In this document: positions 1-64,000 of the stretch, piece by piece | Layout: every line of letters starts with the position of its first letter | Numbering within the stretch: the stretch's first letter is position 1 | The notes under the pieces: generated by a model | The model's input: only the letters and a program-made list of their open reading frames with translations | What the model was told of the DNA's origin: nothing | Database searches by the model: none | Translations under genes and position numbers: made by a program | DNA from: Phyllobacterium myrsinacearum | GTDB lineage: Bacteria > Pseudomonadota > Alphaproteobacteria > Rhizobiales > Rhizobiaceae | Direction of reading: 5' to 3' | Assembly (NCBI RefSeq): GCF_014138285.1 | Contig: NZ_JACGXN010000006.1 | Coordinates: 124,001-188,000 of the forward strand | Length of the DNA: 64,000 nucleotides

Positions 1-1205
1 ATGGCGCGTTGCCCGAGTGCCTCTCTGATGCCATCGAGGATTGGACCCGTGTATATGGGAGGATAACAGGCAGTAGGCTTTTCCGGACCAGCCGGCGCGG
101 TGAAGATGAGGGTCCCGGGTTCCAGAAAACTCACTCGGTTACCAAGGTCGAGATAGCTTTCGACATAGGCCCCTTCCGCGATCAGTACGTTGTGGCGTCC
201 CAGTTCAATATGAAAATAGGTGAATGGCTCGAGCGTTGCGTTCTGCGTTATCGAGGTGCCATTGATGAGAAGCTTTGCCGGAATCAATGCCCCATTGTGG
301 AACAGGCAGTGATCCGGTGACACGTAGAGGTCGCGGTTTGGGCTGCCGTGATCCAGCGCACCAGGGCGAATGCGGATTGGCGCATGCTCGCGTAATTGAT
401 CGACTGTCTTTGGATCAATCCGGCGGTGTCCAATCCAGATGATCGGCACGGCATCGCCATTCATGGTATAGATCAGATTACCAGTCTTGAGCCTTTCAAC
501 GGATATTTCTCCCGCCGGCGTGGAGATCAGCGTCCCCGCGAGGAAACAGGGTGTCTTGATGGTAATCTCGCCGTCCTTGCCTATCCGTGCGAAGTCAAAG
601 GTGGCGTCTGGATCGATAGTAAACTTTGCTCCTCCGCCAAGTATCTCTCCAACTGTGCCAGTGACATCCTTGACCGCTGTTGTAACGGTCTTTGTAAGCC
701 TCGAAAGAAGGCCGGGCTTTTGCACAGGCTGGGGTTCTGCTGTCTTCCCCGTCTTGAAAAGGAGCGTGTCGCCCTTCAGTTCGGCAGAGGTTGCGCCCTC
801 GACTTTGATCCTGTCACCTTCGTGCAGGTTGATGAGTTTGATGGGGCTAGCCAGATTGATGCCAATTCTAGCTGGCTCATACTCAAAGACTCCTGTGCCG
901 TTTGAAAGGCCGAAATCAATGGTCGTTGAGTTTCCCACATTGACGCCCAAGGGCGTTGCCCCGAGCGTCAGCGTGCAATTATCTCCTATTCCATAAGTCA
1001 CGTTGCTGAGAGCGCTTACATCCAAGCCCGCTGGATTCACGGTGAGATGGGCGCCGTCGATTAGTTCAATTCTTGCGATGTTCAGTGCACCAAGATCAAT
1101 GTCGCGACCGTCTAAAGTTATATCCTCACCAATGACGGCGTAGACATCGTCCTGAAGCAGTACGAGCCCTGCGGGTAAGTGGTCAGACGCTGATTCATTG
1201 CCCAT
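1..1205 (-). CDS. Hint-domain protein, C-terminus cut by window edge
   Basis: About 401 residues are visible and the reading frame is still open at base 1, so the C-terminus is missing. The ATG at 1205 follows AGAAGGAA about 8 nt upstream. The first ~215 residues look like a glycine- and asparagine-rich beta-structured passenger (repeated short strands such as GVNVGNSTTIDFGLS). A Hint (Hedgehog/intein) module then begins at Cys220 in the motif PCFLAGT, continues with an ISTPAGEISVERLKTG block, and has a later SPDHCLF motif. Hint domains of this kind (Hint_2 type) in alphaproteobacteria are associated with secreted or surface proteins that may self-cleave. No signal peptide is visible at the N-terminus. 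The family call is fairly secure; processing and location are inference. Confidence 0.75.
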   Translation of the reverse strand, partial: MGNESASDHLPAGLVLLQDDVYAVIGEDITLDGRDIDLGALNIARIELIDGAHLTVNPAGLDVSALSNVTYGIGDNCTLTLGATPLGVNVGNSTTIDFGLSNGTGVFEYEPARIGINLASPIKLINLHEGDRIKVEGATSAELKGDTLLFKTGKTAEPQPVQKPGLLSRLTKTVTTAVKDVTGTVGEILGGGAKFTIDPDATFDFARIGKDGEITIKTPCFLAGTLISTPAGEISVERLKTGNLIYTMNGDAVPIIWIGHRRIDPKTVDQLREHAPIRIRPGALDHGSPNRDLYVSPDHCLFHNGALIPAKLLINGTSITQNATLEPFTYFHIELGRHNVLIAEGAYVESYLDLGNRVSFLEPGTLIFTAPAGPEKPTACYPPIYTGPILDGIREALGQRA

Positions 1206-1300
1206 GATTTCGATTCCTTCTGAAAATGGGTTGGTGATTGAATAAAGGGGATGCAAAAGTTTGAGCGAAACAAAGCGGCAGCGATCGGATAAGTGACAGC

Positions 1301-2314
1301 TCAGCCGGTATTCTTAACATCGGAGCCCGGCACGGATGCTTGTGTCCGGTGCTCCTGCGGGGTGTGCCAAGTCTTCAAGGTCGTGGACGGCTTTTGCCCG
1401 TAGGCTTCGCGATACATGATCGCGAAGCGCGCTGGATTGGAAAATCGTAGATTGGTTGCAACGTCCGTGACAGTTTTTGCCCTGCCGCTGATAATCACGT
1501 TGTTCGCTTCGGCGATACGATAGTGACTGAGAATGCGGATTGGCGTTGCGTTGCGGAAATGCCTGAATATGCGCTGCAGGGTTCTCGTGCTGCAGCCCGC
1601 TGCCCGGGCTATGTCGTTGATGGTTATTGACGCATAGAGATTGTTACGCATGAACTCTTCGGCAGAGCGGAGTTGCCGGGGACACGGAGGCTTGATGGTG
1701 GTTTTGTCGCTGCTGAAGTTGTGCGGTGCAGTCGCATAGAGGTGCGCTATCAGCAACTGCTCATAACTCGCGTCCAGCAAGGATGTTTTCCCCTCCCCTC
1801 GCCTTGCCAGCAGAAATTCAAGCGTGTGATACAGATTGACCACTGCATGATCACGGAAGTCGGGAATGGTTGAGAAGACCGGTTCCCGAAAGCAGAATTT
1901 CCGCGCCCATATGCCAAATTGGCTTCGCAGCAGGGAGAGTGGCATCTGGAATGCCAGCCACCGGCATCCTGGCCCCAGCCTGAGCAATGTGGTGGAGTGA
2001 TTGATGATCACCCCTGCCCCGCCTTCCGGTATGATGGCTGATACATGGGTTTGGGTATTGTGGTGCTCCACAAAGCCACTCAGCACAAAGATATAGAGGA
2101 ACTGATCCGCCGCTCCATTTGCTGCAATTTCTACCGGATTGCCTGTGAAAGCGCCAATGACGTGCGTCTCATTGAGACACTGAACCCTGTCGAGGGGCAA
2201 GCCGGGGAATGCGGTGCAGTACAAATCGGTCGGCTGTTCTGTTGACCCGGCGTGTGGCGGACTGCGCAAAGCTGGCTTGGATACGGAACGACCGTCCACG
2301 GTTGTATCGAACAT
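1301..2314 (-). CDS. AraC family transcriptional regulator
   Basis: A regulator of 337 aa from the preferred ATG at 2314; the frame extends upstream to 2527 but that extension looks non-coding. The N-terminal ~200 residues form an AraC_binding_2-like sensor region. The C-terminus has the paired helix-turn-helix of AraC proteins: the first near residues 231-252 (NDIARAAGCSTRTLQRIF), the second near 281-302 (VTDVATNLRFSNPARFAIMY). A weak CAGGGA lies about 10 nt before the start. It is transcribed divergently from the dicarboxylate symporter at 2629, so it may control that transporter, but no operator was identified. Confidence 0.85.
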   Translation of the reverse strand: MFDTTVDGRSVSKPALRSPPHAGSTEQPTDLYCTAFPGLPLDRVQCLNETHVIGAFTGNPVEIAANGAADQFLYIFVLSGFVEHHNTQTHVSAIIPEGGAGVIINHSTTLLRLGPGCRWLAFQMPLSLLRSQFGIWARKFCFREPVFSTIPDFRDHAVVNLYHTLEFLLARRGEGKTSLLDASYEQLLIAHLYATAPHNFSSDKTTIKPPCPRQLRSAEEFMRNNLYASITINDIARAAGCSTRTLQRIFRHFRNATPIRILSHYRIAEANNVIISGRAKTVTDVATNLRFSNPARFAIMYREAYGQKPSTTLKTWHTPQEHRTQASVPGSDVKNTG

Positions 2315-2628
2315 TGCTTCAATCCCTGAGATGAAATGAGATGCGATTGAAATTGGTGCGCGGAGCAAAATACAATGTTTGGTAGAAGTTTTTTTAAATG
2401 TAAGCTGAGGTTGTATTGGTACTTGAGCAATCTCGCTGCGTAAATACGACTTTAGTACGAAGAAATTCTTGCGCCTGAATGTGTGTTTGCTGGAAAGAAA
2501 CAGTTGAACAGCTACTGAATTCGGCAAATCCTTGTTCTTTGCTCTCCATCGTTGATGATAAGCTGCACGCCTCCTAAAGAGTCGCCTGTACGGCTGTCTC
2601 TCAGTCTTTCCTCAGCGAGATTATCGAA
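2315..2628. other. Intergenic divergent promoter region
   Basis: This 314-nt gap between the divergent AraC and symporter genes should hold both promoters. I see an AT-rich stretch around 2380-2470 but no convincing hexamer pair or long dyad. Confidence 0.4.
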
Positions 2629-3996
2629 ATGACAAAAACATCGTCCGGTTCTGTGCCTGCCATACCGAAACCATTTTACCGAACCTTCGGCTTTCAGGTT
2701 ACACTTGCCATGATCGTTGGGTTGATCCTCGGGCTGATCGCACGCGATCTCGGTCCAGACACAGCCGGTAGCTCGAACTGGCTTGCGTCGACGCTGCAAA
2801 CGATTGGCTCGATCTTTGTGCAGTTGTTGCGGGCGCTGGTGCCGGCATTGATTTTCACCGCCATTGTCGCGAGCATCAGCAACCTTCGTGCTCTGAACAA
2901 TGCTGCCGCCCTCGTTTGGCAGACCTTGCTCTGGTTTGCGGCAACCGCGCTCGTCGCGGTGGTTATCGGGATTGGTCTTGGGCTGATAATCCAGCCGGGT
3001 ATCAATTCCACCGTGCTCGCCTCGACGGCATCTGTACCGTCGTCGACTGGTTCATGGCTGGACTTTTTAAAGGGGCTCGTTCCTTCCAACATGCTTGGCT
3101 TGCAAGCGTCGACGAAAGTTTCAGATGCGGGTGCGAGCACCTACCTGTCCTTTAATGTGCTGCAGATTGTGATTATCTCGATCGTCGTCGGTGTCGCTGC
3201 GTTGCGCGTGGGGTCTGTGGCTGAGCCGTTTCTGGAGTTCAATCGCGCCTTGCTTGCCGTCGTCAGAAAGATTCTTTGGTGGGTTATTCGCTTGACGCCC
3301 ATTGGTACCGTCGGGTTGCTTGGAAATGCAGTTGCCCAGTATGGCTGGGAAACCCTAGCACAGCTCGGATGGTTTTCTGCCGCGGTTTACATCGGCCTTG
3401 GGCTTGTACTGTTCGTTGTATATCCCGTCGTGCTGCTGGCTAATGGACTCAACCCTGCACGGTTTTTTGCCGGGGCGTGGCCCGCAATACAGCTCGGCTT
3501 TGTGTCGCGTTCTTCCGTTGGAACCTTGCCGGTGACGGAGGCGGTAACGGAAGGCAATCTTGGAGTTCCGCGTGAGTATGCCGCTTTCGCAGTGCCGCTG
3601 GGTGCGACCACGAAGATGGACGGCTGCGCTGCGATCTATCCTGCTATCGCCGCGATTTTTGTTGCGCAGTTCTACAACGTACCGCTCGGCTTGCAGGAGT
3701 ATTTCCTGATTGCTTTTGTTTCGGTGATCGGTTCGGCCGCGACCGCCGGACTGACAGGCGCTATCGTGATGCTGACGCTGACACTCTCAACGCTTGGCCT
3801 GCCGCTCCAGGGCGTTGGTCTCTTGCTTGCGGTGGATCCCATTCTTGATATGGGTCGCACAGCGGTCAATGTCGCGGGGCAGGCGTTGATCCCGACTATC
3901 GTTGCCAAGCGCCAGGGTATTCTGGATCAGGAACGCTACGACAGTACGACCTCTATTGATGTGGTCGATCCATCCGCCGCTGTGTCCGCAGCGTGA
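2629..3996 (+). CDS. Dicarboxylate/amino acid:cation symporter (DAACS family)
   Basis: A 455-aa inner-membrane protein of the GltP/DctA family, which couples uptake of C4-dicarboxylates or acidic amino acids to protons or sodium. The N-terminus has long hydrophobic helices. The family signature is present as SRSSVGTLPVTEAVTEG (the serine-rich re-entrant loop), followed by TTKMDGCAAIYPAIAAIF and a late DPILDMGRTAVNVAGQALIP block that carries the substrate- and cation-binding residues. Length is normal for the family. The common N-M-D-G triplet reads K-M-D-G here, so the substrate may not be a classical dicarboxylate. The neighbouring divergent AraC regulator is a candidate controller. Confidence 0.9.
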   Translation: MTKTSSGSVPAIPKPFYRTFGFQVTLAMIVGLILGLIARDLGPDTAGSSNWLASTLQTIGSIFVQLLRALVPALIFTAIVASISNLRALNNAAALVWQTLLWFAATALVAVVIGIGLGLIIQPGINSTVLASTASVPSSTGSWLDFLKGLVPSNMLGLQASTKVSDAGASTYLSFNVLQIVIISIVVGVAALRVGSVAEPFLEFNRALLAVVRKILWWVIRLTPIGTVGLLGNAVAQYGWETLAQLGWFSAAVYIGLGLVLFVVYPVVLLANGLNPARFFAGAWPAIQLGFVSRSSVGTLPVTEAVTEGNLGVPREYAAFAVPLGATTKMDGCAAIYPAIAAIFVAQFYNVPLGLQEYFLIAFVSVIGSAATAGLTGAIVMLTLTLSTLGLPLQGVGLLLAVDPILDMGRTAVNVAGQALIPTIVAKRQGILDQERYDSTTSIDVVDPSAAVSAA

Positions 3997-4045
3997 GGCT
4001 GATAGTAGTTCGGATGCGCGGCGATCGCGCCGCGTTTCTTTCGAG

Positions 4046-4065
4046 AAGTTGACAGCTGTCAACTT
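4046..4065. promoter_or_regulatory. 20-bp perfect palindrome, putative operator copy 1
   Basis: AAGTTGACAG is followed directly by its exact reverse complement CTGTCAACTT. The same core GACAGCTGTC recurs at 4224-4233 with almost the same flanks, so this looks like a dimeric regulator site. The regulator is unknown. Confidence 0.5.
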
Positions 4066-4220
4066 GGCCTCTGAGCAAGCGTCCTGGTCTGATAGGTGGC
4101 GTTGCGCGTTGCATGGTCAACAGGTCGCTTGGTTTTCGACCGGGGATATCTTGATGGGAATAGTAACATCGTCGTCAGTCATTCTGCCTGTGACTTGCGC
4201 AAATCCTACTCCAGTTGCGC

Positions 4221-4236
4221 GTCGACAGCTGTCAAC
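4221..4236. promoter_or_regulatory. Palindrome, putative operator copy 2
   Basis: GTCGACAGCTGTCAAC has the core of the 4046-4065 palindrome with one mismatched pair, and lies 173 bp from it centre to centre. It sits about 110 nt before the L,D-transpeptidase start, so a regulator bound at both copies could loop the DNA upstream of that gene. Confidence 0.45.
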
Positions 4237-4344
4237 TGCTGCAGCTCACGCGCTGGCACGCCATATGGTTAAAATAGCCCGGACCTGATTCACTCTTTAT
4301 AAACCACATTTCCATAGAGTTTTATGCAATTGCCACAGTTGTAA

Positions 4345-5094
4345 GTGAGTATCGAGTTGTCACAGCGTAATCAGGCAGTCACCAATAGTCTGCAAACCCC
4401 GGCTATCTCCAGACGTCATCTCTTGCTGGGAGCAGGTTCTTTTGCCGTCCTCGGCATCTCAGGTTGTTCGCAGACATTCGAGCTTCCCGACATGGGTGTT
4501 GACACCACCTCGACTGGTAGTATCCGCCCCCAAATCAGTATCGATAAATCTGTAACCGTTCCCGACGTTATGTATGCCGCAGTGCAGGAGGGCCCTTATT
4601 CGCTCCCAGCAATTCCATACCAAAAAGTACCGGTCCAGTTCCGGCGCCAGATTGTCGTGGATCCAACCGGCGAACAACCGGGAACCATTGTTGTCCGGCT
4701 GCAGGAGCGTTTCCTCTATCTGGTGCAGCCCGGTGGCGATGCGATCCGTTATGGCGTTGGTATCGGCAAGGACGGCTTCCTGTGGAGTGGGCGTGCCAAT
4801 ATTCAATACAAGAAAGAATGGCCGCGGTGGACGCCGCCGCGCGAAATGATCCAGCGCAAACCTGAGCTCGTCAAATATCAGAACGGGATGGAGCCAGGGC
4901 CGCAAAATCCGCTCGGCGCACGTGCGCTCTATATTTACAAGGATGGTGCCGATACGGGTTATCGAATCCATGGCTCACCGGAATGGTGGTCCATCGGTCA
5001 GTCAATGTCGTCCGGTTGTGTCCGGTTGATCAATCAGGACATTATTGATCTTTATAGCCGCGTATCTGGCAAGGCGACTGTCGTGGTCGGTTAG
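4345..5094 (+). CDS. L,D-transpeptidase, YkuD family
   Basis: A 249-aa exported enzyme expected to form 3-3 peptidoglycan cross-links or attach lipoproteins to peptidoglycan in the periplasm. The start is GTG. Residues ~22-41 hold a twin-arginine-like signal (SRRHLLLGAGSF) ending in ISGC, so Cys41 could be lipidated. The YkuD catalytic domain occupies the C-terminal half, with the HGSP motif (His209) and SSGCVRL motif (Cys225 as nucleophile). Length and architecture match the exported ErfK/YbiS/YcfS-like proteins common in Rhizobiales. It stands alone and is followed by a strong intrinsic terminator at 5130-5164. Confidence 0.9.
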   Translation: MSIELSQRNQAVTNSLQTPAISRRHLLLGAGSFAVLGISGCSQTFELPDMGVDTTSTGSIRPQISIDKSVTVPDVMYAAVQEGPYSLPAIPYQKVPVQFRRQIVVDPTGEQPGTIVVRLQERFLYLVQPGGDAIRYGVGIGKDGFLWSGRANIQYKKEWPRWTPPREMIQRKPELVKYQNGMEPGPQNPLGARALYIYKDGADTGYRIHGSPEWWSIGQSMSSGCVRLINQDIIDLYSRVSGKATVVVG

Positions 5095-5129
5095 GCAAAG
5101 CGCAACGTCTCACTCTTGTGTCATTCTTA

Positions 5130-5164
5130 ATAAACCGGAGCGGTAGCGTCTCCGGTTTATTTTT
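5130..5164 (+). terminator. Rho-independent terminator
   Basis: A perfect 11-bp stem ATAAACCGGAG / CTCCGGTTTAT with a 9-nt loop, followed by TTTT, lies 35 nt after the L,D-transpeptidase stop. The A-rich 5' arm may also let it act on leftward transcripts of the recombinase gene. Confidence 0.85.
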
Positions 5165-5229
5165 GCCTGCCTGTTGTCATTACCACGTGAATTTGGCGTG
5201 GCTTTGATCGGCTGCCCGCAAGCGGTATT

Positions 5230-6129
5230 TCAAGAGAAAACAAGACCCAGTTTCCTTGCTCTGTCGAGAAGGTTTTTGACAGACGATGCCGCCCATCGCG
5301 AAGCGCCGCGTGATGTGCGTTCATGCATGGCTTCAAGCTGGATGGCGATCTCGCGAAGTGTCAAATCTGGATTTGCATTTGCAATACCGGTCACCAGTGT
5401 CATCAACCGGTCTTCAGGCGTGCGGCGAGGGGAGGGGGTTGTCAATCCGCTATCCGCCAGCCCTTCCTTCACCAGTACTCTGACAGATCGCCGCAACCGG
5501 TCGACATTCCATTTCTGACCTGTGTGCTGATGTATGCTGCGGGCGACATCCTCCCAGGGGTGTTCGGGCCGCATCCGTTGTACAATAGGCAGCCAGGAGG
5601 ACATGGTGGCCGAAAGGTCCGCCAGATGTCCGCGCTTCCGAGCCTGCGAAAGTTTTGCCAATGCTTCAGGCCGCTTCTCCCGCAGCCCGGGATTACCAGG
5701 AAGCTTGCCGCGCGCGCGGGCAGCATTGATGCCCGCCTTGGTGCGTTCGGAAATCAAAGCGCGTTCGAGTTGGGCCACTGCGCCGAGCACTTGCAGTGAA
5801 AACATGCCTTGCGGTGTCGACGTGTCGATAGGGTCGTGCAGTGAGCGAAAATGCGCTCCTTTGTCCTCTAGCTGTTCAATGACGGCAAGCAGATGGCTTA
5901 CTGAACGCGCCAGCCGGTCCAGCCGAACAACGACCAGAACATCGCCGGGCTGAATCTCGCGCAGGAGGCGGGCGAGAACCGGGCGTGCCCTGGATGCCCC
6001 GGATCCATGTTCCTCGAAAATGACGGTGCACCCAGCTGCCTTCAGCTCGATCAACTGGGCATCATTCGCCTGATCTTCAGTTGATACGCGTGCATAGCCT
6101 AACAGGGCGTTTCTGGATGATTTGATCAT
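5230..6129 (-). CDS. Serine recombinase (resolvase/invertase family)
   Basis: A 299-aa site-specific recombinase. The catalytic domain is at the N-terminus: GYARVSTEDQ carries the nucleophilic Ser16, VVVRLDRLARS (about 66-76) holds the conserved arginines and aspartate, and the long E helix (ISERTKAGINAARARGK) follows. The remaining ~150 residues are longer than in Tn3-type resolvases (about 185 aa in total) and contain two helical, probably DNA-binding segments. No transposase, inverted repeats or att duplications are visible beside it, so it is either a resident recombinase or a remnant of an element. Its 5' region (6130-6538) is gene-free and could hold its target site. Confidence 0.85.
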   Translation of the reverse strand: MIKSSRNALLGYARVSTEDQANDAQLIELKAAGCTVIFEEHGSGASRARPVLARLLREIQPGDVLVVVRLDRLARSVSHLLAVIEQLEDKGAHFRSLHDPIDTSTPQGMFSLQVLGAVAQLERALISERTKAGINAARARGKLPGNPGLREKRPEALAKLSQARKRGHLADLSATMSSWLPIVQRMRPEHPWEDVARSIHQHTGQKWNVDRLRRSVRVLVKEGLADSGLTTPSPRRTPEDRLMTLVTGIANANPDLTLREIAIQLEAMHERTSRGASRWAASSVKNLLDRARKLGLVFS

Positions 6130-6538
6130 GAAGGGAGTCTAGCAATCGTCAACGGAGTTACAATGCCGAACGTGGCGATGCCCTGGCTAATATTCGGCGT
6201 GAAATCAGATTGTCTCAAATTCATCGAGTGCATGCCAGATGGATGGGCTGACAGCGCCATAAGAGGGGAGGGGCAAAGGCAAATAACTTATCCACATCCG
6301 GCACAGATCTGCTATACTTGAGAAGATTTCCAGTCAATCAGTTGGCTCGTCAGTCCATCATGCGGAAGTTATATCGTTAGTAGTTTCTGTTTATGTTATT
6401 ATATTGAATAAATACAACGAGATATGGCTTTTGGTTCCTTTAGATCGCATCCATCTGATAACAATGACCATGCCATGAAGGCCCGTCAAAAGACTTGCCG
6501 ACAGACTCGTCCGTTATTTGACGCATACCAGGCAAACC
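6130..6538. other. Gene-free AT-rich stretch
   Basis: These 409 nt lie between the recombinase start and the end of the SsuD-like gene. I see no coding frame with family resemblance. There is one consensus DnaA box (TTATCCACA, 6288-6296) and a very AT-rich segment at 6375-6425. A single box does not support an origin. Confidence 0.4.
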
Positions 6539-7606
6539 TTAGTCGCGCAGGAGCGGAAGCAGTTGATTTCCCTGCCGCTTGATCTCGGACAGGTATGGCG
6601 TGTCCGACAGTACAAAGTGCGTGATGCCTAGCTCCTCATACTTGCGCAATGAACGGGCGACGTCCGCTGCTGAACCAACGAGCCACGTGGTGCCGGCTCC
6701 GCCACCGCCAAACTTGCCCGGCGCGGTATAGAGATTGTCGTCGAGAACGTCACCGCGTGTATGCAGATCCAGCAACCGCTGCTGGCCCACCGCAACGGAT
6801 TGCCGGTGATCGCTCCAGCCTGCACCTTTGACTTTTGCCATCTCGGCGACCTTCGCCTCGGCGTCGGTCCAGGCCTGTTCCGTGGTGTCACGTACCAGCG
6901 TGGTGATCCGCAACCCGAACTCAAGCGGAGGGAGGTCCCGGTCCAGTTGCTTGCCCAGTGCCCTGAGCCGCTCAATCCGCTCCCGGACACCGTCAAGGGG
7001 TTCACCCCAGAAGAGCTGGACATCGGCTTCCGTGGCCGAGACCTGCTCAGCCGCCTCCGACGCACCGCCGAAGTAGAGCTTGGGATGCCGACGGTCACCG
7101 CGAACCTGAATGCGCGGAGCTGCGGTAGACTCCGTAACCCGGAAGTGCTCACCGGCATACGTGATGTTTTCTTCCGTCCATAGTCTGCGTACCAGTCGCA
7201 TAAACTCCTTGGTGCGGGCATAGCGGTGTGCCTGATCGCCCTCACTGTCGCCATATGCAGAGAGATTGTCCTGACCCGATACTATGTTGATACGAACGCG
7301 GCCGCCGGTGAGATTATCCAGCGTGGCTGCAGCCGAAGCGAGGTTTGCCGGCCGCCAATAACCCGGGCGGATCGCAATGAGCGGCTCGAAGGTCGTGGTC
7401 CGCACCGTCACGGCAGCGGCGACGGTGAAGGTGTCTGGCCGCCCCCAGCCCGTACCGATGAGCGCGCCTTTCCAACCGTGCTGTTCCAGTGTTTCCGCGT
7501 GGGCCGTGAGTGTTTCCAGGCTGTTGTGGTTTTCGACAGCGGAATCGCCGCGGTGGCCCGACTTCACGTCATTAGGGATATACCAAAGGAATTCAGAATT
7601 GCTCAT
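6539..7606 (-). CDS. SsuD-like FMNH2-dependent alkanesulfonate monooxygenase
   Basis: A 355-aa LLM-class (bacterial luciferase-like) flavin monooxygenase. SsuD enzymes use FMNH2 and O2 to split alkanesulfonates into an aldehyde and sulfite. Features matching SsuD are the ATLDNLTGGRVRINIVSGQD block near residues 93-112, the LYFGGASEAAEQVSATEAD segment, the F-W-G-E-P turn, and the C-terminal GGGGAGTTWLVGS loop followed by LGITHFVLSDTPYL. It is the last gene of a leftward operon with a PHBH-type monooxygenase, a DszB-like protein, an SfnG-like monooxygenase and a binding protein. No partner flavin reductase is encoded nearby. The exact sulfonate is unknown. Confidence 0.88.
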   Translation of the reverse strand: MSNSEFLWYIPNDVKSGHRGDSAVENHNSLETLTAHAETLEQHGWKGALIGTGWGRPDTFTVAAAVTVRTTTFEPLIAIRPGYWRPANLASAAATLDNLTGGRVRINIVSGQDNLSAYGDSEGDQAHRYARTKEFMRLVRRLWTEENITYAGEHFRVTESTAAPRIQVRGDRRHPKLYFGGASEAAEQVSATEADVQLFWGEPLDGVRERIERLRALGKQLDRDLPPLEFGLRITTLVRDTTEQAWTDAEAKVAEMAKVKGAGWSDHRQSVAVGQQRLLDLHTRGDVLDDNLYTAPGKFGGGGAGTTWLVGSAADVARSLRKYEELGITHFVLSDTPYLSEIKRQGNQLLPLLRD

Positions 7607-7713
7607 GCGATTGGACTACCGTTGTTCAATGTTGAGATGCGGAAATCAGCCGAGTGACCTCCAGATGGGGTATTACTCGCAATAATTAACAGCTGTGTTG
7701 ATCAGTCATTATT

Positions 7714-8955
7714 CTAGACCAGTTCAGTTGGTGTGTGTCCGAAAACATTGCGTTGCATCGCTACAAGCGAACTTCGGACAGCCTCCGACCCATGCTGAAG
7801 CATCGCGGTTTCATAGGTTGAAAGAGCAGCGAGTAGCGTATTTTGACCAAGCTTTGCCTTCACCAGTTCCCTAGCCAGAAGTCCCGCGTCGTAGATGGCG
7901 GTGTTGCCTCCAAGTGCGCGGAAATATGTCATCGAATGGATGGCGTCGCCAAGCAAGGTGACGCGGCTCGTCTGCCACGGTTGCGGCGGTCGAGAGGTTC
8001 GCACGCGCAGAAGCGCGACCGTTGACGGGTCCGAGTAACGGATGAGATCAAGAATGCCCGGATGCCAATGTCCAATCTTCGAGAGCAGCAGTGCGATAAG
8101 TTCGCCGCGTTCGAGGCGAGACAATACATCGTCGGGTGCCAACTCGCCCGCGCCAAAGGCTGTATTCCACCAGACATAGCTTGTCGTATTGTTGAAATGG
8201 AAACCTTCGATCTTCCGGTGTGTTGCGTCGTCCGCACCGATGAGACCGTATTTGCGATAGGCCTCGGGGTTCACCCTGTGGCTTGTCACCATAAGGCCGT
8301 GTCCGGCACCCGGTTTGATATTTGCATTGAAGTCGAGGAGCAGGGGCGAGATATTGTGGCTTTCCGCGGCAGCAAGTGTCATTTTGCCCGCAAGACGCCT
8401 GACACCTGTGTCATACGTCTGCAGCTCGGGCAGCAACTGCTGGCGAACCCGCGATTTCTCCCCATCGGCACCCACCAAAACATTGGCACTGACGCTGGAT
8501 CCGTCCTCGAAGTGCGCGACGATGGAGGAATCAGGCTGTTCCACGTAATGCGAAAATATCTTGCCGTATTGAACAATGTCATTGAGTTCGGTCAACAAGA
8601 TCTGACGCAAGGTGATGCGGCTGACAGATTTCTCCAGATGTGTGTCGTCGGCTTCGGCATCCGGCGTGTTGCCATCGTCCAGATGTTCGAACTTCTCATT
8701 CAACAGGATATTCTGATGCGGGGCGCGACCAAGCGTGTCGATAAACGTATCAAACAGATGGCTTGGCAGATTGCGTTCGAGTGCATCAAGTCCACGTTGG
8801 CGCAGACGCAGCCGGAAACCTTGGACATAGTCGGTCCGGGCGCGATCTTTCTCGAAGACGGCGACTTCGATACCATTCTTTTTCAGGCCCTGCGCCAACG
8901 CTAATCCGCCCGGCCCCCCTCCGATGATCGCGACGTCTACGTGCTGGCTCGTCAT
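7714..8955 (-). CDS. FAD-dependent monooxygenase, PHBH-like
   Basis: A 413-aa single-component flavoprotein hydroxylase. The N-terminal Rossmann motif is AIIGGGPGGLALAQGLKKNGIEVAVFEKD (dinucleotide-binding GxGxxG near residue 11). The mid-protein VGADGEKSRVR segment corresponds to the DG motif, and VTLLGDAIHSMTYFRALGGN is the GD motif that contacts the FAD ribityl chain. In the usual GD motif the residues after GDA are H-x-x-x-P; here tyrosine replaces the proline, a small departure. The family hydroxylates aromatic or polyketide rings using NAD(P)H. It lies inside an operon of sulfur-related monooxygenases, so it may act on an aromatic part of an organosulfur substrate; that is inference. 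Confidence 0.87.
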   Translation of the reverse strand: MTSQHVDVAIIGGGPGGLALAQGLKKNGIEVAVFEKDRARTDYVQGFRLRLRQRGLDALERNLPSHLFDTFIDTLGRAPHQNILLNEKFEHLDDGNTPDAEADDTHLEKSVSRITLRQILLTELNDIVQYGKIFSHYVEQPDSSIVAHFEDGSSVSANVLVGADGEKSRVRQQLLPELQTYDTGVRRLAGKMTLAAAESHNISPLLLDFNANIKPGAGHGLMVTSHRVNPEAYRKYGLIGADDATHRKIEGFHFNNTTSYVWWNTAFGAGELAPDDVLSRLERGELIALLLSKIGHWHPGILDLIRYSDPSTVALLRVRTSRPPQPWQTSRVTLLGDAIHSMTYFRALGGNTAIYDAGLLARELVKAKLGQNTLLAALSTYETAMLQHGSEAVRSSLVAMQRNVFGHTPTELV

Positions 8956-9012
8956 TTTAGAACCATGTTCGGTCGCTTTGCAGGCACCGCTATATGTTTC
9001 ATGATGCGGGTT

Positions 9013-10047
9013 TCACGCGACTGCACGTGTGTCGAGCGCGTCGAACGGGCGGCGATCGACCCAGGCATCAAGGTCGAAATCATCCTCGAGGAAATCCCAA
9101 TCGCGCAGGAAATTCTTGTAGTGGGCGACGGCATTGAGCAAAACAGGATCAAGACCAAGCGTCAGATGGCGGTGAAGGTCAGGGCCATTCGCTGCGGCAA
9201 CTGTTTCTTCTGATGCTCCGACCTCCCGCGCGACAAACCGCCGTGTTTCATCCGGGTGCGCTTCTGCCCAATCGCCTGCACGCCTGACGGTTTCAATCAG
9301 GCGAACGACCAAATCAGGCCGCTCTTCCGCCAACCGGTTATCCACCGTCAACACGCGCGGTGAGCCGCTGTTAATGCGGATTTTTGGATCAGGGTGAAAG
9401 CCAAATTCTGCAACCCGGATTGTTCCAAAGAGATTGGCAACAGTGATTCCTTGCGTCCCTTTGACATAGATCGCGTCGACATCACCACGGATCAGGGCGG
9501 TCAGCTCATGGGAATAGGGCAGGCGGCGTTTCAGGCCAAACAGCGAGGGATCACCTTGAATATCGAGCACGCTCTCCGCGACAGGAATGTCGACTATTTC
9601 CACATCCTTGTGGGTCAATCCTTCGAGCGTCAAAGCCGACACCAGCCCCTTCAAGGCCGTGGCTCGGTGGAAATCAATGATACCTTCAGGGCGGCGGGCA
9701 ATACCGAAACGGCGATCCTTCAGATCAGTGGTCTTGTGAATGCCTCTGCCCGGAAGCGTAATGATGGCCTGAAACTCGTCGGTCCAGGTGATGCCGACGA
9801 GCCGGGTCGCCCGGCCCTCCGACCGTGCACGGATCGGTGGAACATTGCCTCCGTGCCGGAAGGACCATGACAAATGATGGTTGAAATGACTTTCGCGTAT
9901 CGTCGGGTCCTTGGCGTCGAGGATGGAGTTGAGCTTGATCCCCTCCCTGGCAAAAGTCTCCTCAAGCCAACCAAGCTGGGCTGCAAGACCGACGGGTGTT
10001 GGCACAGGACAGCGCGTGTACCAGATCTCAGAAAGCTGAGTGGTCAT
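9013..10047 (-). CDS. DszB-like desulfinase / SsuA-fold substrate-binding homologue
   Basis: A 344-aa protein of the periplasmic-binding-protein fold with no signal peptide, so it should stay in the cytoplasm. Automatic pipelines would probably name it an ABC sulfonate-binding protein. It carries the residues that define the desulfinase DszB: Cys13 in TRCPVP (DszB Cys27), His54 in ESHFNHH (DszB His60) and Arg64 in SFRHGGNVPP (DszB Arg70). The 10-residue His-Arg spacing and the R-x-G-G motif match DszB, and the next block (TRLVGIT) also resembles it. DszB hydrolyses 2-(2'-hydroxyphenyl)benzenesulfinate to a phenol and sulfite. Here it sits between two monooxygenase genes in one operon. Fold and motif assignment are good; the actual substrate is unknown. 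Confidence 0.72.
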   Translation of the reverse strand: MTTQLSEIWYTRCPVPTPVGLAAQLGWLEETFAREGIKLNSILDAKDPTIRESHFNHHLSWSFRHGGNVPPIRARSEGRATRLVGITWTDEFQAIITLPGRGIHKTTDLKDRRFGIARRPEGIIDFHRATALKGLVSALTLEGLTHKDVEIVDIPVAESVLDIQGDPSLFGLKRRLPYSHELTALIRGDVDAIYVKGTQGITVANLFGTIRVAEFGFHPDPKIRINSGSPRVLTVDNRLAEERPDLVVRLIETVRRAGDWAEAHPDETRRFVAREVGASEETVAAANGPDLHRHLTLGLDPVLLNAVAHYKNFLRDWDFLEDDFDLDAWVDRRPFDALDTRAVA

Positions 10048-10057
10048 TGTTGTCTCC

Positions 10058-11242
10058 TTAAGTATGCCTGAGCCCGGCCTGTTTCATCAGCGGCAAGATG
10101 TTGTCACCAAAGAATTCAAGATCGTCCTTGAAATCAAAAAAACTGAGTTGCAGCCCGTCTATGCCCGCATCCTTCAACTTGCCGAACTGGTCAACCACCT
10201 GTTCCGGAGTGCCGATTATGTAGATATTTCCGCCAACCTTGGCGTAGGGATCATTGCGGCCCTCGCGGCTTTTCCATGCCTGGGCATCACTGTTAAACGT
10301 CTGGAATCCTTTGGGCGTCCGTGCATCGGCATGGGCGACGATTTCATCGGCAAGGGCCCAGGCTTCCTTTTCGGTGGGGCGGCTGATGACAAGCGGATTG
10401 ATCAACGTACGCACGCGGCGACCAACCTGCAGTGCGGCATCCTTCACCTTCTTGGTGTGGGCAGGAAGGGCTTCCAGTGTGCTTTCAATATCGCTTCCTG
10501 CGGGGCTCGTGATGAATACGATATCGGAGTAGCGGCCCGCGAATGCGATACCGGCATCGGATCCCGTCGCGTTGACCAGAACCGGACGGCTGTAATTGGG
10601 CTTGGGCGTGACAAACCCTCCCTGAAGTTTCCAGCTCGATTGCCCCTCGAACGAGAAGTTTTCGTTGTCCTGCCAGAGACGTTGCAATACCTCAACAAAC
10701 TCAGCGGCAAGTTCGTAACGTCTGTCGTGCTCGATGCGATCCCATCCAAACATCTCATGCTCAACTGCACGGTGACCGGTCACCACATTGATGCCCCAGC
10801 GACCACCGGTGATATGATCGAGCGTTGCACCGAATTTCGCCAGATGCAGCGGGTGCCAAGGACCGTAAAGCACGTGCATCGTTGAAATGAGCAGTATCTT
10901 TTTCGTCAGGGCGGCCAGTGCGGCAATGGATGTAAAACTATCCAGCGCCTGGCCGTTGAAAACGCCGCCGTAACCGCCCTTCGGCAACCATTGGCTCAGT
11001 GCGAAAACAAGATCAAACCCAAGTTCCTCTGCGCGCAGTGTCAGGTTCTTGTTGTATTCGAACGACCAGTCGGTGGAGCGAGGCAGGGTCGAATTAGTCC
11101 ATCCGCCAGCCTGGATGGGAAGGAACAGCCCCAACAGAAGTGGCTGTTCGAAAGCTTTCGAAAGCGGGCTGTCAGGAAAGTCGGCGGGACCTGAAAAATG
11201 CGGCAAGCCGACAATGGAGCCAGGAGCGTGGACAAGGGTCAT
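10058..11242 (-). CDS. LLM flavin monooxygenase, SfnG-like
   Basis: A 394-aa LLM-class FMNH2-dependent oxygenase. It most resembles dimethylsulfone monooxygenase SfnG and related SsuD-clade enzymes: a DWSFEYNKNLTLRAEELGFD segment, GGRWGINVVTGHR, IEHDRRYELAAEF, a VNATGSDAGIAFAGRYSD block, an ADARTPKGFQTF stretch and the C-terminal IGTPEQVVDQFGKLKDAGID with DLEFFGDNILPLM. SfnG converts dimethyl sulfone to methanesulfinate. The ~30-residue N-terminal extension before EQPLLLGLFLP is longer than in SfnG. The stop lies 11 nt before the start of the DszB-like gene, so the two are probably co-expressed. The exact substrate is uncertain. Confidence 0.8.
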   Translation of the reverse strand: MTLVHAPGSIVGLPHFSGPADFPDSPLSKAFEQPLLLGLFLPIQAGGWTNSTLPRSTDWSFEYNKNLTLRAEELGFDLVFALSQWLPKGGYGGVFNGQALDSFTSIAALAALTKKILLISTMHVLYGPWHPLHLAKFGATLDHITGGRWGINVVTGHRAVEHEMFGWDRIEHDRRYELAAEFVEVLQRLWQDNENFSFEGQSSWKLQGGFVTPKPNYSRPVLVNATGSDAGIAFAGRYSDIVFITSPAGSDIESTLEALPAHTKKVKDAALQVGRRVRTLINPLVISRPTEKEAWALADEIVAHADARTPKGFQTFNSDAQAWKSREGRNDPYAKVGGNIYIIGTPEQVVDQFGKLKDAGIDGLQLSFFDFKDDLEFFGDNILPLMKQAGLRHT

Positions 11243-11272
11243 GATGGATTTGCAACCTTCCGAACAGTGGGA

Positions 11273-12886
11273 TCAGGAAATGATGTGGGCATTGGCAAGA
11301 CTGCCGGCGATGCCTTCGGCTCCAACGGTTGAAGCGGCAACGCGTTTGTTGAACAGAGTGATTTCCGGCTGGCTGACGATGCCGATATCGGGAAGATCCT
11401 CAACGAGGATGCGCTGGAAATCAGCGAACTGTTCAAGGCGCTTCCGGGGATCGATCTCCACCGCTGCCGCTTCCAGCAAAGCATCTACTTTGGGATTGCT
11501 GTAGTGCGAACCATTGGAGAAAGGCACGCCGGGTTTGAAATTCTTGGACCAGTAAAGCCGCTGCACACCCACAGTCGGATCAAAGAGATTGCTCATGCCG
11601 TTGAAGGTGAAATCGAAATCGCGATCCGTATAGATGCGCTTCGTATAGGTCGCAAAATCCTGCGAACGAACCGTGGCTTCAATACCGATCGCGGCCAACG
11701 CCTGTTTGATATATTCGGCCCCGCGCCTGTAGGTTTCGCCGCTCGGGACATAATCGTGGGTTAGGCGCAGCCGGATGCCGTCACTCCCCCGGGGCAGCCC
11801 GGCTTCGTCGAGCAGTTTTTCCGCGGTAGCCGTGTCGATTGGATATGTCTTGAGATCGCCGACGTAAAATTTGCTGAGGCTGGGGCTGATAGGCCCTGGG
11901 ATCGTCTTGCCATAGCCGTAGTTGATCGTATCGCGGATGACATTCCTGTCGATGACATGGGCAAAGGCCCGCCGGACACGTACATCCTGAAAGTGGGGTT
12001 TGTCGAGATTGAACTCTACCCGGCTGATACCGTTGGCATATTGGTAGCCCTGTGTCTCGAACCCAATATTCGGCAAGGCTTCAAAGCGCTCCAGATCGCT
12101 GAAAGGAACAGGGGTGGCAGGAGCCAGATCAACTTCGCCTGTCTCGATGGCTACAGCCCGGGAAGCAGCGTCGGGTATGAAACGCACAATGAGCCGATCA
12201 ACATAGGGTTTGGGATTATCCCAATATTCCGGATTGCGCTCGTAGATGATGTGGCTGCCGCGAACCCATTCTTTGAAGATAAACGGGCCTGTCCCGACCG
12301 GAGCATTGTTGACGGGATTTTCCGCGGCTTTCGTGCCCTCATAGAGATGCTTGGCTACAATAGGTGTCTCGGCTGCGGCGAGGGCGGAAATGAGGTAGGG
12401 GGCGGGTTTTGAAAGGACAAGCGTTACCGATTGGGGATCGGGGGTTCTTATATCGACGAGGTTGAGGAAGGTGCTGCGCCCTCTGGGGTGCACTTCCTTG
12501 ATCGTCGCAATGGAATAGGCAACGTCAGCGGAGGTAAATTCCTTGCCGTCGTGCCACTTCACCCCCTGCCGCAGTTTAAACGAGTACTCCAGCCCATTAT
12601 CGCTGATCGCCCATTCCGTCGCCAATTGCGGGCGCGGCGTCAGGTCATAGTCATAAGTGAGTAATCCCTCATTGGCCTTGGCCGAGAGAAAGACAGAATT
12701 AAACGCTGTGTGGGCGATTGTCGTGATGACAGGCGGTTCAGCGGACAGGAGCAGGCTGAGTGTACCGCCGTGCTTTGGATCTGCAGCATACGCGTGTGTG
12801 CGAATACCACTGAAAGTGGCACCGAGGATCAGAGCCGAGCCACCCAGAACCTGGCGCCGGGTCGGATTATAGAAGCTGTTTGTCAT
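11273..12886 (-). CDS. Peptide-type ABC transporter binding protein (SBP_bac_5), copy 1
   Basis: A 537-aa exported solute-binding protein of the DppA/OppA/NikA family. The N-terminus has a twin-arginine signal (TRRQVLGGSALILGA) with probable cleavage after AYA near residue 34. Family markers include LATEWAISDNGLEYSFKLRQGVKWHDGKEFTSADVAYS and GTGPFIFKEWVRGSHIIYERNPEYW. It is the first gene of the leftward organosulfur operon and is divergent from the DppB-type permease at 13171, which it probably serves. Three paralogues lie at 19700-24536. Substrates of the family range from peptides to metal chelates and opines; here an organosulfur ligand is suggested only by context. Confidence 0.9.
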   Translation of the reverse strand: MTNSFYNPTRRQVLGGSALILGATFSGIRTHAYAADPKHGGTLSLLLSAEPPVITTIAHTAFNSVFLSAKANEGLLTYDYDLTPRPQLATEWAISDNGLEYSFKLRQGVKWHDGKEFTSADVAYSIATIKEVHPRGRSTFLNLVDIRTPDPQSVTLVLSKPAPYLISALAAAETPIVAKHLYEGTKAAENPVNNAPVGTGPFIFKEWVRGSHIIYERNPEYWDNPKPYVDRLIVRFIPDAASRAVAIETGEVDLAPATPVPFSDLERFEALPNIGFETQGYQYANGISRVEFNLDKPHFQDVRVRRAFAHVIDRNVIRDTINYGYGKTIPGPISPSLSKFYVGDLKTYPIDTATAEKLLDEAGLPRGSDGIRLRLTHDYVPSGETYRRGAEYIKQALAAIGIEATVRSQDFATYTKRIYTDRDFDFTFNGMSNLFDPTVGVQRLYWSKNFKPGVPFSNGSHYSNPKVDALLEAAAVEIDPRKRLEQFADFQRILVEDLPDIGIVSQPEITLFNKRVAASTVGAEGIAGSLANAHIIS

Positions 12887-13058
12887 CTTGATTCACACTC
12901 CTCGGACGCATTTTTGGCCAATCACGATTATTTTGAAGCAACGGGGGAAGTCGTCTGTTCTGCTTCCCGGCCAGAACAAAGAATATTTTTTGCTCTTCGC
13001 CGGGATATTTAGTTATTTTGGCCTTAGTCATTGATTTTGCTAAGCAAATTCCAATTTT

Positions 13059-13087
13059 TTGCCAATTGATATTTGACAATCTCTATA
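13059..13087 (+). promoter_or_regulatory. Predicted promoter of the dppBCDF-type operon
   Basis: TTGCCA (13059-13064), a 17-nt spacer and TCTATA (13082-13087) fit a sigma-70-type promoter about 85 nt before the permease start. The -10 element lies inside the dyad at 13073-13098. Confidence 0.45.
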
Positions 13088-13098
13088 GAGTTAGTCAA
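13073..13098. promoter_or_regulatory. 26-bp operator-like dyad in divergent promoter region
   Basis: Outer arms TTGAC and GTCAA are symmetric about a perfect 10-bp core, CTCTATAGAG (13081-13090); 11 of 13 base pairs match. It overlaps the predicted -10 of the transporter operon and lies about 190 nt upstream of the leftward binding-protein gene, so one regulator could control both arms of the organosulfur region. The LysR protein at 24911 is one candidate. Confidence 0.5.
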
Positions 13099-13170
13099 GT
13101 TTGAAATTGAAATTTCGTTCGGGCACTTTGGCCCGCAGCGGATTTATTAGTCTCGGATTGGAAGATACTC

Positions 13171-14160
13171 ATGTCCGCCCTCACGCGTGTCGGCAGAACT
13201 TTGAAGCGCACCAGCCTTCAGGCGATACCGACAGTCTTCGGTATCGTCATCATCAACTTTTTCCTGTTGCAGCTTGCGCCGGGAGACGCCGCCGACGTGC
13301 TGGCCGGGGAGGCGGGCGCTGCGACGGAGGAAACGATGGCGGCTATCAGGTCGCGTTTTGGGCTCGATAATCCGTTGCTGGTTCAACTCTTCAACTATCT
13401 CGATAATCTCGCCCATTTCAGTCTGGGTTTTTCGCCGCGCTACGGAATGCCGGTGGCGGACCTCATCGGGCAGCGGCTTCCCGGAACCTTGCTGCTGATG
13501 GTTGTAGCATTGGCCATCGCAATCGTGCTTGGCCTCGCGTTGGGATCGTTGATGTCCGTGTTTGCAGGCCGGTTACCTGACCGTTTGCTGTCGGTGTTCT
13601 CGCTGCTCTTTTATTCCATTCCGAGCTTCTGGATTGGCTTGATGCTCATCGTGTTGTTCTCTGTCAAACTCGGCTGGCTACCGAGCGGCGGGTCGGGAAC
13701 AATCGGTTCCAGCACGACTGGTCTGGCGGGGGTGTGGGAAAAGGCCCGGTACATGATCCTGCCTGCCACGTCGCTCGCGTTGTTTTACGTTGCCATTTAC
13801 GCACGGCTGACCCGTGCGGCGATGCTTGAGATAAAATCTCAGGACTTTGTTCGTACTGCTGCTGCCAAGGGGTTGTCGCCGACGATTATCACCGTCCGCC
13901 ATATTCTGCGTAACGCGCTCATTCCAATCACGACGATGGCGGGCATGCATATTGGCGGGATGCTCGGCGGTGCGGTGGTCGTAGAGACAGTTTACAGCTG
14001 GCCTGGTCTTGGGCGGCTTGCGTTTGAAGCGGTGATGGGGCGGGATTTCACAGTTCTGCTTGGCATCCTGCTTTTGTCCGGGTTGCTCGTCATATTCGCT
14101 AATGCGGCCGTTGATTTGCTGCACGCCTGGCTTGATCCCCGGATAGGAGAGCGTTCATGA
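13171..14160 (+). CDS. ABC transporter permease, DppB-like
   Basis: A 329-aa inner-membrane subunit of a peptide/nickel-family (PepT) importer. It shows the usual N-terminal first helix (TVFGIVIINFFLLQLAPGD, near 24-42), the gate region with FGLDNPLLVQLFNYL, and the conserved cytoplasmic EAA-like loop VRTAAAKGLSPTIITVRHILRNALIPI that contacts the ATPases, followed by GGAVVVETVYSWPGLGRLAFEAV. Its stop overlaps the next permease by 4 nt (ATGA), so the two are translationally coupled. It heads a six-gene rightward operon. Confidence 0.93.
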   Translation: MSALTRVGRTLKRTSLQAIPTVFGIVIINFFLLQLAPGDAADVLAGEAGAATEETMAAIRSRFGLDNPLLVQLFNYLDNLAHFSLGFSPRYGMPVADLIGQRLPGTLLLMVVALAIAIVLGLALGSLMSVFAGRLPDRLLSVFSLLFYSIPSFWIGLMLIVLFSVKLGWLPSGGSGTIGSSTTGLAGVWEKARYMILPATSLALFYVAIYARLTRAAMLEIKSQDFVRTAAAKGLSPTIITVRHILRNALIPITTMAGMHIGGMLGGAVVVETVYSWPGLGRLAFEAVMGRDFTVLLGILLLSGLLVIFANAAVDLLHAWLDPRIGERS

Positions 14161-15158
14161 CGTCGACTGAACTCAATGACTATGCCGGGCATAGTGGAAC
14201 GCGCGTCCGTTCTCCCGCCACTGAAAAGCATCAACCCGAACCTCTGAACCCTCAATGGAACAATGTTCGCGCACCGGATTCGCGTGTGAAAACGTCGAAT
14301 GCCTTGGCTGCGGTACCAAACAAATGGCGCGTGCTGAAAGCATTGATCCATAATCCCAATGCGGTATGCGGGCTGGTCTTCCTTGCCCTTGTCATACTGG
14401 CTGCGTTGATAGCACCTCTTATTTATCCCGGCGATCCATTGGCAATGGTAGCGCGGCCCTTCCTCTGGCCGGGGCAAAATCCTGCCTATCCGCTTGGTAC
14501 GGATTCAATGGGACGTGATGTTCTGGCGGGTATCCTGCACGGTGCGCGTGTCTCGCTTTTTGTCGGACTCGTCGCGACGGCATTGGGTTTGACTTTCGGA
14601 GTTCTGGTGGGTGCAACGGCAGGCTATTTCGGCGGTTGGATCGATGACCTTCTGGTTCGGCTGATCGAAATCTTTCAGACGATGCCGAGTTTCGTCTTGC
14701 TTGTGGTGATGGTTGCCATCGCTCAGCCGACGGCGAGTACGATCACCCTTGCGATTGCCATCATTACCTGGCCGACGGTGGCAAGGCTTGCCCGAGCGGA
14801 ATTCAGGACAATCCGCGAAAAGGATTTCGTCATGGCCGCGCGCAGTCTTGGTTATGGTCATGCCCGGATCATCTTTCTTGAAATCCTGCCCAATGCGTTA
14901 CCCCCGATTATTGTCACGTCTTCGGTCATGGTGGCGGGCGCCATCCTGATGGAGTCTGCCCTTTCCTTCATGGGGCTCGGGGATCCGAATGTGGTGAGTT
15001 GGGGTTCGATGATCGGAGCGGGCAGGGAGCTTATCCGGACAGCCTGGTATCTGACGGCACTGCCCGGCATTGCCATCGTATTCACTGTGCTTTCACTCAA
15101 CCTCATTGGCGATGGTCTCAATGATGCACTCAATCCACGCTTCACACAGGAGCGATAA
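14157..15158 (+). CDS. ABC transporter permease, DppC-like
   Basis: A 333-aa second permease of the peptide-type importer. The ~50-residue hydrophilic N-terminal tail is longer than usual and precedes the OppC N-terminal helix (NAVCGLVFLALVILAALIAPLI). Then come LGTDSMGRDVLAGILHGARVSL, a DppC hallmark, and the EAA-like loop KDFVMAARSLGYGHARIIFLEILPN. The start overlaps the DppB-like stop by 4 nt, and the stop is immediately followed by the ATG of the first ATPase. It should pair with 13171 to form the translocation pore. Confidence 0.93.
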   Translation: MTSTELNDYAGHSGTRVRSPATEKHQPEPLNPQWNNVRAPDSRVKTSNALAAVPNKWRVLKALIHNPNAVCGLVFLALVILAALIAPLIYPGDPLAMVARPFLWPGQNPAYPLGTDSMGRDVLAGILHGARVSLFVGLVATALGLTFGVLVGATAGYFGGWIDDLLVRLIEIFQTMPSFVLLVVMVAIAQPTASTITLAIAIITWPTVARLARAEFRTIREKDFVMAARSLGYGHARIIFLEILPNALPPIIVTSSVMVAGAILMESALSFMGLGDPNVVSWGSMIGAGRELIRTAWYLTALPGIAIVFTVLSLNLIGDGLNDALNPRFTQER

Positions 15159-16154
15159 ATGGCCCTGCCGCTCCTCAGAGTTGACAATCTTTCCATTCGC
15201 TTTCCAACAACCGAGCCGGTGAGCAATCTCAGTTTCTTGGTCAATGAGAAGGAGACGCTGGCAATCGTCGGCGAGTCCGGTTCCGGAAAATCGCTTACGG
15301 CACTTGCACTGATGCGCCTGTTGCCGCGCTCAGCCAAACCATCGGGCCAAATTGTTTTTGCTGGCCAAGACCTCCTGAAGCTTGAAGAGCGGCGCATGCG
15401 TCAGTTGCGCGGCAAAGACATCGGAATGATCTTTCAGGAGCCTATGACTTCACTCAATCCGGTGCTCACCATCGGAAGGCAAATCACCGAAGTCCTGCAA
15501 CTGCATGAAAGACTGCCAGCCAAAGCGGCGCGGAGCCGTGCCATCGAGTTGCTCGATCTCGTTCGCATCCCCGATCCGCAACGCCGGATCGATGACTATC
15601 CGCATCAGTTGTCGGGCGGGATGCGGCAGCGCGTGATGATCGCCATTGCCGTTGCCTGCCGCCCGCGCCTGCTGATTGCCGACGAACCGACGACGGCGCT
15701 TGATGTGACAATCCAGGCGCAGGTGCTCGACCTGCTCGACAAATTACGCCGGGATCTTTCCATGGCGGTGCTATTGATCACCCATGATCTTGGCGTGGTT
15801 GCACAATGGGCCGATAATGTTGTGGTGATGTATGCAGGGCGCAAGGTAGAGGAGGCATTGCCCGAACCGCTCTTTGCACATCCGTTGCATCCATACACAC
15901 GCGGACTTCTTGCTGCCTCTCCACGCCTGAAGAACAATTATCACTATAAGGACGGGCCGCTGACGGAGATCCCCGGAAGCATTGTATCGGCTGCTGGCGA
16001 GAAGGGATGTTCCTTCCGTCCACGCTGCACCGTGGCCCATGACAGTTGTGCCAACGCGGTGCCTGATCTGTTCGTGCCGGCCGCAAACAGGCTCGTGGCC
16101 TGTCCCTATCATGCAAGCTTTGCGGAGGAAGCGAATGTCGCTCTTGTCAATTGA
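15159..16154 (+). CDS. ABC transporter ATP-binding protein, DppD-like
   Basis: A 331-aa nucleotide-binding subunit. Walker A is GESGSGKS (about 38-45), the Q-loop is [12 protein letters not shown], the signature is [14 protein letters not shown], and Walker B is [12 protein letters not shown]. The OppD/DppD C-terminal extension has the CSFRPRC...C.....C cysteine set (around residues 286-317), which in this family may coordinate an iron-sulfur cluster. It starts directly after the second permease stop, and its last 20 nt overlap the next ATPase gene. Confidence 0.93.
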
Positions 16155-17067
16155 TAGGCTGGAAACACACTATAAAGCGCCTGACGGTGTCCTGCGTGCT
16201 GTTGACGATGTCACACTGACCGTTGAATCCGGCGAAACAGTGGGTCTGGTCGGCGAGTCTGGCTGTGGAAAATCAACATTGGGCAAGACGGTCATGCGAC
16301 TGGTTGATCCGACTGCTGGAAGCATCGCGTTCCGGGGCACGGATATCACCCGATTGAAACAGAACAAATTGCAGGACATGCGCCGGCACGTACAGATGAT
16401 CTTCCAGGATCCCTTCGCTTCGTTGAACCCCCGCCATACGATCGGGCAAATCCTGCTGGCGCCGCTGACCGTCCATGGTGTTGGTACCAAGGTTGAACGG
16501 CAGCAGCTTGTCGACGCGATGATTGACCGTGTCGGTCTGCCACGCGATTCCCTGGACCGCTATCCGCATGAGTTTTCGGGGGGGCAGCGTCAGCGTATTG
16601 GAATCGCGCGTGCACTGATTCTCAATCCCGAACTGGTGGTATGCGACGAACCCGTTTCAGCGCTTGATCTGTCCATTCAGGCACAGATTCTCAATCTTCT
16701 CGTTTCAATGAAGAAGGATCTCGGGCTTTCCTATCTCTTTATTTCGCACGATCTGTCCGTAGTTCGCTATTTCACCGACCGCGTGCTGGTGATGTACCTC
16801 GGCAAGATCGTGGAGAGTGCCGACAACGCCACGCTGTGGTCGTCGCCGAAGCACCCCTATACGCGGGCGTTGATGGACGCGGTACCCGATCCGTCGCGCC
16901 GCCGTCATGTAGCGCCTATAACTGGTGACTTGCCGAGCGCGCAGAATATTCCCACGGGCTGTCGTTTCCACACGCGCTGTGTCCTTGCAAGCGACATTTG
17001 CCGTCAGCAGGAACCGGAGTTCCGATCGGTCGGCAAGACGCATCATGTTGCCTGCCATCATATTTGA
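16135..17067 (+). CDS. ABC transporter ATP-binding protein, DppF-like
   Basis: A 310-aa second ATPase that completes the importer. The chosen ATG (16135) follows GGAGGAAGCG and overlaps the DppD-like gene by 20 nt; a longer frame to 15982 lacks family similarity. Walker A is GESGCGKST, the Q-loop MIFQDPFASLNPRHTIG, the signature FSGGQRQRIGIARAL and Walker B VVCDEPVSALD. The C-terminal GCRFHTRC...C....C motif matches OppF/DppF. With 13171-16154 it gives a full B-C-D-F set, but the operon has no binding protein of its own; four candidates lie close by on the other strand. Confidence 0.93.
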   Translation: MSLLSIDRLETHYKAPDGVLRAVDDVTLTVESGETVGLVGESGCGKSTLGKTVMRLVDPTAGSIAFRGTDITRLKQNKLQDMRRHVQMIFQDPFASLNPRHTIGQILLAPLTVHGVGTKVERQQLVDAMIDRVGLPRDSLDRYPHEFSGGQRQRIGIARALILNPELVVCDEPVSALDLSIQAQILNLLVSMKKDLGLSYLFISHDLSVVRYFTDRVLVMYLGKIVESADNATLWSSPKHPYTRALMDAVPDPSRRRHVAPITGDLPSAQNIPTGCRFHTRCVLASDICRQQEPEFRSVGKTHHVACHHI

Positions 17068-17102
17068 CATCTCATCCAACCGAACAAACCGGAGTAAATC
17101 TT

Positions 17103-18167
17103 ATGGTCGATTACCGCTATCTTGGACGTAGTGCCCTCAAAGTTTCGCCGCTCAGTCTCGGAACCATGATGTTCGGAGGGCCGACCGACGATTCTGTTGC
17201 CCATCGCATCATCGACAAGGCGCGCGAACAGGGGATCAATTTCATTGATACCGCCGATGTCTATCATGAAGGTAAATCGGAAGAAGTGGTCGGTCGCGGC
17301 ATCAAGGCAACACGCGATCATTGGGTGCTCGCGACCAAGTTCGTCAATTCGCATACGAAAGGTCCCAATCTCGGCGGGCATTCGCGTAAATGGATCATCG
17401 AAACGGTCGAGAACAGCCTGCGACGGCTCGACACTGATTATATTGACATCCTTTATTTCCACCGGGCCGTTTTCGATGCTCCGCTGGAGGAACCTGTCCG
17501 GGCAATTGCTGATTTGATCAAGCAGGGGAAGCTGCGTTATTTCGGTGTGTCGAACTTCCGCGGCTGGCGCATAGCCGAGGTGGCGCATCTCGCCGACCAG
17601 TTGGGTATCGACCGGCCAATCGCCAGCCAGCCTCTCTACAATATCGTCAACCGAACGGCTGAAGCCGAGCAACTGCCCGCAGCTGCTTACTACGGGCTGG
17701 GTGTCGTCTCCTACAGCCCGCTGGCTCGAGGCGTCCTGACCGGGAAATATGAACCGAACCAGACGCCGGGCGACGATACACGGGCAGGGCGCGGTGACAA
17801 GCGCATCCTTGAGACGGAATGGCGCCCGGAATCCATCAGCATCGCCAAACAGATCGCAGCCCATGCAGAAGCCAAAGGCATTGCTGCTGCGGATTTCGCG
17901 CTGGCTTGGGTTTTGAACAACAAGCTTATCACGTCAGCGATCACTGGTCCGCGTACGGAAGCCCATTGGGACAGCTATATCCGGGCATTGGATGTGAAGC
18001 TCGATGCCGAAGATGAAGCGCTGGTTGACAGCCTGGTTACGACAGGCCACGCGTCCACCCACGGCTTCAATGATCCAAGTCATCCGGTCGAAGGCCGGGT
18101 AGCGCGCTCTGTTTCCGGCGCCTCAAGCGATCCGATCGCGTTGGTACGGCCATTGCGCGTGGCATAA
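17103..18167 (+). CDS. Aldo/keto reductase
   Basis: A 354-aa NADPH-dependent oxidoreductase with a TIM-barrel fold. The start at 17103 follows CCGGAG; an upstream extension is ignored. The catalytic tetrad is visible: Asp49 and Tyr54 in FIDTADVYHEGKSEE, Lys79 in LATKFVN and His120 in YFHRAVFD. Later motifs (YFGVSNFRGWRIAEV and YSPLARGVLTGKY) match the YajO/PdxI-like subgroup. It lies 35 nt after the DppF-like gene in the transporter operon. A plausible role is to reduce aldehydes released by C-S-cleaving monooxygenases, which is inference from context. Confidence 0.9.
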   Translation: MVDYRYLGRSALKVSPLSLGTMMFGGPTDDSVAHRIIDKAREQGINFIDTADVYHEGKSEEVVGRGIKATRDHWVLATKFVNSHTKGPNLGGHSRKWIIETVENSLRRLDTDYIDILYFHRAVFDAPLEEPVRAIADLIKQGKLRYFGVSNFRGWRIAEVAHLADQLGIDRPIASQPLYNIVNRTAEAEQLPAAAYYGLGVVSYSPLARGVLTGKYEPNQTPGDDTRAGRGDKRILETEWRPESISIAKQIAAHAEAKGIAAADFALAWVLNNKLITSAITGPRTEAHWDSYIRALDVKLDAEDEALVDSLVTTGHASTHGFNDPSHPVEGRVARSVSGASSDPIALVRPLRVA

Positions 18168-18188
18168 CGCCATCTGCGAAAGCCGTGT

Positions 18189-18215
18189 GCGCCCACCGAT
18201 GCGATTGGTGGGTGC
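18189..18215 (+). other. Intergenic hairpin in the transporter operon
   Basis: GCGCCCACC pairs with GGTGGGTGC (one G-U pair) across a 9-nt loop, between the aldo/keto reductase and the flavoprotein gene. No T-run follows, so it may stabilise or process the mRNA rather than terminate it. Confidence 0.4.
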
Positions 18216-18248
18216 ATATATTCCGCCGAAATCCTCAAGAGGTTTGTC

Positions 18249-19676
18249 ATGGATGCCAGTTTCGCTCCTCCGCGTTCGATCGTGATCATCGGCGGGGGAT
18301 TTGCCGGTTCTGTCGCCGCGTTGAAATTGTTCGACCATACGACCGTACCTCTCGCTATCTCCATTATCGAACGTAGGAGCGAACTCGGGAGAGGCGTCGC
18401 CTATAGCACCACTGAACCTGTCCATCTGGTTAACGGTCCCGCCCGCATTTTCTCGCTTTATCCGGATGATCCGGAACACCTGGTCCGATGGCTGCAAGAT
18501 CATGGAGCCGAGAATGGATGGATACCACCCGACGACGTGGCGGATTCGAGCCCACCCCGCTGGCTGTTCGGCACCTATGTCCAGGCCGAGTTGCAGCATG
18601 CGATCAGCCGTGCAGGCCAATACTCCACGCTGCGGCATATACAGGCATCGGCGACGGAGATCAGGACCGAATTGAACAGTGTCCAGGTATCGATCAGCAC
18701 CGGGACAACGGTTTTTGCTGACGAGGCCATTCTGGCACTTGGCGCATTTCAGGGAGAACCGTCCGATGTAGAAGCTGCTGTCACGGATCACCCGGCCTTC
18801 GTTGGCAACCCCTGGAACCCGCAAGCGCTTGACAGGCTGGTGAACGCGAAAAATCTGCTTCTTGTCGGATCAAGCCTGTCCATGGTGGACGTGGTCGCCA
18901 GTATGGAAATGCGAGGATATCGTGGCCATTATCATGTCCTGTCAAGGCGCGGGCAGGTTGTTGACGGCAGGCGGGATGCGGAGCCGTGGCATGATTTTCT
19001 CTCGGAGAAGCCTTTGCCAGTCACAGCGAGAACACTTCTGTCATTGGTCAAAAGCGAGCGACGCGCTGTCGCCGCGGCTGGACAGGACTGGCAAGCGCTG
19101 CCTGTTGCCATCAGGCCGCATATCCTTGCTTTGTGGCAGGGCGCGAGCGACAGCGAGCGGCTGCGCTTCAACCGTCATCTGCGGCCGTTCTGGGATGTAA
19201 CAGCACACCGGTCCGCGCCGCCGTCGCACCACAGTGTCGCGAACGCGAAAAAGGAAGGGCGGTTGACGAGCGCCGCAGGTCGTATTCAAGCCTTTGAGCC
19301 CGAGGATACGGGCATTGCCGCCGTGATCCGGCGGCGCTCGACCGGAAAGACAGAGCGGATAACCTTCGATGGTGTCGTCAACTGCCGGGGGCATCAGCAG
19401 CACGATTGGCGGAAGATACCCGACCCATTCATTCGGTATCTGCTTGCCAGTGGCGAGGTGCGGCCGCACGGAACTGGTTTTGGTATCGATGCAACGTCAA
19501 ATGGCGCTGTGATCAATGCGAACGGACAGGTTCATGGCAATCTTCACGCTATCGGCCACCCATTGCGGGGTGTCGCGTGGGAATCGAGCTCAATCACTGA
19601 ACAGCTGGCGCAGGCAATTGCACTTGCCGAACGCCTTTTGTCGAAGGTCTCCATGAAACGGGCGGCAGCATCCTGA
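18249..19676 (+). CDS. FAD/NAD(P)-binding protein, NAD_binding_9 type
   Basis: A 475-aa flavoprotein. Residues ~10-40 form a Rossmann motif (SIVIIGGGFAGSVAALKLF), followed by GRGVAYSTTEPVHLVNGPA and a second nucleotide-binding region (LLLVGSSLSMVDVVASMEMRGYRG near 200-225). The C-terminus has a FDGVVNCRGHQQ turn and an ATSNGAVINANGQVHGNLHAIGHPLRG block typical of this family, which resembles N-hydroxylating and Baeyer-Villiger-type oxygenases but is mostly uncharacterised. It is the last gene of the transporter operon and converges on the binding-protein cluster. It could oxidise or reduce an imported compound or supply reduced flavin; neither is shown by sequence. Confidence 0.78.
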   Translation: MDASFAPPRSIVIIGGGFAGSVAALKLFDHTTVPLAISIIERRSELGRGVAYSTTEPVHLVNGPARIFSLYPDDPEHLVRWLQDHGAENGWIPPDDVADSSPPRWLFGTYVQAELQHAISRAGQYSTLRHIQASATEIRTELNSVQVSISTGTTVFADEAILALGAFQGEPSDVEAAVTDHPAFVGNPWNPQALDRLVNAKNLLLVGSSLSMVDVVASMEMRGYRGHYHVLSRRGQVVDGRRDAEPWHDFLSEKPLPVTARTLLSLVKSERRAVAAAGQDWQALPVAIRPHILALWQGASDSERLRFNRHLRPFWDVTAHRSAPPSHHSVANAKKEGRLTSAAGRIQAFEPEDTGIAAVIRRRSTGKTERITFDGVVNCRGHQQHDWRKIPDPFIRYLLASGEVRPHGTGFGIDATSNGAVINANGQVHGNLHAIGHPLRGVAWESSSITEQLAQAIALAERLLSKVSMKRAAAS

Positions 19677-19699
19677 AGGCTCCTGATGCCGCTCTCCGC

Positions 19700-21301
19700 C
19701 TATGCATTCCTGATATAGACGTCGGCAAAGTTGGATTGTGTCCCTTCTGCGCTGGTTGTGTGGTTTTTCACCCGTGTGTTGAACACGGTGACATTGTCGA
19801 GCGCGATGAGGTTGATGACCGGTACTTCATCGGCAACGATCTTCTGGAATGCATTGAACTGTTCCTTGCGCTTTCCGTCGTCAATTTCGACGGAAGCCGC
19901 CTCCAGCAATCTATCGACTTCAGGATTGGCATAATGGCTGGCATTGGAGAAGGGCAGGCCGATCTTGAAATTCTTTGACCAGTAAACACGTTGCACACCG
20001 AGCGTCGGGTCGAACTGATTTCCGAGATACTCTGCTGTCAGGTCAAAGGCGCGGTCGGTGTAGACAGTTTTGATGTAGGTTGAGAAATCATAGGAATCGA
20101 TCTTCGCATCGATACCGATCTTGGCGAGGTTTTGACGCAGATATTCCGCCACCCGCTTGAAACCATCATTGTATGAGTTGTGTGTCAGGCGAAGGGTGAA
20201 CCGTATGCCATTGGCCGCCGTCTTGTAGCCGGCTTCATCAAGAAGCACCTTGGCTTTGTCCAGATCAAAAGGATACGGCTGGATGGAACTGTCATGATAG
20301 CGCGGAAGGAGTACGCTGATTGGCGAGGGCGAGACTTGTCCGTAGCCATACCAAATCGTATTCAGCACGACATTGATATCAATTGAATGGGCAATGGCGC
20401 GCCGGACACGGACATCTTTCAGATATTCATTGTCGAGATTGAGGATAAGTTGAGTCTGGTCGCCTCGTGCCTCGTACCCCTTTGTCTCGGTACCGATGTT
20501 CGGGAGCTGCTTTAGCCGTTCCAGATCATTCAACGGAATTGGATTGTCACCGCCGATATCAAACTCACCGGTTTCAAAACCCGCGGCACGAGCTGCGCCG
20601 TCGGGCACAAAGCGTACGACAACTTTGTCGAGATAGGGTTTGCCCGGATCCCAATAATTCGGGTTTCGTTCGAGGATGATGTGCGAACCGCGTACCCACT
20701 CCCTGAAGATAAACGGACCTGTCCCAACGGGAGCATTCGCATTGGGATTGGTTGTTGCGTCGGTGTTTTCGTAAATATGTTTGGGGACGATCGGCGACTC
20801 CGCTGCATAGAGGGCTTGCAGCAGATAGGGTGCCGGTTTTGATAGATGTATAATCGCAGTCAGCGGATCGGGAGTTTCAACCGACGCGACGTTGGCAAAT
20901 GTTCCACGCCCTCGGGGGTGCACCTGCTTCAACAGCTCAATGGAATAAGCAACGTCGGCAGAAGAAAAATCTTTACCGTCATGCCATTTGACCCCTGATC
21001 GAAGCTTGAATGTGTAGTTGAGCCCGTCGTCGCTCACCGACCATTCAGTTGCCAATTGCGGTTTTGGCTTCAGATCGAAATCATAGGTCAACAGTCCCTC
21101 TGTGATCTTCGGGCTGACCTTTTGTGTTCCGCCGGCGGTATGGGCAAGAGCGAGGATGGTTGGCGGTTCCGGTACCACGACAAAATTCAGGGTTCCTCCC
21201 GGTACGGGTTGTTCCGTCTCGGCAAGACTTACTGCGGGAAGGGTGATGCTTGCAGCGCTGAGCATCAGCATCTGATTGAACAGGCGTCGATTGATAGTCA
21301 T
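19700..21301 (-). CDS. Peptide-type ABC binding protein (SBP_bac_5), copy 2
   Basis: A 533-aa exported binding protein of the DppA family. The N-terminus NRRLFNQMLMLSAASITLPAVSLAE is a Tat-like signal with cleavage near residue 28. Family motifs include LATEWSVSDDGLNYTFKLRSGVKWHDGKDFSSADVAYS and TGPFIFREWVRGSHIILERNPNYW. It is the last gene of a three-gene leftward array of paralogues; gaps between them are 25 nt and about 12 nt, so they form an operon. Part of the C-terminal region (the NFKIGLPFSNASHYAN segment) is nearly identical in DNA to copy 4. No permease is attached; the DppBCDF-type set at 13171-17067 is the obvious partner. Confidence 0.9.
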   Translation of the reverse strand: MTINRRLFNQMLMLSAASITLPAVSLAETEQPVPGGTLNFVVVPEPPTILALAHTAGGTQKVSPKITEGLLTYDFDLKPKPQLATEWSVSDDGLNYTFKLRSGVKWHDGKDFSSADVAYSIELLKQVHPRGRGTFANVASVETPDPLTAIIHLSKPAPYLLQALYAAESPIVPKHIYENTDATTNPNANAPVGTGPFIFREWVRGSHIILERNPNYWDPGKPYLDKVVVRFVPDGAARAAGFETGEFDIGGDNPIPLNDLERLKQLPNIGTETKGYEARGDQTQLILNLDNEYLKDVRVRRAIAHSIDINVVLNTIWYGYGQVSPSPISVLLPRYHDSSIQPYPFDLDKAKVLLDEAGYKTAANGIRFTLRLTHNSYNDGFKRVAEYLRQNLAKIGIDAKIDSYDFSTYIKTVYTDRAFDLTAEYLGNQFDPTLGVQRVYWSKNFKIGLPFSNASHYANPEVDRLLEAASVEIDDGKRKEQFNAFQKIVADEVPVINLIALDNVTVFNTRVKNHTTSAEGTQSNFADVYIRNA

Positions 21302-21326
21302 TGCATCTTTCCTGAAATATGCCGCA

Positions 21327-22925
21327 TTAAATACGCTGGAGAAGGTGGGCCTGAGCCAGATTTCCGGAGATTCCGGTTGCTCCAGTCGTGTGATTTGCCA
21401 CTCGGTTGTTAGCGATGGTCAGATAGGACTGGCTTAGGAAGGAAATATCCGGCAGATCGGCAGCGACCAGTTTTTGGAAGTCGCGGTAGTACTGCAATCG
21501 CGTCTGACGGTTAACTTCCACCGCAGCTGCCTCAAGCAACCGGTCCACTTCCGGATTGTTGTAGTGTGAGCCATTGGAAAACGGCACGCCTGGTTTGTAA
21601 TTCTTCGACCAGTAGAGCCGTTGAACGCCGATCACCGGATCAAAAGAGTTCGTCATGGAGTTGCTGGTGAAATCAAAATCCCGATCGGTGTAAACACGCT
21701 TGACGTAACTCGCCATGTCCTGCGCCCGAACATTCACGGTAATACCGATCACACCCAAAGCCTGTTTGAGATATTCGCCGGTGCGCTTGTCGCCTTCATT
21801 CCAGGGACGGTAGTCGTGGAAGACCTTGAACCTGATACCGTCTGTTCCGCGCGGAAAGCCGGCTTCGTCAAGCAATGCCTCTGCTTTGGTTGTATCGTAG
21901 GGATAGGTCGGCAGGTCAGTGGTAAAAAAGTCGGTGAGCGCAGGACTGATCGGACCATAAATCACCTCGCCGAAACCATACCAGATGGTGTTCTTGATCG
22001 CCTCCCGATCGATGGCGTGGGCTACGGCCTGCCGAACCTTTTTCTCTTTGAAATATGGGTTATCCAGATTGAACTCGATCCGCCTGACGCCCGCCGCGAA
22101 ACTGTAGCCTTTTCTCACGGTCGAGATATGCGGCAGTTCCCTGATCCGCTCTATTTCGCTGAGCGGTATCGTGCTGTCGCTGCCGAGATCCGCTTCGCCT
22201 GTCTCAAAGGCGATTGCGCGCGCCGAGGCATCCGTGATCACCCGGAAAATGATACGGTCGAGATAGGGTTTGGGATTATCCCAATAGTCAGGATTGCGAT
22301 CGAGAATGATATGGGAGCCCCGAACCCATTCCACGAATCTGAATGGACCTGTACCAACGGGTGCCGTTGCGTTGGGACTTTCAGCCGGTTTTTTATCCTC
22401 GTACCGGTGTTTGGGCACGATGGGCGACTCGTCCGCATAAAAAGCACGCAATAGATAAGGAGCCGGCCGGCTCAAAACGATCACAGCGGTGTGGGCATCC
22501 GGAGTTCTGACCGCTTCTACGGGAGCGAAAGTGCCGCGCCCGCGCGGATGATGTTCCTTCAGCAGCAGAATGGAGTGGGCGACATCCTCCGATGTGAAGT
22601 CTTTACCGTCATGCCATTTCACCCCTTGGCGCAGCTTGAATGTGTACTGGAGACCATCATCACTCACGATCCATTCCGTCGCCAGCTGCGGTTGCGGATT
22701 AAGATCGAAATCATGGGCAAGGAGACCCTCGGTGATCTTGGCGCTTACCTTCGTCACATTGTCTGTAGTCGTGACTGCAACAAGGGCGCCCGGTTCCGTT
22801 TCGAGAATGAAATTAAGTGTACCTCCGGCTATGGGAGTCACCTCGGCAAAAGCAGCGGCCGGGAGCGACATGCTCGCTCCCGACAATAGCAGTAACTGAT
22901 TGAACCGGCGTCGATTGATAGTCAT
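21327..22925 (-). CDS. Peptide-type ABC binding protein (SBP_bac_5), copy 3
   Basis: A 532-aa exported binding protein. The ATG at 22925 is preferred over one 6 nt upstream because GGGGA sits 6 nt before it. The signal is NRRRFNQLLLLSGASMSLPAAAFAE (Tat-like). Family motifs are LATEWIVSDDGLQYTFKLRQGVKWHDGKDFTSEDVAHS and GTGPFRFVEWVRGSHIILDRNPDYW. The C-terminal NYKPGVPFSNGSHYNN segment matches copy 1 (11273) better than copies 2 and 4, suggesting that ligand specificities fall into two groups. It is the middle gene of the array. Confidence 0.9.
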   Translation of the reverse strand: MTINRRRFNQLLLLSGASMSLPAAAFAEVTPIAGGTLNFILETEPGALVAVTTTDNVTKVSAKITEGLLAHDFDLNPQPQLATEWIVSDDGLQYTFKLRQGVKWHDGKDFTSEDVAHSILLLKEHHPRGRGTFAPVEAVRTPDAHTAVIVLSRPAPYLLRAFYADESPIVPKHRYEDKKPAESPNATAPVGTGPFRFVEWVRGSHIILDRNPDYWDNPKPYLDRIIFRVITDASARAIAFETGEADLGSDSTIPLSEIERIRELPHISTVRKGYSFAAGVRRIEFNLDNPYFKEKKVRQAVAHAIDREAIKNTIWYGFGEVIYGPISPALTDFFTTDLPTYPYDTTKAEALLDEAGFPRGTDGIRFKVFHDYRPWNEGDKRTGEYLKQALGVIGITVNVRAQDMASYVKRVYTDRDFDFTSNSMTNSFDPVIGVQRLYWSKNYKPGVPFSNGSHYNNPEVDRLLEAAAVEVNRQTRLQYYRDFQKLVAADLPDISFLSQSYLTIANNRVANHTTGATGISGNLAQAHLLQRI

Positions 22926-22937
22926 GTGCATTCCCCG

Positions 22938-24536
22938 TCAGGCGCTGGCGTCGAGCCAGACGTCGCCAAAACTGTTGTTGATGCCTTCGGCTCCCGGAGC
23001 AAAATTCCTGACCTTGCGACTCGCCACGATCTGGCTTCCCGCTGCAACCAGATCGATCGCCGGTAGCTCCTCGTGGATGATGGCCTGGAACTTGAAGAAG
23101 AGGTCGCGCCGTTTGGCTTCGTCGGGTTCGACGGCAGCAGCTTCCAAGAGACGGTCCACCTCCGCATTGGCGTAATGGCTGGCATTGGAGAAGGGCAGGC
23201 CGATCTTGAAATTCTTCGACCAGTAGGCGCGCTGCACGCCGAGAGATGGATCGAACGTGTTGGAAAGCGACTCCACTGTCAGGTCAAATGCACGGTCGGT
23301 GTAGACAGTCTTCAAATAGGTCGCGAGATCCAGCCTGAGAATTTCACCTTCGATCCCTACTGCTGCCAGCGAAGACTTGATGAAGTCGGCATAGGCAGGT
23401 GTGAGGAACGGATTGTACGCGATACGGACCTTGAACCGTGCTCCATTTGCCTTGCGTGGATATCCCGATTCATCCAGCAGCTTTTCCGCCTGCTTCGGAT
23501 CAAAAGCATGCGGTTTGATGCTCGGATCATTGAACTTGGACAGCGCTACGCTGATAGGGCTGGGTGAAACCTGGCCATAGCCATACAACGCGATATCAAC
23601 GAGCGCTTGCAGGTTGATGGCGTGAGCGACTGCCTTGCGAACGGATTTATTGTTGACGATCTCATTCTCGAGATTGAAGAACAGCTGCTGCTGCGGACCG
23701 GCGTAAGCGTAGGTCGTGGTGTCGATGACAAGATTGGGATTGGATTTCAGGCGTTCGATATCCGCCAGCGGCACGGGGTTGGCACCAATATCGATCTCGC
23801 CTGTTTCCAAAGCGGCAGCACGTGCTGCAGGATCAAGAATGACGTGCAGTACAACCCGATCAAGATATGGTTTGGGAGCGTCCCAATAGTTGGGATTCCT
23901 GTCGAAGATCAGATGGCTGCCGGGCACCCATTCTTTCAGGATAAACGGCCCCGTGCCAATGACCTGGGCGAGCTTTGGCTGAACTTCCGGCTTGAACGTC
24001 TCGTACACATGCTTTGGTACGATTGGCGATTCAGAGCTGCCAAGCGCGGTCAGAAGAAAAGGCGCCGGTGCTGAAAGCACAATGACCGCCGTATGCGGAT
24101 CAGGTGTCTCGACTGCGGTTACATTCTGGTAGGTGATACGGCCACGTGGATGGGCTTCCTTCAGCCGCAGGATGGAAAACGCCACGTCATCGGCGGTGAA
24201 ATCCTTATCGTCATGCCATTTAACGCCTTGACGCAGTTTGAACTGATAGCGCCGCCCATCATCGCTGATCGACCATTCTGTTGCTAATAGCGGTTTGGGA
24301 TTAAGGTCATAATCGAACGTAAGCAGCCCCTCATTCACCTTCGGACCTATGGCCTGTCCAGTTCCGGAGGACGTGTTTATGGCGATCAATGCAGAGGGAT
24401 CCGGATAATACAGCCAGTTAAGTGTTCCGCCTGCGACAGGCGCTTTATCCGCTGCGATGGCAAGCGTGGAAGAAAGGCCAAGGCTGGCGCTGGCAAGAAG
24501 TAAGAGCTGGTGGAATTCGCGGCGGTTGATCGTCAT
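22938..24536 (-). CDS. Peptide-type ABC binding protein (SBP_bac_5), copy 4
   Basis: A 532-aa exported binding protein and first gene of the leftward array. The start at 24536 follows CTGGAGC; the frame extends to 24620 but the Tat-like signal NRREFHQLLLLASASLGLSS begins here. Family motifs include LATEWSISDDGRRYQFKLRQGVKWHDDKDFTADDVAFS and TGPFILKEWVPGSHLIFDRNPNYW. It is divergent from the LysR regulator at 24911, which may control the array. Confidence 0.9.
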   Translation of the reverse strand: MTINRREFHQLLLLASASLGLSSTLAIAADKAPVAGGTLNWLYYPDPSALIAINTSSGTGQAIGPKVNEGLLTFDYDLNPKPLLATEWSISDDGRRYQFKLRQGVKWHDDKDFTADDVAFSILRLKEAHPRGRITYQNVTAVETPDPHTAVIVLSAPAPFLLTALGSSESPIVPKHVYETFKPEVQPKLAQVIGTGPFILKEWVPGSHLIFDRNPNYWDAPKPYLDRVVLHVILDPAARAAALETGEIDIGANPVPLADIERLKSNPNLVIDTTTYAYAGPQQQLFFNLENEIVNNKSVRKAVAHAINLQALVDIALYGYGQVSPSPISVALSKFNDPSIKPHAFDPKQAEKLLDESGYPRKANGARFKVRIAYNPFLTPAYADFIKSSLAAVGIEGEILRLDLATYLKTVYTDRAFDLTVESLSNTFDPSLGVQRAYWSKNFKIGLPFSNASHYANAEVDRLLEAAAVEPDEAKRRDLFFKFQAIIHEELPAIDLVAAGSQIVASRKVRNFAPGAEGINNSFGDVWLDASA

Positions 24537-24910
24537 TTCAGTGCTCCAGGCATTCAGGCTTCTGCTGCAGCCATGATGTGGCGTGGCGCAGTTTCCGGAT
24601 GATCCGATGGGCACTTTCAAAGCGGAAGAATGTTTTTCTTTAAGGAGAAAGAAGAACGACTTTATACAGTGAAGAAATTCTACTCAGCAGTGCGATCACG
24701 TAACGGAGAGGGGAGGATCTTGCGGGGCAGCTAGAATGAAATGCGGCAGCCAATACGAAAAACAAAATCGCGGCTGCATCTTGGGTTTTGCCGTTTTTAG
24801 ATTTGGTTTCTAGATTGTCGTCTCGAAGAGCGAAGAAAATTGCCCGGCGATCCCTGCTTAAGCAATCACTGCTCTCGTCCTTGGGAGCGTATTTGTGTTG
24901 CAATGTACAC
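24537..24910. other. Divergent promoter region, LysR gene and binding-protein array
   Basis: These 374 nt should hold promoters for both directions and, by LysR precedent, the regulator's binding site. I could not pick a single T-N11-A site with confidence, and the TTGAC dyad of 13073 does not recur here. Confidence 0.4.
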
Positions 24911-25921
24911 ATGAGCGATTTGCATCACAAAAGGCCCAAACCACTACCGCCGACGCTGGCGAGGCTCCCGCCATTGACGTCTCTCCGCGCTTTCGTGGCA
25001 ACAGCACGGCATCTGAGTTTCACACGAGCTGCCGAGGAACTGCACGTGACTTCTGCCGCGATTGGTCAGCAGATCAGACTGCTTGAAGATCATCTTGGCA
25101 AGGCGCTCTTCCATCGGACTCGGGGCCAGTTGCAACTGACGGAGGCCGGGAACACCCTGATGCCGGGTCTGACGGACGCATTCGATGCGGTGCTCGAGTC
25201 GGTGGCGCGGCTTGTGACAAGTGACCACGATGCGCCGATAAAGGTGTCTGTCGCTCCGTCCTTTGCCAGCAAGTGGCTCATACCTCGACTTGATGCCTTG
25301 CGACGGGCAGCGCCTGATCTGGAGGTGCTGGTCGATGCATCAACCCAGTTGGCTGATCTCGAGGGTGAAGAAACGGATTGCGTTATCCGTTATGGAACGG
25401 GTGCTTATCCCGGACTTGTGGTGGACAGGCTCTTTTCGGAAGCGGTGCTTCCGGTATGCAGTCCGGCTTTTGCCCAGCACCATGGACTTTACCGCGGATC
25501 GGGCGCGTTGCAGAGCGTGCCGCTTTTGCATGAGGAGGGACCTGAACACGATTCATCCTGTCCAAACTGGACAGAGTGGTCCCGATCCGAAAGTATTTCC
25601 GGGACCCTTTCAGGGAATGGCTTTCGTCTCAGTCAATCATCGCTGGTGCTTGACGCTGCGATTGCCGGCCAAGGTATCGGGCTGGGCAAATTGCGTCTGG
25701 CGGAAGCGGATATTGCTGCCGGTCGCTTGGTCAGCCCCTTCGGTACGCCGCAACCGGTCGAATTTTCCTATTACTTCGCGACGACAGCACACAAAGCAAA
25801 GCGTTCCCGCGTCGAGCGCTTCCGTAACTGGCTTGGTGCCGAGGCGCGGGCACTAAGAACAATCGAACAGATCGCTGCGCCTTTTCCGGCTCAATCCCTC
25901 GCTATTGTTGCCGCAGAATAA
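24911..25921 (+). CDS. LysR family transcriptional regulator, GcvA-like
   Basis: A 336-aa regulator from the ATG at 24911; the frame is open to 24788 but the N-terminal addition lacks family features. The winged helix-turn-helix is at residues ~22-80: LTSLRAFVATARHLSFTRAAEELHVTSAAIGQQIRLLE followed by LFHRTRGQLQLTEAG. The remainder is a LysR substrate-binding domain ending in the GcvA-like pattern IAGQGIGLGKLRLAEADIAAGRLVSPFG. It is divergent from the array of three binding proteins and lies between the two halves of the organosulfur region, so it is the best local candidate for its regulator. The inducer is unknown. Confidence 0.88.
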   Translation: MSDLHHKRPKPLPPTLARLPPLTSLRAFVATARHLSFTRAAEELHVTSAAIGQQIRLLEDHLGKALFHRTRGQLQLTEAGNTLMPGLTDAFDAVLESVARLVTSDHDAPIKVSVAPSFASKWLIPRLDALRRAAPDLEVLVDASTQLADLEGEETDCVIRYGTGAYPGLVVDRLFSEAVLPVCSPAFAQHHGLYRGSGALQSVPLLHEEGPEHDSSCPNWTEWSRSESISGTLSGNGFRLSQSSLVLDAAIAGQGIGLGKLRLAEADIAAGRLVSPFGTPQPVEFSYYFATTAHKAKRSRVERFRNWLGAEARALRTIEQIAAPFPAQSLAIVAAE

Positions 25922-25965
25922 ACCGCACCAGGGGGAAATATCCGTCGATCAAAGATCGCAAGCGC

Positions 25966-27294
25966 CTATTCGGCCGCCGCCGTCGAATAGGGATTGGCAG
26001 GACGAGCCAGGCCCAGGTGCTCGCGCAGTGTGCGGCCTTCATAGTGTGAACGGAAGAGACCGCGTCGCCGGAGGATTGGCACGACGTGGTCAACAAAGAC
26101 GTCAAAACCGCTCGGCAGCACATCTGGCATCAGATTGAATCCATCAGCAGCCCCGGCACGAAACCAGGCTTCGATATCATCTGCTATGGCCTCCGGCGTA
26201 CCGACAATCGTTCGGTGCCCCGTGCTACCATTCAGCGCGCGGATCAGTTGGCGCACGGTCAAGTTGCCGCGCCGGGCAAAGGCAAGCGTTGCCTTGAAAA
26301 AGGTATGCCCGCCATCGGGTGGCAATGGGATATCGACGGGCAGCGGTTCGTCCAGTTTCAGTCGTTCACGATCGATCTGCAGCACACCTGACAGTCGGGT
26401 CAGACTGTATTCCAGCGGGATCAGTTCCCAGAGTTCTTCCTGCCGCCGCTTTGCTTCTTCCTCCGTGCTGCCGATAATGGTGGCAAGGCCCGCAAGCACA
26501 AGCAGTCCGTCGGGCGAGCGTCCAAGTCTGGCCGCGCGGGATTTCAGATCGCGCGCATAATCGAGTGCTTCCTCGAAGGACTGCGAGGCTGAAAATACCG
26601 CTTCCGCATGACGCGCCGCCAGTTCCCGGCCATCGTCTGATCCTCCGGCCTGGATCAGAACCGGGTGACCTTGCGGCGGCCGCGGTATGTTATGTGGTCC
26701 ATGCACGGAGAAATGGGGTCCGTTGTGCGCAATGGGATGCACCTTGGATACGTCGACAAACTGTCCTGTTGAGACATCGCCGATAAATGCGTCATCTTCC
26801 CAACTGTCCCACAACGCCTTGACGATATCGACAAATTCTGCGGCCCGTTGGTAACGTTGGCTATGTTCAACGGGCTTTGTCAGACCAAAGTTGCGGCTCT
26901 GGGGCAGATCGGCGCTGGTAACAATGTTCCAGCCAATGCGCCCATTGCTCGCATGATCGAGCGTCGCAAAACGCCGGGCGATGTTATAGGGCTCGTTATA
27001 GGTGGTGGACGCGGTTGCGATGAGCCCGATACGATCCGTGTGCGCGGCAACTGTGGCGAGTACGATGGTCGGCTCGAGCGATGTCAGTGGACGGAAGTCC
27101 ACTCGATCCGAAATTGCGGCCTGATCGGCGAGAAAAATAGCATCAAAGGTTCCGCGCTCGGCAGTCTTTGCGATGTTTATATAGTGATTGATATCGAAGG
27201 AGGCACGGGGATCACTGCCATCCATCCGCCACGCCGCCGGGGAAAAGCCCGAATGCAGAATGTTTACATTCAGGTGCAGCTCACGCGCGGTCAT
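25966..27294 (-). CDS. DszA-like / NtaA-family LLM monooxygenase, copy 1
   Basis: A 442-aa FMNH2-dependent monooxygenase of the NtaA/SnaA/DszA (nitrilotriacetate monooxygenase component A) family. Recognisable blocks are FDINHYINIAKTAERGTFDAIFLAD, IGLIATASTTYNEPYNIARRFATLDHASNGRIGWNIVTS, LWDSWEDDAFIGD, a PRPPQGHPVLIQAGGSDDGRELAARHAEAVF segment, and the C-terminal GRTLREHLGL. DszA opens dibenzothiophene sulfone to a sulfinate. Its start overlaps the stop of the DszC-like gene 27291 by 4 nt, so the two are translationally coupled. Substrate specificity is not readable from sequence. Confidence 0.88.
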   Translation of the reverse strand: MTARELHLNVNILHSGFSPAAWRMDGSDPRASFDINHYINIAKTAERGTFDAIFLADQAAISDRVDFRPLTSLEPTIVLATVAAHTDRIGLIATASTTYNEPYNIARRFATLDHASNGRIGWNIVTSADLPQSRNFGLTKPVEHSQRYQRAAEFVDIVKALWDSWEDDAFIGDVSTGQFVDVSKVHPIAHNGPHFSVHGPHNIPRPPQGHPVLIQAGGSDDGRELAARHAEAVFSASQSFEEALDYARDLKSRAARLGRSPDGLLVLAGLATIIGSTEEEAKRRQEELWELIPLEYSLTRLSGVLQIDRERLKLDEPLPVDIPLPPDGGHTFFKATLAFARRGNLTVRQLIRALNGSTGHRTIVGTPEAIADDIEAWFRAGAADGFNLMPDVLPSGFDVFVDHVVPILRRRGLFRSHYEGRTLREHLGLARPANPYSTAAAE

Positions 27295-28472
27295 TGGAAA
27301 ATCCCGGGTTCGGGATAGTCACCCGTCAGATACCAGGTCCCCACGTTGCGCGTTTTATACTCTGCAGGATTGTGCAGGGTATGGATGCGCACGTTGCGCC
27401 AGAACCGGTCGAACCCCTGCTTGCGCACTGCAGAGCGGGCACCCATCACTTCAAAGATCTCGGTCGTCACCTCAAGCGCAACCTTTCCAGCCAGGACATT
27501 GGCCGAAGCGATTGCAATTGCAGCTTTGCCACGCTCGTCTGCGGTCAGTTCCGGTCCACGTGCATAGGCCTCGTCAACTACCCTCAGCGCTCTGTCGGCG
27601 AGTGCGGTTGCTGCCTGTGTCTTGATCCACAACTCCCCGTATTGCCGTTTGATCCATGGATCATCGATGTGCCGGCCAACATCCGAATACATCCATGGCC
27701 GCGAATGGTGAATCGTATAATCGCGTGCTGCAAGCAAGGCGCCTTGGGCAGTGCCGATGAAAACATTCAGGAGAACGCTTTGTTGCTGCAACGGCGTGAG
27801 CAAGCGGATAGGGTCGGTCGAGTTTGCCCGTCCCGGTACGATCTCGCTCTCGTGCACTTTCACGTCCTTGTAGAGCACGCGCCCGCTGCCGGTTTGCGTC
27901 TGTCCTATACCGTCCCAGTCGCCGGCAATGGTAATTCCCTCCCGTTCGGCGGGGATATGCGCAAAGTTGCGCTCGTTCGATTTTTCATCTTCCCACGCAA
28001 CGGTCAGATAGTCCGCAACATGGGAACCGGAGGCAAAAGGACGAAAGCCGTTGAGAATGGTCCATTCGCCATCACGTCGGCCAAACAAACTCTTGGAAAA
28101 GCTGTTTGTGGTATTACCCCAGAACCAGTTTCCGGCCGCTGAACGCCGTAAAATATCTGCGGATTGGTCATTGATACCGCCGGTGATCGCATTCTGGATC
28201 GGACTGAAATGATAGCCGTAGATGTGCCCGAGCGATCCGTCGACCTTGGCGAACTCACGTGTAATCTTGAGTGCTGTGGAATAGGGCTCACCGGCACCGC
28301 CAAACTGCTTTGGGATAAGAATGGTGAGAAGTCCGCTTTCTTTCAACAGACGAATCTGCTCCGCCGGTCGGCCTCCGGCCTGGTCGCGTTCGATTGCGTC
28401 GAGGGCAAAGATCTTGCGCAGGTCGACAGCTGCAGCGATGTAGGGATTGGTGGTGTCGGGCTCAAATATCAT
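27291..28472 (-). CDS. DszC/SfnB-like flavin oxygenase (acyl-CoA dehydrogenase fold), copy 1
   Basis: A 393-aa protein with the acyl-CoA dehydrogenase fold but motifs of the DszC/SfnB branch. KVDGSLGHIYGYH places His83 and Tyr87 where DszC has His92 and Tyr96. GFRPFASGSHVADYL and DWDGIGQTQTGSG match the flavin-contact region. The C-terminal GFDRFWRNVRIHTLHNPAEYK (His364, His367) matches the DszC active-site end. The glutamate base of true acyl-CoA dehydrogenases is not evident. DszC uses FMNH2 and O2 to oxidise a thioether to sulfoxide and sulfone. It is followed in overlap by a DszA-like gene. Confidence 0.85.
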   Translation of the reverse strand: MIFEPDTTNPYIAAAVDLRKIFALDAIERDQAGGRPAEQIRLLKESGLLTILIPKQFGGAGEPYSTALKITREFAKVDGSLGHIYGYHFSPIQNAITGGINDQSADILRRSAAGNWFWGNTTNSFSKSLFGRRDGEWTILNGFRPFASGSHVADYLTVAWEDEKSNERNFAHIPAEREGITIAGDWDGIGQTQTGSGRVLYKDVKVHESEIVPGRANSTDPIRLLTPLQQQSVLLNVFIGTAQGALLAARDYTIHHSRPWMYSDVGRHIDDPWIKRQYGELWIKTQAATALADRALRVVDEAYARGPELTADERGKAAIAIASANVLAGKVALEVTTEIFEVMGARSAVRKQGFDRFWRNVRIHTLHNPAEYKTRNVGTWYLTGDYPEPGIFQ

Positions 28473-28484
28473 TGCTGCTCCGGA

Positions 28485-28826
28485 TCAATTGTGTATGCGT
28501 GGAAAGCCATGGCGATCCGTAAGCAGGTCAAGGATACGGCCGGTGCTGCTGACAAATGCAACACCATCGTGATGCGTGGCGTCATCGGGTACGTTGTCGC
28601 CAAGGACCAGCACTGGAAGTCCTTGATTGGTCTCACCCACGACCTCGATCACCTTTTCGCGGGGGCGCGCAAACGGAACGCGCTCGATGTCGATACTGGT
28701 TGCAAACTGCGGAAAGCTGGCAAGCAGCCCTTCGATGGCATTGCAATAGGGGCACACAAAAACTTCGCCGGGCCGGTTGGGATCGGCGAACCCCGGTTCG
28801 ATCAGAAACAGCTTGTCACGGCTCAT
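28485..28826 (-). CDS. DUF3088-like thioredoxin-fold protein with CPxC motif
   Basis: A 113-aa protein. The start at 28826 follows an AGAGAG purine stretch; a 13-codon extension is possible. Near residue 27 it has VFVCPYCNAIEGLLASFP, a CPYC redox motif like that of glutaredoxins, after a short beta strand (KLFLIEPGFADP). The middle has GLPVLVLGD, resembling the cis-proline loop of the thioredoxin fold. I recognise it as DUF3088, which has no established function as far as I know. It lies between the two DszA/DszC-like pairs, so a role in thiol or sulfur transfer, or in reducing a monooxygenase product, is suggested by context only. Confidence 0.65.
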   Translation of the reverse strand: MSRDKLFLIEPGFADPNRPGEVFVCPYCNAIEGLLASFPQFATSIDIERVPFARPREKVIEVVGETNQGLPVLVLGDNVPDDATHHDGVAFVSSTGRILDLLTDRHGFPRIHN

Positions 28827-28848
28827 GTCTTTACTCTCTGCTCTATGT

Positions 28849-30207
28849 TTATTCTGCGGCCGCACTGGCTGCCTGAGTGAAACGGTTGGCGGGGCGTTTC
28901 AGCCCCAGATTTTCGCGCAGGGTCTTGCCTTCATATTCCGTGCGAAAAAGTCCGCGACGGCGCAGCTCCGGCACAATCAGCTCGATGAAATCTGCGAGCC
29001 CGCCAGGCATCACCGGCGCCATGATGTTGAAACCGTCAGCGCCGTAATTCTCAAAACGTTCTTCCAGAACGTCAGCAATATGTTCGGGTGTACCAACCAC
29101 CTGCCAATGGCCGCGCGCTCCGGCGACACGCAGATAGAGCTGCCGGATCGTCAGGTTTTCCCGCCGTGCCAGATCAAGAACCAAACTCTGACGGCTCTTG
29201 CCGGCATTGGTTTCCGGAAGATCTGCTGGTACTGGCCCGTCAAGCGGGTAGGCGCTCAGATCAACCCCACCCGCGAGCGCTGATACCAGATTGAGACCGA
29301 CCTCAGGTTGAATCAGGTCTTGCAACTGTTCAAATTTTTCCTGGGCTTCGGCTTGGGTTCTTCCCACCACCGGAAAAATCCCGGGGAGAATCTTCAAATC
29401 GTCCGGTGTCCGACCGTATTTGCCCAGACGTCCCTTGACATCGGCGTAATAGGCGGTTGCTTCCTCAAGTGTGATCTGTGCGGCAAAAATGGCCTCGGCT
29501 GTGCGCGCTGCAAGTTCCTTGCCTGCCTCTGAAGCTCCGGCTTGCACGACGACAGGATGACCTTGCGGGGAACGTGGAAGATTGAGTGGACCACGTACTT
29601 TGAAATGCTTGCCGCGGTGATCGAGAACATGCAGTTTTTCCTGATTGAAATATTGCCCACTGGCTTTGTCACGCGGAAAGGCATCGTCTTCCCAGCTATC
29701 CCACAAACCCAGCACAACATCGGCAAATTCCTGTGCACGCTCATAGCGGTCTGCATGGAGGATATGGCCGTCATGGCCAAAATTGAAGGCTGCCTCAGGG
29801 TCCGATGAGGTGACGAGATTCCAGCCTGCACGGCCGCCGCTCAAGCGGTCCAGCGACGCAAACTGCCGTGCGAGATTGAATGGATCGGAATAGCTGGTCG
29901 ATGCGGTTGCGATGAGGCCGATGTTTTTCGTCACGGATGAAAGAGCGGACAGGAGTGTAATCGGCTCGAAAGGATAGACGCCGCTATGCGCTTTGCGGCT
30001 GGCCGCTTCAATATCCTTCAGCCGGGCGGCAACGCCGTCTGCGAAAAAGATCGCATCAAACTTCGCATTTTCAGCTAACTTGGCCAGTTCGATATAGTTC
30101 TCGAAATTAACGCCGACGGATGCTTGCGGATGACGCCACGCAGCCACGTGATGGCCAGTGAAAAGTAGAAATGCGCCGAGTTTGATCTGGTCTTTGCGCT
30201 TGGCCAT
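28849..30207 (-). CDS. DszA-like / NtaA-family LLM monooxygenase, copy 2
   Basis: A 452-aa paralogue of the gene at 25966. It shares FENYIELAKLAENAKFDAIFFADG, a GLIATASTSYSDPFNLARQFASLDRLSGGRAGWNLVTS block, LWDSWEDDAF, PRSPQGHPVVVQAGASEAGKELAART and the C-terminal LRENLGLKRPANRFTQ. The GHHVAAWRHPQAS segment near residue 18 matches the N-terminus of DszA (GAWRH) more closely than copy 1 does. It follows the DszC-like gene at 30222 with a 14-nt gap. The pair probably acts in sequence: sulfide to sulfone, then C-S cleavage. Confidence 0.88.
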   Translation of the reverse strand: MAKRKDQIKLGAFLLFTGHHVAAWRHPQASVGVNFENYIELAKLAENAKFDAIFFADGVAARLKDIEAASRKAHSGVYPFEPITLLSALSSVTKNIGLIATASTSYSDPFNLARQFASLDRLSGGRAGWNLVTSSDPEAAFNFGHDGHILHADRYERAQEFADVVLGLWDSWEDDAFPRDKASGQYFNQEKLHVLDHRGKHFKVRGPLNLPRSPQGHPVVVQAGASEAGKELAARTAEAIFAAQITLEEATAYYADVKGRLGKYGRTPDDLKILPGIFPVVGRTQAEAQEKFEQLQDLIQPEVGLNLVSALAGGVDLSAYPLDGPVPADLPETNAGKSRQSLVLDLARRENLTIRQLYLRVAGARGHWQVVGTPEHIADVLEERFENYGADGFNIMAPVMPGGLADFIELIVPELRRRGLFRTEYEGKTLRENLGLKRPANRFTQAASAAAE

Positions 30208-30221
30208 TGGGCGATCCTTTA

Positions 30222-31400
30222 TCAGCGATACATTGCGGGCGTTGGAAACTCGCCGGACAGAAGCCAGGTTCCGATGGTGCGCTTCTTGTATTCGGCGGGA
30301 TTGTGCAGAGAATGCGTGCGTACGTTGCGCCAGAAGCGATCAAAGCCGTTGGCTTTGGTGGCTGACCGTGCGCCCATGACTTCGAAAATTTCACTGGAAA
30401 CCTCGAGCCCGACATCACCTGCGTAGACATTCGCGGTAGCCAGATCGATGGCAGTCAGCCCGCGCTGTTCTAGGGTCAAGGCCTCGCCTTCATTATAGGC
30501 TGCATCAAGGCTGCGGGCGGCAATATCAGCCAGTTCCGTTGCAGCCAGAGTGCGGATGTAAAGTTCTCCGTATTTTCGCTTGATCCACGGGTCGTCGGCA
30601 TGTTTTTCAACGCCTGAATAAACCCAGGGGCGCGATGTGTCGTTGGTATAGTCGCGGCCTTCGCTCAGTGCGCCCTGGGCACTGCCGACGAAGACATTCA
30701 ACAACACGCTTTGCTGAAACAACGAAGTCAGTGAAGCAAATGGTGTCAACGGCACGTCGGGTGAACCGATGAGTTCGGCGTCGTCCACACGGACATTGTT
30801 GAATGTCACCGTGCCGCTGCCAGTCTGGCGCTGGCCGATACCGTCCCAATCATCTTCAATCACGATACCTTCGCGATCAGCGGGAAGGACAGCCGAGAGG
30901 CGTTGGCCTTTTTCGTTCTCCCATGAGATTTGCAGATAGTCGGCAATGTGTGAGCCGGAAGAAAAGGGACGAAAGCCATTGATTACCCAGCCACTGCCAT
31001 CGCGCTGGCCGGAGGAAGATTTGGACATGGCATTGCCGGAATTGCCCCAGACCCAGTTTTCGCGGGCAGAGCGGCGAAGCAGGTTCTCTTTCTGGGCTTC
31101 CGACCCGCGGAAATAAACGCCGTTGAGAGGCAGGTGGTGATAGCCAAAAAGGTGTGCCAGCGAACCGTCTGTTCGGGCAAATTCGCGCACGACACGCAGG
31201 ATGGACAGCCAGGAAGCTCCTTGTCCGCCGTATTCTTTGCTGATCTGAGCGGAAGGCAGACCGCTTTCCTTCAGCAGGCGTATTTGCTCCAGCGGTTGCC
31301 CGCCAGCTTTGTCCCGCTCCACAGCGTCATGATCGAACACTCTTCGCAGTTCAACAGCCTTTGCAACAAACGGGTCTGATAGATCGGGTTCGAATGACAT
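30222..31400 (-). CDS. DszC/SfnB-like flavin oxygenase (acyl-CoA dehydrogenase fold), copy 2
   Basis: A 392-aa paralogue of 27291. RTDGSLAHLFGYHH places His83 and Tyr87 at the DszC His92/Tyr96 positions. GFRPFSSGSHIADYLQISW, DWDGIGQRQTGSGTVTF and GFDRFWRNVRTHSLHNPAEYK (His363, His366) follow, and this last block is almost residue-for-residue like the DszC C-terminus. It is the second gene of the leftward run, 27 nt after the FMO-like gene. Duplicate DszC/DszA pairs suggest two different organosulfur substrates. Confidence 0.86.
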   Translation of the reverse strand: MSFEPDLSDPFVAKAVELRRVFDHDAVERDKAGGQPLEQIRLLKESGLPSAQISKEYGGQGASWLSILRVVREFARTDGSLAHLFGYHHLPLNGVYFRGSEAQKENLLRRSARENWVWGNSGNAMSKSSSGQRDGSGWVINGFRPFSSGSHIADYLQISWENEKGQRLSAVLPADREGIVIEDDWDGIGQRQTGSGTVTFNNVRVDDAELIGSPDVPLTPFASLTSLFQQSVLLNVFVGSAQGALSEGRDYTNDTSRPWVYSGVEKHADDPWIKRKYGELYIRTLAATELADIAARSLDAAYNEGEALTLEQRGLTAIDLATANVYAGDVGLEVSSEIFEVMGARSATKANGFDRFWRNVRTHSLHNPAEYKKRTIGTWLLSGEFPTPAMYR

Positions 31401-31427
31401 GTTGTTCTTTCGGTTTTTTGAAGAGGT

Positions 31428-32864
31428 CTATTCCGCAGCAATGGTCTCGGCCTGCCAGATGGCCGAGGCATAAAGCTGTTCGGAAAATTCCGGATCAACA
31501 GAGCCAGTGATCCGTTTTTCGTGATGATCGAGGTCGGCCAGAAAAAGATCGCGGCTGATACGGGCGACCACGGCAGGAACATCGCGCCGAATACTGGGTA
31601 CGTCGCCGATCGGCAGACCGAAGCTGACAAAACCAGCAGGGTTATAGACGTGAATGTCTTTCAGATAGGGGGCTTGTCCCGGCACTTTTTCAAGAAACTC
31701 ATGCGCGAGACCCAGATAGGGATGGGCTTCAAGCGAGGAATCCCGCTCGTCGGCAGCCGGGCTATATTGGTCACGCCACAACCTGATCTTGTCGGCAAAC
31801 GCAACCAGTTCCGGACGCGCTGCCGGATCAGCAAAATAGCCGGTTCCGGCGATCACGAAGTCGAAATCGAACGTTTGCCCGTGTATTTGCGTGACAACCT
31901 TTCCCTCGCGAACATCGGCGACGTCCCATGGCGCGCCAAGATGCAGATGGAAGTTCGACTGCCTGACAACGCGTTCTATGGCATCGGGTGGCGGGGTTGA
32001 TCCCGCGGCCCGAAAGCGCAACGCCTGCTTCCAGCGGATGGCATCGGGAAGATGCGGATAATTGTCGTAGGCACCGGGATAACCGCGAACGCGATTGATC
32101 GGGACGTTGGCAATCGATGCACGACGGGCAAAGAGATGGGTATTAGCCGCACCGTTCTCCAGAGCGGTTGCCGCAGCGTCAAATGCGGATGCAGCAGATC
32201 CGACAACAGCGATGGATTTGCCCTTCAGTCCGGTAAAATCAATCACCTCCGACGTGTGAGCAAGGTGCGTTTTTGGAAGACTGGACAATGCAGGTGGAAC
32301 ATAGGCGCCGCCGGCACCACCAACGCCGTTTCCAAGGACGATTTTACGTGTCATTTCAATGTGGTGCCTGCCTGCAACGTCAAGATGCAGGCGAAAGTGA
32401 CCGTCCGCCGGTTCGATCTGCAACAGCTTTGTTGCGTAACGAATCTTGATCCCGAGAAAGTTGCGGTACCATTTGAGATAGTCAGCCCAATCGATCCGGG
32501 AAATTCGGTCAAAGGAAGCATAGGCTTCGGCACCACGCCGGGCTTCATACCAGGATTGAAAGGAAAGGCCGGACAGGCCGAGCTCCGGTCCAGCAAGACT
32601 TTTTGGTGTTCTCAACTTGTTCATGCGTGCCCGCGTCAGCCAAACGCCGGCGTGGCTCTCATCGTCAGCGGCATCAATGACATTGACTTTGCCAATGCCA
32701 GCACGCCGCAGCGCAAAGGCAAAGGTCGCACCTGTCTGCCCGCCACCAATGATCGTAACGTTGTGATCGATACCCCTGATATCCGGAACCCAGTTTACGG
32801 GCGCTTCGCCGATGAGGCGCAACGTTTCCTGTGCCGAAAAATCCGGATTGTCGGGCTTGGTCAT
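31428..32864 (-). CDS. FMO-like FAD/NADPH-dependent monooxygenase
   Basis: A 478-aa flavoprotein from the ATG at 32864 (the frame is open to 33002). It has two dinucleotide-binding motifs: NVTIIGGGQTGATFAFALRRAG near residue 35 for FAD, and KSIAVVGSAASAFDAAATALENGA near residue 200 for NADPH, separated by the IVLGNGVGGAGGAYVPP linker. The final third has FDFVIAGTGYFADPAARPEL, an ATGY-like motif of flavin monooxygenases. FMOs commonly N- or S-oxygenate soft nucleophiles such as thioethers. It is the first gene of the leftward DszC/DszA run and has a long, hairpin-rich leader, so it may catalyse the first S-oxidation; this is inference. Confidence 0.82.
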   Translation of the reverse strand: MTKPDNPDFSAQETLRLIGEAPVNWVPDIRGIDHNVTIIGGGQTGATFAFALRRAGIGKVNVIDAADDESHAGVWLTRARMNKLRTPKSLAGPELGLSGLSFQSWYEARRGAEAYASFDRISRIDWADYLKWYRNFLGIKIRYATKLLQIEPADGHFRLHLDVAGRHHIEMTRKIVLGNGVGGAGGAYVPPALSSLPKTHLAHTSEVIDFTGLKGKSIAVVGSAASAFDAAATALENGAANTHLFARRASIANVPINRVRGYPGAYDNYPHLPDAIRWKQALRFRAAGSTPPPDAIERVVRQSNFHLHLGAPWDVADVREGKVVTQIHGQTFDFDFVIAGTGYFADPAARPELVAFADKIRLWRDQYSPAADERDSSLEAHPYLGLAHEFLEKVPGQAPYLKDIHVYNPAGFVSFGLPIGDVPSIRRDVPAVVARISRDLFLADLDHHEKRITGSVDPEFSEQLYASAIWQAETIAAE

Positions 32865-33197
32865 TCGTGGCGCATCTCCGAGAGTTTCATTCCCGGCGAG
32901 GCTAGGCGGCTCAATTTTACCAGTCCAGCAACATATCCTTGGTGTGTTGACTAGAATTTCTTTCCGATCTTGATCGGGTAGGAAAGCCACGGCAAAAGTC
33001 ATGTTGATTTCTCAGATTTTGCAAGCAGCCGTTGCTCGGCAAAATCTTCAGGAACACCGTAGTCCCGGCGATATCACGGTAACCTCACCCAGCCTGGTCG
33101 GGTTCTGAGGGATGAGCCATGCCAGCTGTTCTTCTGAACGAGGAAAAGGCCCCGAATTACGTCAGGGCTTTTCGTTCAACCGGCACCTCGATTTCAC
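32865..33197 (-). promoter_or_regulatory. Long structured leader of the FMO-DszC-DszA operon
   Basis: This gene-free 333 nt contains four potential hairpins in the leftward transcript: CCTCACCC with GGG/TGAGG (33083-33110), ACCGT with ACGGT (33056-33080), a strong GATTTTGC-AGCA with TGCT-GCAAAATC stem (33015-33046), and CCGATC-TT-GATCGG (32964-32977). None is followed by a T-run in the direction of transcription. I do not recognise a known riboswitch, and in particular not the SAM-II, SAM-I or TPP cores. It may be a cis-regulatory RNA for sulfur status or just an operator-rich promoter. Confidence 0.45.
33143..33173 (-). terminator. Terminator-like hairpin after the small lipoprotein gene
   Basis: GAAAAGGCCC (33143-33152) pairs with GGGCTTTTC (33165-33173) with one bulged G. 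It lies 25 nt beyond the lipoprotein stop and has T-rich 3' ends on both strands, so it may be bidirectional. Confidence 0.6.
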
Positions 33198-33428
33198 CTA
33201 GTTTATACCTACGGCTATTTGCGTTCCTGAAAAACCGGCGAAACCAAGGCGGGGTGCGGCGGCGAGTGTCTCCACCTTGCTTTTCGTGTTAATTTTCTTG
33301 TTCTGGCTGTCGGCACGGACGGGAAACCCTGCATTGGATTTGTAATGCGTTTCAGATGTCTGGCCACCCGTTGTTGAACAGGCGGCGAGAGAAAGGGCCA
33401 TACCTGCGGCGAGGAGTAAACGTGTCAT
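33198..33428 (-). CDS. Small lipoprotein
   Basis: A 76-aa protein with a lipoprotein signal: MTRLLLAAGMALSLAAC places the lipidated cysteine at residue 17 within an LAAC lipobox. A perfect AAGGAGG ribosome binding site lies 8-14 nt upstream, which supports translation. The mature ~60 residues are polar and rich in S, T, K and N, with no recognised domain. It should be anchored to the inner or outer membrane; the residue after Cys is Ser, which favours the outer membrane by the general +2 rule. Function unknown. Confidence 0.75.
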   Translation of the reverse strand: MTRLLLAAGMALSLAACSTTGGQTSETHYKSNAGFPVRADSQNKKINTKSKVETLAAAPRLGFAGFSGTQIAVGIN

Positions 33429-33805
33429 TTTATAACCCTCCTTAAGGGTCGACGTATGATCAATAGATAGACTGCGGCGTCATTGCAGTATGGGCATAAT
33501 ATCAAATTATGATCATACTACAATCGAAAAAAATAATGTGGCAAATACGCAGTGGCATTCTCGCGAATTGACGCGTTTGTACACCGTAGAGCTCTGGGCA
33601 AACTCGCCGTGACGGGAGCCAAACAATCATCTGCCGCCTGCCATCCGCTGCGCCGAAAGACGGTACGCGGCGTGCACACGTATCTCGTCTGTCTGCATCC
33701 TGACGGTTCTGCAGTTCAACAGCGCGCGGCATCCGATAGTAGATTGTATTATGTAGCGTTAATGATATTATGACTATAATTTAATTGATGGAGCTGTGTT
33801 AAATC
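33429..33805. other. AT-rich intergenic region
   Basis: These 377 nt separate the lipoprotein and TetR genes, which diverge. There is a 10-bp palindrome TATGATCATA near 33508 and a TATAAT at 33775-33780 just before the TetR gene that could be its -10 element. No coding frame looks real. Confidence 0.45.
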
Positions 33806-34387
33806 ATGCGATATGAGAAAGGGCGAAAAGACACATCTCGTCGCCGGATAATGGAAGTCGCAAGCGAGCGGTTTCGTGATGATGGTATCGCCGCGACCGG
33901 GCTTGCGAGTATAATGAGCGACGCTGGACTAACGAACGGAGCCTTCTATCCACATTTTGATTCGAAAGCGGAGCTTGTGCGCGAGTGCGTGGCGGATGCG
34001 CTGGAAGGTCAGGCAGAGAAATTGCTCAAGGCATTGGCATCAGGTGGTCTAGAACTCGTCATAGCCACTTATCTTTCACCGGAGCATCGGGACAATCCCG
34101 GAGACGGTTGCGCTTCCGCTGCCTTGTTGCCCGAACTTGCCCGTCAGCCGGCCGATACGCGCCAGCTCTATACCGACAGATTACTGGCCATGGTACGGCA
34201 AATGTCAGCTGGGCTTCCACCGCAGACGCGGGATCCTGAAGGTGCTGTTCTGGCTATCTACGCCATGTTCGTCGGCACGCTTCAAATGGCACGAGCAGTG
34301 GAAGGAACGGTGTTGTCGGATCGCATACTTGCGGTGGGAGCGGATGCTGTACGGGCGCTGGCTCAATCATATCAAGTCAAAGGATAG
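33806..34387 (+). CDS. TetR/AcrR family transcriptional regulator
   Basis: A 193-aa repressor-type protein. The N-terminal HTH is at residues ~10-55 (SRRRIMEVASERFRDDGIAATGLASIMSDAGLTNGAFYPHFDSKAELVREC), with the usual TNGAFYPHF recognition helix followed by F-x-S-K. The rest is an all-alpha ligand-binding and dimerisation domain containing a C-terminal EGTVLSDRILAVGADAVRAL segment. It does not adjoin an obvious efflux or enzyme target, and the downstream small membrane protein is on the other strand. The regulated gene and ligand are unknown. Confidence 0.88.
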   Translation: MRYEKGRKDTSRRRIMEVASERFRDDGIAATGLASIMSDAGLTNGAFYPHFDSKAELVRECVADALEGQAEKLLKALASGGLELVIATYLSPEHRDNPGDGCASAALLPELARQPADTRQLYTDRLLAMVRQMSAGLPPQTRDPEGAVLAIYAMFVGTLQMARAVEGTVLSDRILAVGADAVRALAQSYQVKG

Positions 34388-34621
34388 CCCGATGACATTC
34401 AAGGCGCTGCGTTCATAAAAACTGGGGAAATTATCTCAATCAGAGTTGCGAGACGGTCGATCGCGACCTGATGCCGGACTGTCCAGATTTTCGTTCCTGA
34501 TGAAGTCATGGCCGCCGTCAACCGGATATTCGAAGTTACAGTTCAGGTGCGGGATCATTGATGTCAAAGCATGATGGAAGACACATTATCGCCATGAAAT
34601 GACTGGTGCACGGCCTTTCAC

Positions 34622-34933
34622 TTAACCCCAGTCAATCAAAACGATGAGAACAAGGGATATAACGACCGCAAGACCGAAAGCAGAGGCGGCCGCTCGGACA
34701 AGTCTGGGGTGCCGGCGAAGTGGAAGATATGCAAGCCAGCATCCAGCAACGAGGAGCGCACATACCAGCAGCATCCCAACAACCAGGCCGCCAACGTCAA
34801 TTTTATTCAGCGCAGAATTGGACAGTGCCCCAAGACACGCAACCGACAATCCAATCGTTATCAGGATTGCGAAAACGAAGCTGCTGGAAAAATACATCAA
34901 CCTCAACGCCATGCTCAACGGCCTTTGGTCCAT
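34622..34933 (-). CDS. Small three-helix membrane protein
   Basis: A 103-aa hypothetical protein from the ATG at 34933, preceded by CGAGG about 8-12 nt upstream; a TTG start at 34972 is also possible. Three hydrophobic segments are clear: FVFAILITIGLSVACLGAL, VGGLVVGMLLVCALLVAGC and AFGLAVVISLVLIVLI, with an arginine-rich loop (LPLRRHPRLVR) between the second and third that should face the cytoplasm. I recognise no family. Confidence 0.55.
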   Translation of the reverse strand: MDQRPLSMALRLMYFSSSFVFAILITIGLSVACLGALSNSALNKIDVGGLVVGMLLVCALLVAGCWLAYLPLRRHPRLVRAAASAFGLAVVISLVLIVLIDWG

Positions 34934-35203
34934 CACAATGTGCCTCGTATTTTCTGGATACCCTATACTCAATGAATGACATATGTGCCTTCAACACCAT
35001 TCGCTATGTCAAAAACAAGGTCGCTGTCTTTATCCCGTTATGAAGCCGAACCGTGTGAAGGGTCGGGTATTGAAAAGCGGGCCTGATGATAGGAACGCAA
35101 CACTACCGCTGCGGCTGCACGAACCATTCGCAGCGTGGTCTACATTGTTGTAAGCAAAGCCATCCTCGGCCATCAATCCCACCTGACGATAAGGAAGTTT
35201 TCA

Positions 35204-36823
35204 ATGGCACAGTTCATCAACAAAAGAGAAAATGTTGTTACGGAGGCTATTGACGGCATTTTGTCCGCCTCGCGCAGTAAGCTTGCACGCCTTGATGGCT
35301 TTCCGCACATTCGTGTGATCATTCGCAATGATTGGGACAAGTCCAAGGTCGCATTGGTTTCGGGCGGAGGATCAGGCCATGAACCTGCCCATGCGGGCTT
35401 TGTCGGAGCAGGCATGCTAACCGCAGCGGTATGCGGCGACGTGTTTGCATCACCAAGTGTCGATGCGGTTCTGGCGGGTATCCTAGCGGTGACAGGACCA
35501 GCCGGTTGTCTTCTTATCGTCAAGAATTATACCGGTGACCGGCTCAATTTCGGTCTTGCTGCAGAGCGTGCGCGAGGCTTCGGGCTCAATGTGAACATGG
35601 TCATCGTGGATGACGATATCGCTCTGCCGGATTTGCCTCAGGCGCGCGGAATTGCCGGAACACTGTTTGTGCACAAGATTGCCGGTGCGATGGCTGAACG
35701 CGGTGCAACCCTGGAGGCCATCACGGTTGCGGCCCGGCGGGTCATTTCCAGCACAAAGAGCATCGGCATGTCGCTTGACACCTGCACGGTGCCCGGATCA
35801 TCCAAAGAGAACCGCATCCCGGCAGGAATGGCTGAACTCGGCCTCGGCATACACGGCGAGCCGGGCGTAGAGCAGATCGTTTATTCTGACGCCAGAACGG
35901 CAATGGACGCGGTTGTACGCAAGCTCGCGGCAGCGATGGATGACAAGCCGCATGTTGCGCTTATTAACAATCTCGGCGGGACCTCGGTTCTCGAAATGTC
36001 GGTTCTGGTTCATGAACTCGTCAATTCATCGCTCGGTAAAAGTCTTTCACACATTGTCGGACCGGCGGCCATGATGACCTCCCTCGACATGCGCGGGTTT
36101 TCCGTTTCCGTTTATCCCGCGGAGGAGGCGGATCTGGATGCTTTGGGCGAAGCGGTATCGTTGGCTGCATGGCCAGGTCTTTCGCAGGTAACACCCATAG
36201 TAATTATGCCAATGCCGGACGGTCTGACGCCTATCGCACCTCTTCCATCACAGCATGATCAAACACGGAAATTCCTTTTCAATTGCTGTGACATGCTCAT
36301 TTCTGCGGAGCAGGATCTGAATGCCCTGGATGCCAAGTCTGGTGATGGAGACACGGGTTCCACATTGGCGGGGGCTGCACGAGCATTAATAAAAGCGATT
36401 GATCGTTTACCTCTAGCTGATCATGCACAATTGTTGCGCGCAATTGGTCAGGAACTCAGCCAGACGATGGGGGGCTCATCAGGTGTCCTTCTTGCCATTT
36501 TCTTCACAGCCGCAGGTGAGGGTGCTTCCAGCGGCCTGACCCTGAACGATGCGCTGAAGGCTGGACTCATACGCATGCAGGAAATTGGCGGCGCCCGCGC
36601 GGGAGACAGGACGATGGTGGATGCGCTCGCTCCGGCGCTCGATGCTCTTGACGTAAGCTTGCAATCTGCTGCCAAGGCAGCACGGGCGGGGGCTAATCTG
36701 ACGGCGACATTCGTACGGGCCAACGCGGGGCGCGCGGTCTATATCAATGCCAAGCAGCTGGAGGGGCATATCGATCCAGGCGCAGAAGCGGTGGCTCGAC
36801 TGTTTGAACACCTGGCGATTTGA
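35204..36823 (+). CDS. Dihydroxyacetone kinase, ATP-dependent single chain (DhaK-DhaL)
   Basis: A 539-aa kinase that phosphorylates dihydroxyacetone to DHAP with ATP, joining Dha or glycerol catabolism to glycolysis. The start at 35204 (MAQFINKR) is preferred to an upstream 23-codon extension. The DAK1 (DhaK) half has GGGSGHEPAHAGFVG with His59 and GLGIHGEPGVE with His217, the histidine that binds substrate covalently as a hemiaminal. The DAK2 (DhaL) half begins near residue 360, with the Mg-ATP aspartates in DAKSGDGDTGS and the MGGSSGVL loop. This two-domain arrangement marks the ATP-dependent rather than PTS-dependent enzyme. No glycerol genes lie next to it. Confidence 0.9.
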   Translation: MAQFINKRENVVTEAIDGILSASRSKLARLDGFPHIRVIIRNDWDKSKVALVSGGGSGHEPAHAGFVGAGMLTAAVCGDVFASPSVDAVLAGILAVTGPAGCLLIVKNYTGDRLNFGLAAERARGFGLNVNMVIVDDDIALPDLPQARGIAGTLFVHKIAGAMAERGATLEAITVAARRVISSTKSIGMSLDTCTVPGSSKENRIPAGMAELGLGIHGEPGVEQIVYSDARTAMDAVVRKLAAAMDDKPHVALINNLGGTSVLEMSVLVHELVNSSLGKSLSHIVGPAAMMTSLDMRGFSVSVYPAEEADLDALGEAVSLAAWPGLSQVTPIVIMPMPDGLTPIAPLPSQHDQTRKFLFNCCDMLISAEQDLNALDAKSGDGDTGSTLAGAARALIKAIDRLPLADHAQLLRAIGQELSQTMGGSSGVLLAIFFTAAGEGASSGLTLNDALKAGLIRMQEIGGARAGDRTMVDALAPALDALDVSLQSAAKAARAGANLTATFVRANAGRAVYINAKQLEGHIDPGAEAVARLFEHLAI

Positions 36824-37261
36824 GCTTTTGTGAACCAGACGGATCAAACGCACGCGAAGCACCGGCTTTGTTTGTGGCAGGATCATCCTGATGGCGAGCC
36901 GGGCGCTCTCCTGTGATGAATCTGTCATTCTGCATTGGCAGCTTCCCGCGCCATGTCACAAGTCGCGGCGAGAGACCAAAAGGATTTCATGCAATGCTCG
37001 ATCCAACCGTGCCGCTGGCATGAAGCTGGCACTTGAACCTTCACACCCAGCTTGCGGCGGAAATCGATCCTGCCTTGTGATCGTTGGGGATTCCGTTGAT
37101 GATTGGTGGAAGCGTGACCCGAGTGAAGTGCTCGATGTCTGCCTTGAGCGTTGCCGTAGCGTTTGCTAGGTTAATCCGAACTCTGGACATCACCGAGAAC
37201 ATGGCGGGTTGGCATTTATGTGAGGGCTCTGTTTGATCTGTAGTTATGTTTTCATCACCCT
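36824..37261. other. Gene-free stretch between dihydroxyacetone kinase and bioZ
   Basis: These 438 nt lie between converging genes. Short frames on both strands show no family resemblance that I recognise; one leftward frame near 37045-37190 has protein-like composition and could be a decayed gene fragment. No terminator hairpin is obvious. Confidence 0.35.
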
Positions 37262-38251
37262 CTAAACACCCCAAACAACGGCACCGCCCGTTAATCCAGC
37301 GCCAGCTGCGGTCAGGAGTAGTTTTTCCCCGGATATGAAGGGGCGATCCCCATTTGCAATCGACAGAGAAAGTGGAATTGTCGCTGCTGATGAATTTCCG
37401 TACTCGGTGATGGTGCGCACTGTTCGGCAAGATTCGATGCCAAGCTTTTCACTGACGACATCAAAAATACGCGTATTGGCCTGATGCGGCACGAACCTGT
37501 CTATATCAGCCGGATAGAGTTCGGCATTCGCCATCGCCCGTTCAGCACAACCGGTCATCATCTGTACCGCCTGCGCGAACATTTCCTTGCCGTTATGCAT
37601 GGTCATCAGGCTTTCGTCGTGCGCCATATGCGGCGAAAACGGCCTCTTCGAACCGCCGGCGGGGATGGAAATCAAATCGTAGTGACTACCATCCGAAGCC
37701 AAATCCATACCAAGCAGACCCTTGCCTATGTCATTGGATGGAACCAGAACGACAGCACCGGCAGCATCCGCAAAAAGCACCGCACTTGCACGTTCGGCCG
37801 GGTTGATACGTCGGCTCAGAATGTTGGCGGCAATGACAAGAACGGGCCGCTTGTGCGTGCGCACGAAACCATCTGCGAGCGTCAGTGCATAGAGAAAGCC
37901 CGAGCATGCACCTGCAAGATCAACGGCACCTGAATTGATAAGATTGAGGCGATGGGCGAGTAACGGAGCTGACGGTGGCAACAGATGGTCCGGCGTCGAT
38001 GTGGCAAGGAGAGTCAACGCGATGTCAGCCGGTTGCAAACTGGCGCGATCAATCGCTGACTGCCCTGCCTTTGCCGCGATGTCCGTTAGCAGTTCACCAT
38101 CCTCTGCCCAGTGCCTCGCACGGATACCGGTTCTTCGCTCGATCCAACCGGCCTCCAGACCAAGTCTGTCTTCTATCACCGCGTTCTCCACGCGCCGGAA
38201 AGGCACGTAGTGACCAAATCCGGCAATACGGCTTGAGACTGCCTGGCTCAT
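37262..38251 (-). CDS. bioZ: BioZ, KASIII-type 3-oxoacyl-ACP synthase for pimeloyl synthesis
   Basis: A 329-aa FabH-like enzyme. The catalytic triad is visible: Cys116 in [13 protein letters not shown], the histidine in [12 protein letters not shown] and the asparagine in [15 protein letters not shown]. BioZ of Agrobacterium and Brucella relatives condenses a glutaryl-CoA primer with malonyl-ACP to start the pimeloyl chain, replacing the BioC-BioH route; I see neither bioC nor bioH here. It is the last gene of the operon, overlapping bioA by 4 nt. The motifs alone would also fit housekeeping FabH; the context decides. Confidence 0.88.
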
Positions 38252-39525
38252 CGGGTGCCAGCGAATATATCCGCTGCCTCATCGATGCCGTTATAGGCAC
38301 AATCGAGACCCGCCTCGTCGATGCAGTAAGGCGTCATGAGATAAATGACGTTGCCCAACGGGCGGATCAGCAGATTCCGCGAACGGAAGAACGCACGCAG
38401 TTTCGGCCCGACATTTGAGAGATAACCGGACGCTGGAACATTAAGGTCCAATGCTGCGATCGTTCCGGCCTGACGTACATTGCTGAATCGCGGATCTTCC
38501 GCGAAACGCTTCAGTCTTTGCTGGTGCAGGGTTTGCAGGGACTGAATTCGGTCCAGAACCGGTTCGTCTTTCCACACGGCAAGATTGGCCAGACCCGCCG
38601 CACACGCAATCGGATTGGCGGTATAGGAGCTCGAATGAAAAAACGTTCTGCTTCGATCTGTGGACAGATGCGCATCAAAGATTTCCGGGGAACACAGGGT
38701 TGCTGCCAGCGGCAAAGCTCCGCCGGTCAAGCCTTTTGAAGTGCACAAAATATCCGGCATCACATCACCCTGGTTACATGCAAAAAGTGTCCCCGTTCGC
38801 CCCCAGCCGGTCATCACCTCGTCGGCAATCAGCAGGGTGTGATGCTGCCCGGCAATCCGTTTCAATTCAGCCAGCACGGATGCCGGATACATCCGCATGC
38901 CTCCGGCCCCCAATACCAGCGGTTCAATCAGCAATGCAGCAACTTGGCCGCTGCGGCACAATGCTTCAAAGGCATCGAGTGTATTCTGCTCCTGTCCGGG
39001 CTCGGGAAATGGCAACCGGTCCACACTGAAAAGCAACGACTCATAGGCGGCATTGAACACACCGCGCGCTCCGGCCGACATGGTACCGACCGTGTCGCCG
39101 TGATAGCTGTGCTCCATAACGACAATACGCGAGCGCGGTGCACCCGAATTGTGAAAGAAGCCGAGGGCCATCTTGAGTGCTACTTCCACACAGGTCGAAC
39201 CGCTGTCTGAATAAAACACATGGGCAAGCCCGGCAGGGGCAATCGCAAGCAAGCCCCTTGCAAGCTCTTCTGCTGGCTCATGGGTAAACTCCGCGAAAAT
39301 GATCTGATCATAGGCGTCACACGCGTTGCGGATCGCTTCCATTATGCGCGGGTGCCGATGGCCGTGTGTGATCACCCACCAGGAAGAAATCGCATCCAGA
39401 ATGGCTGAACCGGCCTCGTCAAAAAGCCATGCCCCATCGGTTCTGATGATCCGCTTCATTGCGGGTTCGAGTGCGTGCTGGGTAAACGGATGCCAGACTG
39501 GCGATTGTACTGAAGAACCGGTCAT
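38248..39525 (-). CDS. bioA: BioA, DAPA aminotransferase
   Basis: A 425-aa class III PLP aminotransferase that converts KAPA to DAPA using S-adenosylmethionine as amino donor. The N-terminal [12 protein letters not shown] motif is typical of BioA, as are [11 protein letters not shown] and [18 protein letters not shown]. The PLP aspartate and lysine are in [15 protein letters not shown] and CTSKGLTGG. It overlaps its neighbours by 4 nt on both sides (bioD upstream, bioZ downstream), indicating translational coupling. Confidence 0.96.
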
Positions 39526-40160
39526 GGGATCACCATCTGAAAATCCGCGATATTGAAATGAGCGCGGAAAGCCACGCGTAACGCGTCAGGCGTCAAGGGA
39601 TTGAGAATCGGCAACCGGCCGAGGCAGCGGACTTTTCCCAGCGATCCGATGATATTCTGTGTGTCTTCCGTTTCGTCCCCGATGAAGACAACACCGAAAA
39701 CCGGCACCGCACGTTGGCGCAGGGCCTCCAGCGACAGCAATGTATGATTGATGGTTCCCAATCCCGTGCGGGCACACAGAATGACAGGAATCTGCCAACG
39801 GAAAAAAACATCGGCAAACACTTCGGTTTCCGTCAAGGGAACCATGACGCCACCGGCCCCCTCGATGACAAGCGCGGACCGGGTTGACGGTGGGGTCAGC
39901 AATTCCGGATAAATCCGGACATTATCTATTCTGGCGGCAAGATGCGGCGATGCCGGTGTCTGCAGCCGCCACGCTTCGGAAATAATCCTGTTGGAGGGTA
40001 GTTCGCCAAGCCGCGCCACAACCTCGCTATCGGTCTCCTCCTGCAGCCCCGCCTGCACCGGCTTCCAGTAGGACGCACCCAGCGCGTCCGTCAGTGCCGC
40101 CGAAAAGACCGTCTTGCCGATATTCGTATCCGTGCCGGCCACGACGAAGCGCACGCTCAT
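39522..40160 (-). CDS. bioD: BioD, dethiobiotin synthetase
   Basis: A 212-aa ATP-dependent carboxylase that closes the ureido ring of dethiobiotin from DAPA, CO2 and ATP. The P-loop is [16 protein letters not shown] (residues ~8-23), followed by YWKPVQAGL and the [12 protein letters not shown] motif that binds substrate and metal. Length is normal. It overlaps bioF and bioA by 4 nt each. Confidence 0.95.
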
Positions 40161-41302
40161 AGTGTTTCCTCGCTCAGCACGGTTTTGAGATGATCCAGCA
40201 TTCGCATGATCTCACTTTCGTTGACATTCAGGGTGATGGCGATGCGGAGACGAGCAGTCCCCTCGGGAACCGTTGGCGGGCGAATGGCGCGCACGTCGAA
40301 ACCACATATCTGCATCCGGGTCGCGACACGCGTGGCGCTGATGTTGCTGCCGATAATCACGGGCAATATTTGTGATCCGCTGCTCGGGGTACCGAGCGTG
40401 GCAGCGAGCTGCGCATTGGCAAACGTCAGGCGTTTTTTTAGATCCGTCCGGCGCTGCGGTTCGGTGGCCAGCATTTTGAGCGCCTCGCGCACGCCAGCCG
40501 CGATGAGCGGCGACGGGGCAGTCGAGTAGATAAAGGCACGGGCGCGATTGACGAGATAATCGCAGATGGCGGCACGAGCACCTACCAATGCGCCGGAAAC
40601 GCCAAGTGCCTTGCCACAGGTATGCAGGACAATGACATTGTCCCGCCCTTCCAACCCGGCAGCAAGGCCACGTCCTCTTTTGCCGAACACACCGGTTGCA
40701 TGTGCCTCGTCAATCACCAGAAAACTGTCATATCTGTCTGCAAGGGCGATCAGTTCGGCCAGTGGCGCCCGGTCGCCATCCATGGAGTAGAGGCTCTCGA
40801 CAGCTATCCAGCCGTGCCCTTTGCCGCCTGCCTTCCGCCATATCCGTAGTGCTGCCTCGACACTCCCCGTGTCATTGTGCATGGCCGCGACCGCATTGGC
40901 ACGGCTGGCGGTAATGCCTTCGCGGGCACTGGCATGGATGAGTGCATCGTAAATGATGAGATCATCGCGTTGAGGCAGTGTCGAAAACAGCGCCGCGTTG
41001 GCGGCATAGCCGCTTGCGAAATAGAGCATCCTCTCCACGCCGAAGAAAGTGGCCGCCTCGTCTTCAAGCGCCTGATGCTCCGGGTGATTGCCGCGAAGCA
41101 GCCGGGATCCGCCCGAGCCGACAGGTATACCCCGCTCGGCTGCGGCAGCCACAGCCGCCGCGATGCGCGGCGAGCCGGCAAATGCGAGATAGTCATTCGA
41201 AGTGAAATCAATGCCTTTGCGCTGCGCCAGAACACGCAATCGGCCCTTGCGCTCCAGACCGGTCAACAGCCTGTCATAGCGGGCAAGACAATGCGGCGTC
41301 AT
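40157..41302 (-). CDS. bioF: BioF, 8-amino-7-oxononanoate synthase
   Basis: A 381-aa PLP-dependent alpha-oxoamine synthase that joins pimeloyl-ACP/CoA and L-alanine into KAPA. Visible are [30 protein letters not shown], the PLP aspartate in [18 protein letters not shown] and the PLP lysine in [11 protein letters not shown]. Length is standard. It overlaps bioB and bioD by 4 nt on either side. Confidence 0.96.
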
Positions 41303-42303
41303 TCTACAGCGCCGAGTGGCAGTGCTTTCAATCCCAATCGGCGGAAGAGTCCCGTATCATGGTCTTCACCGGGGTTCTCTGCGGTGAGAAGCGTGTCACC
41401 AATAAAGATCGAGTTTGCTCCGGCAAAGAAGCACATGGCTTGCATCTCATCGCTCATTTCCGTCCGTCCGGCGGAAAGGCGAACATACGTACCGGGCATG
41501 AGAATGCGGGCGAGCGCGATAGCCCGCACAAATGCGATGGGATCAACTGGAGCAGCATTGGCCAGCCTTGTACCGGGGATCGGGATCAGCATATTGATCG
41601 GAACACTCTCCGGCTGTACCGGGAGGTTGGCGAGAGTGACCAGCATCGAGATGTGATCATCCACAGTCTCGCCCATGCCGAGGATACCGCCGGCACAGAC
41701 CTTTATCCCTGCATCCCTTACATTGCCGAGCGTTTCCAGACGGTCTGAAAAACTGCGGGTACTGATGATCTCGCGATAGAATCGCTCCGATGTATCGATG
41801 TTGTGATTGTAGTAGTCGAGGCCTGCATCCGCGAGTCTGATCGCCTGGTCCGGGGAAAGCATGCCCAATGTCATGCAAGTTTCCATTCCCAATTTCCGGA
41901 CACCTTCAACCATGGCCACAACCATATCCATGTCGCGATCTTTGGGGCTGCGCCATGCGGCACCCATACAGTAACGTGTTGCACCGCCATCCCGCGCCTT
42001 GCGCGCTTCCGCGACAACCTTTTCAACCTCAAGAAGCTTTGAGGCCTTGAGGCCGGTCGGAGAACGCGCCGACTGACTGCAATAGCCGCAATCTTCAGGG
42101 CATCCACCGGTTTTGATCGAGAGCAATTTGCTCAGTTGAACAGCGTTGGGATTAAATCTTTCCCTGTGCACGGTCTGCGCCTCAAACAGTAGATCATTGA
42201 ACGGCAAATTATAGATTTTTTTTGCCTCATCAAAACTCCACCGATCCGCCGAGGCGTCGACAAGGGATAAATCTTGTGATTCCTGGATTACAGATGCTGA
42301 CAT
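41299..42303 (-). CDS. bioB: BioB, biotin synthase
   Basis: A 334-aa radical SAM enzyme that inserts sulfur into dethiobiotin. The radical SAM cysteines are Cys68, Cys72 and Cys75 in [24 protein letters not shown], a [12 protein letters not shown] block and the C-terminal [20 protein letters not shown] carry the substrate- and [2Fe-2S]-site residues. It is the first gene of the bioBFDAZ operon and sits behind two BioR boxes at 42336-42364. Confidence 0.97.
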
Positions 42304-42334
42304 AACGCGCTTCCCCGTGCTTCACGTTGCGTTT

Positions 42335-42364
42335 ATTATAGATAGAATCGTAAATTATCTATAA
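42335..42364 (-). promoter_or_regulatory. Two BioR boxes overlapping the bioBFDAZ promoter
   Basis: TTATAGATAG (42336-42345) and TTATCTATAA (42355-42364) match the BioR consensus TTATMKATAA at 9 and 10 of 10 positions. They start 19 bp apart, about two helical turns, and so could hold two dimers on one face. On the leftward strand TATAAT (42340-42335), the likely -10, overlaps the first box, so BioR binding would block transcription of bioB. Confidence 0.85.
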
Positions 42365-42499
42365 TTCTATTTACCTTGCACAAAAAAGCAAGCGGGCGCT
42401 GCAGTGCAACTTGGACAAGCAACGGGATCTGTTCGAGGAGAAATAAGTTGCAGGCTTATGCTGCGCCGACAGAGCGGTTCGATTTAAATGGAATCTGAT

Positions 42500-43168
42500 T
42501 CAGCCAACAATGGCGAATACATCCCGTGTCGAGCCTGTGGGGCTCTTGACCGGTTTCTGGCCGATCCACTGAACGTGCCGTTCCAGCACTGCGACAGCGT
42601 TATCAATATTCCCCTGCCGCAGGAATCCGAGAATGGCGCGATGATCGTGATCGGTCCGAACTTCCCATTCCGAGCGCCATGCTGAAAACAGGAAGCGCGC
42701 GCTCACCGCATGCAGATCATCTATTGCGGCCAAAAGGCGTGGCATTGCACACGGCGTCAGGATCAGTCGGTGGAACCGCCGGTTTGCCTCTTCCCAGGAG
42801 CGCACATCGCGGGAATTGTCGCCGGCAACCGTAGCTTCCTCCGCTTCTTCGAGAATCGAGGATGTCAGATGCTGGGCGGCTTGACGAAGTGCGAGCCCTT
42901 CCAGCTCTGCACGCATCAGTGCGACTTCGCGAACTTCCTTCAGGTCAAACGAAGCCACGCGCACGCCCCGGCGCGGCTCGCTGACGGCCAGACCCTGCGC
43001 CTCCAGCTTGCGGAACGCCTCCCTGACCGGAACGTGACTGGTCCCGAACTCCTCTGCAACGTGATCTTGCCGCAGCTTGACACCCGGTTCCAGCTGACCC
43101 GTTACAATTCTGTCCGCAAGGATACGGCTAATACGGGTGGCGATCGTGTCTTCATTGGCTGCGGTCAT
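42500..43168 (-). CDS. bioR: BioR, GntR-family biotin regulator
   Basis: A 222-aa GntR/FCD repressor. The winged HTH is at residues ~10-75 (ISRILADRIVTGQLEPGVKLRQDHVAEEFGTSHVPVREAFRKLEAQGL), and the C-terminal helical FCD domain has NRRFHRLILTPC and a DHDHRAILGFLRQG motif. BioR of Agrobacterium and Brucella represses bioBFDAZ when biotin is plentiful. It lies directly upstream of the operon in the same direction. Its own start is preceded by a BioR box where a Shine-Dalgarno would be expected, suggesting autoregulation. No SD is visible, so the start could also be leaderless. Confidence 0.9.
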   Translation of the reverse strand: MTAANEDTIATRISRILADRIVTGQLEPGVKLRQDHVAEEFGTSHVPVREAFRKLEAQGLAVSEPRRGVRVASFDLKEVREVALMRAELEGLALRQAAQHLTSSILEEAEEATVAGDNSRDVRSWEEANRRFHRLILTPCAMPRLLAAIDDLHAVSARFLFSAWRSEWEVRTDHDHRAILGFLRQGNIDNAVAVLERHVQWIGQKPVKSPTGSTRDVFAIVG

Positions 43169-43496
43169 GATTTATAGATATTTTGCTTCACACCACCTGT
43201 CGAGCCCGGCACGTGCTTCTTCCGCCAGAATGACCGGCATTATCCGAACAAAAGATCAAAATGCCAAAATGATTGCAACGCTAAATGAATCCGTATCTCT
43301 GTCATCCGAGCTGGAAATGCACTTCCGCCCGAATTCCATAAAGTCTGTTGGGCGTCTTTTTCGCAGATTGGCTGACTTCATAAGGATGAGAATGACCGCC
43401 TTTCAACTCTGACCAGCCGACTTGTCATGACGTATGATTTGGGACAGGCTGCAAAGCGATCAGGCTAAGATTCAACTCGGTCCGGAGAGAGGTACC
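43169..43496. other. Divergent region between bioR and oleate hydratase genes
   Basis: This 328-nt gap holds the BioR box at 43172-43181 at its left end and presumably the promoter for the oleate hydratase gene. No other clear dyad or gene was found. Confidence 0.45.
43172..43181 (-). promoter_or_regulatory. BioR box in front of bioR
   Basis: TTATAGATAT matches the BioR consensus at 9 of 10 positions and ends 3 nt before the bioR start codon, where the ribosome binding site would be. This supports negative autoregulation. Confidence 0.7.
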
Positions 43497-45473
43497 ATGA
43501 CCAACTCAAACCCTACCGCCAGAAAATCCAGCAAGCCATTCAAGGTCGAGAACGACACCACTGCCGCCTATTGGCACAACAGTGCCGGCAATAGCCTGCC
43601 GCCTCCCGATATGATGGGCGCTTATATGCGCAACCGTCCGGTTCTGACCGGGCCGGTTGAGCGCCGCAAGGCGTGGATCATCGGCAGCGGTATCGCGGGT
43701 CTTGCCGCGGCCTTTTACATGATCCGCGATGGCGGTATGGCGGGCGAGGACATCACCATCTTGGATACGATGCGGATCGAAGGGGGCTCGCTCGACGGTG
43801 CGGGCAATCCCGAGGACGGCTATATTGTCCGTGGCGGTCGCGAGATGAACTGGAACTATGACAATCTGTGGGACCTGTTCCGGGACGTGCAGGCGCTCGA
43901 ATTGCCAGAGGGCTATAGTGTCCTCGACGAATACCGGCTGGTCAACGACAATGACCCCAACTTCTCAAAAGCGCGGCTCATGCACAAGCGGGGTCAGATT
44001 CGTGATTTTTCAACATTGGGTCTTTCCAAGTCGCAACAGTGGGAACTGATCCGCCTGCTGCTGAAGCGTAAGGAAGATCTCGACGATGTCACCATCGAAC
44101 AATATTTCAGCGCGGACTTCCTTGAAACCAATTTCTGGTATCTCTGGCGCTCCATGTTCGCGTTCGAAAATTGGCAGAGCCTTCTTGAAATGAAGCTTTA
44201 CATGCACCGGTTCCTCGATGCTATCGACGGGCTGACTGACATGTCGGCGCTGATCTTCCCGAAGTACAATCAGTTCGACAGCTTTGTTCGTCCTCTGGTG
44301 ACGCATCTGCGGGAACGCGGTGTGAAAGTGCAGTTCGATACGCGTGCCTATGATCTTGAAATGACCATCGAGGGTGAAGCCCGCACGGTTGCGGCTATCC
44401 GGGCAAACGTGGGTGGCGCCGATACGACCATTGCCGTTGGTCCGAAGGATCTGGTCTTTGCATTGACGGGGTCGATGACCGAGGGCACCGCCTATGGCGA
44501 CATGGACAATGCCCCGGTACTCGACCGTGGTAAACATGACCCGGGCCAAGCCAGTGACTGGGCGCTGTGGAAGAACCTGGCGAAGAAATCACCCATCTTC
44601 GGTCAGCCCGAGAAATTCTATGGCAATGTCGATGGCTCGATGTGGGAATCGGTGACACTCACCTGCAAACCATCCCCCTTTGTCGAGAAGCTGAAAGAGC
44701 TTTCAGTGAACGATCCCTATTCGGGCAAAACGGTGACGGGCGGGATCATTACCTTTACCGACTCGAATTGGGTGCTTAGCTTTACCTGCAACCGTCAGCC
44801 ACACTTCCCGACCCAACCCAAGGATGTTTTAGTGATCTGGGTCTATGCCCTGCTGATGGACAAGGACGGCAACTTCGTCAAAAAGCCGATGCCGGCCTGT
44901 ACCGGGCGTGAGATTCTGGCTGAGCTTTGCTATCATCTCGGCATCGAGGATCAACTGGATGCCGTGGCGGCAAACACGAAGGTGCGCCTAGCGCTGATGC
45001 CCTATATCACTGCGCAGTTCATGCCGCGTGCGGCGGGAGATCGGCCGCATGTTGTGCCTGCGGGCTGTACCAACCTTGGCCTGATGGGCCAGTTCGTCGA
45101 GACGTCGAATGATATCATCTTCACGATGGACAGTTCGATCCGTACCGCACGGATCGCCGTATATACGCTTCTGAATCTACCCAAGCAGGTACCGGACATC
45201 AGCCCGACGCAGTATGATATCCGCTCACTTTTAAAGGCTGCCCGCGCGTTGAACAATGGGGAGCCTTTTCCCGGTGAACGCCTGCTGCATCGGCTGTTGG
45301 ACAAGACCTATTATGCTCACATCCTGCCGCCGCTGCCTGAACCCGATTCCGCCAAGCGTGACGCTGCCGAAGGCGAGTTAACGGGTCTTCTCGGCAAGGG
45401 CAACCAGGCGCTCGGCACTGTCTTGGGCTGGCTGGAAAAGGTTCGGGAAAGCTTCACTACCCGCAAGAATTAG
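43497..45473 (+). CDS. Oleate hydratase (MCRA family)
   Basis: A 658-aa FAD-dependent enzyme that adds water to the cis-9 double bond of oleate, giving 10-hydroxystearate. The start at 43497 has GGAGAGAGG upstream; the frame is open 21 codons further. The FAD motif is [21 protein letters not shown] (near 59-80), followed by the MCRA hallmarks [10 protein letters not shown] and [21 protein letters not shown], where the glutamate next to RGGR is thought to activate water. [15 protein letters not shown] and TCGR-like [16 protein letters not shown] follow. Length is typical of the long bacterial forms. Roles proposed for the family include detoxifying unsaturated fatty acids. It stands alone. Confidence 0.95.
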
Positions 45474-45839
45474 GCTTTGTCGGCTTGGGTAACCATTACC
45501 TTTGACAGCGGCGATGCGGCAGTTGTCAAATGGCCTTCGAACATTAATGGCGTGGCGGGGCTTGCGCTGTCGAATAATATGGTAACGGCAGTGCAGGTGC
45601 GATATTCATTAACAAAAATCCATCTGGTTTATACGTCCTGGATCTTGTCGTTCTGTTCGAGAAACTTGCCGATCTTGCTAAATCCCACCGCGCCGCTTTA
45701 TAGCTGCCTGGGAGGTGCAACGCGGCAGAGCAGGCAAGCTAACTTCGATCAGGGCGTGTGCTTGGGTTGATTGTCGTCAAAGTCACCTCATTTGAAGGAT
45801 AGTGTCTATGTATGCGACGCCGTATCATCGGGCAGAACC
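45474..45839. other. Intergenic region before rsgA
   Basis: These 366 nt show no convincing gene or hairpin terminator. If translation of rsgA starts at the upstream TTG (45771), the last 69 nt belong to that gene. Confidence 0.35.
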
Positions 45840-46865
45840 GTGACAGATCACGCTGCCACTCTTGAAAGTCTGGGATGGTCCGAGTTTTTTGGCGATCAGC
45901 TTGAATCTGAGGATTTCGATCTCGTCCCAATGCGCATTTCCATGGTTCATCGCGCGCGCCTGGCTGCGATCTCTCAAGCAGGCGAGGTCAGATTGACTCT
46001 TTCGACTGAGACCAATACTGCCGATTTTGCTGTGGGGGATTGGGTGCTGGCCCATGCTGACACTCATTTGTTGCAACGCCGTCTGAACCGTAAAACATTG
46101 CTGTCGCGCCGCAGGGCGGGGAATGGTGTCAATCAACTTGCGGCTGCCAATGTCGATACTCTGTTTATCGTCGCGTCTTGCAACGCCGATTTTAACTCTG
46201 CCCGGCTGGAACGATATCTCGCCTTGGCAAATGAAGCCGGAACCAATCCGGTCATCGTCCTGACCAAGGCTGACACCACGTCAGATGCCGGGGAATACGA
46301 ACGTCAAGCCGCAGCGTTACAACGCGGGTTGGACGTCGTTGCCCTTAACGCCCGTTCTGCTGATGCTGCAATCGCATTGGCTCCCTGGTGTGCAGCGGGG
46401 CAAACTGTGGCGCTGGTCGGTTCATCGGGTGTGGGAAAATCGACGCTGGTGAACACGCTGGCTGGTCCCGATCAGGTATTGCCCCAGCTGACAGGTGCCA
46501 TCCGCGAACACGATGCCAAGGGTCGTCACACCACCACCTCACGGTCTCTGCATGCTGTTTCAGGCGGTGGCTGGGTAATTGATACGCCAGGAATCCGCAC
46601 GATGCAGGTCAGTGATGCGGGGTATGGTATCGATATGCTGTTCGCGGAAATTACGGAACTTGCGCCTCTTTGCAGGTTTCGCGATTGCACCCATGCCCAT
46701 GAACCGGGCTGCGCAGTACAAGCCGCAGTGGCTGCAGGTTCGCTGGATCCTGAACGACTGGCTCGCTGGCAGAAATTGCGGGAGGAAAACCGTGAGAATA
46801 CGCCTGAGCAAGGCCGATCGCCGCGAGGCGGAAATTCCATGCCCAATCGTAGAGGCAGACATTGA
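45840..46865 (+). CDS. rsgA: RsgA, ribosome small subunit-dependent GTPase
   Basis: A 341-aa circularly permuted GTPase that assists late maturation of the 30S subunit. The start is uncertain: GTG at 45840 gives the usual family N-terminus (SLGWSEFFGDQL), while TTG at 45771 adds 23 residues. The OB-fold occupies the first ~95 residues. The permuted GTPase order is visible: VILTKADT (G4) comes before VALVGSSGVGKSTLVNTL (G1) and then VIDTPGIRTM (G3). The C-terminal zinc motif is LCRFRDCTHAHEPGC. Two late residues of the frame reach into a region antisense to nothing known. Stress or growth control is not readable. Confidence 0.92.
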   Translation: MTDHAATLESLGWSEFFGDQLESEDFDLVPMRISMVHRARLAAISQAGEVRLTLSTETNTADFAVGDWVLAHADTHLLQRRLNRKTLLSRRRAGNGVNQLAAANVDTLFIVASCNADFNSARLERYLALANEAGTNPVIVLTKADTTSDAGEYERQAAALQRGLDVVALNARSADAAIALAPWCAAGQTVALVGSSGVGKSTLVNTLAGPDQVLPQLTGAIREHDAKGRHTTTSRSLHAVSGGGWVIDTPGIRTMQVSDAGYGIDMLFAEITELAPLCRFRDCTHAHEPGCAVQAAVAAGSLDPERLARWQKLREENRENTPEQGRSPRGGNSMPNRRGRH

Positions 46866-46947
46866 ACGATTCAACGATACCCTTTGCTACCCGCATATTG
46901 CGAGCGGGCGGCAGTATCACCGGTTGGGCACCGGGAGAAAGATCGCA

Positions 46948-47382
46948 TCAGCGAGATGCACTTGGCGAATATTGCCAAGGATCAACGCACGCGACACCAA
47001 GCGGTTCGAAATGAGCGACATTGCGTGTGACGACCTGCAGGCCATGTTCCAATGCAGTCGCAGCAATCATTGCATCTGCGGATGGGCGCCTGTCCGAAGT
47101 GGGGAGCATGCCTGCGCGAATTGCAATATCAAGATCGAACGGAATAATACGGCCTGTGAAGCTGGTTAGAACGATTTCGCTCAGCCATTTTTCCAGATCG
47201 GATGCAAAAATTGGGTCCTTTTTTTGCTCACGCTGGATGCCGAATTTGATTTCCATGATTGTAACCGACGAAAGGGCCGCATCTTCTACGTCGAATTCCC
47301 GCATAAAATGCTGAAACGCCTCACTCTGTTTTTCTGGTCTTCTCGCGGCAGATATGACGTTTGTATCCAGTAAAAAGGGCAT
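46948..47382 (-). CDS. VapC-type PIN-domain toxin
   Basis: A 144-aa type II toxin with a PIN RNase fold. The first acidic residue is in FLLDTNVISAARRP (Asp6). The others are in SVTIMEIKFGIQ (Glu), PFDLDIAIRAG (Asp) and RRPSADAMIAATALEHGLQVVTRNVAHFEP (Asp), giving the complete Mg-binding acidic set, so the enzyme looks intact. Its start codon overlaps the stop of the antitoxin gene by 1 nt. VapC-like toxins cleave specific tRNAs or other RNAs; the target here is unknown. Confidence 0.92.
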   Translation of the reverse strand: MPFLLDTNVISAARRPEKQSEAFQHFMREFDVEDAALSSVTIMEIKFGIQREQKKDPIFASDLEKWLSEIVLTSFTGRIIPFDLDIAIRAGMLPTSDRRPSADAMIAATALEHGLQVVTRNVAHFEPLGVACVDPWQYSPSASR

Positions 47383-47636
47383 TAGAATTCAACATCCCGG
47401 CCATCGAGGTCCACACGGGCGGGATCAAATTCTTTATCGCTGATTGGGCTTGGATCTCGCAGAGCCTCGAAAAGACTCTTCGGTTTCTTCCAGTGCGCTT
47501 CAAATTCAGCGTAACGCACGAGCACGTAACTTTCCTGCCCATGGTCGGTTATTACCACGGGCCCCTCGTTGGCTTCCTTCTTTGCTCGACTCGGATTCTG
47601 ATTGAAGGATGCACTGGACATGTAGGACATTCGCAT
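47382..47636 (-). CDS. Phd/YefM-type antitoxin
   Basis: An 84-aa antitoxin partner of the PIN toxin. The N-terminus ASFNQNPSRAKKEANEGPVVITDHGQESYVLVRY is the Phd/YefM DNA-binding fold, and the acidic C-terminal tail (KEFDPARVDLDGRDVEF) should wrap the toxin. The start at 47636 has CGGAG upstream; internal ATGs at 47630 and 47621 are alternatives. A 30-bp dyad 11 nt upstream is the likely autoregulatory operator. Confidence 0.88.
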   Translation of the reverse strand: MRMSYMSSASFNQNPSRAKKEANEGPVVITDHGQESYVLVRYAEFEAHWKKPKSLFEALRDPSPISDKEFDPARVDLDGRDVEF

Positions 47637-47647
47637 GAGTGACTCCG

Positions 47648-47677
47648 TGTAGTATATTTCTAGATAAATATACTACA
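47648..47677 (-). promoter_or_regulatory. Operator dyad of the toxin-antitoxin operon
   Basis: Perfect 12-bp inverted arms TGTAGTATATTT and AAATATACTACA are separated by 6 nt and lie 11 nt upstream of the antitoxin start. The AT-rich core could also serve as the -10 region, as expected for an autorepressed type II module. Confidence 0.8.
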
Positions 47678-47820
47678 TTCTGCGCGATTTCAAGATGGAA
47701 ATCGGCATATCGGCGTCTTGCGAAGCCATTTGCTGCCGGGAAATCAAGTTTGAACCGGATTCCACCGGTTGGTTGACTGGGTTGTTTTAAAGGGCATCCA
47801 AGTTCAGTGTTGGTGCGCAC

Positions 47821-48189
47821 TCATCCCAGCATCTCGAGTTGGCGTGCGAGCTGCTGCACACGCTGCTGTGCTGTGGATGCCGTGGCCGTCGCGGACTGCA
47901 ATCTTTGCAATATGACGGCGCGGTCTTCCCCAACACTTTCATTCGGTCCCGAGCCCATACCGGTCAAAAGCCAGACCGGAGTAACCGCCAGAATTCCTGC
48001 CATCATTGCAAGGCGGTTCGAACGCGGAGCAGCTCGATCGCGTTCCCAGGATTTCCAAGTTGACGTTGCAACGCCCAACTGGCTGGCCGCTTGTGCGGAT
48101 GATATTTGCATATATTCACGAGCGAGCGAGATACGCCCGCCCAATGTGTCATCTTGAGTAAAGTCGTTGCCCGAAGTTTGGTGAAACAT
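47821..48189 (-). CDS. XRE-family helix-turn-helix regulator
   Basis: A 122-aa protein. The ATG at 48189 has a perfect AGGAGG 5 nt upstream; the longer frame to 48291 is not supported. The HTH is at residues ~18-75: GGRISLAREYMQISSAQAASQLGVATSTWKSWERDRAAPRSNRLAMMAGIL, a Cro/C1-type domain. The C-terminus ends in a short coiled-coil-like segment (QRLQSATATASTAQQRVQQLARQLEML) suited to dimerisation. It lies between a toxin-antitoxin pair and proX, with no evident target. Similar small regulators occur widely in Rhizobiales chromosomes. Confidence 0.85.
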   Translation of the reverse strand: MFHQTSGNDFTQDDTLGGRISLAREYMQISSAQAASQLGVATSTWKSWERDRAAPRSNRLAMMAGILAVTPVWLLTGMGSGPNESVGEDRAVILQRLQSATATASTAQQRVQQLARQLEMLG

Positions 48190-48317
48190 TGATGCCTCCT
48201 GGTTTCGTGAGGAATACCCTTTTCCTTCACGTGTTCGTGCGAGTGCACGTAAGCAGCACTCAGCACGAAACAGATCGTTGGGGATTGCCACGCCGTTGGC
48301 TCGGTCTGTGTAAGATA

Positions 48318-49190
48318 TTAATTCGATCCGTCGAGCCAGGCTTTCACCTGCTCTGGATGATCAGTGATGTATTTGTCGACAGCTGCGTCATAGGATGTTT
48401 CCTGGGCTTCAAACATTGCAGCTTCCAGGTCGTTGATAGGCAGGTTTATGCGCGACAGGAACTTGGCCACTTTCGGATCGTCTTCCTTCAGCCCCTTGCG
48501 GCCGATGACATCGACATGCTCCGCCTCGCCCAGTGATCCCTTGGTGTCTTCAAGATAACGCAGGTTATACTTGCCGAACATCCAATGAGGACTCCACGAC
48601 GTAGCAACAAACCACTTTTGTGATCGCGTTGCTCTTTCAACCGATGTCAGCATTCCTGCTTCACTGGAGATCTGCAGCTTGTAGTCCAAGCCATAGTCTT
48701 TAACGGCTTTTTCGGACAATCGGGTAAGACCCGCGCCAGGATCGATTCCTTGAATGGTGCCACCAAGCTTTTTCATTACATCGGGTTTCTTGAGATCTTC
48801 GATGGTGCTTATTGCATCTGCGGGAATATAGGTTGGCACGACCCATCCGAGCTTGGCACCCGTATATACTGTTCCCAGAGTCTCGACCTTATCTTTCACC
48901 CGCGCATAATAATCCGCATGGGTTTCAGGCAGCCAGGCCATCATCATCGCGTCCAGATCACCGCGAGCAACACCCTGATAAAGTGGGGCGACGTCAGTCT
49001 GTACCAGATCGACCTTGCGGCCAAGCTTATCCTCTATAAGTTTTGCTGCGAGCTTTGTGACAAACTCTGCGTCGGACCAGGCGGCCCAGCCGAGCTTGAC
49101 CGGCTTGGCCTGCTCATTGGCAAAAGCTACCGTCGAAAGCGACGCTGCAAGGATGGCAGCCAATCCTATTGATACTATTTTGCGGAACAT
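48318..49190 (-). CDS. Glycine betaine ABC transporter binding protein, ProX/OpuAC-like
   Basis: A 290-aa periplasmic binding protein. The Sec signal (MFRKIVSIGLAAILAASLSTVAFA) is cleaved after residue 24. The mature protein has KLGWAAWSDAEFVTKLAAKLIEDKLG, VDLVQTDVAPLYQGVARGDLDAMMMAWLPETHADYY and FVATSWSPHWMFGKYNLRYLED. Tryptophans in these blocks form the aromatic cage for quaternary amines in this family. AGGAGAACCT precedes the start. It is the third gene of a proV-proW-proX operon. Betaine or choline are both possible ligands. Confidence 0.9.
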   Translation of the reverse strand: MFRKIVSIGLAAILAASLSTVAFANEQAKPVKLGWAAWSDAEFVTKLAAKLIEDKLGRKVDLVQTDVAPLYQGVARGDLDAMMMAWLPETHADYYARVKDKVETLGTVYTGAKLGWVVPTYIPADAISTIEDLKKPDVMKKLGGTIQGIDPGAGLTRLSEKAVKDYGLDYKLQISSEAGMLTSVERATRSQKWFVATSWSPHWMFGKYNLRYLEDTKGSLGEAEHVDVIGRKGLKEDDPKVAKFLSRINLPINDLEAAMFEAQETSYDAAVDKYITDHPEQVKAWLDGSN

Positions 49191-49232
49191 AGGTTCTCCT
49201 TATTGTTTTAGTGAATATGGCCAGGAGCGGCC

Positions 49233-50144
49233 CTATTTTTGATTTTGCACAAGGGGCTCAAAGGATGATTGTATGCCCTTGCGCGACCTCTTGCTGAATG
49301 CTGGGAAGCCAAACAGCTTGGGGCGTTTCTTGCCAAAACTCTGGGTTATGCGATCCAGGATGACAGCTAGGATAACGACCGCCAGTCCGCCTTCAAATCC
49401 GGTGCCGATGTCCAGTCTCTGGATGCCCGTTAGTACGGTATTACCCAGACCGCCGGCGCCGATCATGGACGCGATGACAACCATTGAAAGTGAGAGCATG
49501 ATTGTCTGATTAATACCCGCCATTATCGAGGGCATGGCATTGGGAACCTGTACCTTGGTCAATAACTGCATCCGCGTACAGCCAAACGCCAGGCCAGCTT
49601 CGACAAATTCACTATGAACTTGTCGAATACCAAGATTGGTAAGGCGCACGACCGGGGGCATGGAAAAGATGACCGTGGCAATTGTGCCTGGCACTGCTCC
49701 GAGCCCAAAGAACATCGCTGCGGGAATGAGATACACGAAGGCTGGCATTGTCTGCATCAGATCGAGCACAGGGCGCACCGTTGAAGCCACAGTGTCGTTT
49801 CTCGCCATGGCTATGCCGGTGGGAATTCCGATAAGAACAGCAATCAGGGTTGCCGCAATCACCAGCGCTAATGTTTCTATCATGCTTGGCCAAAGTCCCA
49901 TGTGGCCAACGAGCCAGAGGGAGAGCACCGTGAACACAGCAAAGCTTAAACCAACGCGCCACAGTGCAACGACAGCCAGTAACGCAATTCCGGCCGGCTG
50001 CGGGATGAAAAGTAACCCACCCTCAATGCCATCGGTAACAATGCCGATAATCATCGCAATCGTGTCGAGAGCGGGTGTAAAATGGTCCAGAATAAAATTG
50101 ACGGTGGTATCGGCGCCTCGGCCGACGCTAAAGTCGAAAGACAT
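49233..50144 (-). CDS. Glycine betaine ABC transporter permease, ProW-like
   Basis: A 303-aa inner-membrane permease from the ATG at 50144 (a TTG at 50156 is the alternative). Several hydrophobic helices surround the canonical permease segment IPTGIAMARNDTVASTVRPVLDLMQTMPAFVYLIPAAMFFG, a ProW/OpuAB hallmark, and the EAA-like loop VEAGLAFGCTRMQLLTKVQVPNAMPSIMAGI. It lies between the ATPase and binding-protein genes. Confidence 0.92.
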   Translation of the reverse strand: MSFDFSVGRGADTTVNFILDHFTPALDTIAMIIGIVTDGIEGGLLFIPQPAGIALLAVVALWRVGLSFAVFTVLSLWLVGHMGLWPSMIETLALVIAATLIAVLIGIPTGIAMARNDTVASTVRPVLDLMQTMPAFVYLIPAAMFFGLGAVPGTIATVIFSMPPVVRLTNLGIRQVHSEFVEAGLAFGCTRMQLLTKVQVPNAMPSIMAGINQTIMLSLSMVVIASMIGAGGLGNTVLTGIQRLDIGTGFEGGLAVVILAVILDRITQSFGKKRPKLFGFPAFSKRSRKGIQSSFEPLVQNQK

Positions 50145-50158
50145 GAGAATATCCAATT

Positions 50159-51391
50159 TTAATGCGCGCGATCAAGCACTTCAAGGAGGGAGGATTTGCT
50201 GATCGATCCGACATATCTCTTCTGTTCGTCGATCACAGGGACGGGCCAACGGCTGTCAGCCACCCGGCCCATCACATCAGACAGCGACTCATTGGCAAGG
50301 ATTGGATCAATGTTCCGCAGGAATGCGCTGCGATAAGGATCGGCGTCACCGGCATTCACCTTATCGAGCAGAGATTCCAGGCTGATCATGCCCAAATATT
50401 CCTTTCGAGTACCTATGATGATTGCCACATCACGATCGTCCTGTTGCATGCGACCGAGCGCAACAGGCGCAGCCACTCCTTGTCTGTCAAAGATTGTGAT
50501 CTGATTGTTACGAGCAACATCGCGCGCCTTGAATACGTGCGAAACGTCCACATTGCGAAAGAAGGAGCGAACATAGTCATTGGCGGGTCTAAGGATAATC
50601 TCATCAGGGGTGCCAATCTGGATAATCCGGCCATTTTGCATGATGCAAACCCGGTCGCCGATACGAATGGCTTCATCCAGGTCGTGGCTCACGAACACTA
50701 TGGTTCGGCTGTGTTCAGCCTGAAGACGTATAAGTTCGTCCTGCATTTCGGTCCGGATCAGCGGATCCAATGCCGAGAAGGCTTCATCCATCAGAAGGAT
50801 GGTCGGTTCACTCGCTAGCGCCCTTGCCAGACCTACACGTTGTTTCATGCCGCCCGATAGTTCATCGGGGCTGCTTGTAGCATAGGCTTCGAGCCCGACC
50901 GCCTTAAGGGCAGCCAGAGCTTTGACGTTGCGCTCGCTCTCGCCAACTCCGGCCACCTCCAGTCCAAAGGCAGCGTTATTGATGACATTGCGGTTTGGCA
51001 GCAACGCGAATGATTGGAAAACCATACTCATATCGCGCCGACGCAATTCGATGAGTTGGCGATTAGACATTTTCGTTATGTCGGTGCCATTGATCTCGAT
51101 ACTGCCGGCAGATGGCTCGATCAGGCGATTGAGAAGGCGAAGCAGCGTAGATTTACCTGAGCCCGACAGACCCATGATGACGAATATCTCACCTTCACGA
51201 ATTTCGAGGCTGGCATCATTGACACCGATCGTACTGCCCGTTTCGGCATATATGTCTGCCTTCTGCTTGCCTGATCGCGAGAGGGCGAGTGCCTTATCGG
51301 GTTTTTTACCAAAGACTTTGAAGACATTCTTGATGCGAATTTTGACATTTGCGGAGAGGTTTTTATCGTCGATTCTTGTATCTGATATCAT
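50159..51391 (-). CDS. Glycine betaine ABC transporter ATPase, ProV-like with CBS domains
   Basis: A 410-aa ATPase, first gene of the operon. The ATG at 51391 is preferred to a TTG 6 nt upstream. Walker A is GLSGSGKSTLLRLLNRL, the Q-loop VFQSFALLPNRNVINNAAFGLE, the signature LSGGMKQRVGLARAL and Walker B ILLMDEAFSALDPLIR. After ~residue 280 a tandem CBS module follows, which in OpuA and related importers senses ionic strength. Osmotic control is therefore likely. The upstream region carries a TTGTGT...ACACAA dyad. Confidence 0.92.
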   Translation of the reverse strand: MISDTRIDDKNLSANVKIRIKNVFKVFGKKPDKALALSRSGKQKADIYAETGSTIGVNDASLEIREGEIFVIMGLSGSGKSTLLRLLNRLIEPSAGSIEINGTDITKMSNRQLIELRRRDMSMVFQSFALLPNRNVINNAAFGLEVAGVGESERNVKALAALKAVGLEAYATSSPDELSGGMKQRVGLARALASEPTILLMDEAFSALDPLIRTEMQDELIRLQAEHSRTIVFVSHDLDEAIRIGDRVCIMQNGRIIQIGTPDEIILRPANDYVRSFFRNVDVSHVFKARDVARNNQITIFDRQGVAAPVALGRMQQDDRDVAIIIGTRKEYLGMISLESLLDKVNAGDADPYRSAFLRNIDPILANESLSDVMGRVADSRWPVPVIDEQKRYVGSISKSSLLEVLDRAH

Positions 51392-51830
51392 GGGCAATGT
51401 TCAACGTGCGACTGCAGTTGAAAATCTCCTTCGTTTGGCTCGCAAAAACGATCCGCTTGAAATCCAGTTGTGTATGTCACACAAATAGAACGTAAGCGGC
51501 TCAAAATCGCTGCTTTAAGGAATAAATCGAGCATAAAATGCGGGATTTAGCGTAAACGCCCAAAGGGATTGGACTTGGCCGACTGTAAGTCGCATGGCCT
51601 AGTATTCTAAAAGCGACAATAACATATCGAGTTGCAGAAGTCCACCGCTTGTGACGGGATATCCTTGTGCGCGCTGCAGCTTGCGTCCGTTTGCGTTCTG
51701 GTCGGCTGGTGCAGCTATCCTAATCTGCCTTCTCTGAAGGGCCCTTCCGGCACGTTGATTTCAGTGCCATGCAATGACACTTTTGGCCCTCGATGAAAAA
51801 TGGCCCGCGTGATGCAATGGAGAGACGTCC
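51392..51830. other. Intergenic region upstream of the proVWX-like operon
   Basis: These 439 nt should contain the promoter of the leftward transporter operon and lie downstream of the DMT pair. Apart from the dyad at 51468-51484 and a 12-bp palindrome GAAGGGCCCTTC near 51736 I see no structure and no credible gene. Confidence 0.4.
51468..51484. promoter_or_regulatory. 17-bp dyad upstream of proV-like gene
   Basis: TTGTGT and ACACAA flank 5 nt, about 80 nt before the ATPase start. This could be a regulator site for the betaine importer, but short dyads of this size also arise by chance. Confidence 0.35.
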
Positions 51831-52298
51831 TCACTCAGTTAATGTGACGTCCGCCTTTTGCGGCGTACCGGCGCCCTTTCCCCGACGTCTGCTAATCGTC
51901 ATTCCGCCGAGTATGAGGGCTACTCCAAAAGTACTGGCCCACAATGAAGCTGGAGCAGATTGCAGGAAATCAAGTATGACTCCTGACACCATCTGTCCTC
52001 CGATGATGAGCAGCGCAGTGTTAACCGCACCTATGCGTGAGATTGCCCAACTGCCCGCAGCAACGAAAATAACGCCGACCGGTCCACCAAGATAGGCGTA
52101 CCAAGGCGCATTGCCAGCACCGGAGGGAAGGAGTCCGCCGACAAAGAAACCAAGGACCGTTAGAATTGCAAAGCCCACGGCATGATTCCAGAATGATGCA
52201 ACAAGCGGCGAGGTCGACATGCTGAGCCGCCCGTTGAGCTGACGGCTTACGCCAACGAGTACCCCCGCAAGACAAGCCAGAAGGATGAACAGCGTCAT
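51831..52298 (-). CDS. DMT family transporter, DUF606/YdcZ-like, subunit 2
   Basis: A 155-aa membrane protein with about five hydrophobic segments (TLFILLACLAGVLVGVSRQLNG, FWNHAVGFAILTVLGFFVGGLL, YLGGPVGVIFVAAGSWAIS, TALLIIGGQMVSGVILDF and ASTFGVALILGGMTIS). The R-Q-L-N-G motif after helix 1 and AYLGGPVGV are typical of the DUF606 half-size drug/metabolite transporter family. Its ATG overlaps the stop of the previous gene by 4 nt, supporting this start and suggesting that the two form a heterodimer. Substrate unknown. Confidence 0.82.
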   Translation of the reverse strand: MTLFILLACLAGVLVGVSRQLNGRLSMSTSPLVASFWNHAVGFAILTVLGFFVGGLLPSGAGNAPWYAYLGGPVGVIFVAAGSWAISRIGAVNTALLIIGGQMVSGVILDFLQSAPASLWASTFGVALILGGMTISRRRGKGAGTPQKADVTLTE

Positions 52299-52780
52299 AC
52301 GCCGCCTCGGCCAAACAGGATGATGAGAGCACTTCCAGAAATGACCAGGCCGAGCGCGGCCATGTCGCGTACATCCGGTCGCCGTTTTGGAAGACCGAAC
52401 AATCCCCACCGGTCGGCAGCGACACTAAAGACGACTTGGCCTGCCAAGCCGAGGGCCAACGTGCCTGAAAGCGCAAGGGGCGAGTTCACCGTGGTCGACG
52501 TTAGAATAACCGTGGCGGCGCCAGACAATCCACCGAGATAGGCCCAAAGCGGTGCGCCGGACGCTTTCACTCGATTGCTGATGCGCCCGCGATAGAAGAT
52601 TAAGAGAAGAATGATTGCCGCGACGGTGCCCGTGCCATGAGCAGTCCAGGATGCGAACAGGGCATTGCCATAATGTGCGAGTTCACCATTGAAATGCACC
52701 ATCAGGGTTAGAAGGCCACCCGTACCAAAAGCGGCGATGAAGTGGGCGGGATTTGAACTGCTTGCTGCTTCGGTGGTCAT
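52295..52780 (-). CDS. DMT family transporter, DUF606/YdcZ-like, subunit 1
   Basis: A 161-aa partner of the preceding half-transporter, starting at 52780 behind AAGGACG. Hydrophobic segments include FGTGGLLTLMVHFNG, GTVAAIILLLIFY, WAYLGGLSGAATVILTSTTVN, ALSGTLALGLAGQVVFSVAADRWG and LGLVISGSALIILFG. The NGELAHYGNALFASWTAHGTG block corresponds to the RQLNG region of its partner. Paired half-size DMT proteins usually work as antiparallel heterodimers. Confidence 0.82.
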   Translation of the reverse strand: MTTEAASSSNPAHFIAAFGTGGLLTLMVHFNGELAHYGNALFASWTAHGTGTVAAIILLLIFYRGRISNRVKASGAPLWAYLGGLSGAATVILTSTTVNSPLALSGTLALGLAGQVVFSVAADRWGLFGLPKRRPDVRDMAALGLVISGSALIILFGRGGV

Positions 52781-53185
52781 TGTACCGTCCTTGCCCAAAA
52801 ACTAGGTCTGTCGATCTTCTCCTCAGCCTGCCACGAAGTCCGCCGATAAGGAATTGGATTTCAGAAAGCTGCCTACCAACCGAATACTGGTAGCGTGTAA
52901 CTGACACAAGCGCTTGAACACTGCGTCATCCTTACAGCTCATGTTTTTGCTGTCCCCCGCCGTTCCAATGTTCCGCAATTCTCCACGAGAGACAGATCAC
53001 CAAACAATGCTGACCGCACTGCGCGCAAATAGGAGCGAGCTATTTTTCCTGCAGGAACGGTGTGCTTGCAATGAGAGTCTTCAGCTCCGCAGGGTACCCA
53101 TTTGCAGTATTTATATATGGATTAATTATTGACATATGAGTCATCTGAATTTAATTCCTTTGTTGGGGAGAACTGGAGGAGACTA
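52781..53185. other. Divergent intergenic region before the MFS gene
   Basis: These 405 nt separate the DMT pair from the MFS gene. The right end is AT-rich and contains the MFS promoter listed at 53129-53157. No gene is apparent in the rest. Confidence 0.45.
53129..53157 (+). promoter_or_regulatory. Predicted promoter of the MFS transporter gene
   Basis: TTGACA (53129-53134), a 17-nt spacer and TAATTC (53152-53157) lie 28 nt before the start codon at 53186. Confidence 0.55.
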
Positions 53186-54496
53186 ATGATCAATAGTGCC
53201 GCTGCGGATTCAGCTGTAAAAAAGGCAACATGGAGACTGTTGCCATTTCTTGGATTAATGTTGGTTTTGAACTTTCTGGACCGGGCTAATGTCGGCTTTG
53301 CAAAGAATGCTTTTCAGGCCGATACGGGCATTTCAGACGCTGCCTACGCGTTTGGGGCCGGCATTCTTTATATTGGATATGCCGCCTTCGAAGTGCCAAG
53401 CAACCTTATACTCCAGCGCGTAGGAGCCAGGTTCTGGCTGGGGCGGATAATGATAACGTGGGGGATTGTGTCGGCTTGCATGGTCTTCGCGCATGACGCT
53501 ATGACTTACTATATCATCCGATTTTTACTGGGAGTATGCGAAGCTGGTTTCTACCCGGGTGTACTTCTGTATCTCACCTACTGGTTCCCGGCAAAACAGC
53601 GGGCGCGAGCTACAGGTCTGTTCTATCTGGGCGTTCCCTTTTCACTCGTTATCGGAAGTCCATTATCCGGCTGGCTTCTTACCCATCACAATGTGCTGGG
53701 TTTGACAAACTGGCAATGGATGTTTGCCGTGGAGGGCCTGGCAGCCACTGTGGTTGGTGTTGTGGCTCTGTTTTTCCTGACGAGCAAACCCAGCCAGGCA
53801 AGTTGGCTGACTGACGAAGAGAAACACGCGCTGACCAACACGATTGAGTTGGAGGAGCTGGGGAAACTGGACACAGTTCGTCATACTGCACTTGGGGTCT
53901 TGAGAGACTGGCGTGTTTTAACGTTTGTTGGAATTTATCTGTTTATCCAGATAGGTGTTGGTCCTCTCACGTTTTATTTTCCCGCCCGGCTGGGAGCAGC
54001 CATCGGCAATGGTGTTGATGTGAGTGTCGGGCTTCTTTTGGCGTTACCTTGGCTATGTGCGTTGATTGCAACCCGCTTCTTCACGGTCTTTGCGGACCGC
54101 CGTGATAATCACCGTCTGGTATGCATTTGCATGATAACAAGCGGCACCATAGCGTTGGGCGTAGTCGGTTTGACAATGAATCCAGTTATAATGGTCATTG
54201 CAGCCTGCGTGGCGGTATCCGGCCTTGCGGCATCTCAACCCGTTTTTTGGAGCCTGCCAACCCGGTATCTCGGTGGAATAGGAGCAGCGAGCGGGATTGC
54301 ATTTATTGTTGCATTGGGAAATCTCGGCAGCTTCGCGTCCCCCCAGATCAAAGCCTACATTGATAATTTGACCGGAAATGGTGATGCAGGCTTCTACGTA
54401 CTTTCTGCCTTGAGCTTTCTGGCTGTGATTTTGCTGATTCTACTCCGTCCGGGCGCCGGGCAGCTTTCCGCAGCAGTCAGTAAAGTGACCAAATGA
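53186..54496 (+). CDS. MFS transporter, anion:cation symporter (ACS) group
   Basis: A 436-aa twelve-helix permease. The start at 53186 has GGAGGAGACTA upstream. Helix 1 ends in FLDRANVGFAKNAFQADTGISDAAYAFGAGILYIGYAAFEVPSNLILQRVGAR, the signature of the phthalate/tartrate/glucarate-type ACS family. LLGVCEAGFYPGVLLYLTYWFPAKQRARATGLF carries the conserved MFS loop, and a DRRDNHRL motif sits between the halves. ACS permeases take up organic anions with protons. No catabolic genes adjoin it, so the substrate is open. Confidence 0.9.
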   Translation: MINSAAADSAVKKATWRLLPFLGLMLVLNFLDRANVGFAKNAFQADTGISDAAYAFGAGILYIGYAAFEVPSNLILQRVGARFWLGRIMITWGIVSACMVFAHDAMTYYIIRFLLGVCEAGFYPGVLLYLTYWFPAKQRARATGLFYLGVPFSLVIGSPLSGWLLTHHNVLGLTNWQWMFAVEGLAATVVGVVALFFLTSKPSQASWLTDEEKHALTNTIELEELGKLDTVRHTALGVLRDWRVLTFVGIYLFIQIGVGPLTFYFPARLGAAIGNGVDVSVGLLLALPWLCALIATRFFTVFADRRDNHRLVCICMITSGTIALGVVGLTMNPVIMVIAACVAVSGLAASQPVFWSLPTRYLGGIGAASGIAFIVALGNLGSFASPQIKAYIDNLTGNGDAGFYVLSALSFLAVILLILLRPGAGQLSAAVSKVTK

Positions 54497-54638
54497 TACT
54501 AGCGGATGGGCTTGGCGAGAGAATGCCGAGCTCATTCGGCTTTCATGCCCGGGATGCAGAGATCGTTTCAGTCATTGTACGTTTCATGCAGCAAACGGGA
54601 ATATCGAACCATTGAAATGCTGAGATCAGGCATTCCCG

Positions 54639-56492
54639 TTACTGTTGAACAAAGTGCCCTTTCGTCACCTCCAGATAGGCGCGTTGTGGTATTTCGTAGT
54701 CGACCGGGCGGACCGGGCTTTTCAACTCAGTAGTGACAGTGTTTCGTTTGATAGCCCGCCGCGCCGGATCAGGTATGGGAACGGCGTCCATCAGCGTCTT
54801 CGTATAGGCATGTTGCGGGTTGTTGAAGACAGCTGCGCGCGGTCCGATCTCGACGATTTCACCGAGATACATAACGGCCACGCGGTGGCTTACCCGTTCG
54901 ACGACGGCCATGTCGTGCGAAATAAACAGAAACGACAGGTTGAAATTCTGTTGGAGATCAAGGAGGAGGTTGACCACTTGCGCCTTGATCGACACGTCGA
55001 GTGCGGAAACGGACTCGTCAGCAACAATAACCTTCGGATCAAGGGAAAGCGCACGGGCAATGGCGATGCGCTGGCGTTGTCCGCCGGAAAACTCGTGCGG
55101 ATAGCGCGAGAACATGTCGGCGGACAGGCCAACCCGCTCCAGCAGATCCACGGCTTTCTCGCGGGCCTGCTTCTGGGTGCCCAGCCGATGCGCGATGAAA
55201 GGTTCTGCAATGGTCGCATCGATACTCATGCGCGGGTTGAGACTGGCAAACGGGTCCTGAAAGATCATCTGGATGCTCTTGCGCATATTGCGCAGGGCGA
55301 TCGGATCAAGGTTGAGGACATTGTATCCGTCCAGTAGAACTTCGCCGCTGTTGGGTTGTACGAGACGGGTGATGGATCGACCGGTGGTGGATTTTCCGCA
55401 GCCGGATTCACCAACGAGCGACAGCGTCTCTCCCTGAAACAGATCAAATGATACGTTCTCGACCGCATGAATAGCGCCCGTCTTGCGCGAGAAGAGCCCT
55501 GTACGAATATCGAAACGGGTGGTCAGGTTCCTGACTTCGAGGATTGGCGTTTTGCGCTTGTCGACCGTATCCGCCACTTCAATCGGAATGGTGGTTTCCC
55601 CGGTCTTGATATCGACAATAGGGAACCGCAAAGGCCAGTTCCGTCCCTGCATGGAGCCCAATCTGGGTACGGCAGCGAGTAGCGCCCGCGTATAGGGATG
55701 CTGGCCACGATGGAAAATATCAGCGGTGGGGCCGCTCTCGACTGCCTCTCCCCGATACATCACGATGGTTCGATCCGAGACTTCGGCAACCACACCCATG
55801 TCGTGGGTGATGAAGAGGACGGCCATGCCTTCCTCTTCCTGCAGGACCTTGATCAGATCGAGAATCTGTCCCTGAATTGTGACGTCGAGGGCCGTCGTCG
55901 GTTCATCGGCAATGAGGAGTTTCGGACGACTAGCCAAGGCCATTGCGATCATGACACGTTGGCGCATCCCGCCGGAGAACTGGTGCGGGTATTCGTCGAA
56001 ACGCGCCGCCGCGTTGGGAATGCGCACTTTCTCCAGTAGGCGTATCGTTTCGGCGCGTGCTTCTGGCTGTGACATGGTGCTGTGACAGGTCAAGGCCTCG
56101 GATATCTGCCGCCCGATAGTGAAAATCGGATTGAGGCTGGTCATCGGCTCCTGAAAGATCATGGCGACGTCATTGCCACGGATATCGCGCATCTGTCTGT
56201 CGGACAGTGACAGAAGGTTCTGCCCGTTGAGGATAACGCTGCCCTCGATACGGCTGGTTGCCTTTGCCAGCAGACGCATGATGGAAAGCGAGGTAACGCT
56301 CTTTCCGGAGCCGGATTCCCCGACAATCGCGACAGTCTCGCCGGGCATGACCTCGAAGGAGACGTTGCGCACCACGCTTTTCCAGACGCCGTCAACGAGG
56401 AAGGACGTGGTGAGCCCGTCCACGGAAAGAACCGGGCCGACGATCCCGGCGATCCGATCTGGTTGAGTTGTAATGGACGGGTTGGCTCTCAT
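54639..56492 (-). CDS. Fused dual ATPase of a peptide/glutathione importer, GsiA-like
   Basis: A 617-aa protein containing two complete ATPase domains. Domain 1 (residues ~20-280) has [37 protein letters not shown] and [12 protein letters not shown]. Domain 2 (~320-590) has GESGCGKSTTGRS, MIFQDPFASLNPRMSID, FSGGQRQRIAIARAL and VIVADESVSALD, where serine replaces the usual proline after Glu. The fusion replaces separate DppD and DppF subunits, as in E. coli GsiA. It is the last gene of the leftward locus with binding protein, two permeases and a GGT-family enzyme; its start lies 4 nt from the GGT stop. Confidence 0.9.
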   Translation of the reverse strand: MRANPSITTQPDRIAGIVGPVLSVDGLTTSFLVDGVWKSVVRNVSFEVMPGETVAIVGESGSGKSVTSLSIMRLLAKATSRIEGSVILNGQNLLSLSDRQMRDIRGNDVAMIFQEPMTSLNPIFTIGRQISEALTCHSTMSQPEARAETIRLLEKVRIPNAAARFDEYPHQFSGGMRQRVMIAMALASRPKLLIADEPTTALDVTIQGQILDLIKVLQEEEGMAVLFITHDMGVVAEVSDRTIVMYRGEAVESGPTADIFHRGQHPYTRALLAAVPRLGSMQGRNWPLRFPIVDIKTGETTIPIEVADTVDKRKTPILEVRNLTTRFDIRTGLFSRKTGAIHAVENVSFDLFQGETLSLVGESGCGKSTTGRSITRLVQPNSGEVLLDGYNVLNLDPIALRNMRKSIQMIFQDPFASLNPRMSIDATIAEPFIAHRLGTQKQAREKAVDLLERVGLSADMFSRYPHEFSGGQRQRIAIARALSLDPKVIVADESVSALDVSIKAQVVNLLLDLQQNFNLSFLFISHDMAVVERVSHRVAVMYLGEIVEIGPRAAVFNNPQHAYTKTLMDAVPIPDPARRAIKRNTVTTELKSPVRPVDYEIPQRAYLEVTKGHFVQQ

Positions 56493-56496
56493 CGCG

Positions 56497-58278
56497 TCAG
56501 CGCCCTATCGCGTAGGCTTGCATCAGGCGCGGCGTCGCCGCTGCCCGTAACAGTCCGCTTTGTTCGCGTTTTGCCGCGGTCAGACGCCCTACGGTCCAAG
56601 GATCTGTCCGCGTGACCAGATGGCCTCTTTGCTCCAGTGCGTTCAATACAGCTGTCCCGATGCTGGTCTCGACGGTGATATTTCCGAGTTCGCTTGTCCG
56701 GGGATAAAAGGAGCTTGGGAAATGCGCCGTGTGGAACAGCGGCTGGTCGATTGCTTCCTGCAGGTTGAGGCCGTGATGGACATGACGCAGGAAGAATGGC
56801 AGTTGCCATTGGTCCTGTTGATCGCCGCCGGGTGTGCCGAAGGCCATGGTTGGCCGTCCTTCGAAAAGGGCGATCGTGGGGGTAAGGGTTGTGCGCGGGC
56901 GCTTGCCCGGAGCCAGCGATGTCGGCAAGCCTTCCTGCAACCAGAACATCTGCGCGCGCGAATTGAGGCAAAAGCCAAGTCCGGGAATGATGGGCGAGGA
57001 TTGCAGCCAGCCGCCGGATGGGGTGACCGATACCAGATTGCCTTCGCGATCGATCACGTCGATATGAACTGTATCGCCGCGCTTTTCCGAAAGGTGCGCC
57101 ATGGTCGGCTCATAAACAACGCCGCCGCCCATGCCCCTCAACATGTGCATCGTCAAATCATATTGCGCTTCAAAGCCCGGTATCTTGCCCGGTCGAAGCT
57201 CACGGGACGCTTCTCCCGTGATCAGCTTGCGGCGCTCGTTCGTGTATGCATCCGACAGGAGATGGCCTATCGGCACGTCGGAATGATGGGGATCGCCGTA
57301 ATACACCTCGCGATCCGCGTAGGCGAGTTTCATGGCCTCCACAACCGTATGAACGAACTCTGCGCCGCTGGGGTCCATTGCAGCAATGTCAAATCCCTTC
57401 AGCAGGGCTAGCGATTGCAGCAGGGCAGGACCTTGACCCCACGGTCCTGTCTTGGCGACGGTCCAGCCGTGGTACTCGTAGGTTTGCGGCGTTTCGATCG
57501 TTGCATGCCAGTTCGCCATATCGTCGGCGGTCAGGACGCCCTTGTGACGATTGCCGCTGGCGTCCATGACTTCGGCGCTTTGCAGATAGCCGGCAATATT
57601 CTCGGCAACAAAGCCGCGATAAAACGCATCGCGTGCCGCTTCGATCTGATTTTCGCGACCCTTCCTGCTTTCGGCTTCGGCGATGATACGCTTCCAGGTC
57701 GACGCAAGGACGGGATTCCTGAAATTGGAATGTGGCTCGGGTGCTGCCCCACCCGGCAGCCACGTTGCGAAGGATGTTGGCCATTCCTTGCGGAAAAATT
57801 CTCCCAAATCACGGATGGTCGCGGCGACGCGCGGCAGAACAGGGTGACCATTTTCCGCATAATAGATTGCAGGTTCGAGCACGTCCCGCACAGACATCGT
57901 GCCGTAGTCGCGCAGCATCAGCATCCAGCCGTCAAATGCGCCGGGGATCACAGTGGCCAGAAGACCATCTCCGGGGATCAGGTCCAGACCTTCGCCCTTG
58001 TAATGGTCGATTGTCGCGCCCGCCGGTGCCGGTCCCTGCGCACAAATGACCTCCACCTTGTTGTTCTTCTTTGAATAGAAGATTGCAGGCATATCGCCGC
58101 CTGCGCCGTTCAGGTGCGGTTCCACCACTTGCAGAACCATACCTGTCGCAACGGCTGCGTCAAACGCGTTGCCGCCTTTTTCCAGAATGCTCATGCCAAC
58201 AGCAGTGGCGATCCAATGGGTGGACGCGACGACGCCAAAGGTTCCAAGAATTTCGGGCCGGGTGGTAAAACCGTTCAT
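56497..58278 (-). CDS. Gamma-glutamyltransferase-family hydrolase, cytoplasmic
   Basis: A 593-aa Ntn-hydrolase proenzyme of the GGT family. Thr403 in KRGDTVHIDV is the expected autocleavage site and nucleophile, followed by DREGNLVSVTPSGG. The N-terminal half has EKGGNAFDAAVATGMVLQVVEPHLNGAGGDM, typical of the family. Two departures are notable: no signal peptide, whereas classical GGT is periplasmic, and AQGPAPAGAT where classical enzymes have the arginine-containing motif that holds the gamma-glutamyl carboxylate. It may therefore hydrolyse other amides, like the YwrD-type or acylase branches. Sitting in a peptide/glutathione importer operon, it probably processes the imported substrate in the cytoplasm. 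Confidence 0.85.
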   Translation of the reverse strand: MNGFTTRPEILGTFGVVASTHWIATAVGMSILEKGGNAFDAAVATGMVLQVVEPHLNGAGGDMPAIFYSKKNNKVEVICAQGPAPAGATIDHYKGEGLDLIPGDGLLATVIPGAFDGWMLMLRDYGTMSVRDVLEPAIYYAENGHPVLPRVAATIRDLGEFFRKEWPTSFATWLPGGAAPEPHSNFRNPVLASTWKRIIAEAESRKGRENQIEAARDAFYRGFVAENIAGYLQSAEVMDASGNRHKGVLTADDMANWHATIETPQTYEYHGWTVAKTGPWGQGPALLQSLALLKGFDIAAMDPSGAEFVHTVVEAMKLAYADREVYYGDPHHSDVPIGHLLSDAYTNERRKLITGEASRELRPGKIPGFEAQYDLTMHMLRGMGGGVVYEPTMAHLSEKRGDTVHIDVIDREGNLVSVTPSGGWLQSSPIIPGLGFCLNSRAQMFWLQEGLPTSLAPGKRPRTTLTPTIALFEGRPTMAFGTPGGDQQDQWQLPFFLRHVHHGLNLQEAIDQPLFHTAHFPSSFYPRTSELGNITVETSIGTAVLNALEQRGHLVTRTDPWTVGRLTAAKREQSGLLRAAATPRLMQAYAIGR

Positions 58279-58296
58279 TGAAGTGTCCTTTCAGAT

Positions 58297-59172
58297 TTAT
58301 GCTTCGCGCGGATCGAGAGCATCGCGCAGGCCGTCGCCGAGGAGATTGAAACCGATAACAACGAGGAAAATTGCAGCGCCCGGCCACATGGCCATCCATG
58401 GCGCCTGGGAGAGGAAGTTCTTGGCTACATTGAGCATTGATCCCCAACTTGGCGCTGGAGGCTGTTGCCCGAGCCCAAGGAAGGAAAGACTGGCCTCCGC
58501 TATGATTGCGGTTGCGATTGTCAGGCTGGCCTGAACGAGAAGCGGCGAGAAAACATTGGGCAGGATATATCGGGTTATGATCCTGTAGTGTCCTAGCCCG
58601 ACGGAGCGTGCGCCCTCCACATAGTCTTCTGTCTTTACGGTCAGGACCTGTCCACGGGTCAGCCGCACGAAAAGCGGCATGGCGGAAAAGCCGATCGCAA
58701 TCATCGCATTGCCCAGGCTTGGCCCGAGAAAGGCGGCGAGGGCAATGGCCGTAATCAGGAATGGCATGGCGAGAAATGCCTCGGTAATGCGCGAAATGAT
58801 GACGTCGATCCAGCCGCCGAAGTAACCGGATATCAGTCCGAGCGGCACGCCAACGGCAACAGCGATACCGACCGAGAATACACCGGCCATCAGCGAAGCA
58901 CGGGCGCCCCAGATCATACGGGAAAGAATGTCCCGGCCGATATCGTCGGTTCCCAGCCAATGCGCGGCGGAGGGCGCCTTGCGAATGGCGGACCAGCTTG
59001 TGGCGACCGGATCGGCGATTGGCAGCAGGGGTGCCGAGATGGCAAGGATCAGAAAGAAGCTGATGATGAGAAGTCCGGCGAGGGCACTCTTGTTTGCCTT
59101 CAGCTTTCTCCATGCGCGATTATTTGAGCGGCTCTGCCGCGGGGCTATTGGCATGGTTTGCGGCATTGTCAT
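58297..59172 (-). CDS. ABC transporter permease, GsiD/DppC-like
   Basis: A 291-aa inner-membrane permease. After a ~28-residue cytoplasmic tail come SALAGLLIISFFLILAISAPLL, LGTDDIGRDILSRMIWGARASL, a second helix pair with GLISGYFGGWIDVIISRITE, and the EAA-like loop EDYVEGARSVGLGHYRIITRYILPNVFSP. The C-terminus ends VIGFNLLGDGLRDALDPR, as in DppC/GsiD. It overlaps the upstream permease by 4 nt. It follows the GsiB- and GsiC-like genes and precedes the GGT gene. Confidence 0.92.
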   Translation of the reverse strand: MTMPQTMPIAPRQSRSNNRAWRKLKANKSALAGLLIISFFLILAISAPLLPIADPVATSWSAIRKAPSAAHWLGTDDIGRDILSRMIWGARASLMAGVFSVGIAVAVGVPLGLISGYFGGWIDVIISRITEAFLAMPFLITAIALAAFLGPSLGNAMIAIGFSAMPLFVRLTRGQVLTVKTEDYVEGARSVGLGHYRIITRYILPNVFSPLLVQASLTIATAIIAEASLSFLGLGQQPPAPSWGSMLNVAKNFLSQAPWMAMWPGAAIFLVVIGFNLLGDGLRDALDPREA

Positions 59173-60116
59173 AGCGCAGCCCTCATTCTCGGGTTGAGCA
59201 GGATGGAGAGCACATCAGCGACGAGGTTCATCAGAATGAAGCCTGCTCCGGTACAAAGGACAACACCCTGAACCACAGCATAGTCACGGTTGAAAACCGC
59301 ATCGACGATCAGTTTGCCGAAGCCGGGAATGGTGAAAATCTGCTCCGTCAGCACGGCGCCCGCCAGCAGCTCGCCAAAAAGCAACGCCGTCATCGTGATG
59401 ATGGGAAGAAGGGCATTGCGAAAAGTGTGACGTAGAATGACGGATCTTTCGGAAACACCCTTGGCGCGGGCCGTGCGGATGTAGTCGGCGCCCAGTACGG
59501 TCAGCATGGACGATCTTGTGTGGCGCATCAGGGTTGCTGCCAGCGCCAATCCGAGAACGAAGGCCGGCATGATCATGGTTTGCAATGATCGTATTGGATC
59601 ACGAAAGAACGGCTCGTAGCCGGATGCGGGAAGCCAGCCGAGTTTCACCGACACAAGCAGGATGAGCATGATGCCCATCCAGAAATTCGGTACGGACAGG
59701 CCGGAGAGCGCGACGATATTGGCAATATAGTCAACGACCGTATTCTTCTTGACCGCCGCCACTATTCCAATGGGGACCCCGATAGCGAAGGCGAACGTCA
59801 TGGCCATGACGGCCAGTTGAATGGTTACGGGCAGTTTTTCGGCGATGAGGGAAAGCACAGGCTGATTGGTCCGCAACGATATGCCGAAATCACCCCTGAG
59901 GACGGAACCGATCCAGTAGAAATACTGGACGATGACAGGGTCATTCAACCGGTATTTGTCCCGCAGGAACTCAAGCACCTGCGGATCGCGTTCTTCTCCT
60001 GCCATGGCCAGAATCGGATCGCCCGGCAGCAGCTTCTGCAGCGAAAATGCAAAGATCGATATGATGATCAGTGTCGGTATGGCCAGCAAAAGCCGCTTTC
60101 CGATGTAAGTATACAT
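59169..60116 (-). CDS. ABC transporter permease, GsiC/DppB-like
   Basis: A 315-aa permease from the ATG at 60116; an upstream GTG at 60140 adds eight residues. It opens with YIGKRLLLAIPTLIIISIFAFSLQKLLPGDP, typical of GsiC/DppB, followed by YRLNDPVIVQYFYWIGSVLRGDFGISL. The EAA-like loop is DYIRTARAKGVSERSVILRHTFRNALLPI, and the C-terminus has TEQIFTIPGFGKLIVDAVFNRDY. It is coupled to the second permease by a 4-nt overlap. Confidence 0.92.
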   Translation of the reverse strand: MYTYIGKRLLLAIPTLIIISIFAFSLQKLLPGDPILAMAGEERDPQVLEFLRDKYRLNDPVIVQYFYWIGSVLRGDFGISLRTNQPVLSLIAEKLPVTIQLAVMAMTFAFAIGVPIGIVAAVKKNTVVDYIANIVALSGLSVPNFWMGIMLILLVSVKLGWLPASGYEPFFRDPIRSLQTMIMPAFVLGLALAATLMRHTRSSMLTVLGADYIRTARAKGVSERSVILRHTFRNALLPIITMTALLFGELLAGAVLTEQIFTIPGFGKLIVDAVFNRDYAVVQGVVLCTGAGFILMNLVADVLSILLNPRMRAAL

Positions 60117-60188
60117 GACCTGAAAATCCTGACGCGTCACTTGACGGCAAAACTGCAGTTGCCTGCAGCCTTGCCGGTTGCGGTTTCG

Positions 60189-61694
60189 TTAGCTCTTCTT
60201 GACACCCTGCAGACGGATCATGCCATCAGGAGAGGGGACAAAGCCCGTCACATTCTTCTTCAGTGCCCAGATCCACGCCTGATGACCAAGATAGATGATC
60301 GGCAGATCGTCATTGAGAATCTGCGCCGCTGCATCGTATTTCTGCTTGCGCACAGCGTTATCGGTGGAACTGCGGGCGTCGTTGAGAAGTTTGTCCACTT
60401 CCGGATTGCAGTATTTGGTGTCGTTGATGCCGCCCTTGCAGGTGACGAACTGGTGCAGATTGCCATCCGGATCAACGCGTCCTGACCAGTCGGAGCGGCC
60501 AAGCTGATAGTTGCCGGCTGTCTGTTCGGACAGCAGCGTTGCAAACTCCGTCGTCCGCAGTTTGACGTTGAATCCGGCTTCCGCAACCATCGACTGGATA
60601 ATCTGCATCATCTGCATCTGAACGGGGTTGTTCGCGATCTGCAGATCGATATCCAGTGTCTCAAAACCTGCCTCTTTCATCAGGGCTTTGGCTTTCTCCA
60701 CGTCACGGGCCGGGACGGGAATATCCTTGTCGTACCATGGGCTGCTCGGCGGGAAAGGCTGGTTACCGGCAACCGATGTGCCCTCGTAGACGACCTGGTT
60801 GACTGCTTCCCGGTCAATGGCCAGAGAGAAGGCCTGACGCAGCCGCTTGTCCTTGCCGAATGGATTATCAGCACGCGCACCATTGGCAACGTTCGTGTAC
60901 AAGGCCATGTAACCGACGCCGATTGCGTCGGCATATGTCAGGTTTGAATCCGCTTTCACCGCTGCAGCATCCGTCGCCGCAAGCCGCTCCAGCATATCAA
61001 GATCTCCGGATTGCAGATTGGCGAGACGAACCGTCGAATCCGGGATGGGCAGGAACGTGACCTTGTCGATGAATATGTTGGCCGCATTCCAGTAGTGCGG
61101 GAATTTTTCCAGCACGATGCGATCCTGCTGGACGCGCTCGACGAACTTGAATGGGCCGGAACACACCGGTTTGCTGCCAAGATTTGCACCGAGTTCTGCA
61201 GCGGCCTTTGGCGAAACCATCATGCCGCTGCGATCAGACAACTGGGCAAGCAGGGATGCGTCGGGGCTTTTGAGGGTGAACTTGACCTGATAATCGCCCG
61301 TTGCCTCGATGCTCTTCACGGAAGCGAGTTCGCTCTTGCGGCGCGACTCCGGCAAGGTTTGCGACCGCTGGATATTGGCAACAACAGCCGCAGCGTTGAA
61401 TGGCGTCTCATCGTGGAAAACCACGCCCTTGCGCAGGTTCATGGTCAATTCGGAACCGTCATCCGACCATTTCCAGTCCGTCGCCAGTTGCGGTACGATC
61501 TCGAGCTTCGGACTGACGTCCACAAGCTTGTCGCATAATGCGGTGTAGACTATTCGGCCGACAAAGGTTCGGGACTGTGCGGGGTCGAGCACATCGGCAT
61601 CGTCCTGAAGGCCGATGCGCAATTCGCTTGCGACTGCCGGGCTGGCTATAAGAATGCCAGCGAATAGGGATGCAAGAAGTCTTGCCTTGTTCAT
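60189..61694 (-). CDS. Peptide/glutathione-type ABC binding protein, GsiB-like
   Basis: A 501-aa SBP_bac_5 binding protein with a Sec signal (MNKARLLASLFAGILIASPAVAS, cleavage near 23), unlike the Tat-type signals of the four binding proteins at 11273-24536. It has LATDWKWSDDGSELTMNLRKGVVFHDETPFNAAAV and SGPFKFVERVQQDRIVLEKFPHYW. The pattern and gene order resemble GsiB of the E. coli glutathione importer, but other gamma-glutamyl or dipeptide ligands are possible. GAGGAG precedes the start. It is the first transport gene after the GntR regulator. Confidence 0.88.
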   Translation of the reverse strand: MNKARLLASLFAGILIASPAVASELRIGLQDDADVLDPAQSRTFVGRIVYTALCDKLVDVSPKLEIVPQLATDWKWSDDGSELTMNLRKGVVFHDETPFNAAAVVANIQRSQTLPESRRKSELASVKSIEATGDYQVKFTLKSPDASLLAQLSDRSGMMVSPKAAAELGANLGSKPVCSGPFKFVERVQQDRIVLEKFPHYWNAANIFIDKVTFLPIPDSTVRLANLQSGDLDMLERLAATDAAAVKADSNLTYADAIGVGYMALYTNVANGARADNPFGKDKRLRQAFSLAIDREAVNQVVYEGTSVAGNQPFPPSSPWYDKDIPVPARDVEKAKALMKEAGFETLDIDLQIANNPVQMQMMQIIQSMVAEAGFNVKLRTTEFATLLSEQTAGNYQLGRSDWSGRVDPDGNLHQFVTCKGGINDTKYCNPEVDKLLNDARSSTDNAVRKQKYDAAAQILNDDLPIIYLGHQAWIWALKKNVTGFVPSPDGMIRLQGVKKS

Positions 61695-61793
61695 TGAAGT
61701 TCTCCTCTTTTCGTCAGAGCGGTCAAATCCGCTTGGTTGTTCCGTTTTGATGGCCGGTTATGCTCCGGTCCTGATCATGGCGGTGGTCGGTAT

Positions 61794-62525
61794 TTAAGGT
61801 GCTTCGCCGGATTGTTCCTTTTCAATGCCGTCCAGTGATGTCAGACGGATCAGCCATTCCTGCAGCATCAGCAGATGCTGGCGCATGGCTTCACCCGCCC
61901 TTAGCGGGTCGCGGGCTTCGATGGCGTCAATGATGGCTGAATGATGGACGTAGGATGTTGATCCTGCATTGTTGCCGCTGCGCGCACGCTCGCGGTTGAT
62001 CTGCCAGGCCTCGTTCTGGCGCACCCGGTTGATGACATCAAAAATGGTCAGAAAAAACTGGTTGCCGGCACTCTGAGCAATTTGCCGGTGCAATGATCCA
62101 TCCCACAGTTCATGCGAGTCGGCGTCCTGACTTTCGCGTGACTTCAGTGCGAGTTCGCGCATGCGGGCAATTTCAGATGCTTTGGCCCGCATGGCTGCGA
62201 GTTGTGCCAGTTGCGGTTCTATCCTTAACCGGACCTCCATGATTTCCATGAAGTTCGTACCGGCGATTATCGTATCGACATGCTCTCCCCAGCCATCGGG
62301 TTCGGGGCCGGCAAACGTCCCGTGGCCTTGGCGTCGCCAAATCTGGCCCTCAGCTTCCAGAACCTCCAGCGCCCGTCGTACAGAGCGGCGGCTGACGCCA
62401 AGTGTTTCCGACAAGGCCCGTTCTGTGGGCAGTTTGTCGTTTGTTCCGAATTCTCCGGACACCAAAAGGCGGCGCAACCTGTTGAGTGCGTAGTTCGAGT
62501 TTTCCTGTGACTGGTTGATCGCCAT
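61794..62525 (-). CDS. GntR/FadR-subfamily regulator of the importer-GGT locus
   Basis: A 243-aa regulator. The winged HTH covers residues ~10-75: LNRLRRLLVSGEFGTNDKLPTERALSETLGVSRRSVRRALEVLEAEGQIWRRQGHGTF, with the LPTERALSETLGVSR pattern of FadR-type GntR proteins. The C-terminal FCD domain has SLHRQIAQSAGNQFFLTIFDVINRVR and a YVHHSAIIDAIEARDP metal-site segment. It is co-directional with, and 99 nt before, the GsiB-like gene. A perfect palindrome 3 nt upstream of its own start indicates autoregulation. Confidence 0.9.
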   Translation of the reverse strand: MAINQSQENSNYALNRLRRLLVSGEFGTNDKLPTERALSETLGVSRRSVRRALEVLEAEGQIWRRQGHGTFAGPEPDGWGEHVDTIIAGTNFMEIMEVRLRIEPQLAQLAAMRAKASEIARMRELALKSRESQDADSHELWDGSLHRQIAQSAGNQFFLTIFDVINRVRQNEAWQINRERARSGNNAGSTSYVHHSAIIDAIEARDPLRAGEAMRQHLLMLQEWLIRLTSLDGIEKEQSGEAP

Positions 62526-62527
62526 GT

Positions 62528-62543
62528 ATTGGTCCGGACCAAT
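62528..62543 (-). promoter_or_regulatory. GntR-type operator at the start of the regulator gene
   Basis: ATTGGTCC followed directly by GGACCAAT is a perfect 16-bp palindrome of the TTGGT-ACCAA kind bound by FadR/PdhR/LldR-type GntR proteins. A further half-site ATTGGT lies at about 62550. Its position would block expression of the regulator and the downstream importer-GGT genes. Confidence 0.75.
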
Positions 62544-62782
62544 GGAGGTATTGGTTCAGTCGATGGCATTTTTGAGTTGGCGTCAAGATGGTATTTTGAG
62601 CATTTATGGTTTTGCTCAAAATCTGTGCACATATTTCGCTGGCGGTACCGCGGATTCAGATGCACTGGTGTCGAAACATTTGTTAACAGGCCGCCACTTT
62701 GAGGCCACCTTTTCTACATGGACCTGACATGAGCTGCTGCTAGGAATCAGCGACCGAAGAAAAACTGAATCGGTGATAGGAC

Positions 62783-63049
62783 ATGCACTCCACAGCAGAT
62801 CAATGGAACCCACATTGGGCCGTACACCCCGGCGAGCATCTGGCTGCCTGTATCGGATCACATGGCCTCTCACGGGAGACGTTCGCCCGGGTCGCCGAAA
62901 TCCCGATGGAGACTATCGATGCCATCATCGGCGGACAGCATCCCATCACGCTTGATATCGCGGTCCGTATAGAACGGTCGCTGGGCATCATGCCCGATCT
63001 TTGGTTCATCCTGCAGTCAAAGTGGCATCGGCAGCAGAGAAATACTTAA
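62783..63049 (+). CDS. HigA-like XRE protein, no toxin partner seen
   Basis: An 88-aa helix-turn-helix protein of the HigA antitoxin type. HPGEHLAACIGSHGLSRETFARVAEIPMETIDAIIGGQHPITLDIAVRIERSLGI corresponds to the typical 'antidote HigA' HTH with the HPGE opening and the ITxDxAxRIxxxLG helix. TAGGAC precedes the ATG. HigB toxins normally lie directly upstream, but the 257 nt on that side contain no RelE/HigB-like frame, so this is either an orphan regulator or a survivor of a decayed module. Its 3' end overlaps the convergent DedA gene by 4 nt. Confidence 0.8.
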   Translation: MHSTADQWNPHWAVHPGEHLAACIGSHGLSRETFARVAEIPMETIDAIIGGQHPITLDIAVRIERSLGIMPDLWFILQSKWHRQQRNT

Positions 63050-63675
63050 CTCTGACTGGCGTGGCGTTTTCTGCGCAGGCTGAAAAACAGAATAATCGAG
63101 CCCTCTGCAATGAACAGGATGACGGATGCCCAGAACCCGACATGAACCGGGTTGTAGGGTGTTCCGCGCAATGCATAGCCAAGGCAGAGAAACGGCGTGT
63201 TCCATAGAAACGTGCCAACGGCCGTTGCTACGGTGAACGAGCGCGGATCCAGCCGCAGAACCCCGGCGGGCAAGGCGAGGTAGATCCGGACTGTGGGGAT
63301 CACCTGCCCTGTCAGCGTTACCCAGAAATGGTTGTTGCGATACGAGTTTGTCATCTTCTCGTAGAAAGAAGGCTTCAGGAACACGTACTTGCCATAGCGT
63401 TCGACGATCCTGGCCGCTCTTTGTGGCCCGAGCAGCCATCCAAGAGAAAACCAGCCCAATGCACCGGCGGCAGACCCGATCGTGGTGACGAGAATGGCCA
63501 GGCCCAATCCGCTGCCATCGGGCACCGTCATCCCCAGAAGCATGAAGAGAACATAGGATGGAATGACCGGGATAAACTTCTCAAGGAGTGCGAGAGATCC
63601 AAAGCCGACCAGACCAAAGCTCAGAAGAGTCGCAATGGTTCCGGGCGCTTCGGCGGCTATGTTTGCTGCAGGCAT
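63046..63675 (-). CDS. DedA family membrane protein
   Basis: A 209-aa inner-membrane protein of the DedA/SNARE-associated family. LEKFIPVIPSYVLFMLLGM near residues 32-50 is the re-entrant E-x-x-x-P-x-P segment. GSAAGALGWFSLGWLLGPQRAARIVERYGKYVF and the F-x-x-x-x-R-x-x-P region (LTGQVIPTVRIYLALPAGVLRL) carry the conserved charged residues. Some DedA proteins act as undecaprenyl-phosphate or lipid flippases and support envelope integrity. It is convergent with the HigA-like gene. Confidence 0.88.
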   Translation of the reverse strand: MPAANIAAEAPGTIATLLSFGLVGFGSLALLEKFIPVIPSYVLFMLLGMTVPDGSGLGLAILVTTIGSAAGALGWFSLGWLLGPQRAARIVERYGKYVFLKPSFYEKMTNSYRNNHFWVTLTGQVIPTVRIYLALPAGVLRLDPRSFTVATAVGTFLWNTPFLCLGYALRGTPYNPVHVGFWASVILFIAEGSIILFFSLRRKRHASQS

Positions 63676-63858
63676 TCCTGTTCACGATCTTTTATGCCGA
63701 GGTCGGCGGTGTATTGTCTTTCCTCCAACAAGGTCTCTGACGGCCCCGTTGCGCCAGAACCTCTACGGCAATTGCGCTGGGACTGCCAGAGCAATGTGAT
63801 GGCCGTTACAATAGGTCACTGAGTGCATCCGGCAGATAATCATGATTGGCACCGAATT

Positions 63859-64000
63859 CTAGGGGTGACTGATCTTTGGCCCGATATGCGCCGGAATTGG
63901 ACATTGATACGGGCGTCCTTCGGTTTTTTCCAGCCACTCGGCCTTTGCCTGCGCCAGGAGATGGGGGTTGAGAACAAGATCAAGGCCAGTTGCGGCCAGG
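63859..64000 (-). CDS. C-terminal end of an AbgB-like M20 amidohydrolase (partial)
   Basis: Only the last 46 residues are inside the window. They contain NPHLLAQAKAEWLEKTEG and a YQCPIPAHIGPK ending, which I recognise as the C-terminus of M20-family amidohydrolases of the aminobenzoyl-glutamate utilisation (AbgB) type. The stop codon is at 63859-63861. The catalytic and metal-binding parts lie outside the window. Confidence 0.6.
   Translation of the reverse strand, partial: LAATGLDLVLNPHLLAQAKAEWLEKTEGRPYQCPIPAHIGPKISHP

Follow-up and report, generated by a model that had tools for sequence, protein, structure and literature searches.

A putative sulfur-starvation cassette with a DszB-like protein and a peptide-type importer on a plasmid of Phyllobacterium myrsinacearum

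Background

With regard to the use of organic sulfur, the described systems closest to the locus studied here are the dszABC genes of the 4S route (Rhodococcus, mycobacterial plasmid pMyong1), the sfn/msu/ssu dimethyl sulfone pathway (SfnG, MsuC, MsuD/SsuD) and the ytm/yxe operons of Bacillus subtilis, which are thioether salvage operons and for which we know of no desulfinase. DszB is known to act on aryl sulfinate and SfnG yields alkyl sulfinate; electrophilic aromatic substitution has been proposed as the mechanism of DszB. A C27S variant of this enzyme is reported to be inactive and an H60Q variant about 17-fold lower in activity, His60 forming a dyad with Ser25, and an RXGG motif is described as conserved (PMC6100217). 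DszB has also been described as the slowest step in biodesulfurisation (PMC4839641), and most sulfur of aerobic soils is reported to be in organic form (PMC3839906).

Gene Content of the Region

The window, i.e., the whole stretch of 64,000 nucleotides that was analysed, contains the genes listed below. Locus counts refer to 80 related loci chosen by DszB, in which names of neighbouring genes are best-hit labels only.

6539..7606, minus strand: SsuD-like FMNH2-dependent LLM monooxygenase, 355 aa (TIGR03565 223.1 bits; PDB SsuD 6.2e-51)
7714..8955, minus strand: PHBH-type FAD monooxygenase, 413 aa (Pfam FAD_binding_3; PDB 4hb9 9.2e-48; 16/80 loci)
9013..10047, minus strand: candidate sulfinate desulfinase of the DszB family, 344 aa (C13/H54/R64; no signal peptide seen)
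10058..11242, minus strand: SfnG-like LLM monooxygenase, 394 aa (PDB SfnG 8t0u 1.7e-43, RutA 2.2e-39)
11273..12886, minus strand: SBP1, family-5 (peptide/nickel type) binding protein, first gene of the minus-strand operon (77/80 loci)
13171..14160, plus strand: DppB-like permease (78/80 loci)
14157..15158, plus strand: DppC-like permease (78/80 loci)
15159..16154, plus strand: DppD-like ATPase (77/80 loci)
16135..17067, plus strand: DppF-like ATPase (78/80 loci; start reassigned from 15982 to the ATG at 16135)
17103..18167, plus strand: aldo-keto reductase, 354 aa (Pfam Aldo_ket_red 3.9e-65; 75/80 loci; start reassigned to the ATG at 17103)
18249..19676, plus strand: FAD/NAD(P)-binding protein, 475 aa (Pfam NAD_binding_9; 17/80 loci)
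19700..21301, minus strand: SBP2, family-5 binding protein (0 Cys, 2 Met)
21327..22931, minus strand: SBP3, family-5 binding protein (0 Cys, 4 Met)
22938..24620, minus strand: SBP4, family-5 binding protein (24/80 loci)
24788..25921, plus strand: LysR-type regulator, GcvA-like (PRK11139 296.1 bits, cut-off 288)
25966..27294, minus strand: NtaA1, NtaA/DmoA-family LLM monooxygenase, DszA-like (TIGR03860 539.5 bits)
27291..28472, minus strand: SfnB1, DszC/SfnB-like monooxygenase with acyl-CoA-dehydrogenase fold (NF043015 DszC 298.8 bits)
28849..30207, minus strand: NtaA2, NtaA/DmoA-family LLM monooxygenase, YtnJ/DszA-like (TIGR03860 586.4 bits)
30222..31400, minus strand: SfnB2, MsuC/DszC-like monooxygenase (NF043015 DszC 318.3 bits)
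31428..33002, minus strand: FMO-like flavoprotein (Pfam Pyr_redox_3 and Lys_Orn_oxgnase)

Every gene named in a first-pass annotation of this DNA was recovered as an open reading frame where it had been placed; this holds true for the two DszC-like genes, the two DszA-like LLM genes, the DszB-like gene, the SsuD-like, SfnG-like, PHBH-type and FMO-like genes as well as for the full DppBCDF importer and the four family-5 binding proteins. The aldo-keto reductase, the FAD/NAD(P)-binding protein, the LysR/GcvA-type regulator and a 26-bp dyad had not been mentioned there. No Ssu-type permease or ATPase is present among the region's 20 genes.

The DszB-Like Protein

Structures of DszB itself, 2de2 and 2de3, were the only PDB matches of the DszB-like protein at E<=0.1 (1.2e-14 and 3.5e-13). 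The Cys/His/Arg catalytic positions ascribed to it earlier do align with those of these structures, Cys27/His60/Arg70 of DszB corresponding to C13/H54/R64, and the RXGG motif is present as RHGG. The C-H-R set is retained in 105 of 107 DszB-like rows of the alignment and missing from SsuA-family rows. In the phylogenetic analysis, all rows carrying these residues lay together to one side of a single branch in every one of 200 bootstrap trees (100%). The phylogeny had been set beforehand as a refuting test of the proposed sulfur-scavenging function, and the inference survives it, since the protein grouped with authentic DszB and outside the SsuA receptors, the key branch carrying support (94 UFBoot / 75 SH-aLRT) marginally below the tool's star.

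Structure prediction, proposed at the outset for comparison with characterised proteins, gave an AF2 model (pLDDT 89.6) for which DszB was the best Foldseek match (1.5e-20, TM 0.75), holding ranks 1-3 and followed by SsuA (4.3e-15, TM 0.65). The TIGR01728 model for SsuA receptors scored 61.5 bits, below its cut-off of 163.5, and the N terminus shows no strongly hydrophobic stretch, unlike that of the binding proteins and most SsuA rows, a judgement on the signal peptide that stems from hydropathy only and not from a signal-peptide predictor. An ordinary SsuA receptor is thus ruled out by model score, residues, fold, tree and N terminus.

It is improbable that the protein serves as a ligand sensor in the cytoplasm or as another non-catalytic protein of periplasmic-binding fold. 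Its fold is common to SsuA, TauA and Thi5 according to Foldseek, its Pfam assignment is NMT1/THI5, Cys-to-Ser paralogs occur in four of the 29 rows on the DszB side of the tree, and in overall similarity DszB (29.5% over 302 columns, 57 bits) does not surpass one receptor of SsuA type from this genus (26.5%, also over 302 columns, 66 bits). The case for a DszB-type enzyme rests on residues, missing signal peptide, fold and tree. A sensor role is countered by the conservation of the DszB active-site set, the Ser paralogs being a minority, and by the fact that the sole Cys of a protein otherwise free of Cys and, apart from the start, of Met is C13, the predicted catalytic position. The protein is probably a sulfinate desulfinase. 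Among the records listed, 11 plasmid relatives at least 70% identical are labelled 'ABC transporter substrate-binding protein', the rest of the group being unlabelled at the match. The DszB-like protein encoded on pSymA of Sinorhizobium meliloti 2011 (locus L148) shows 72.4% identity.

Conservation and Extent of the Cassette

The four Dpp genes, SBP1 and the aldo-keto reductase occur together with some ACAD and some LLM gene in 72 of the 80 DszB loci vs. none of 13 SsuA-type control regions, all from one genome, which contain no core gene at 50% identity, one of them carrying an NtaA2 relative at 65%. The core set travels with the DszB-like gene, and the genes are clustered more than by chance. 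Core content is retained with changed gene order in Variovorax, Sphingobium, Paraburkholderia and genome G305. Sulfur-related neighbours in relatives comprise MsuE, which adjoins the Mesorhizobium locus, rhodanese and a sulfate importer. In the Mesorhizobium sp. 113-3-3 locus (L092) the LLM gene is placed between those for the binding protein and the DszB-like protein. The SfnG-like gene, separated here by 10 bases from the DszB-like gene that follows it, is present in 44/80 loci only, and ACAD_A and ACAD_B of relatives, the latter with PDB 5gj7/5z8t as closest solved relative, are without ortholog in the own genome (best 33% and 29%), so that the chemistry may vary. Distant DszB-like genes from Burkholderia, G442, G116, Streptomyces, Sphingobium TomTYG65 and Rhizobium ACO-34A have no Dpp or aldo-keto reductase genes nearby, and the DszB-like family is therefore not tied to the peptide-type importer; these distant genes accompany SsuD-like LLMs, and two adjoin an Ssu-type importer.

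A route from sulfone via sulfinate and sulfonate to sulfite is known from Pseudomonas and from Acinetobacter baylyi (PMC13352529). Its counterpart here would consist of an SfnG-type step from sulfone to sulfinate, MsuC-like SfnB2 forming sulfonate and the SsuD-like LLM releasing sulfite, with the DszB-like protein as an auxiliary. SfnG, MsuC (6u76, 9.9e-86, ahead of DszC with 3.4e-81 for SfnB2) and SsuD are indeed the best solved relatives, and all three types lie within the window. The SfnG-like and SsuD-like proteins remain well under the equivalog cut-offs of TIGR04021 (211.2 vs. 382.95 bits) and TIGR03565 (518.2 bits), respectively. We consider such a route unlikely, because the importer is found in 77-78 of the 80 DszB-chosen loci and an SsuD-like label in no more than 38, of which 25 reach 50% identity, and because an auxiliary binder would not need the C-H-R set that nearly all DszB-like rows retain.

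The whole 26 kb as one conserved unit is ruled out. NtaA-type LLMs resembling the distal block occur in 20/20 genomes of the genus, the own genome counted, and the SfnG-like gene in 2/20; the distal NtaA/SfnB genes are hence a separable, common module, and the conserved core lies on the importer side (about 6.5-18.2 kb). The cassette sits on a plasmid of a soil or plant-associated bacterium. For the FMO-like flavoprotein no PDB relative was found at E<=0.001; a 63% relative lies within the Paraburkholderia DszB locus L113, and its best plasmid match (72%) is on a Mesorhizobium plasmid that carries a DszB cassette about 20 kb off.

NtaA1 and NtaA2 belong to the NtaA/DmoA family, both scoring above the TIGR03860 cut-off of 279.7 bits. 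YtnJ/MoxC is the best solved relative of NtaA2 (1.3e-114), DszA following further down (1e-96), the importer is of the peptide type, and an M20 aminoacylase is encoded about 4 kb from a Paracoccus DszB-like gene, all of which would suit salvage of S-alkylcysteine-type thioethers or peptides via NtaA-type C-S cleavage as in the ytm/yxe operons. This is quite unlikely, given that neither an N-acetyltransferase nor a deacylase is found among the region's 20 genes, that a sulfinate desulfinase would be left unexplained and that the NtaA part lies outside the conserved core. Co-occurrence of DszA, DszB and DszC homologs, with dszA-dszB-dszC of Mycobacterium pMyong1 matching window proteins at 42, 28 and 39%, might also point to the authentic 4S pathway for dibenzothiophene. 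One would not expect a hydrophobic substrate to be taken up by an importer of the peptide type with four receptors, SfnB1 and SfnB2 score far under the NF043015 DszC equivalog cut-off of 850 bits and identity to DszB is low, making the 4S pathway highly improbable.

Sulfur-Sparing Composition

Depletion of Cys and Met is a sulfur-sparing mark of sulfur-starvation proteins. The region's 15 non-membrane enzymes and receptors show this depletion, with a median Cys+Met content of 0.56% vs. 3.05% in 159 genome ORFs (p=1.2e-9), and the content is low in relatives as well. The SsuD-like protein and the aldo-keto reductase each have 0 Cys and 2 Met, SBP1 (537 aa) has 0 Cys and 1 Met apart from the start, and SBP4, 532 aa if started at the ATG at residue 29 of the listed ORF, has no Cys and no other Met.

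A Putative Operator

The divergent SBP1/DppB promoter contains a candidate operator.

13073..13098, no strand assigned: 26-bp dyad TTGACTAACTCTATAGAGATTGTCAA (minus strand)

The dyad is symmetrical at 22 of 26 positions, with 0.01 expected per window, and face-to-face promoters may lie inside it. It is present in the importer promoter of 75/80 DszB loci, and the 21 sites in 20 carrier genomes are all at DszB-type loci. With up to 3 mismatches allowed, it is the only site in the own genome, and with up to 2 it occurs in 3/198 other genomes of the family, which rules out a common promoter element. Two of these three sites are at DszB cassettes (G164 and G636, which correspond to L053 and L065 and are not additional cases); the third (G510) has 2 mismatches and no DszB match nearby. 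Expression of the cassette is probably controlled at this dedicated putative operator between the importer and binding-protein operons. No conserved regulator gene emerged, as clustering of 451 unlabelled ORFs gave no family in more than 14/80 loci. A gene whose first residues look Rrf2-like on visual inspection is present in 13/80 loci. The LysR-type regulator scored 201 bits with the choline-sulfate utilisation regulator model (cut-off 324.8).

Proposed Pathway

We favor, with a probability of roughly 0.7, a plasmid-borne sulfur-starvation cassette in which an imported organosulfur compound is oxidised to a sulfinate from which a DszB-family desulfinase releases sulfite. Going by protein families, the family-5 binding proteins would capture a polar organosulfur compound that DppBCDF imports and reduced-flavin monooxygenases oxidise; a flavin reductase, absent from the 20 genes, would be supplied in trans. 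Enzymes of acyl-CoA-dehydrogenase fold (SfnB1/SfnB2 here, other subfamilies in relatives) could convert a thioether to sulfoxide or sulfone, the SfnG-like LLM would cut the C-S bond to give sulfinate and a carbonyl fragment, and the aldo-keto reductase could reduce the latter. Residues and fold suggest that the cytoplasmic DszB-family enzyme would release the sulfinate group as sulfite, which would then enter cysteine synthesis; C13 would donate the proton, H54 and T11 would form the dyad, and R64 and G67 would lie next to the sulfinate. If electrophilic aromatic substitution applies as suggested for DszB, an sp2 carbon would be expected to bear the sulfinate; joining an SfnG-type (alkyl) with a DszB-type (aryl) sulfinate step is a guess. 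SsuD- and MsuC-like genes would permit a parallel branch from sulfinate via sulfonate to sulfite. The originally proposed sulfur scavenging by peptide-type import and cytoplasmic desulfurisation is backed by the tree and gains independent support from sulfur-sparing composition and conserved synteny; its extension over the entire 26 kb was not upheld.

More tentatively, and with somewhat less than an even chance, the cassette may represent a so far undescribed sulfur-acquisition system that rhizobia, agrobacteria, Devosia and some betaproteobacteria have in common. Polar (hetero)aryl or vinyl organosulfur compounds would enter through a peptide-type importer and pass along a short oxidative route to a DszB-family Cys desulfinase, and in alphaproteobacteria a dedicated regulator would recognise a 26-bp operator that is nearly exclusive to the locus. 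Many rhizobia carry the gene set, with its key enzyme frequently annotated as a transport protein, and no description of a rhizobial desulfinase was found among the literature matches listed. If the proposal is true, a recurrent rhizobial route to organic sulfur has been identified, the relatives with the above 'ABC transporter substrate-binding protein' label are probably desulfinases, more DszB-type enzymes become available for biodesulfurisation, the near-unique putative operator offers a handle on a sulfur regulator, and DszB chemistry has a second natural niche in soil or plant organosulfur instead of thiophenes.

Comparison with Known Systems

The DszB-like protein shares the periplasmic-binding fold and distant sequence similarity with SsuA/TauA receptors and differs from them in its Cys/His/Arg set, in the lack of a visible signal peptide and in its separate side of the tree. 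The region has an NtaA/DmoA-type LLM in common with the ytm/yxe operons but is without their acetyltransferase/deacetylase pair. With dszABC it shares the DszB fold and Cys/His/Arg site as well as DszC-type and DszA-type monooxygenases, whereas the DppBCDF importer, four receptors, aldo-keto reductase and SfnG/SsuD-type LLMs are additional, DszB is only 28-30% identical and the pMyong1 dsz locus has no importer in the 7.8-kb stretch examined. SfnG-, MsuC- and SsuD-like enzymes and sulfinate as predicted intermediate connect the region to the sfn/msu/ssu pathway, from which it is set apart by an importer of the peptide type and by the prediction that a Cys desulfinase working without flavin, rather than oxidation followed by desulfonation, releases the sulfite.

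Gene Organization of the Region

Every gene named in the first-pass annotation was confirmed in the window, which occupies bases 124001-188000 of a contig (C6) of 309,659 bases in a genome of 5.97 Mb. Since it carries a repC gene, C6 most likely represents a RepABC plasmid or chromid. The region is built up as follows:

5230-6129: serine recombinase, left border of the region
12886 to 6539, minus strand: operon of SBP1 (family-5 binding protein), SfnG-like LLM (flavin monooxygenase class), DszB-like, PHBH-type and SsuD-like genes, with intergenic gaps of 30, 10, 57 and 107 bases in this order
13171-19676, divergent from the SBP1 operon: peptide-type importer DppBCDF, aldo-keto reductase, FAD/NAD(P) protein
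19700-33002: SBP2-4, LysR-type gene, two NtaA/SfnB pairs, then an FMO-like gene

The serine recombinase left of the cassette is a hint of a mobile history. Elsewhere in the window, Pfam matches to BioB-, BioF-, BioD-, BioA- and FabH-like proteins mark a likely biotin operon (37262-42303) adjoined by a GntR regulator (42500-43168), and a gamma-glutamyltranspeptidase gene shares an operon with a peptide importer and a GntR regulator (54639-62525), a possible case of glutathione use.

The DszB-Like Protein Groups With Authentic DszB

The families DszB and SsuA are not told apart by plain similarity: the window protein scored 57 bits with DszB (29.5% identity), and one SsuA-type protein from its own genus gave 66 bits (26.5%). 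In a PDB sequence search, DszB was the only match at E ≤ 0.1 (1.2e-14), and the Cys/His/Arg positions noted in the first pass, C13/H54/R64, aligned with C27/H60/R70 of DszB. This full C-H-R set occurs in 105 of 107 aligned DszB-like rows (window protein and DszB itself left out, some rows sharing a genome), while one Devosia and one Burkholderia paralog retain the Arg alone; it is absent from the SsuA-type rows of the same alignment. At the position of DszB Ser25, which passages of PMC6100217 describe as partner in an H60-S25 dyad, the window protein has Thr; G73 is retained. An AF2 model (44-row alignment, pLDDT 89.6) found DszB as best Foldseek match (1.5e-20, TM 0.75, rmsd 5.0), with SsuA at 4.3e-15 and TM 0.65. 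The N terminus is without a strongly hydrophobic stretch, in which the SBPs and most SsuA rows differ.

In a 43-row tree, a single branch parted 25 C-H-R rows from 11 SsuA rows, with a support of 94/75 that is marginally below the tool's star, several SsuA rows being long; the split was present in 100% of 200 bootstrap trees. Authentic DszB from Rhodococcus and from Mycobacterium plasmid pMyong1 fell on the C-H-R side, so that the window protein sorts with DszB and not among the SsuA receptors. Four Cys-to-Ser rows lie on the same side. Paralogs of this kind, carrying S-H-R, S-Y-R or S-I-R, were found at four of the loci read:

L142, 7338-8366, adjoining 8465-9493
L144, 8883-9908
L016, 1846-2889
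L112, 7281-8276

In genomes G442 and G116 the Cys-to-Ser paralog immediately adjoins an intact C-H-R copy, as if the two formed an active/inactive pair. A 93-residue fragment with 42% identity to the DszB-like protein is present on a Hydrogenophaga sp. BPS33 plasmid (L116, 8001-8279), directly upstream of one member of a flanking pair of IS1071 elements.

Distribution and Synteny

A genome-contig scan yielded 126 relatives of the DszB-like protein, the best 80 loci of which (63-76% identity) were kept; these stem from Rhizobium, Agrobacterium, Sinorhizobium/Ensifer, Mesorhizobium, Neorhizobium, Devosia, Kaistia, Chelatococcus, Sphingobium, Variovorax, Comamonas and others. An even phylum sample gave matches at 1e-20 in 7 of 398 genomes, own included. 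Among 58 further related genomes, 19 of which belong to the window's genus, 10 had matches at E ≤ 0.001, each covering just part of the protein (76-163 of 344 residues, 27-30% identity). Given this patchy occurrence the cassette is accessory, and it is frequently plasmid-borne: 96 plasmid records matched at E ≤ 1e-5, 75 of them with 60-80% identity.

The synteny search suggested in the first-pass annotation recovered a core set common to 72 of the 80 DszB-type loci, i.e., the four Dpp genes, SBP1 and the reductase at at least 50% identity plus some acyl-CoA-dehydrogenase-fold (ACAD) and some LLM gene, a co-occurrence inflated by common descent because the loci were chosen by DszB similarity. 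Counted as best-hit labels up to 10 kb each side, with contig ends cutting some loci, DppB, DppC and DppF were each near DszB in 78/80, DppD in 77, SBP1 in 77, the aldo-keto reductase in 75, ACAD_B (DszB's neighbour in relatives) in 70, ACAD_A (neighbour of the reductase) in 64, the SfnG-like gene in 44 and the SsuD-like gene in 38. As a control, 13 regions were taken from the own genome, together spanning 15 of the 20 places where it has another SsuA-family match; none of nine core genes reached 50% identity there, and one region contained an NtaA2 relative at 65%. No orthologs of ACAD_A and ACAD_B were found in the window's genome (best 33% and 29%), and SfnB1 and SfnB2 may stand in for them.

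Set against that inflation by descent, much of the set is retained in changed order in Variovorax, Comamonas, Sphingobium, Paraburkholderia (DszB 42%) and genome G305 (42%), and MsuE, rhodanese and sulfate importer genes are added beside the cassette in relatives. The Dpp/aldo-keto reductase set is absent near the more distant DszB-like genes of Burkholderia cenocepacia, G442, G116, Streptomyces, Sphingobium TomTYG65 and Rhizobium ACO-34A. These genes accompany SsuD-like LLMs and two of them adjoin an Ssu-type importer, likewise a desulfurisation setting but with a different importer, which counts against a fixed link to the Dpp set.

A Conserved Dyad Between SBP1 and DppB

One conserved block emerged among 58 aligned SBP1/DppB intergenic regions:

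13073-13098: dyad TTGACTAACTCTATAGAGATTGTCAA, symmetrical at 22 of 26 positions (expected 0.01 per window)

It recurs in 75 of the 80 loci, adjoining DppB every time, its other neighbour being SBP1 (57), DszB (16), the SfnG-like gene (1) or, in Sphingobium where DppB is not divergent, rhodanese (1). It is missing from the four betaproteobacterial loci and from L011, where Rhizobium sp. BK650 carries a second copy that has no DppB match. Overlapping face-to-face promoters are a possible explanation for a block at this place. We read the dyad as a candidate operator of a dedicated regulator, near-private to the cassette. At up to 3 mismatches, the own genome holds no second site and 20 cassette-bearing whole genomes, hand-picked from the 80, hold 21 (both-strand reads counted once). 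Compared by position, each cassette has one; the remaining site, flanked by SBP1- and DszB-like genes, is in a genome that carries a further DszB locus. A survey of 199 family genomes, tolerating up to 2 mismatches, found sites in 4: the own genome, two others in which the site belongs to a DszB cassette, and one whose 2-mismatch site has no such cassette nearby. A reversed-pattern control gave 0 sites in the own, the 20 cassette and the 199 family genomes. In 13 loci an Rrf2-like gene, judged by eye, is present (e.g., L068, 17710-18192) that could be a sulfur regulator.

Sulfur-Sparing Composition

According to passages of PMC8557817, Rhodococcus DszB contains one Cys and zero Met, and several sulfur-acquisition enzymes of the same strain contain none or one. 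In the window's DszB-like protein the sole Cys is the catalytic one and Met occurs at the start alone; SBP4 has zero Cys and, its start aside, zero Met in 532 aa. Median Cys+Met content was 0.56% for 15 non-membrane, non-regulatory proteins vs. 3.05% for 159 ORFs called mechanically on 14 segments from elsewhere in this genome (p = 1.2e-9), and 0.76% for all 20 region genes vs. 3.21% for 23 other window genes (p = 1.4e-5). Of the 159 ORFs, about 4% are at or below 0.76%. Depletion is smaller or absent in permeases, ATPases and the LysR gene. Relatives are also sulfur-poor (DszB 0.58%, SBP1 0.19%, reductase 0.57%, rhodanese 0.28%), their SfnG-like proteins more weakly so (1.53%). As the depletion extends to the distal NtaA/SfnB/FMO genes, these are probably likewise used under sulfur starvation.

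Proposed Pathway and Substrate

Gene content, active-site residues, fold, conservation, composition and the cis element are shown here; the route itself is inferred. In it, the importer would bring in a compound whose sulfur would be oxidised and whose C-S bond would be cleaved by cassette products, which would also reduce the carbonyl fragment and carry out the desulfination. Among structure-database relatives of the SfnG-like LLM, SfnG is nearest and RutA nearly as near, so a ring may be what this enzyme attacks. Should the mechanism given for DszB in passages of PMC6100217 hold, an electrophilic aromatic substitution with Cys27 giving the proton, the sulfinate carbon would be sp2, and an aryl, heteroaryl or vinyl substrate would be favoured over dimethyl sulfone. 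A second organosulfur cluster lies on the same plasmid (C6:240000-259000), with another Dpp importer, an NtaA-like gene, two ACAD/SfnB-like genes and an SfnG-like ORF (15728-16828 of that stretch); several of its genes are Cys- and Met-poor. As an SfnG-like ORF is already present there among other sulfur-poor genes, the LLM of the window probably serves a different function.

Comparison With Known Systems

The enzyme kinds are known, and the combination, importer and putative operator were not found described in the open-licence literature searched; among the PMC matches listed, no description of a rhizobial sulfinate desulfinase or of such a cassette was found. DszABC has been claimed from peptides for the alphaproteobacterium Chelatococcus (PMC4839641). 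The DszB peptide given there matches a stretch of Rhodococcus DszB letter for letter. The Chelatococcus asaccharovorans homolog (L048) is, by alignment, a DszB-like protein of the window's type.
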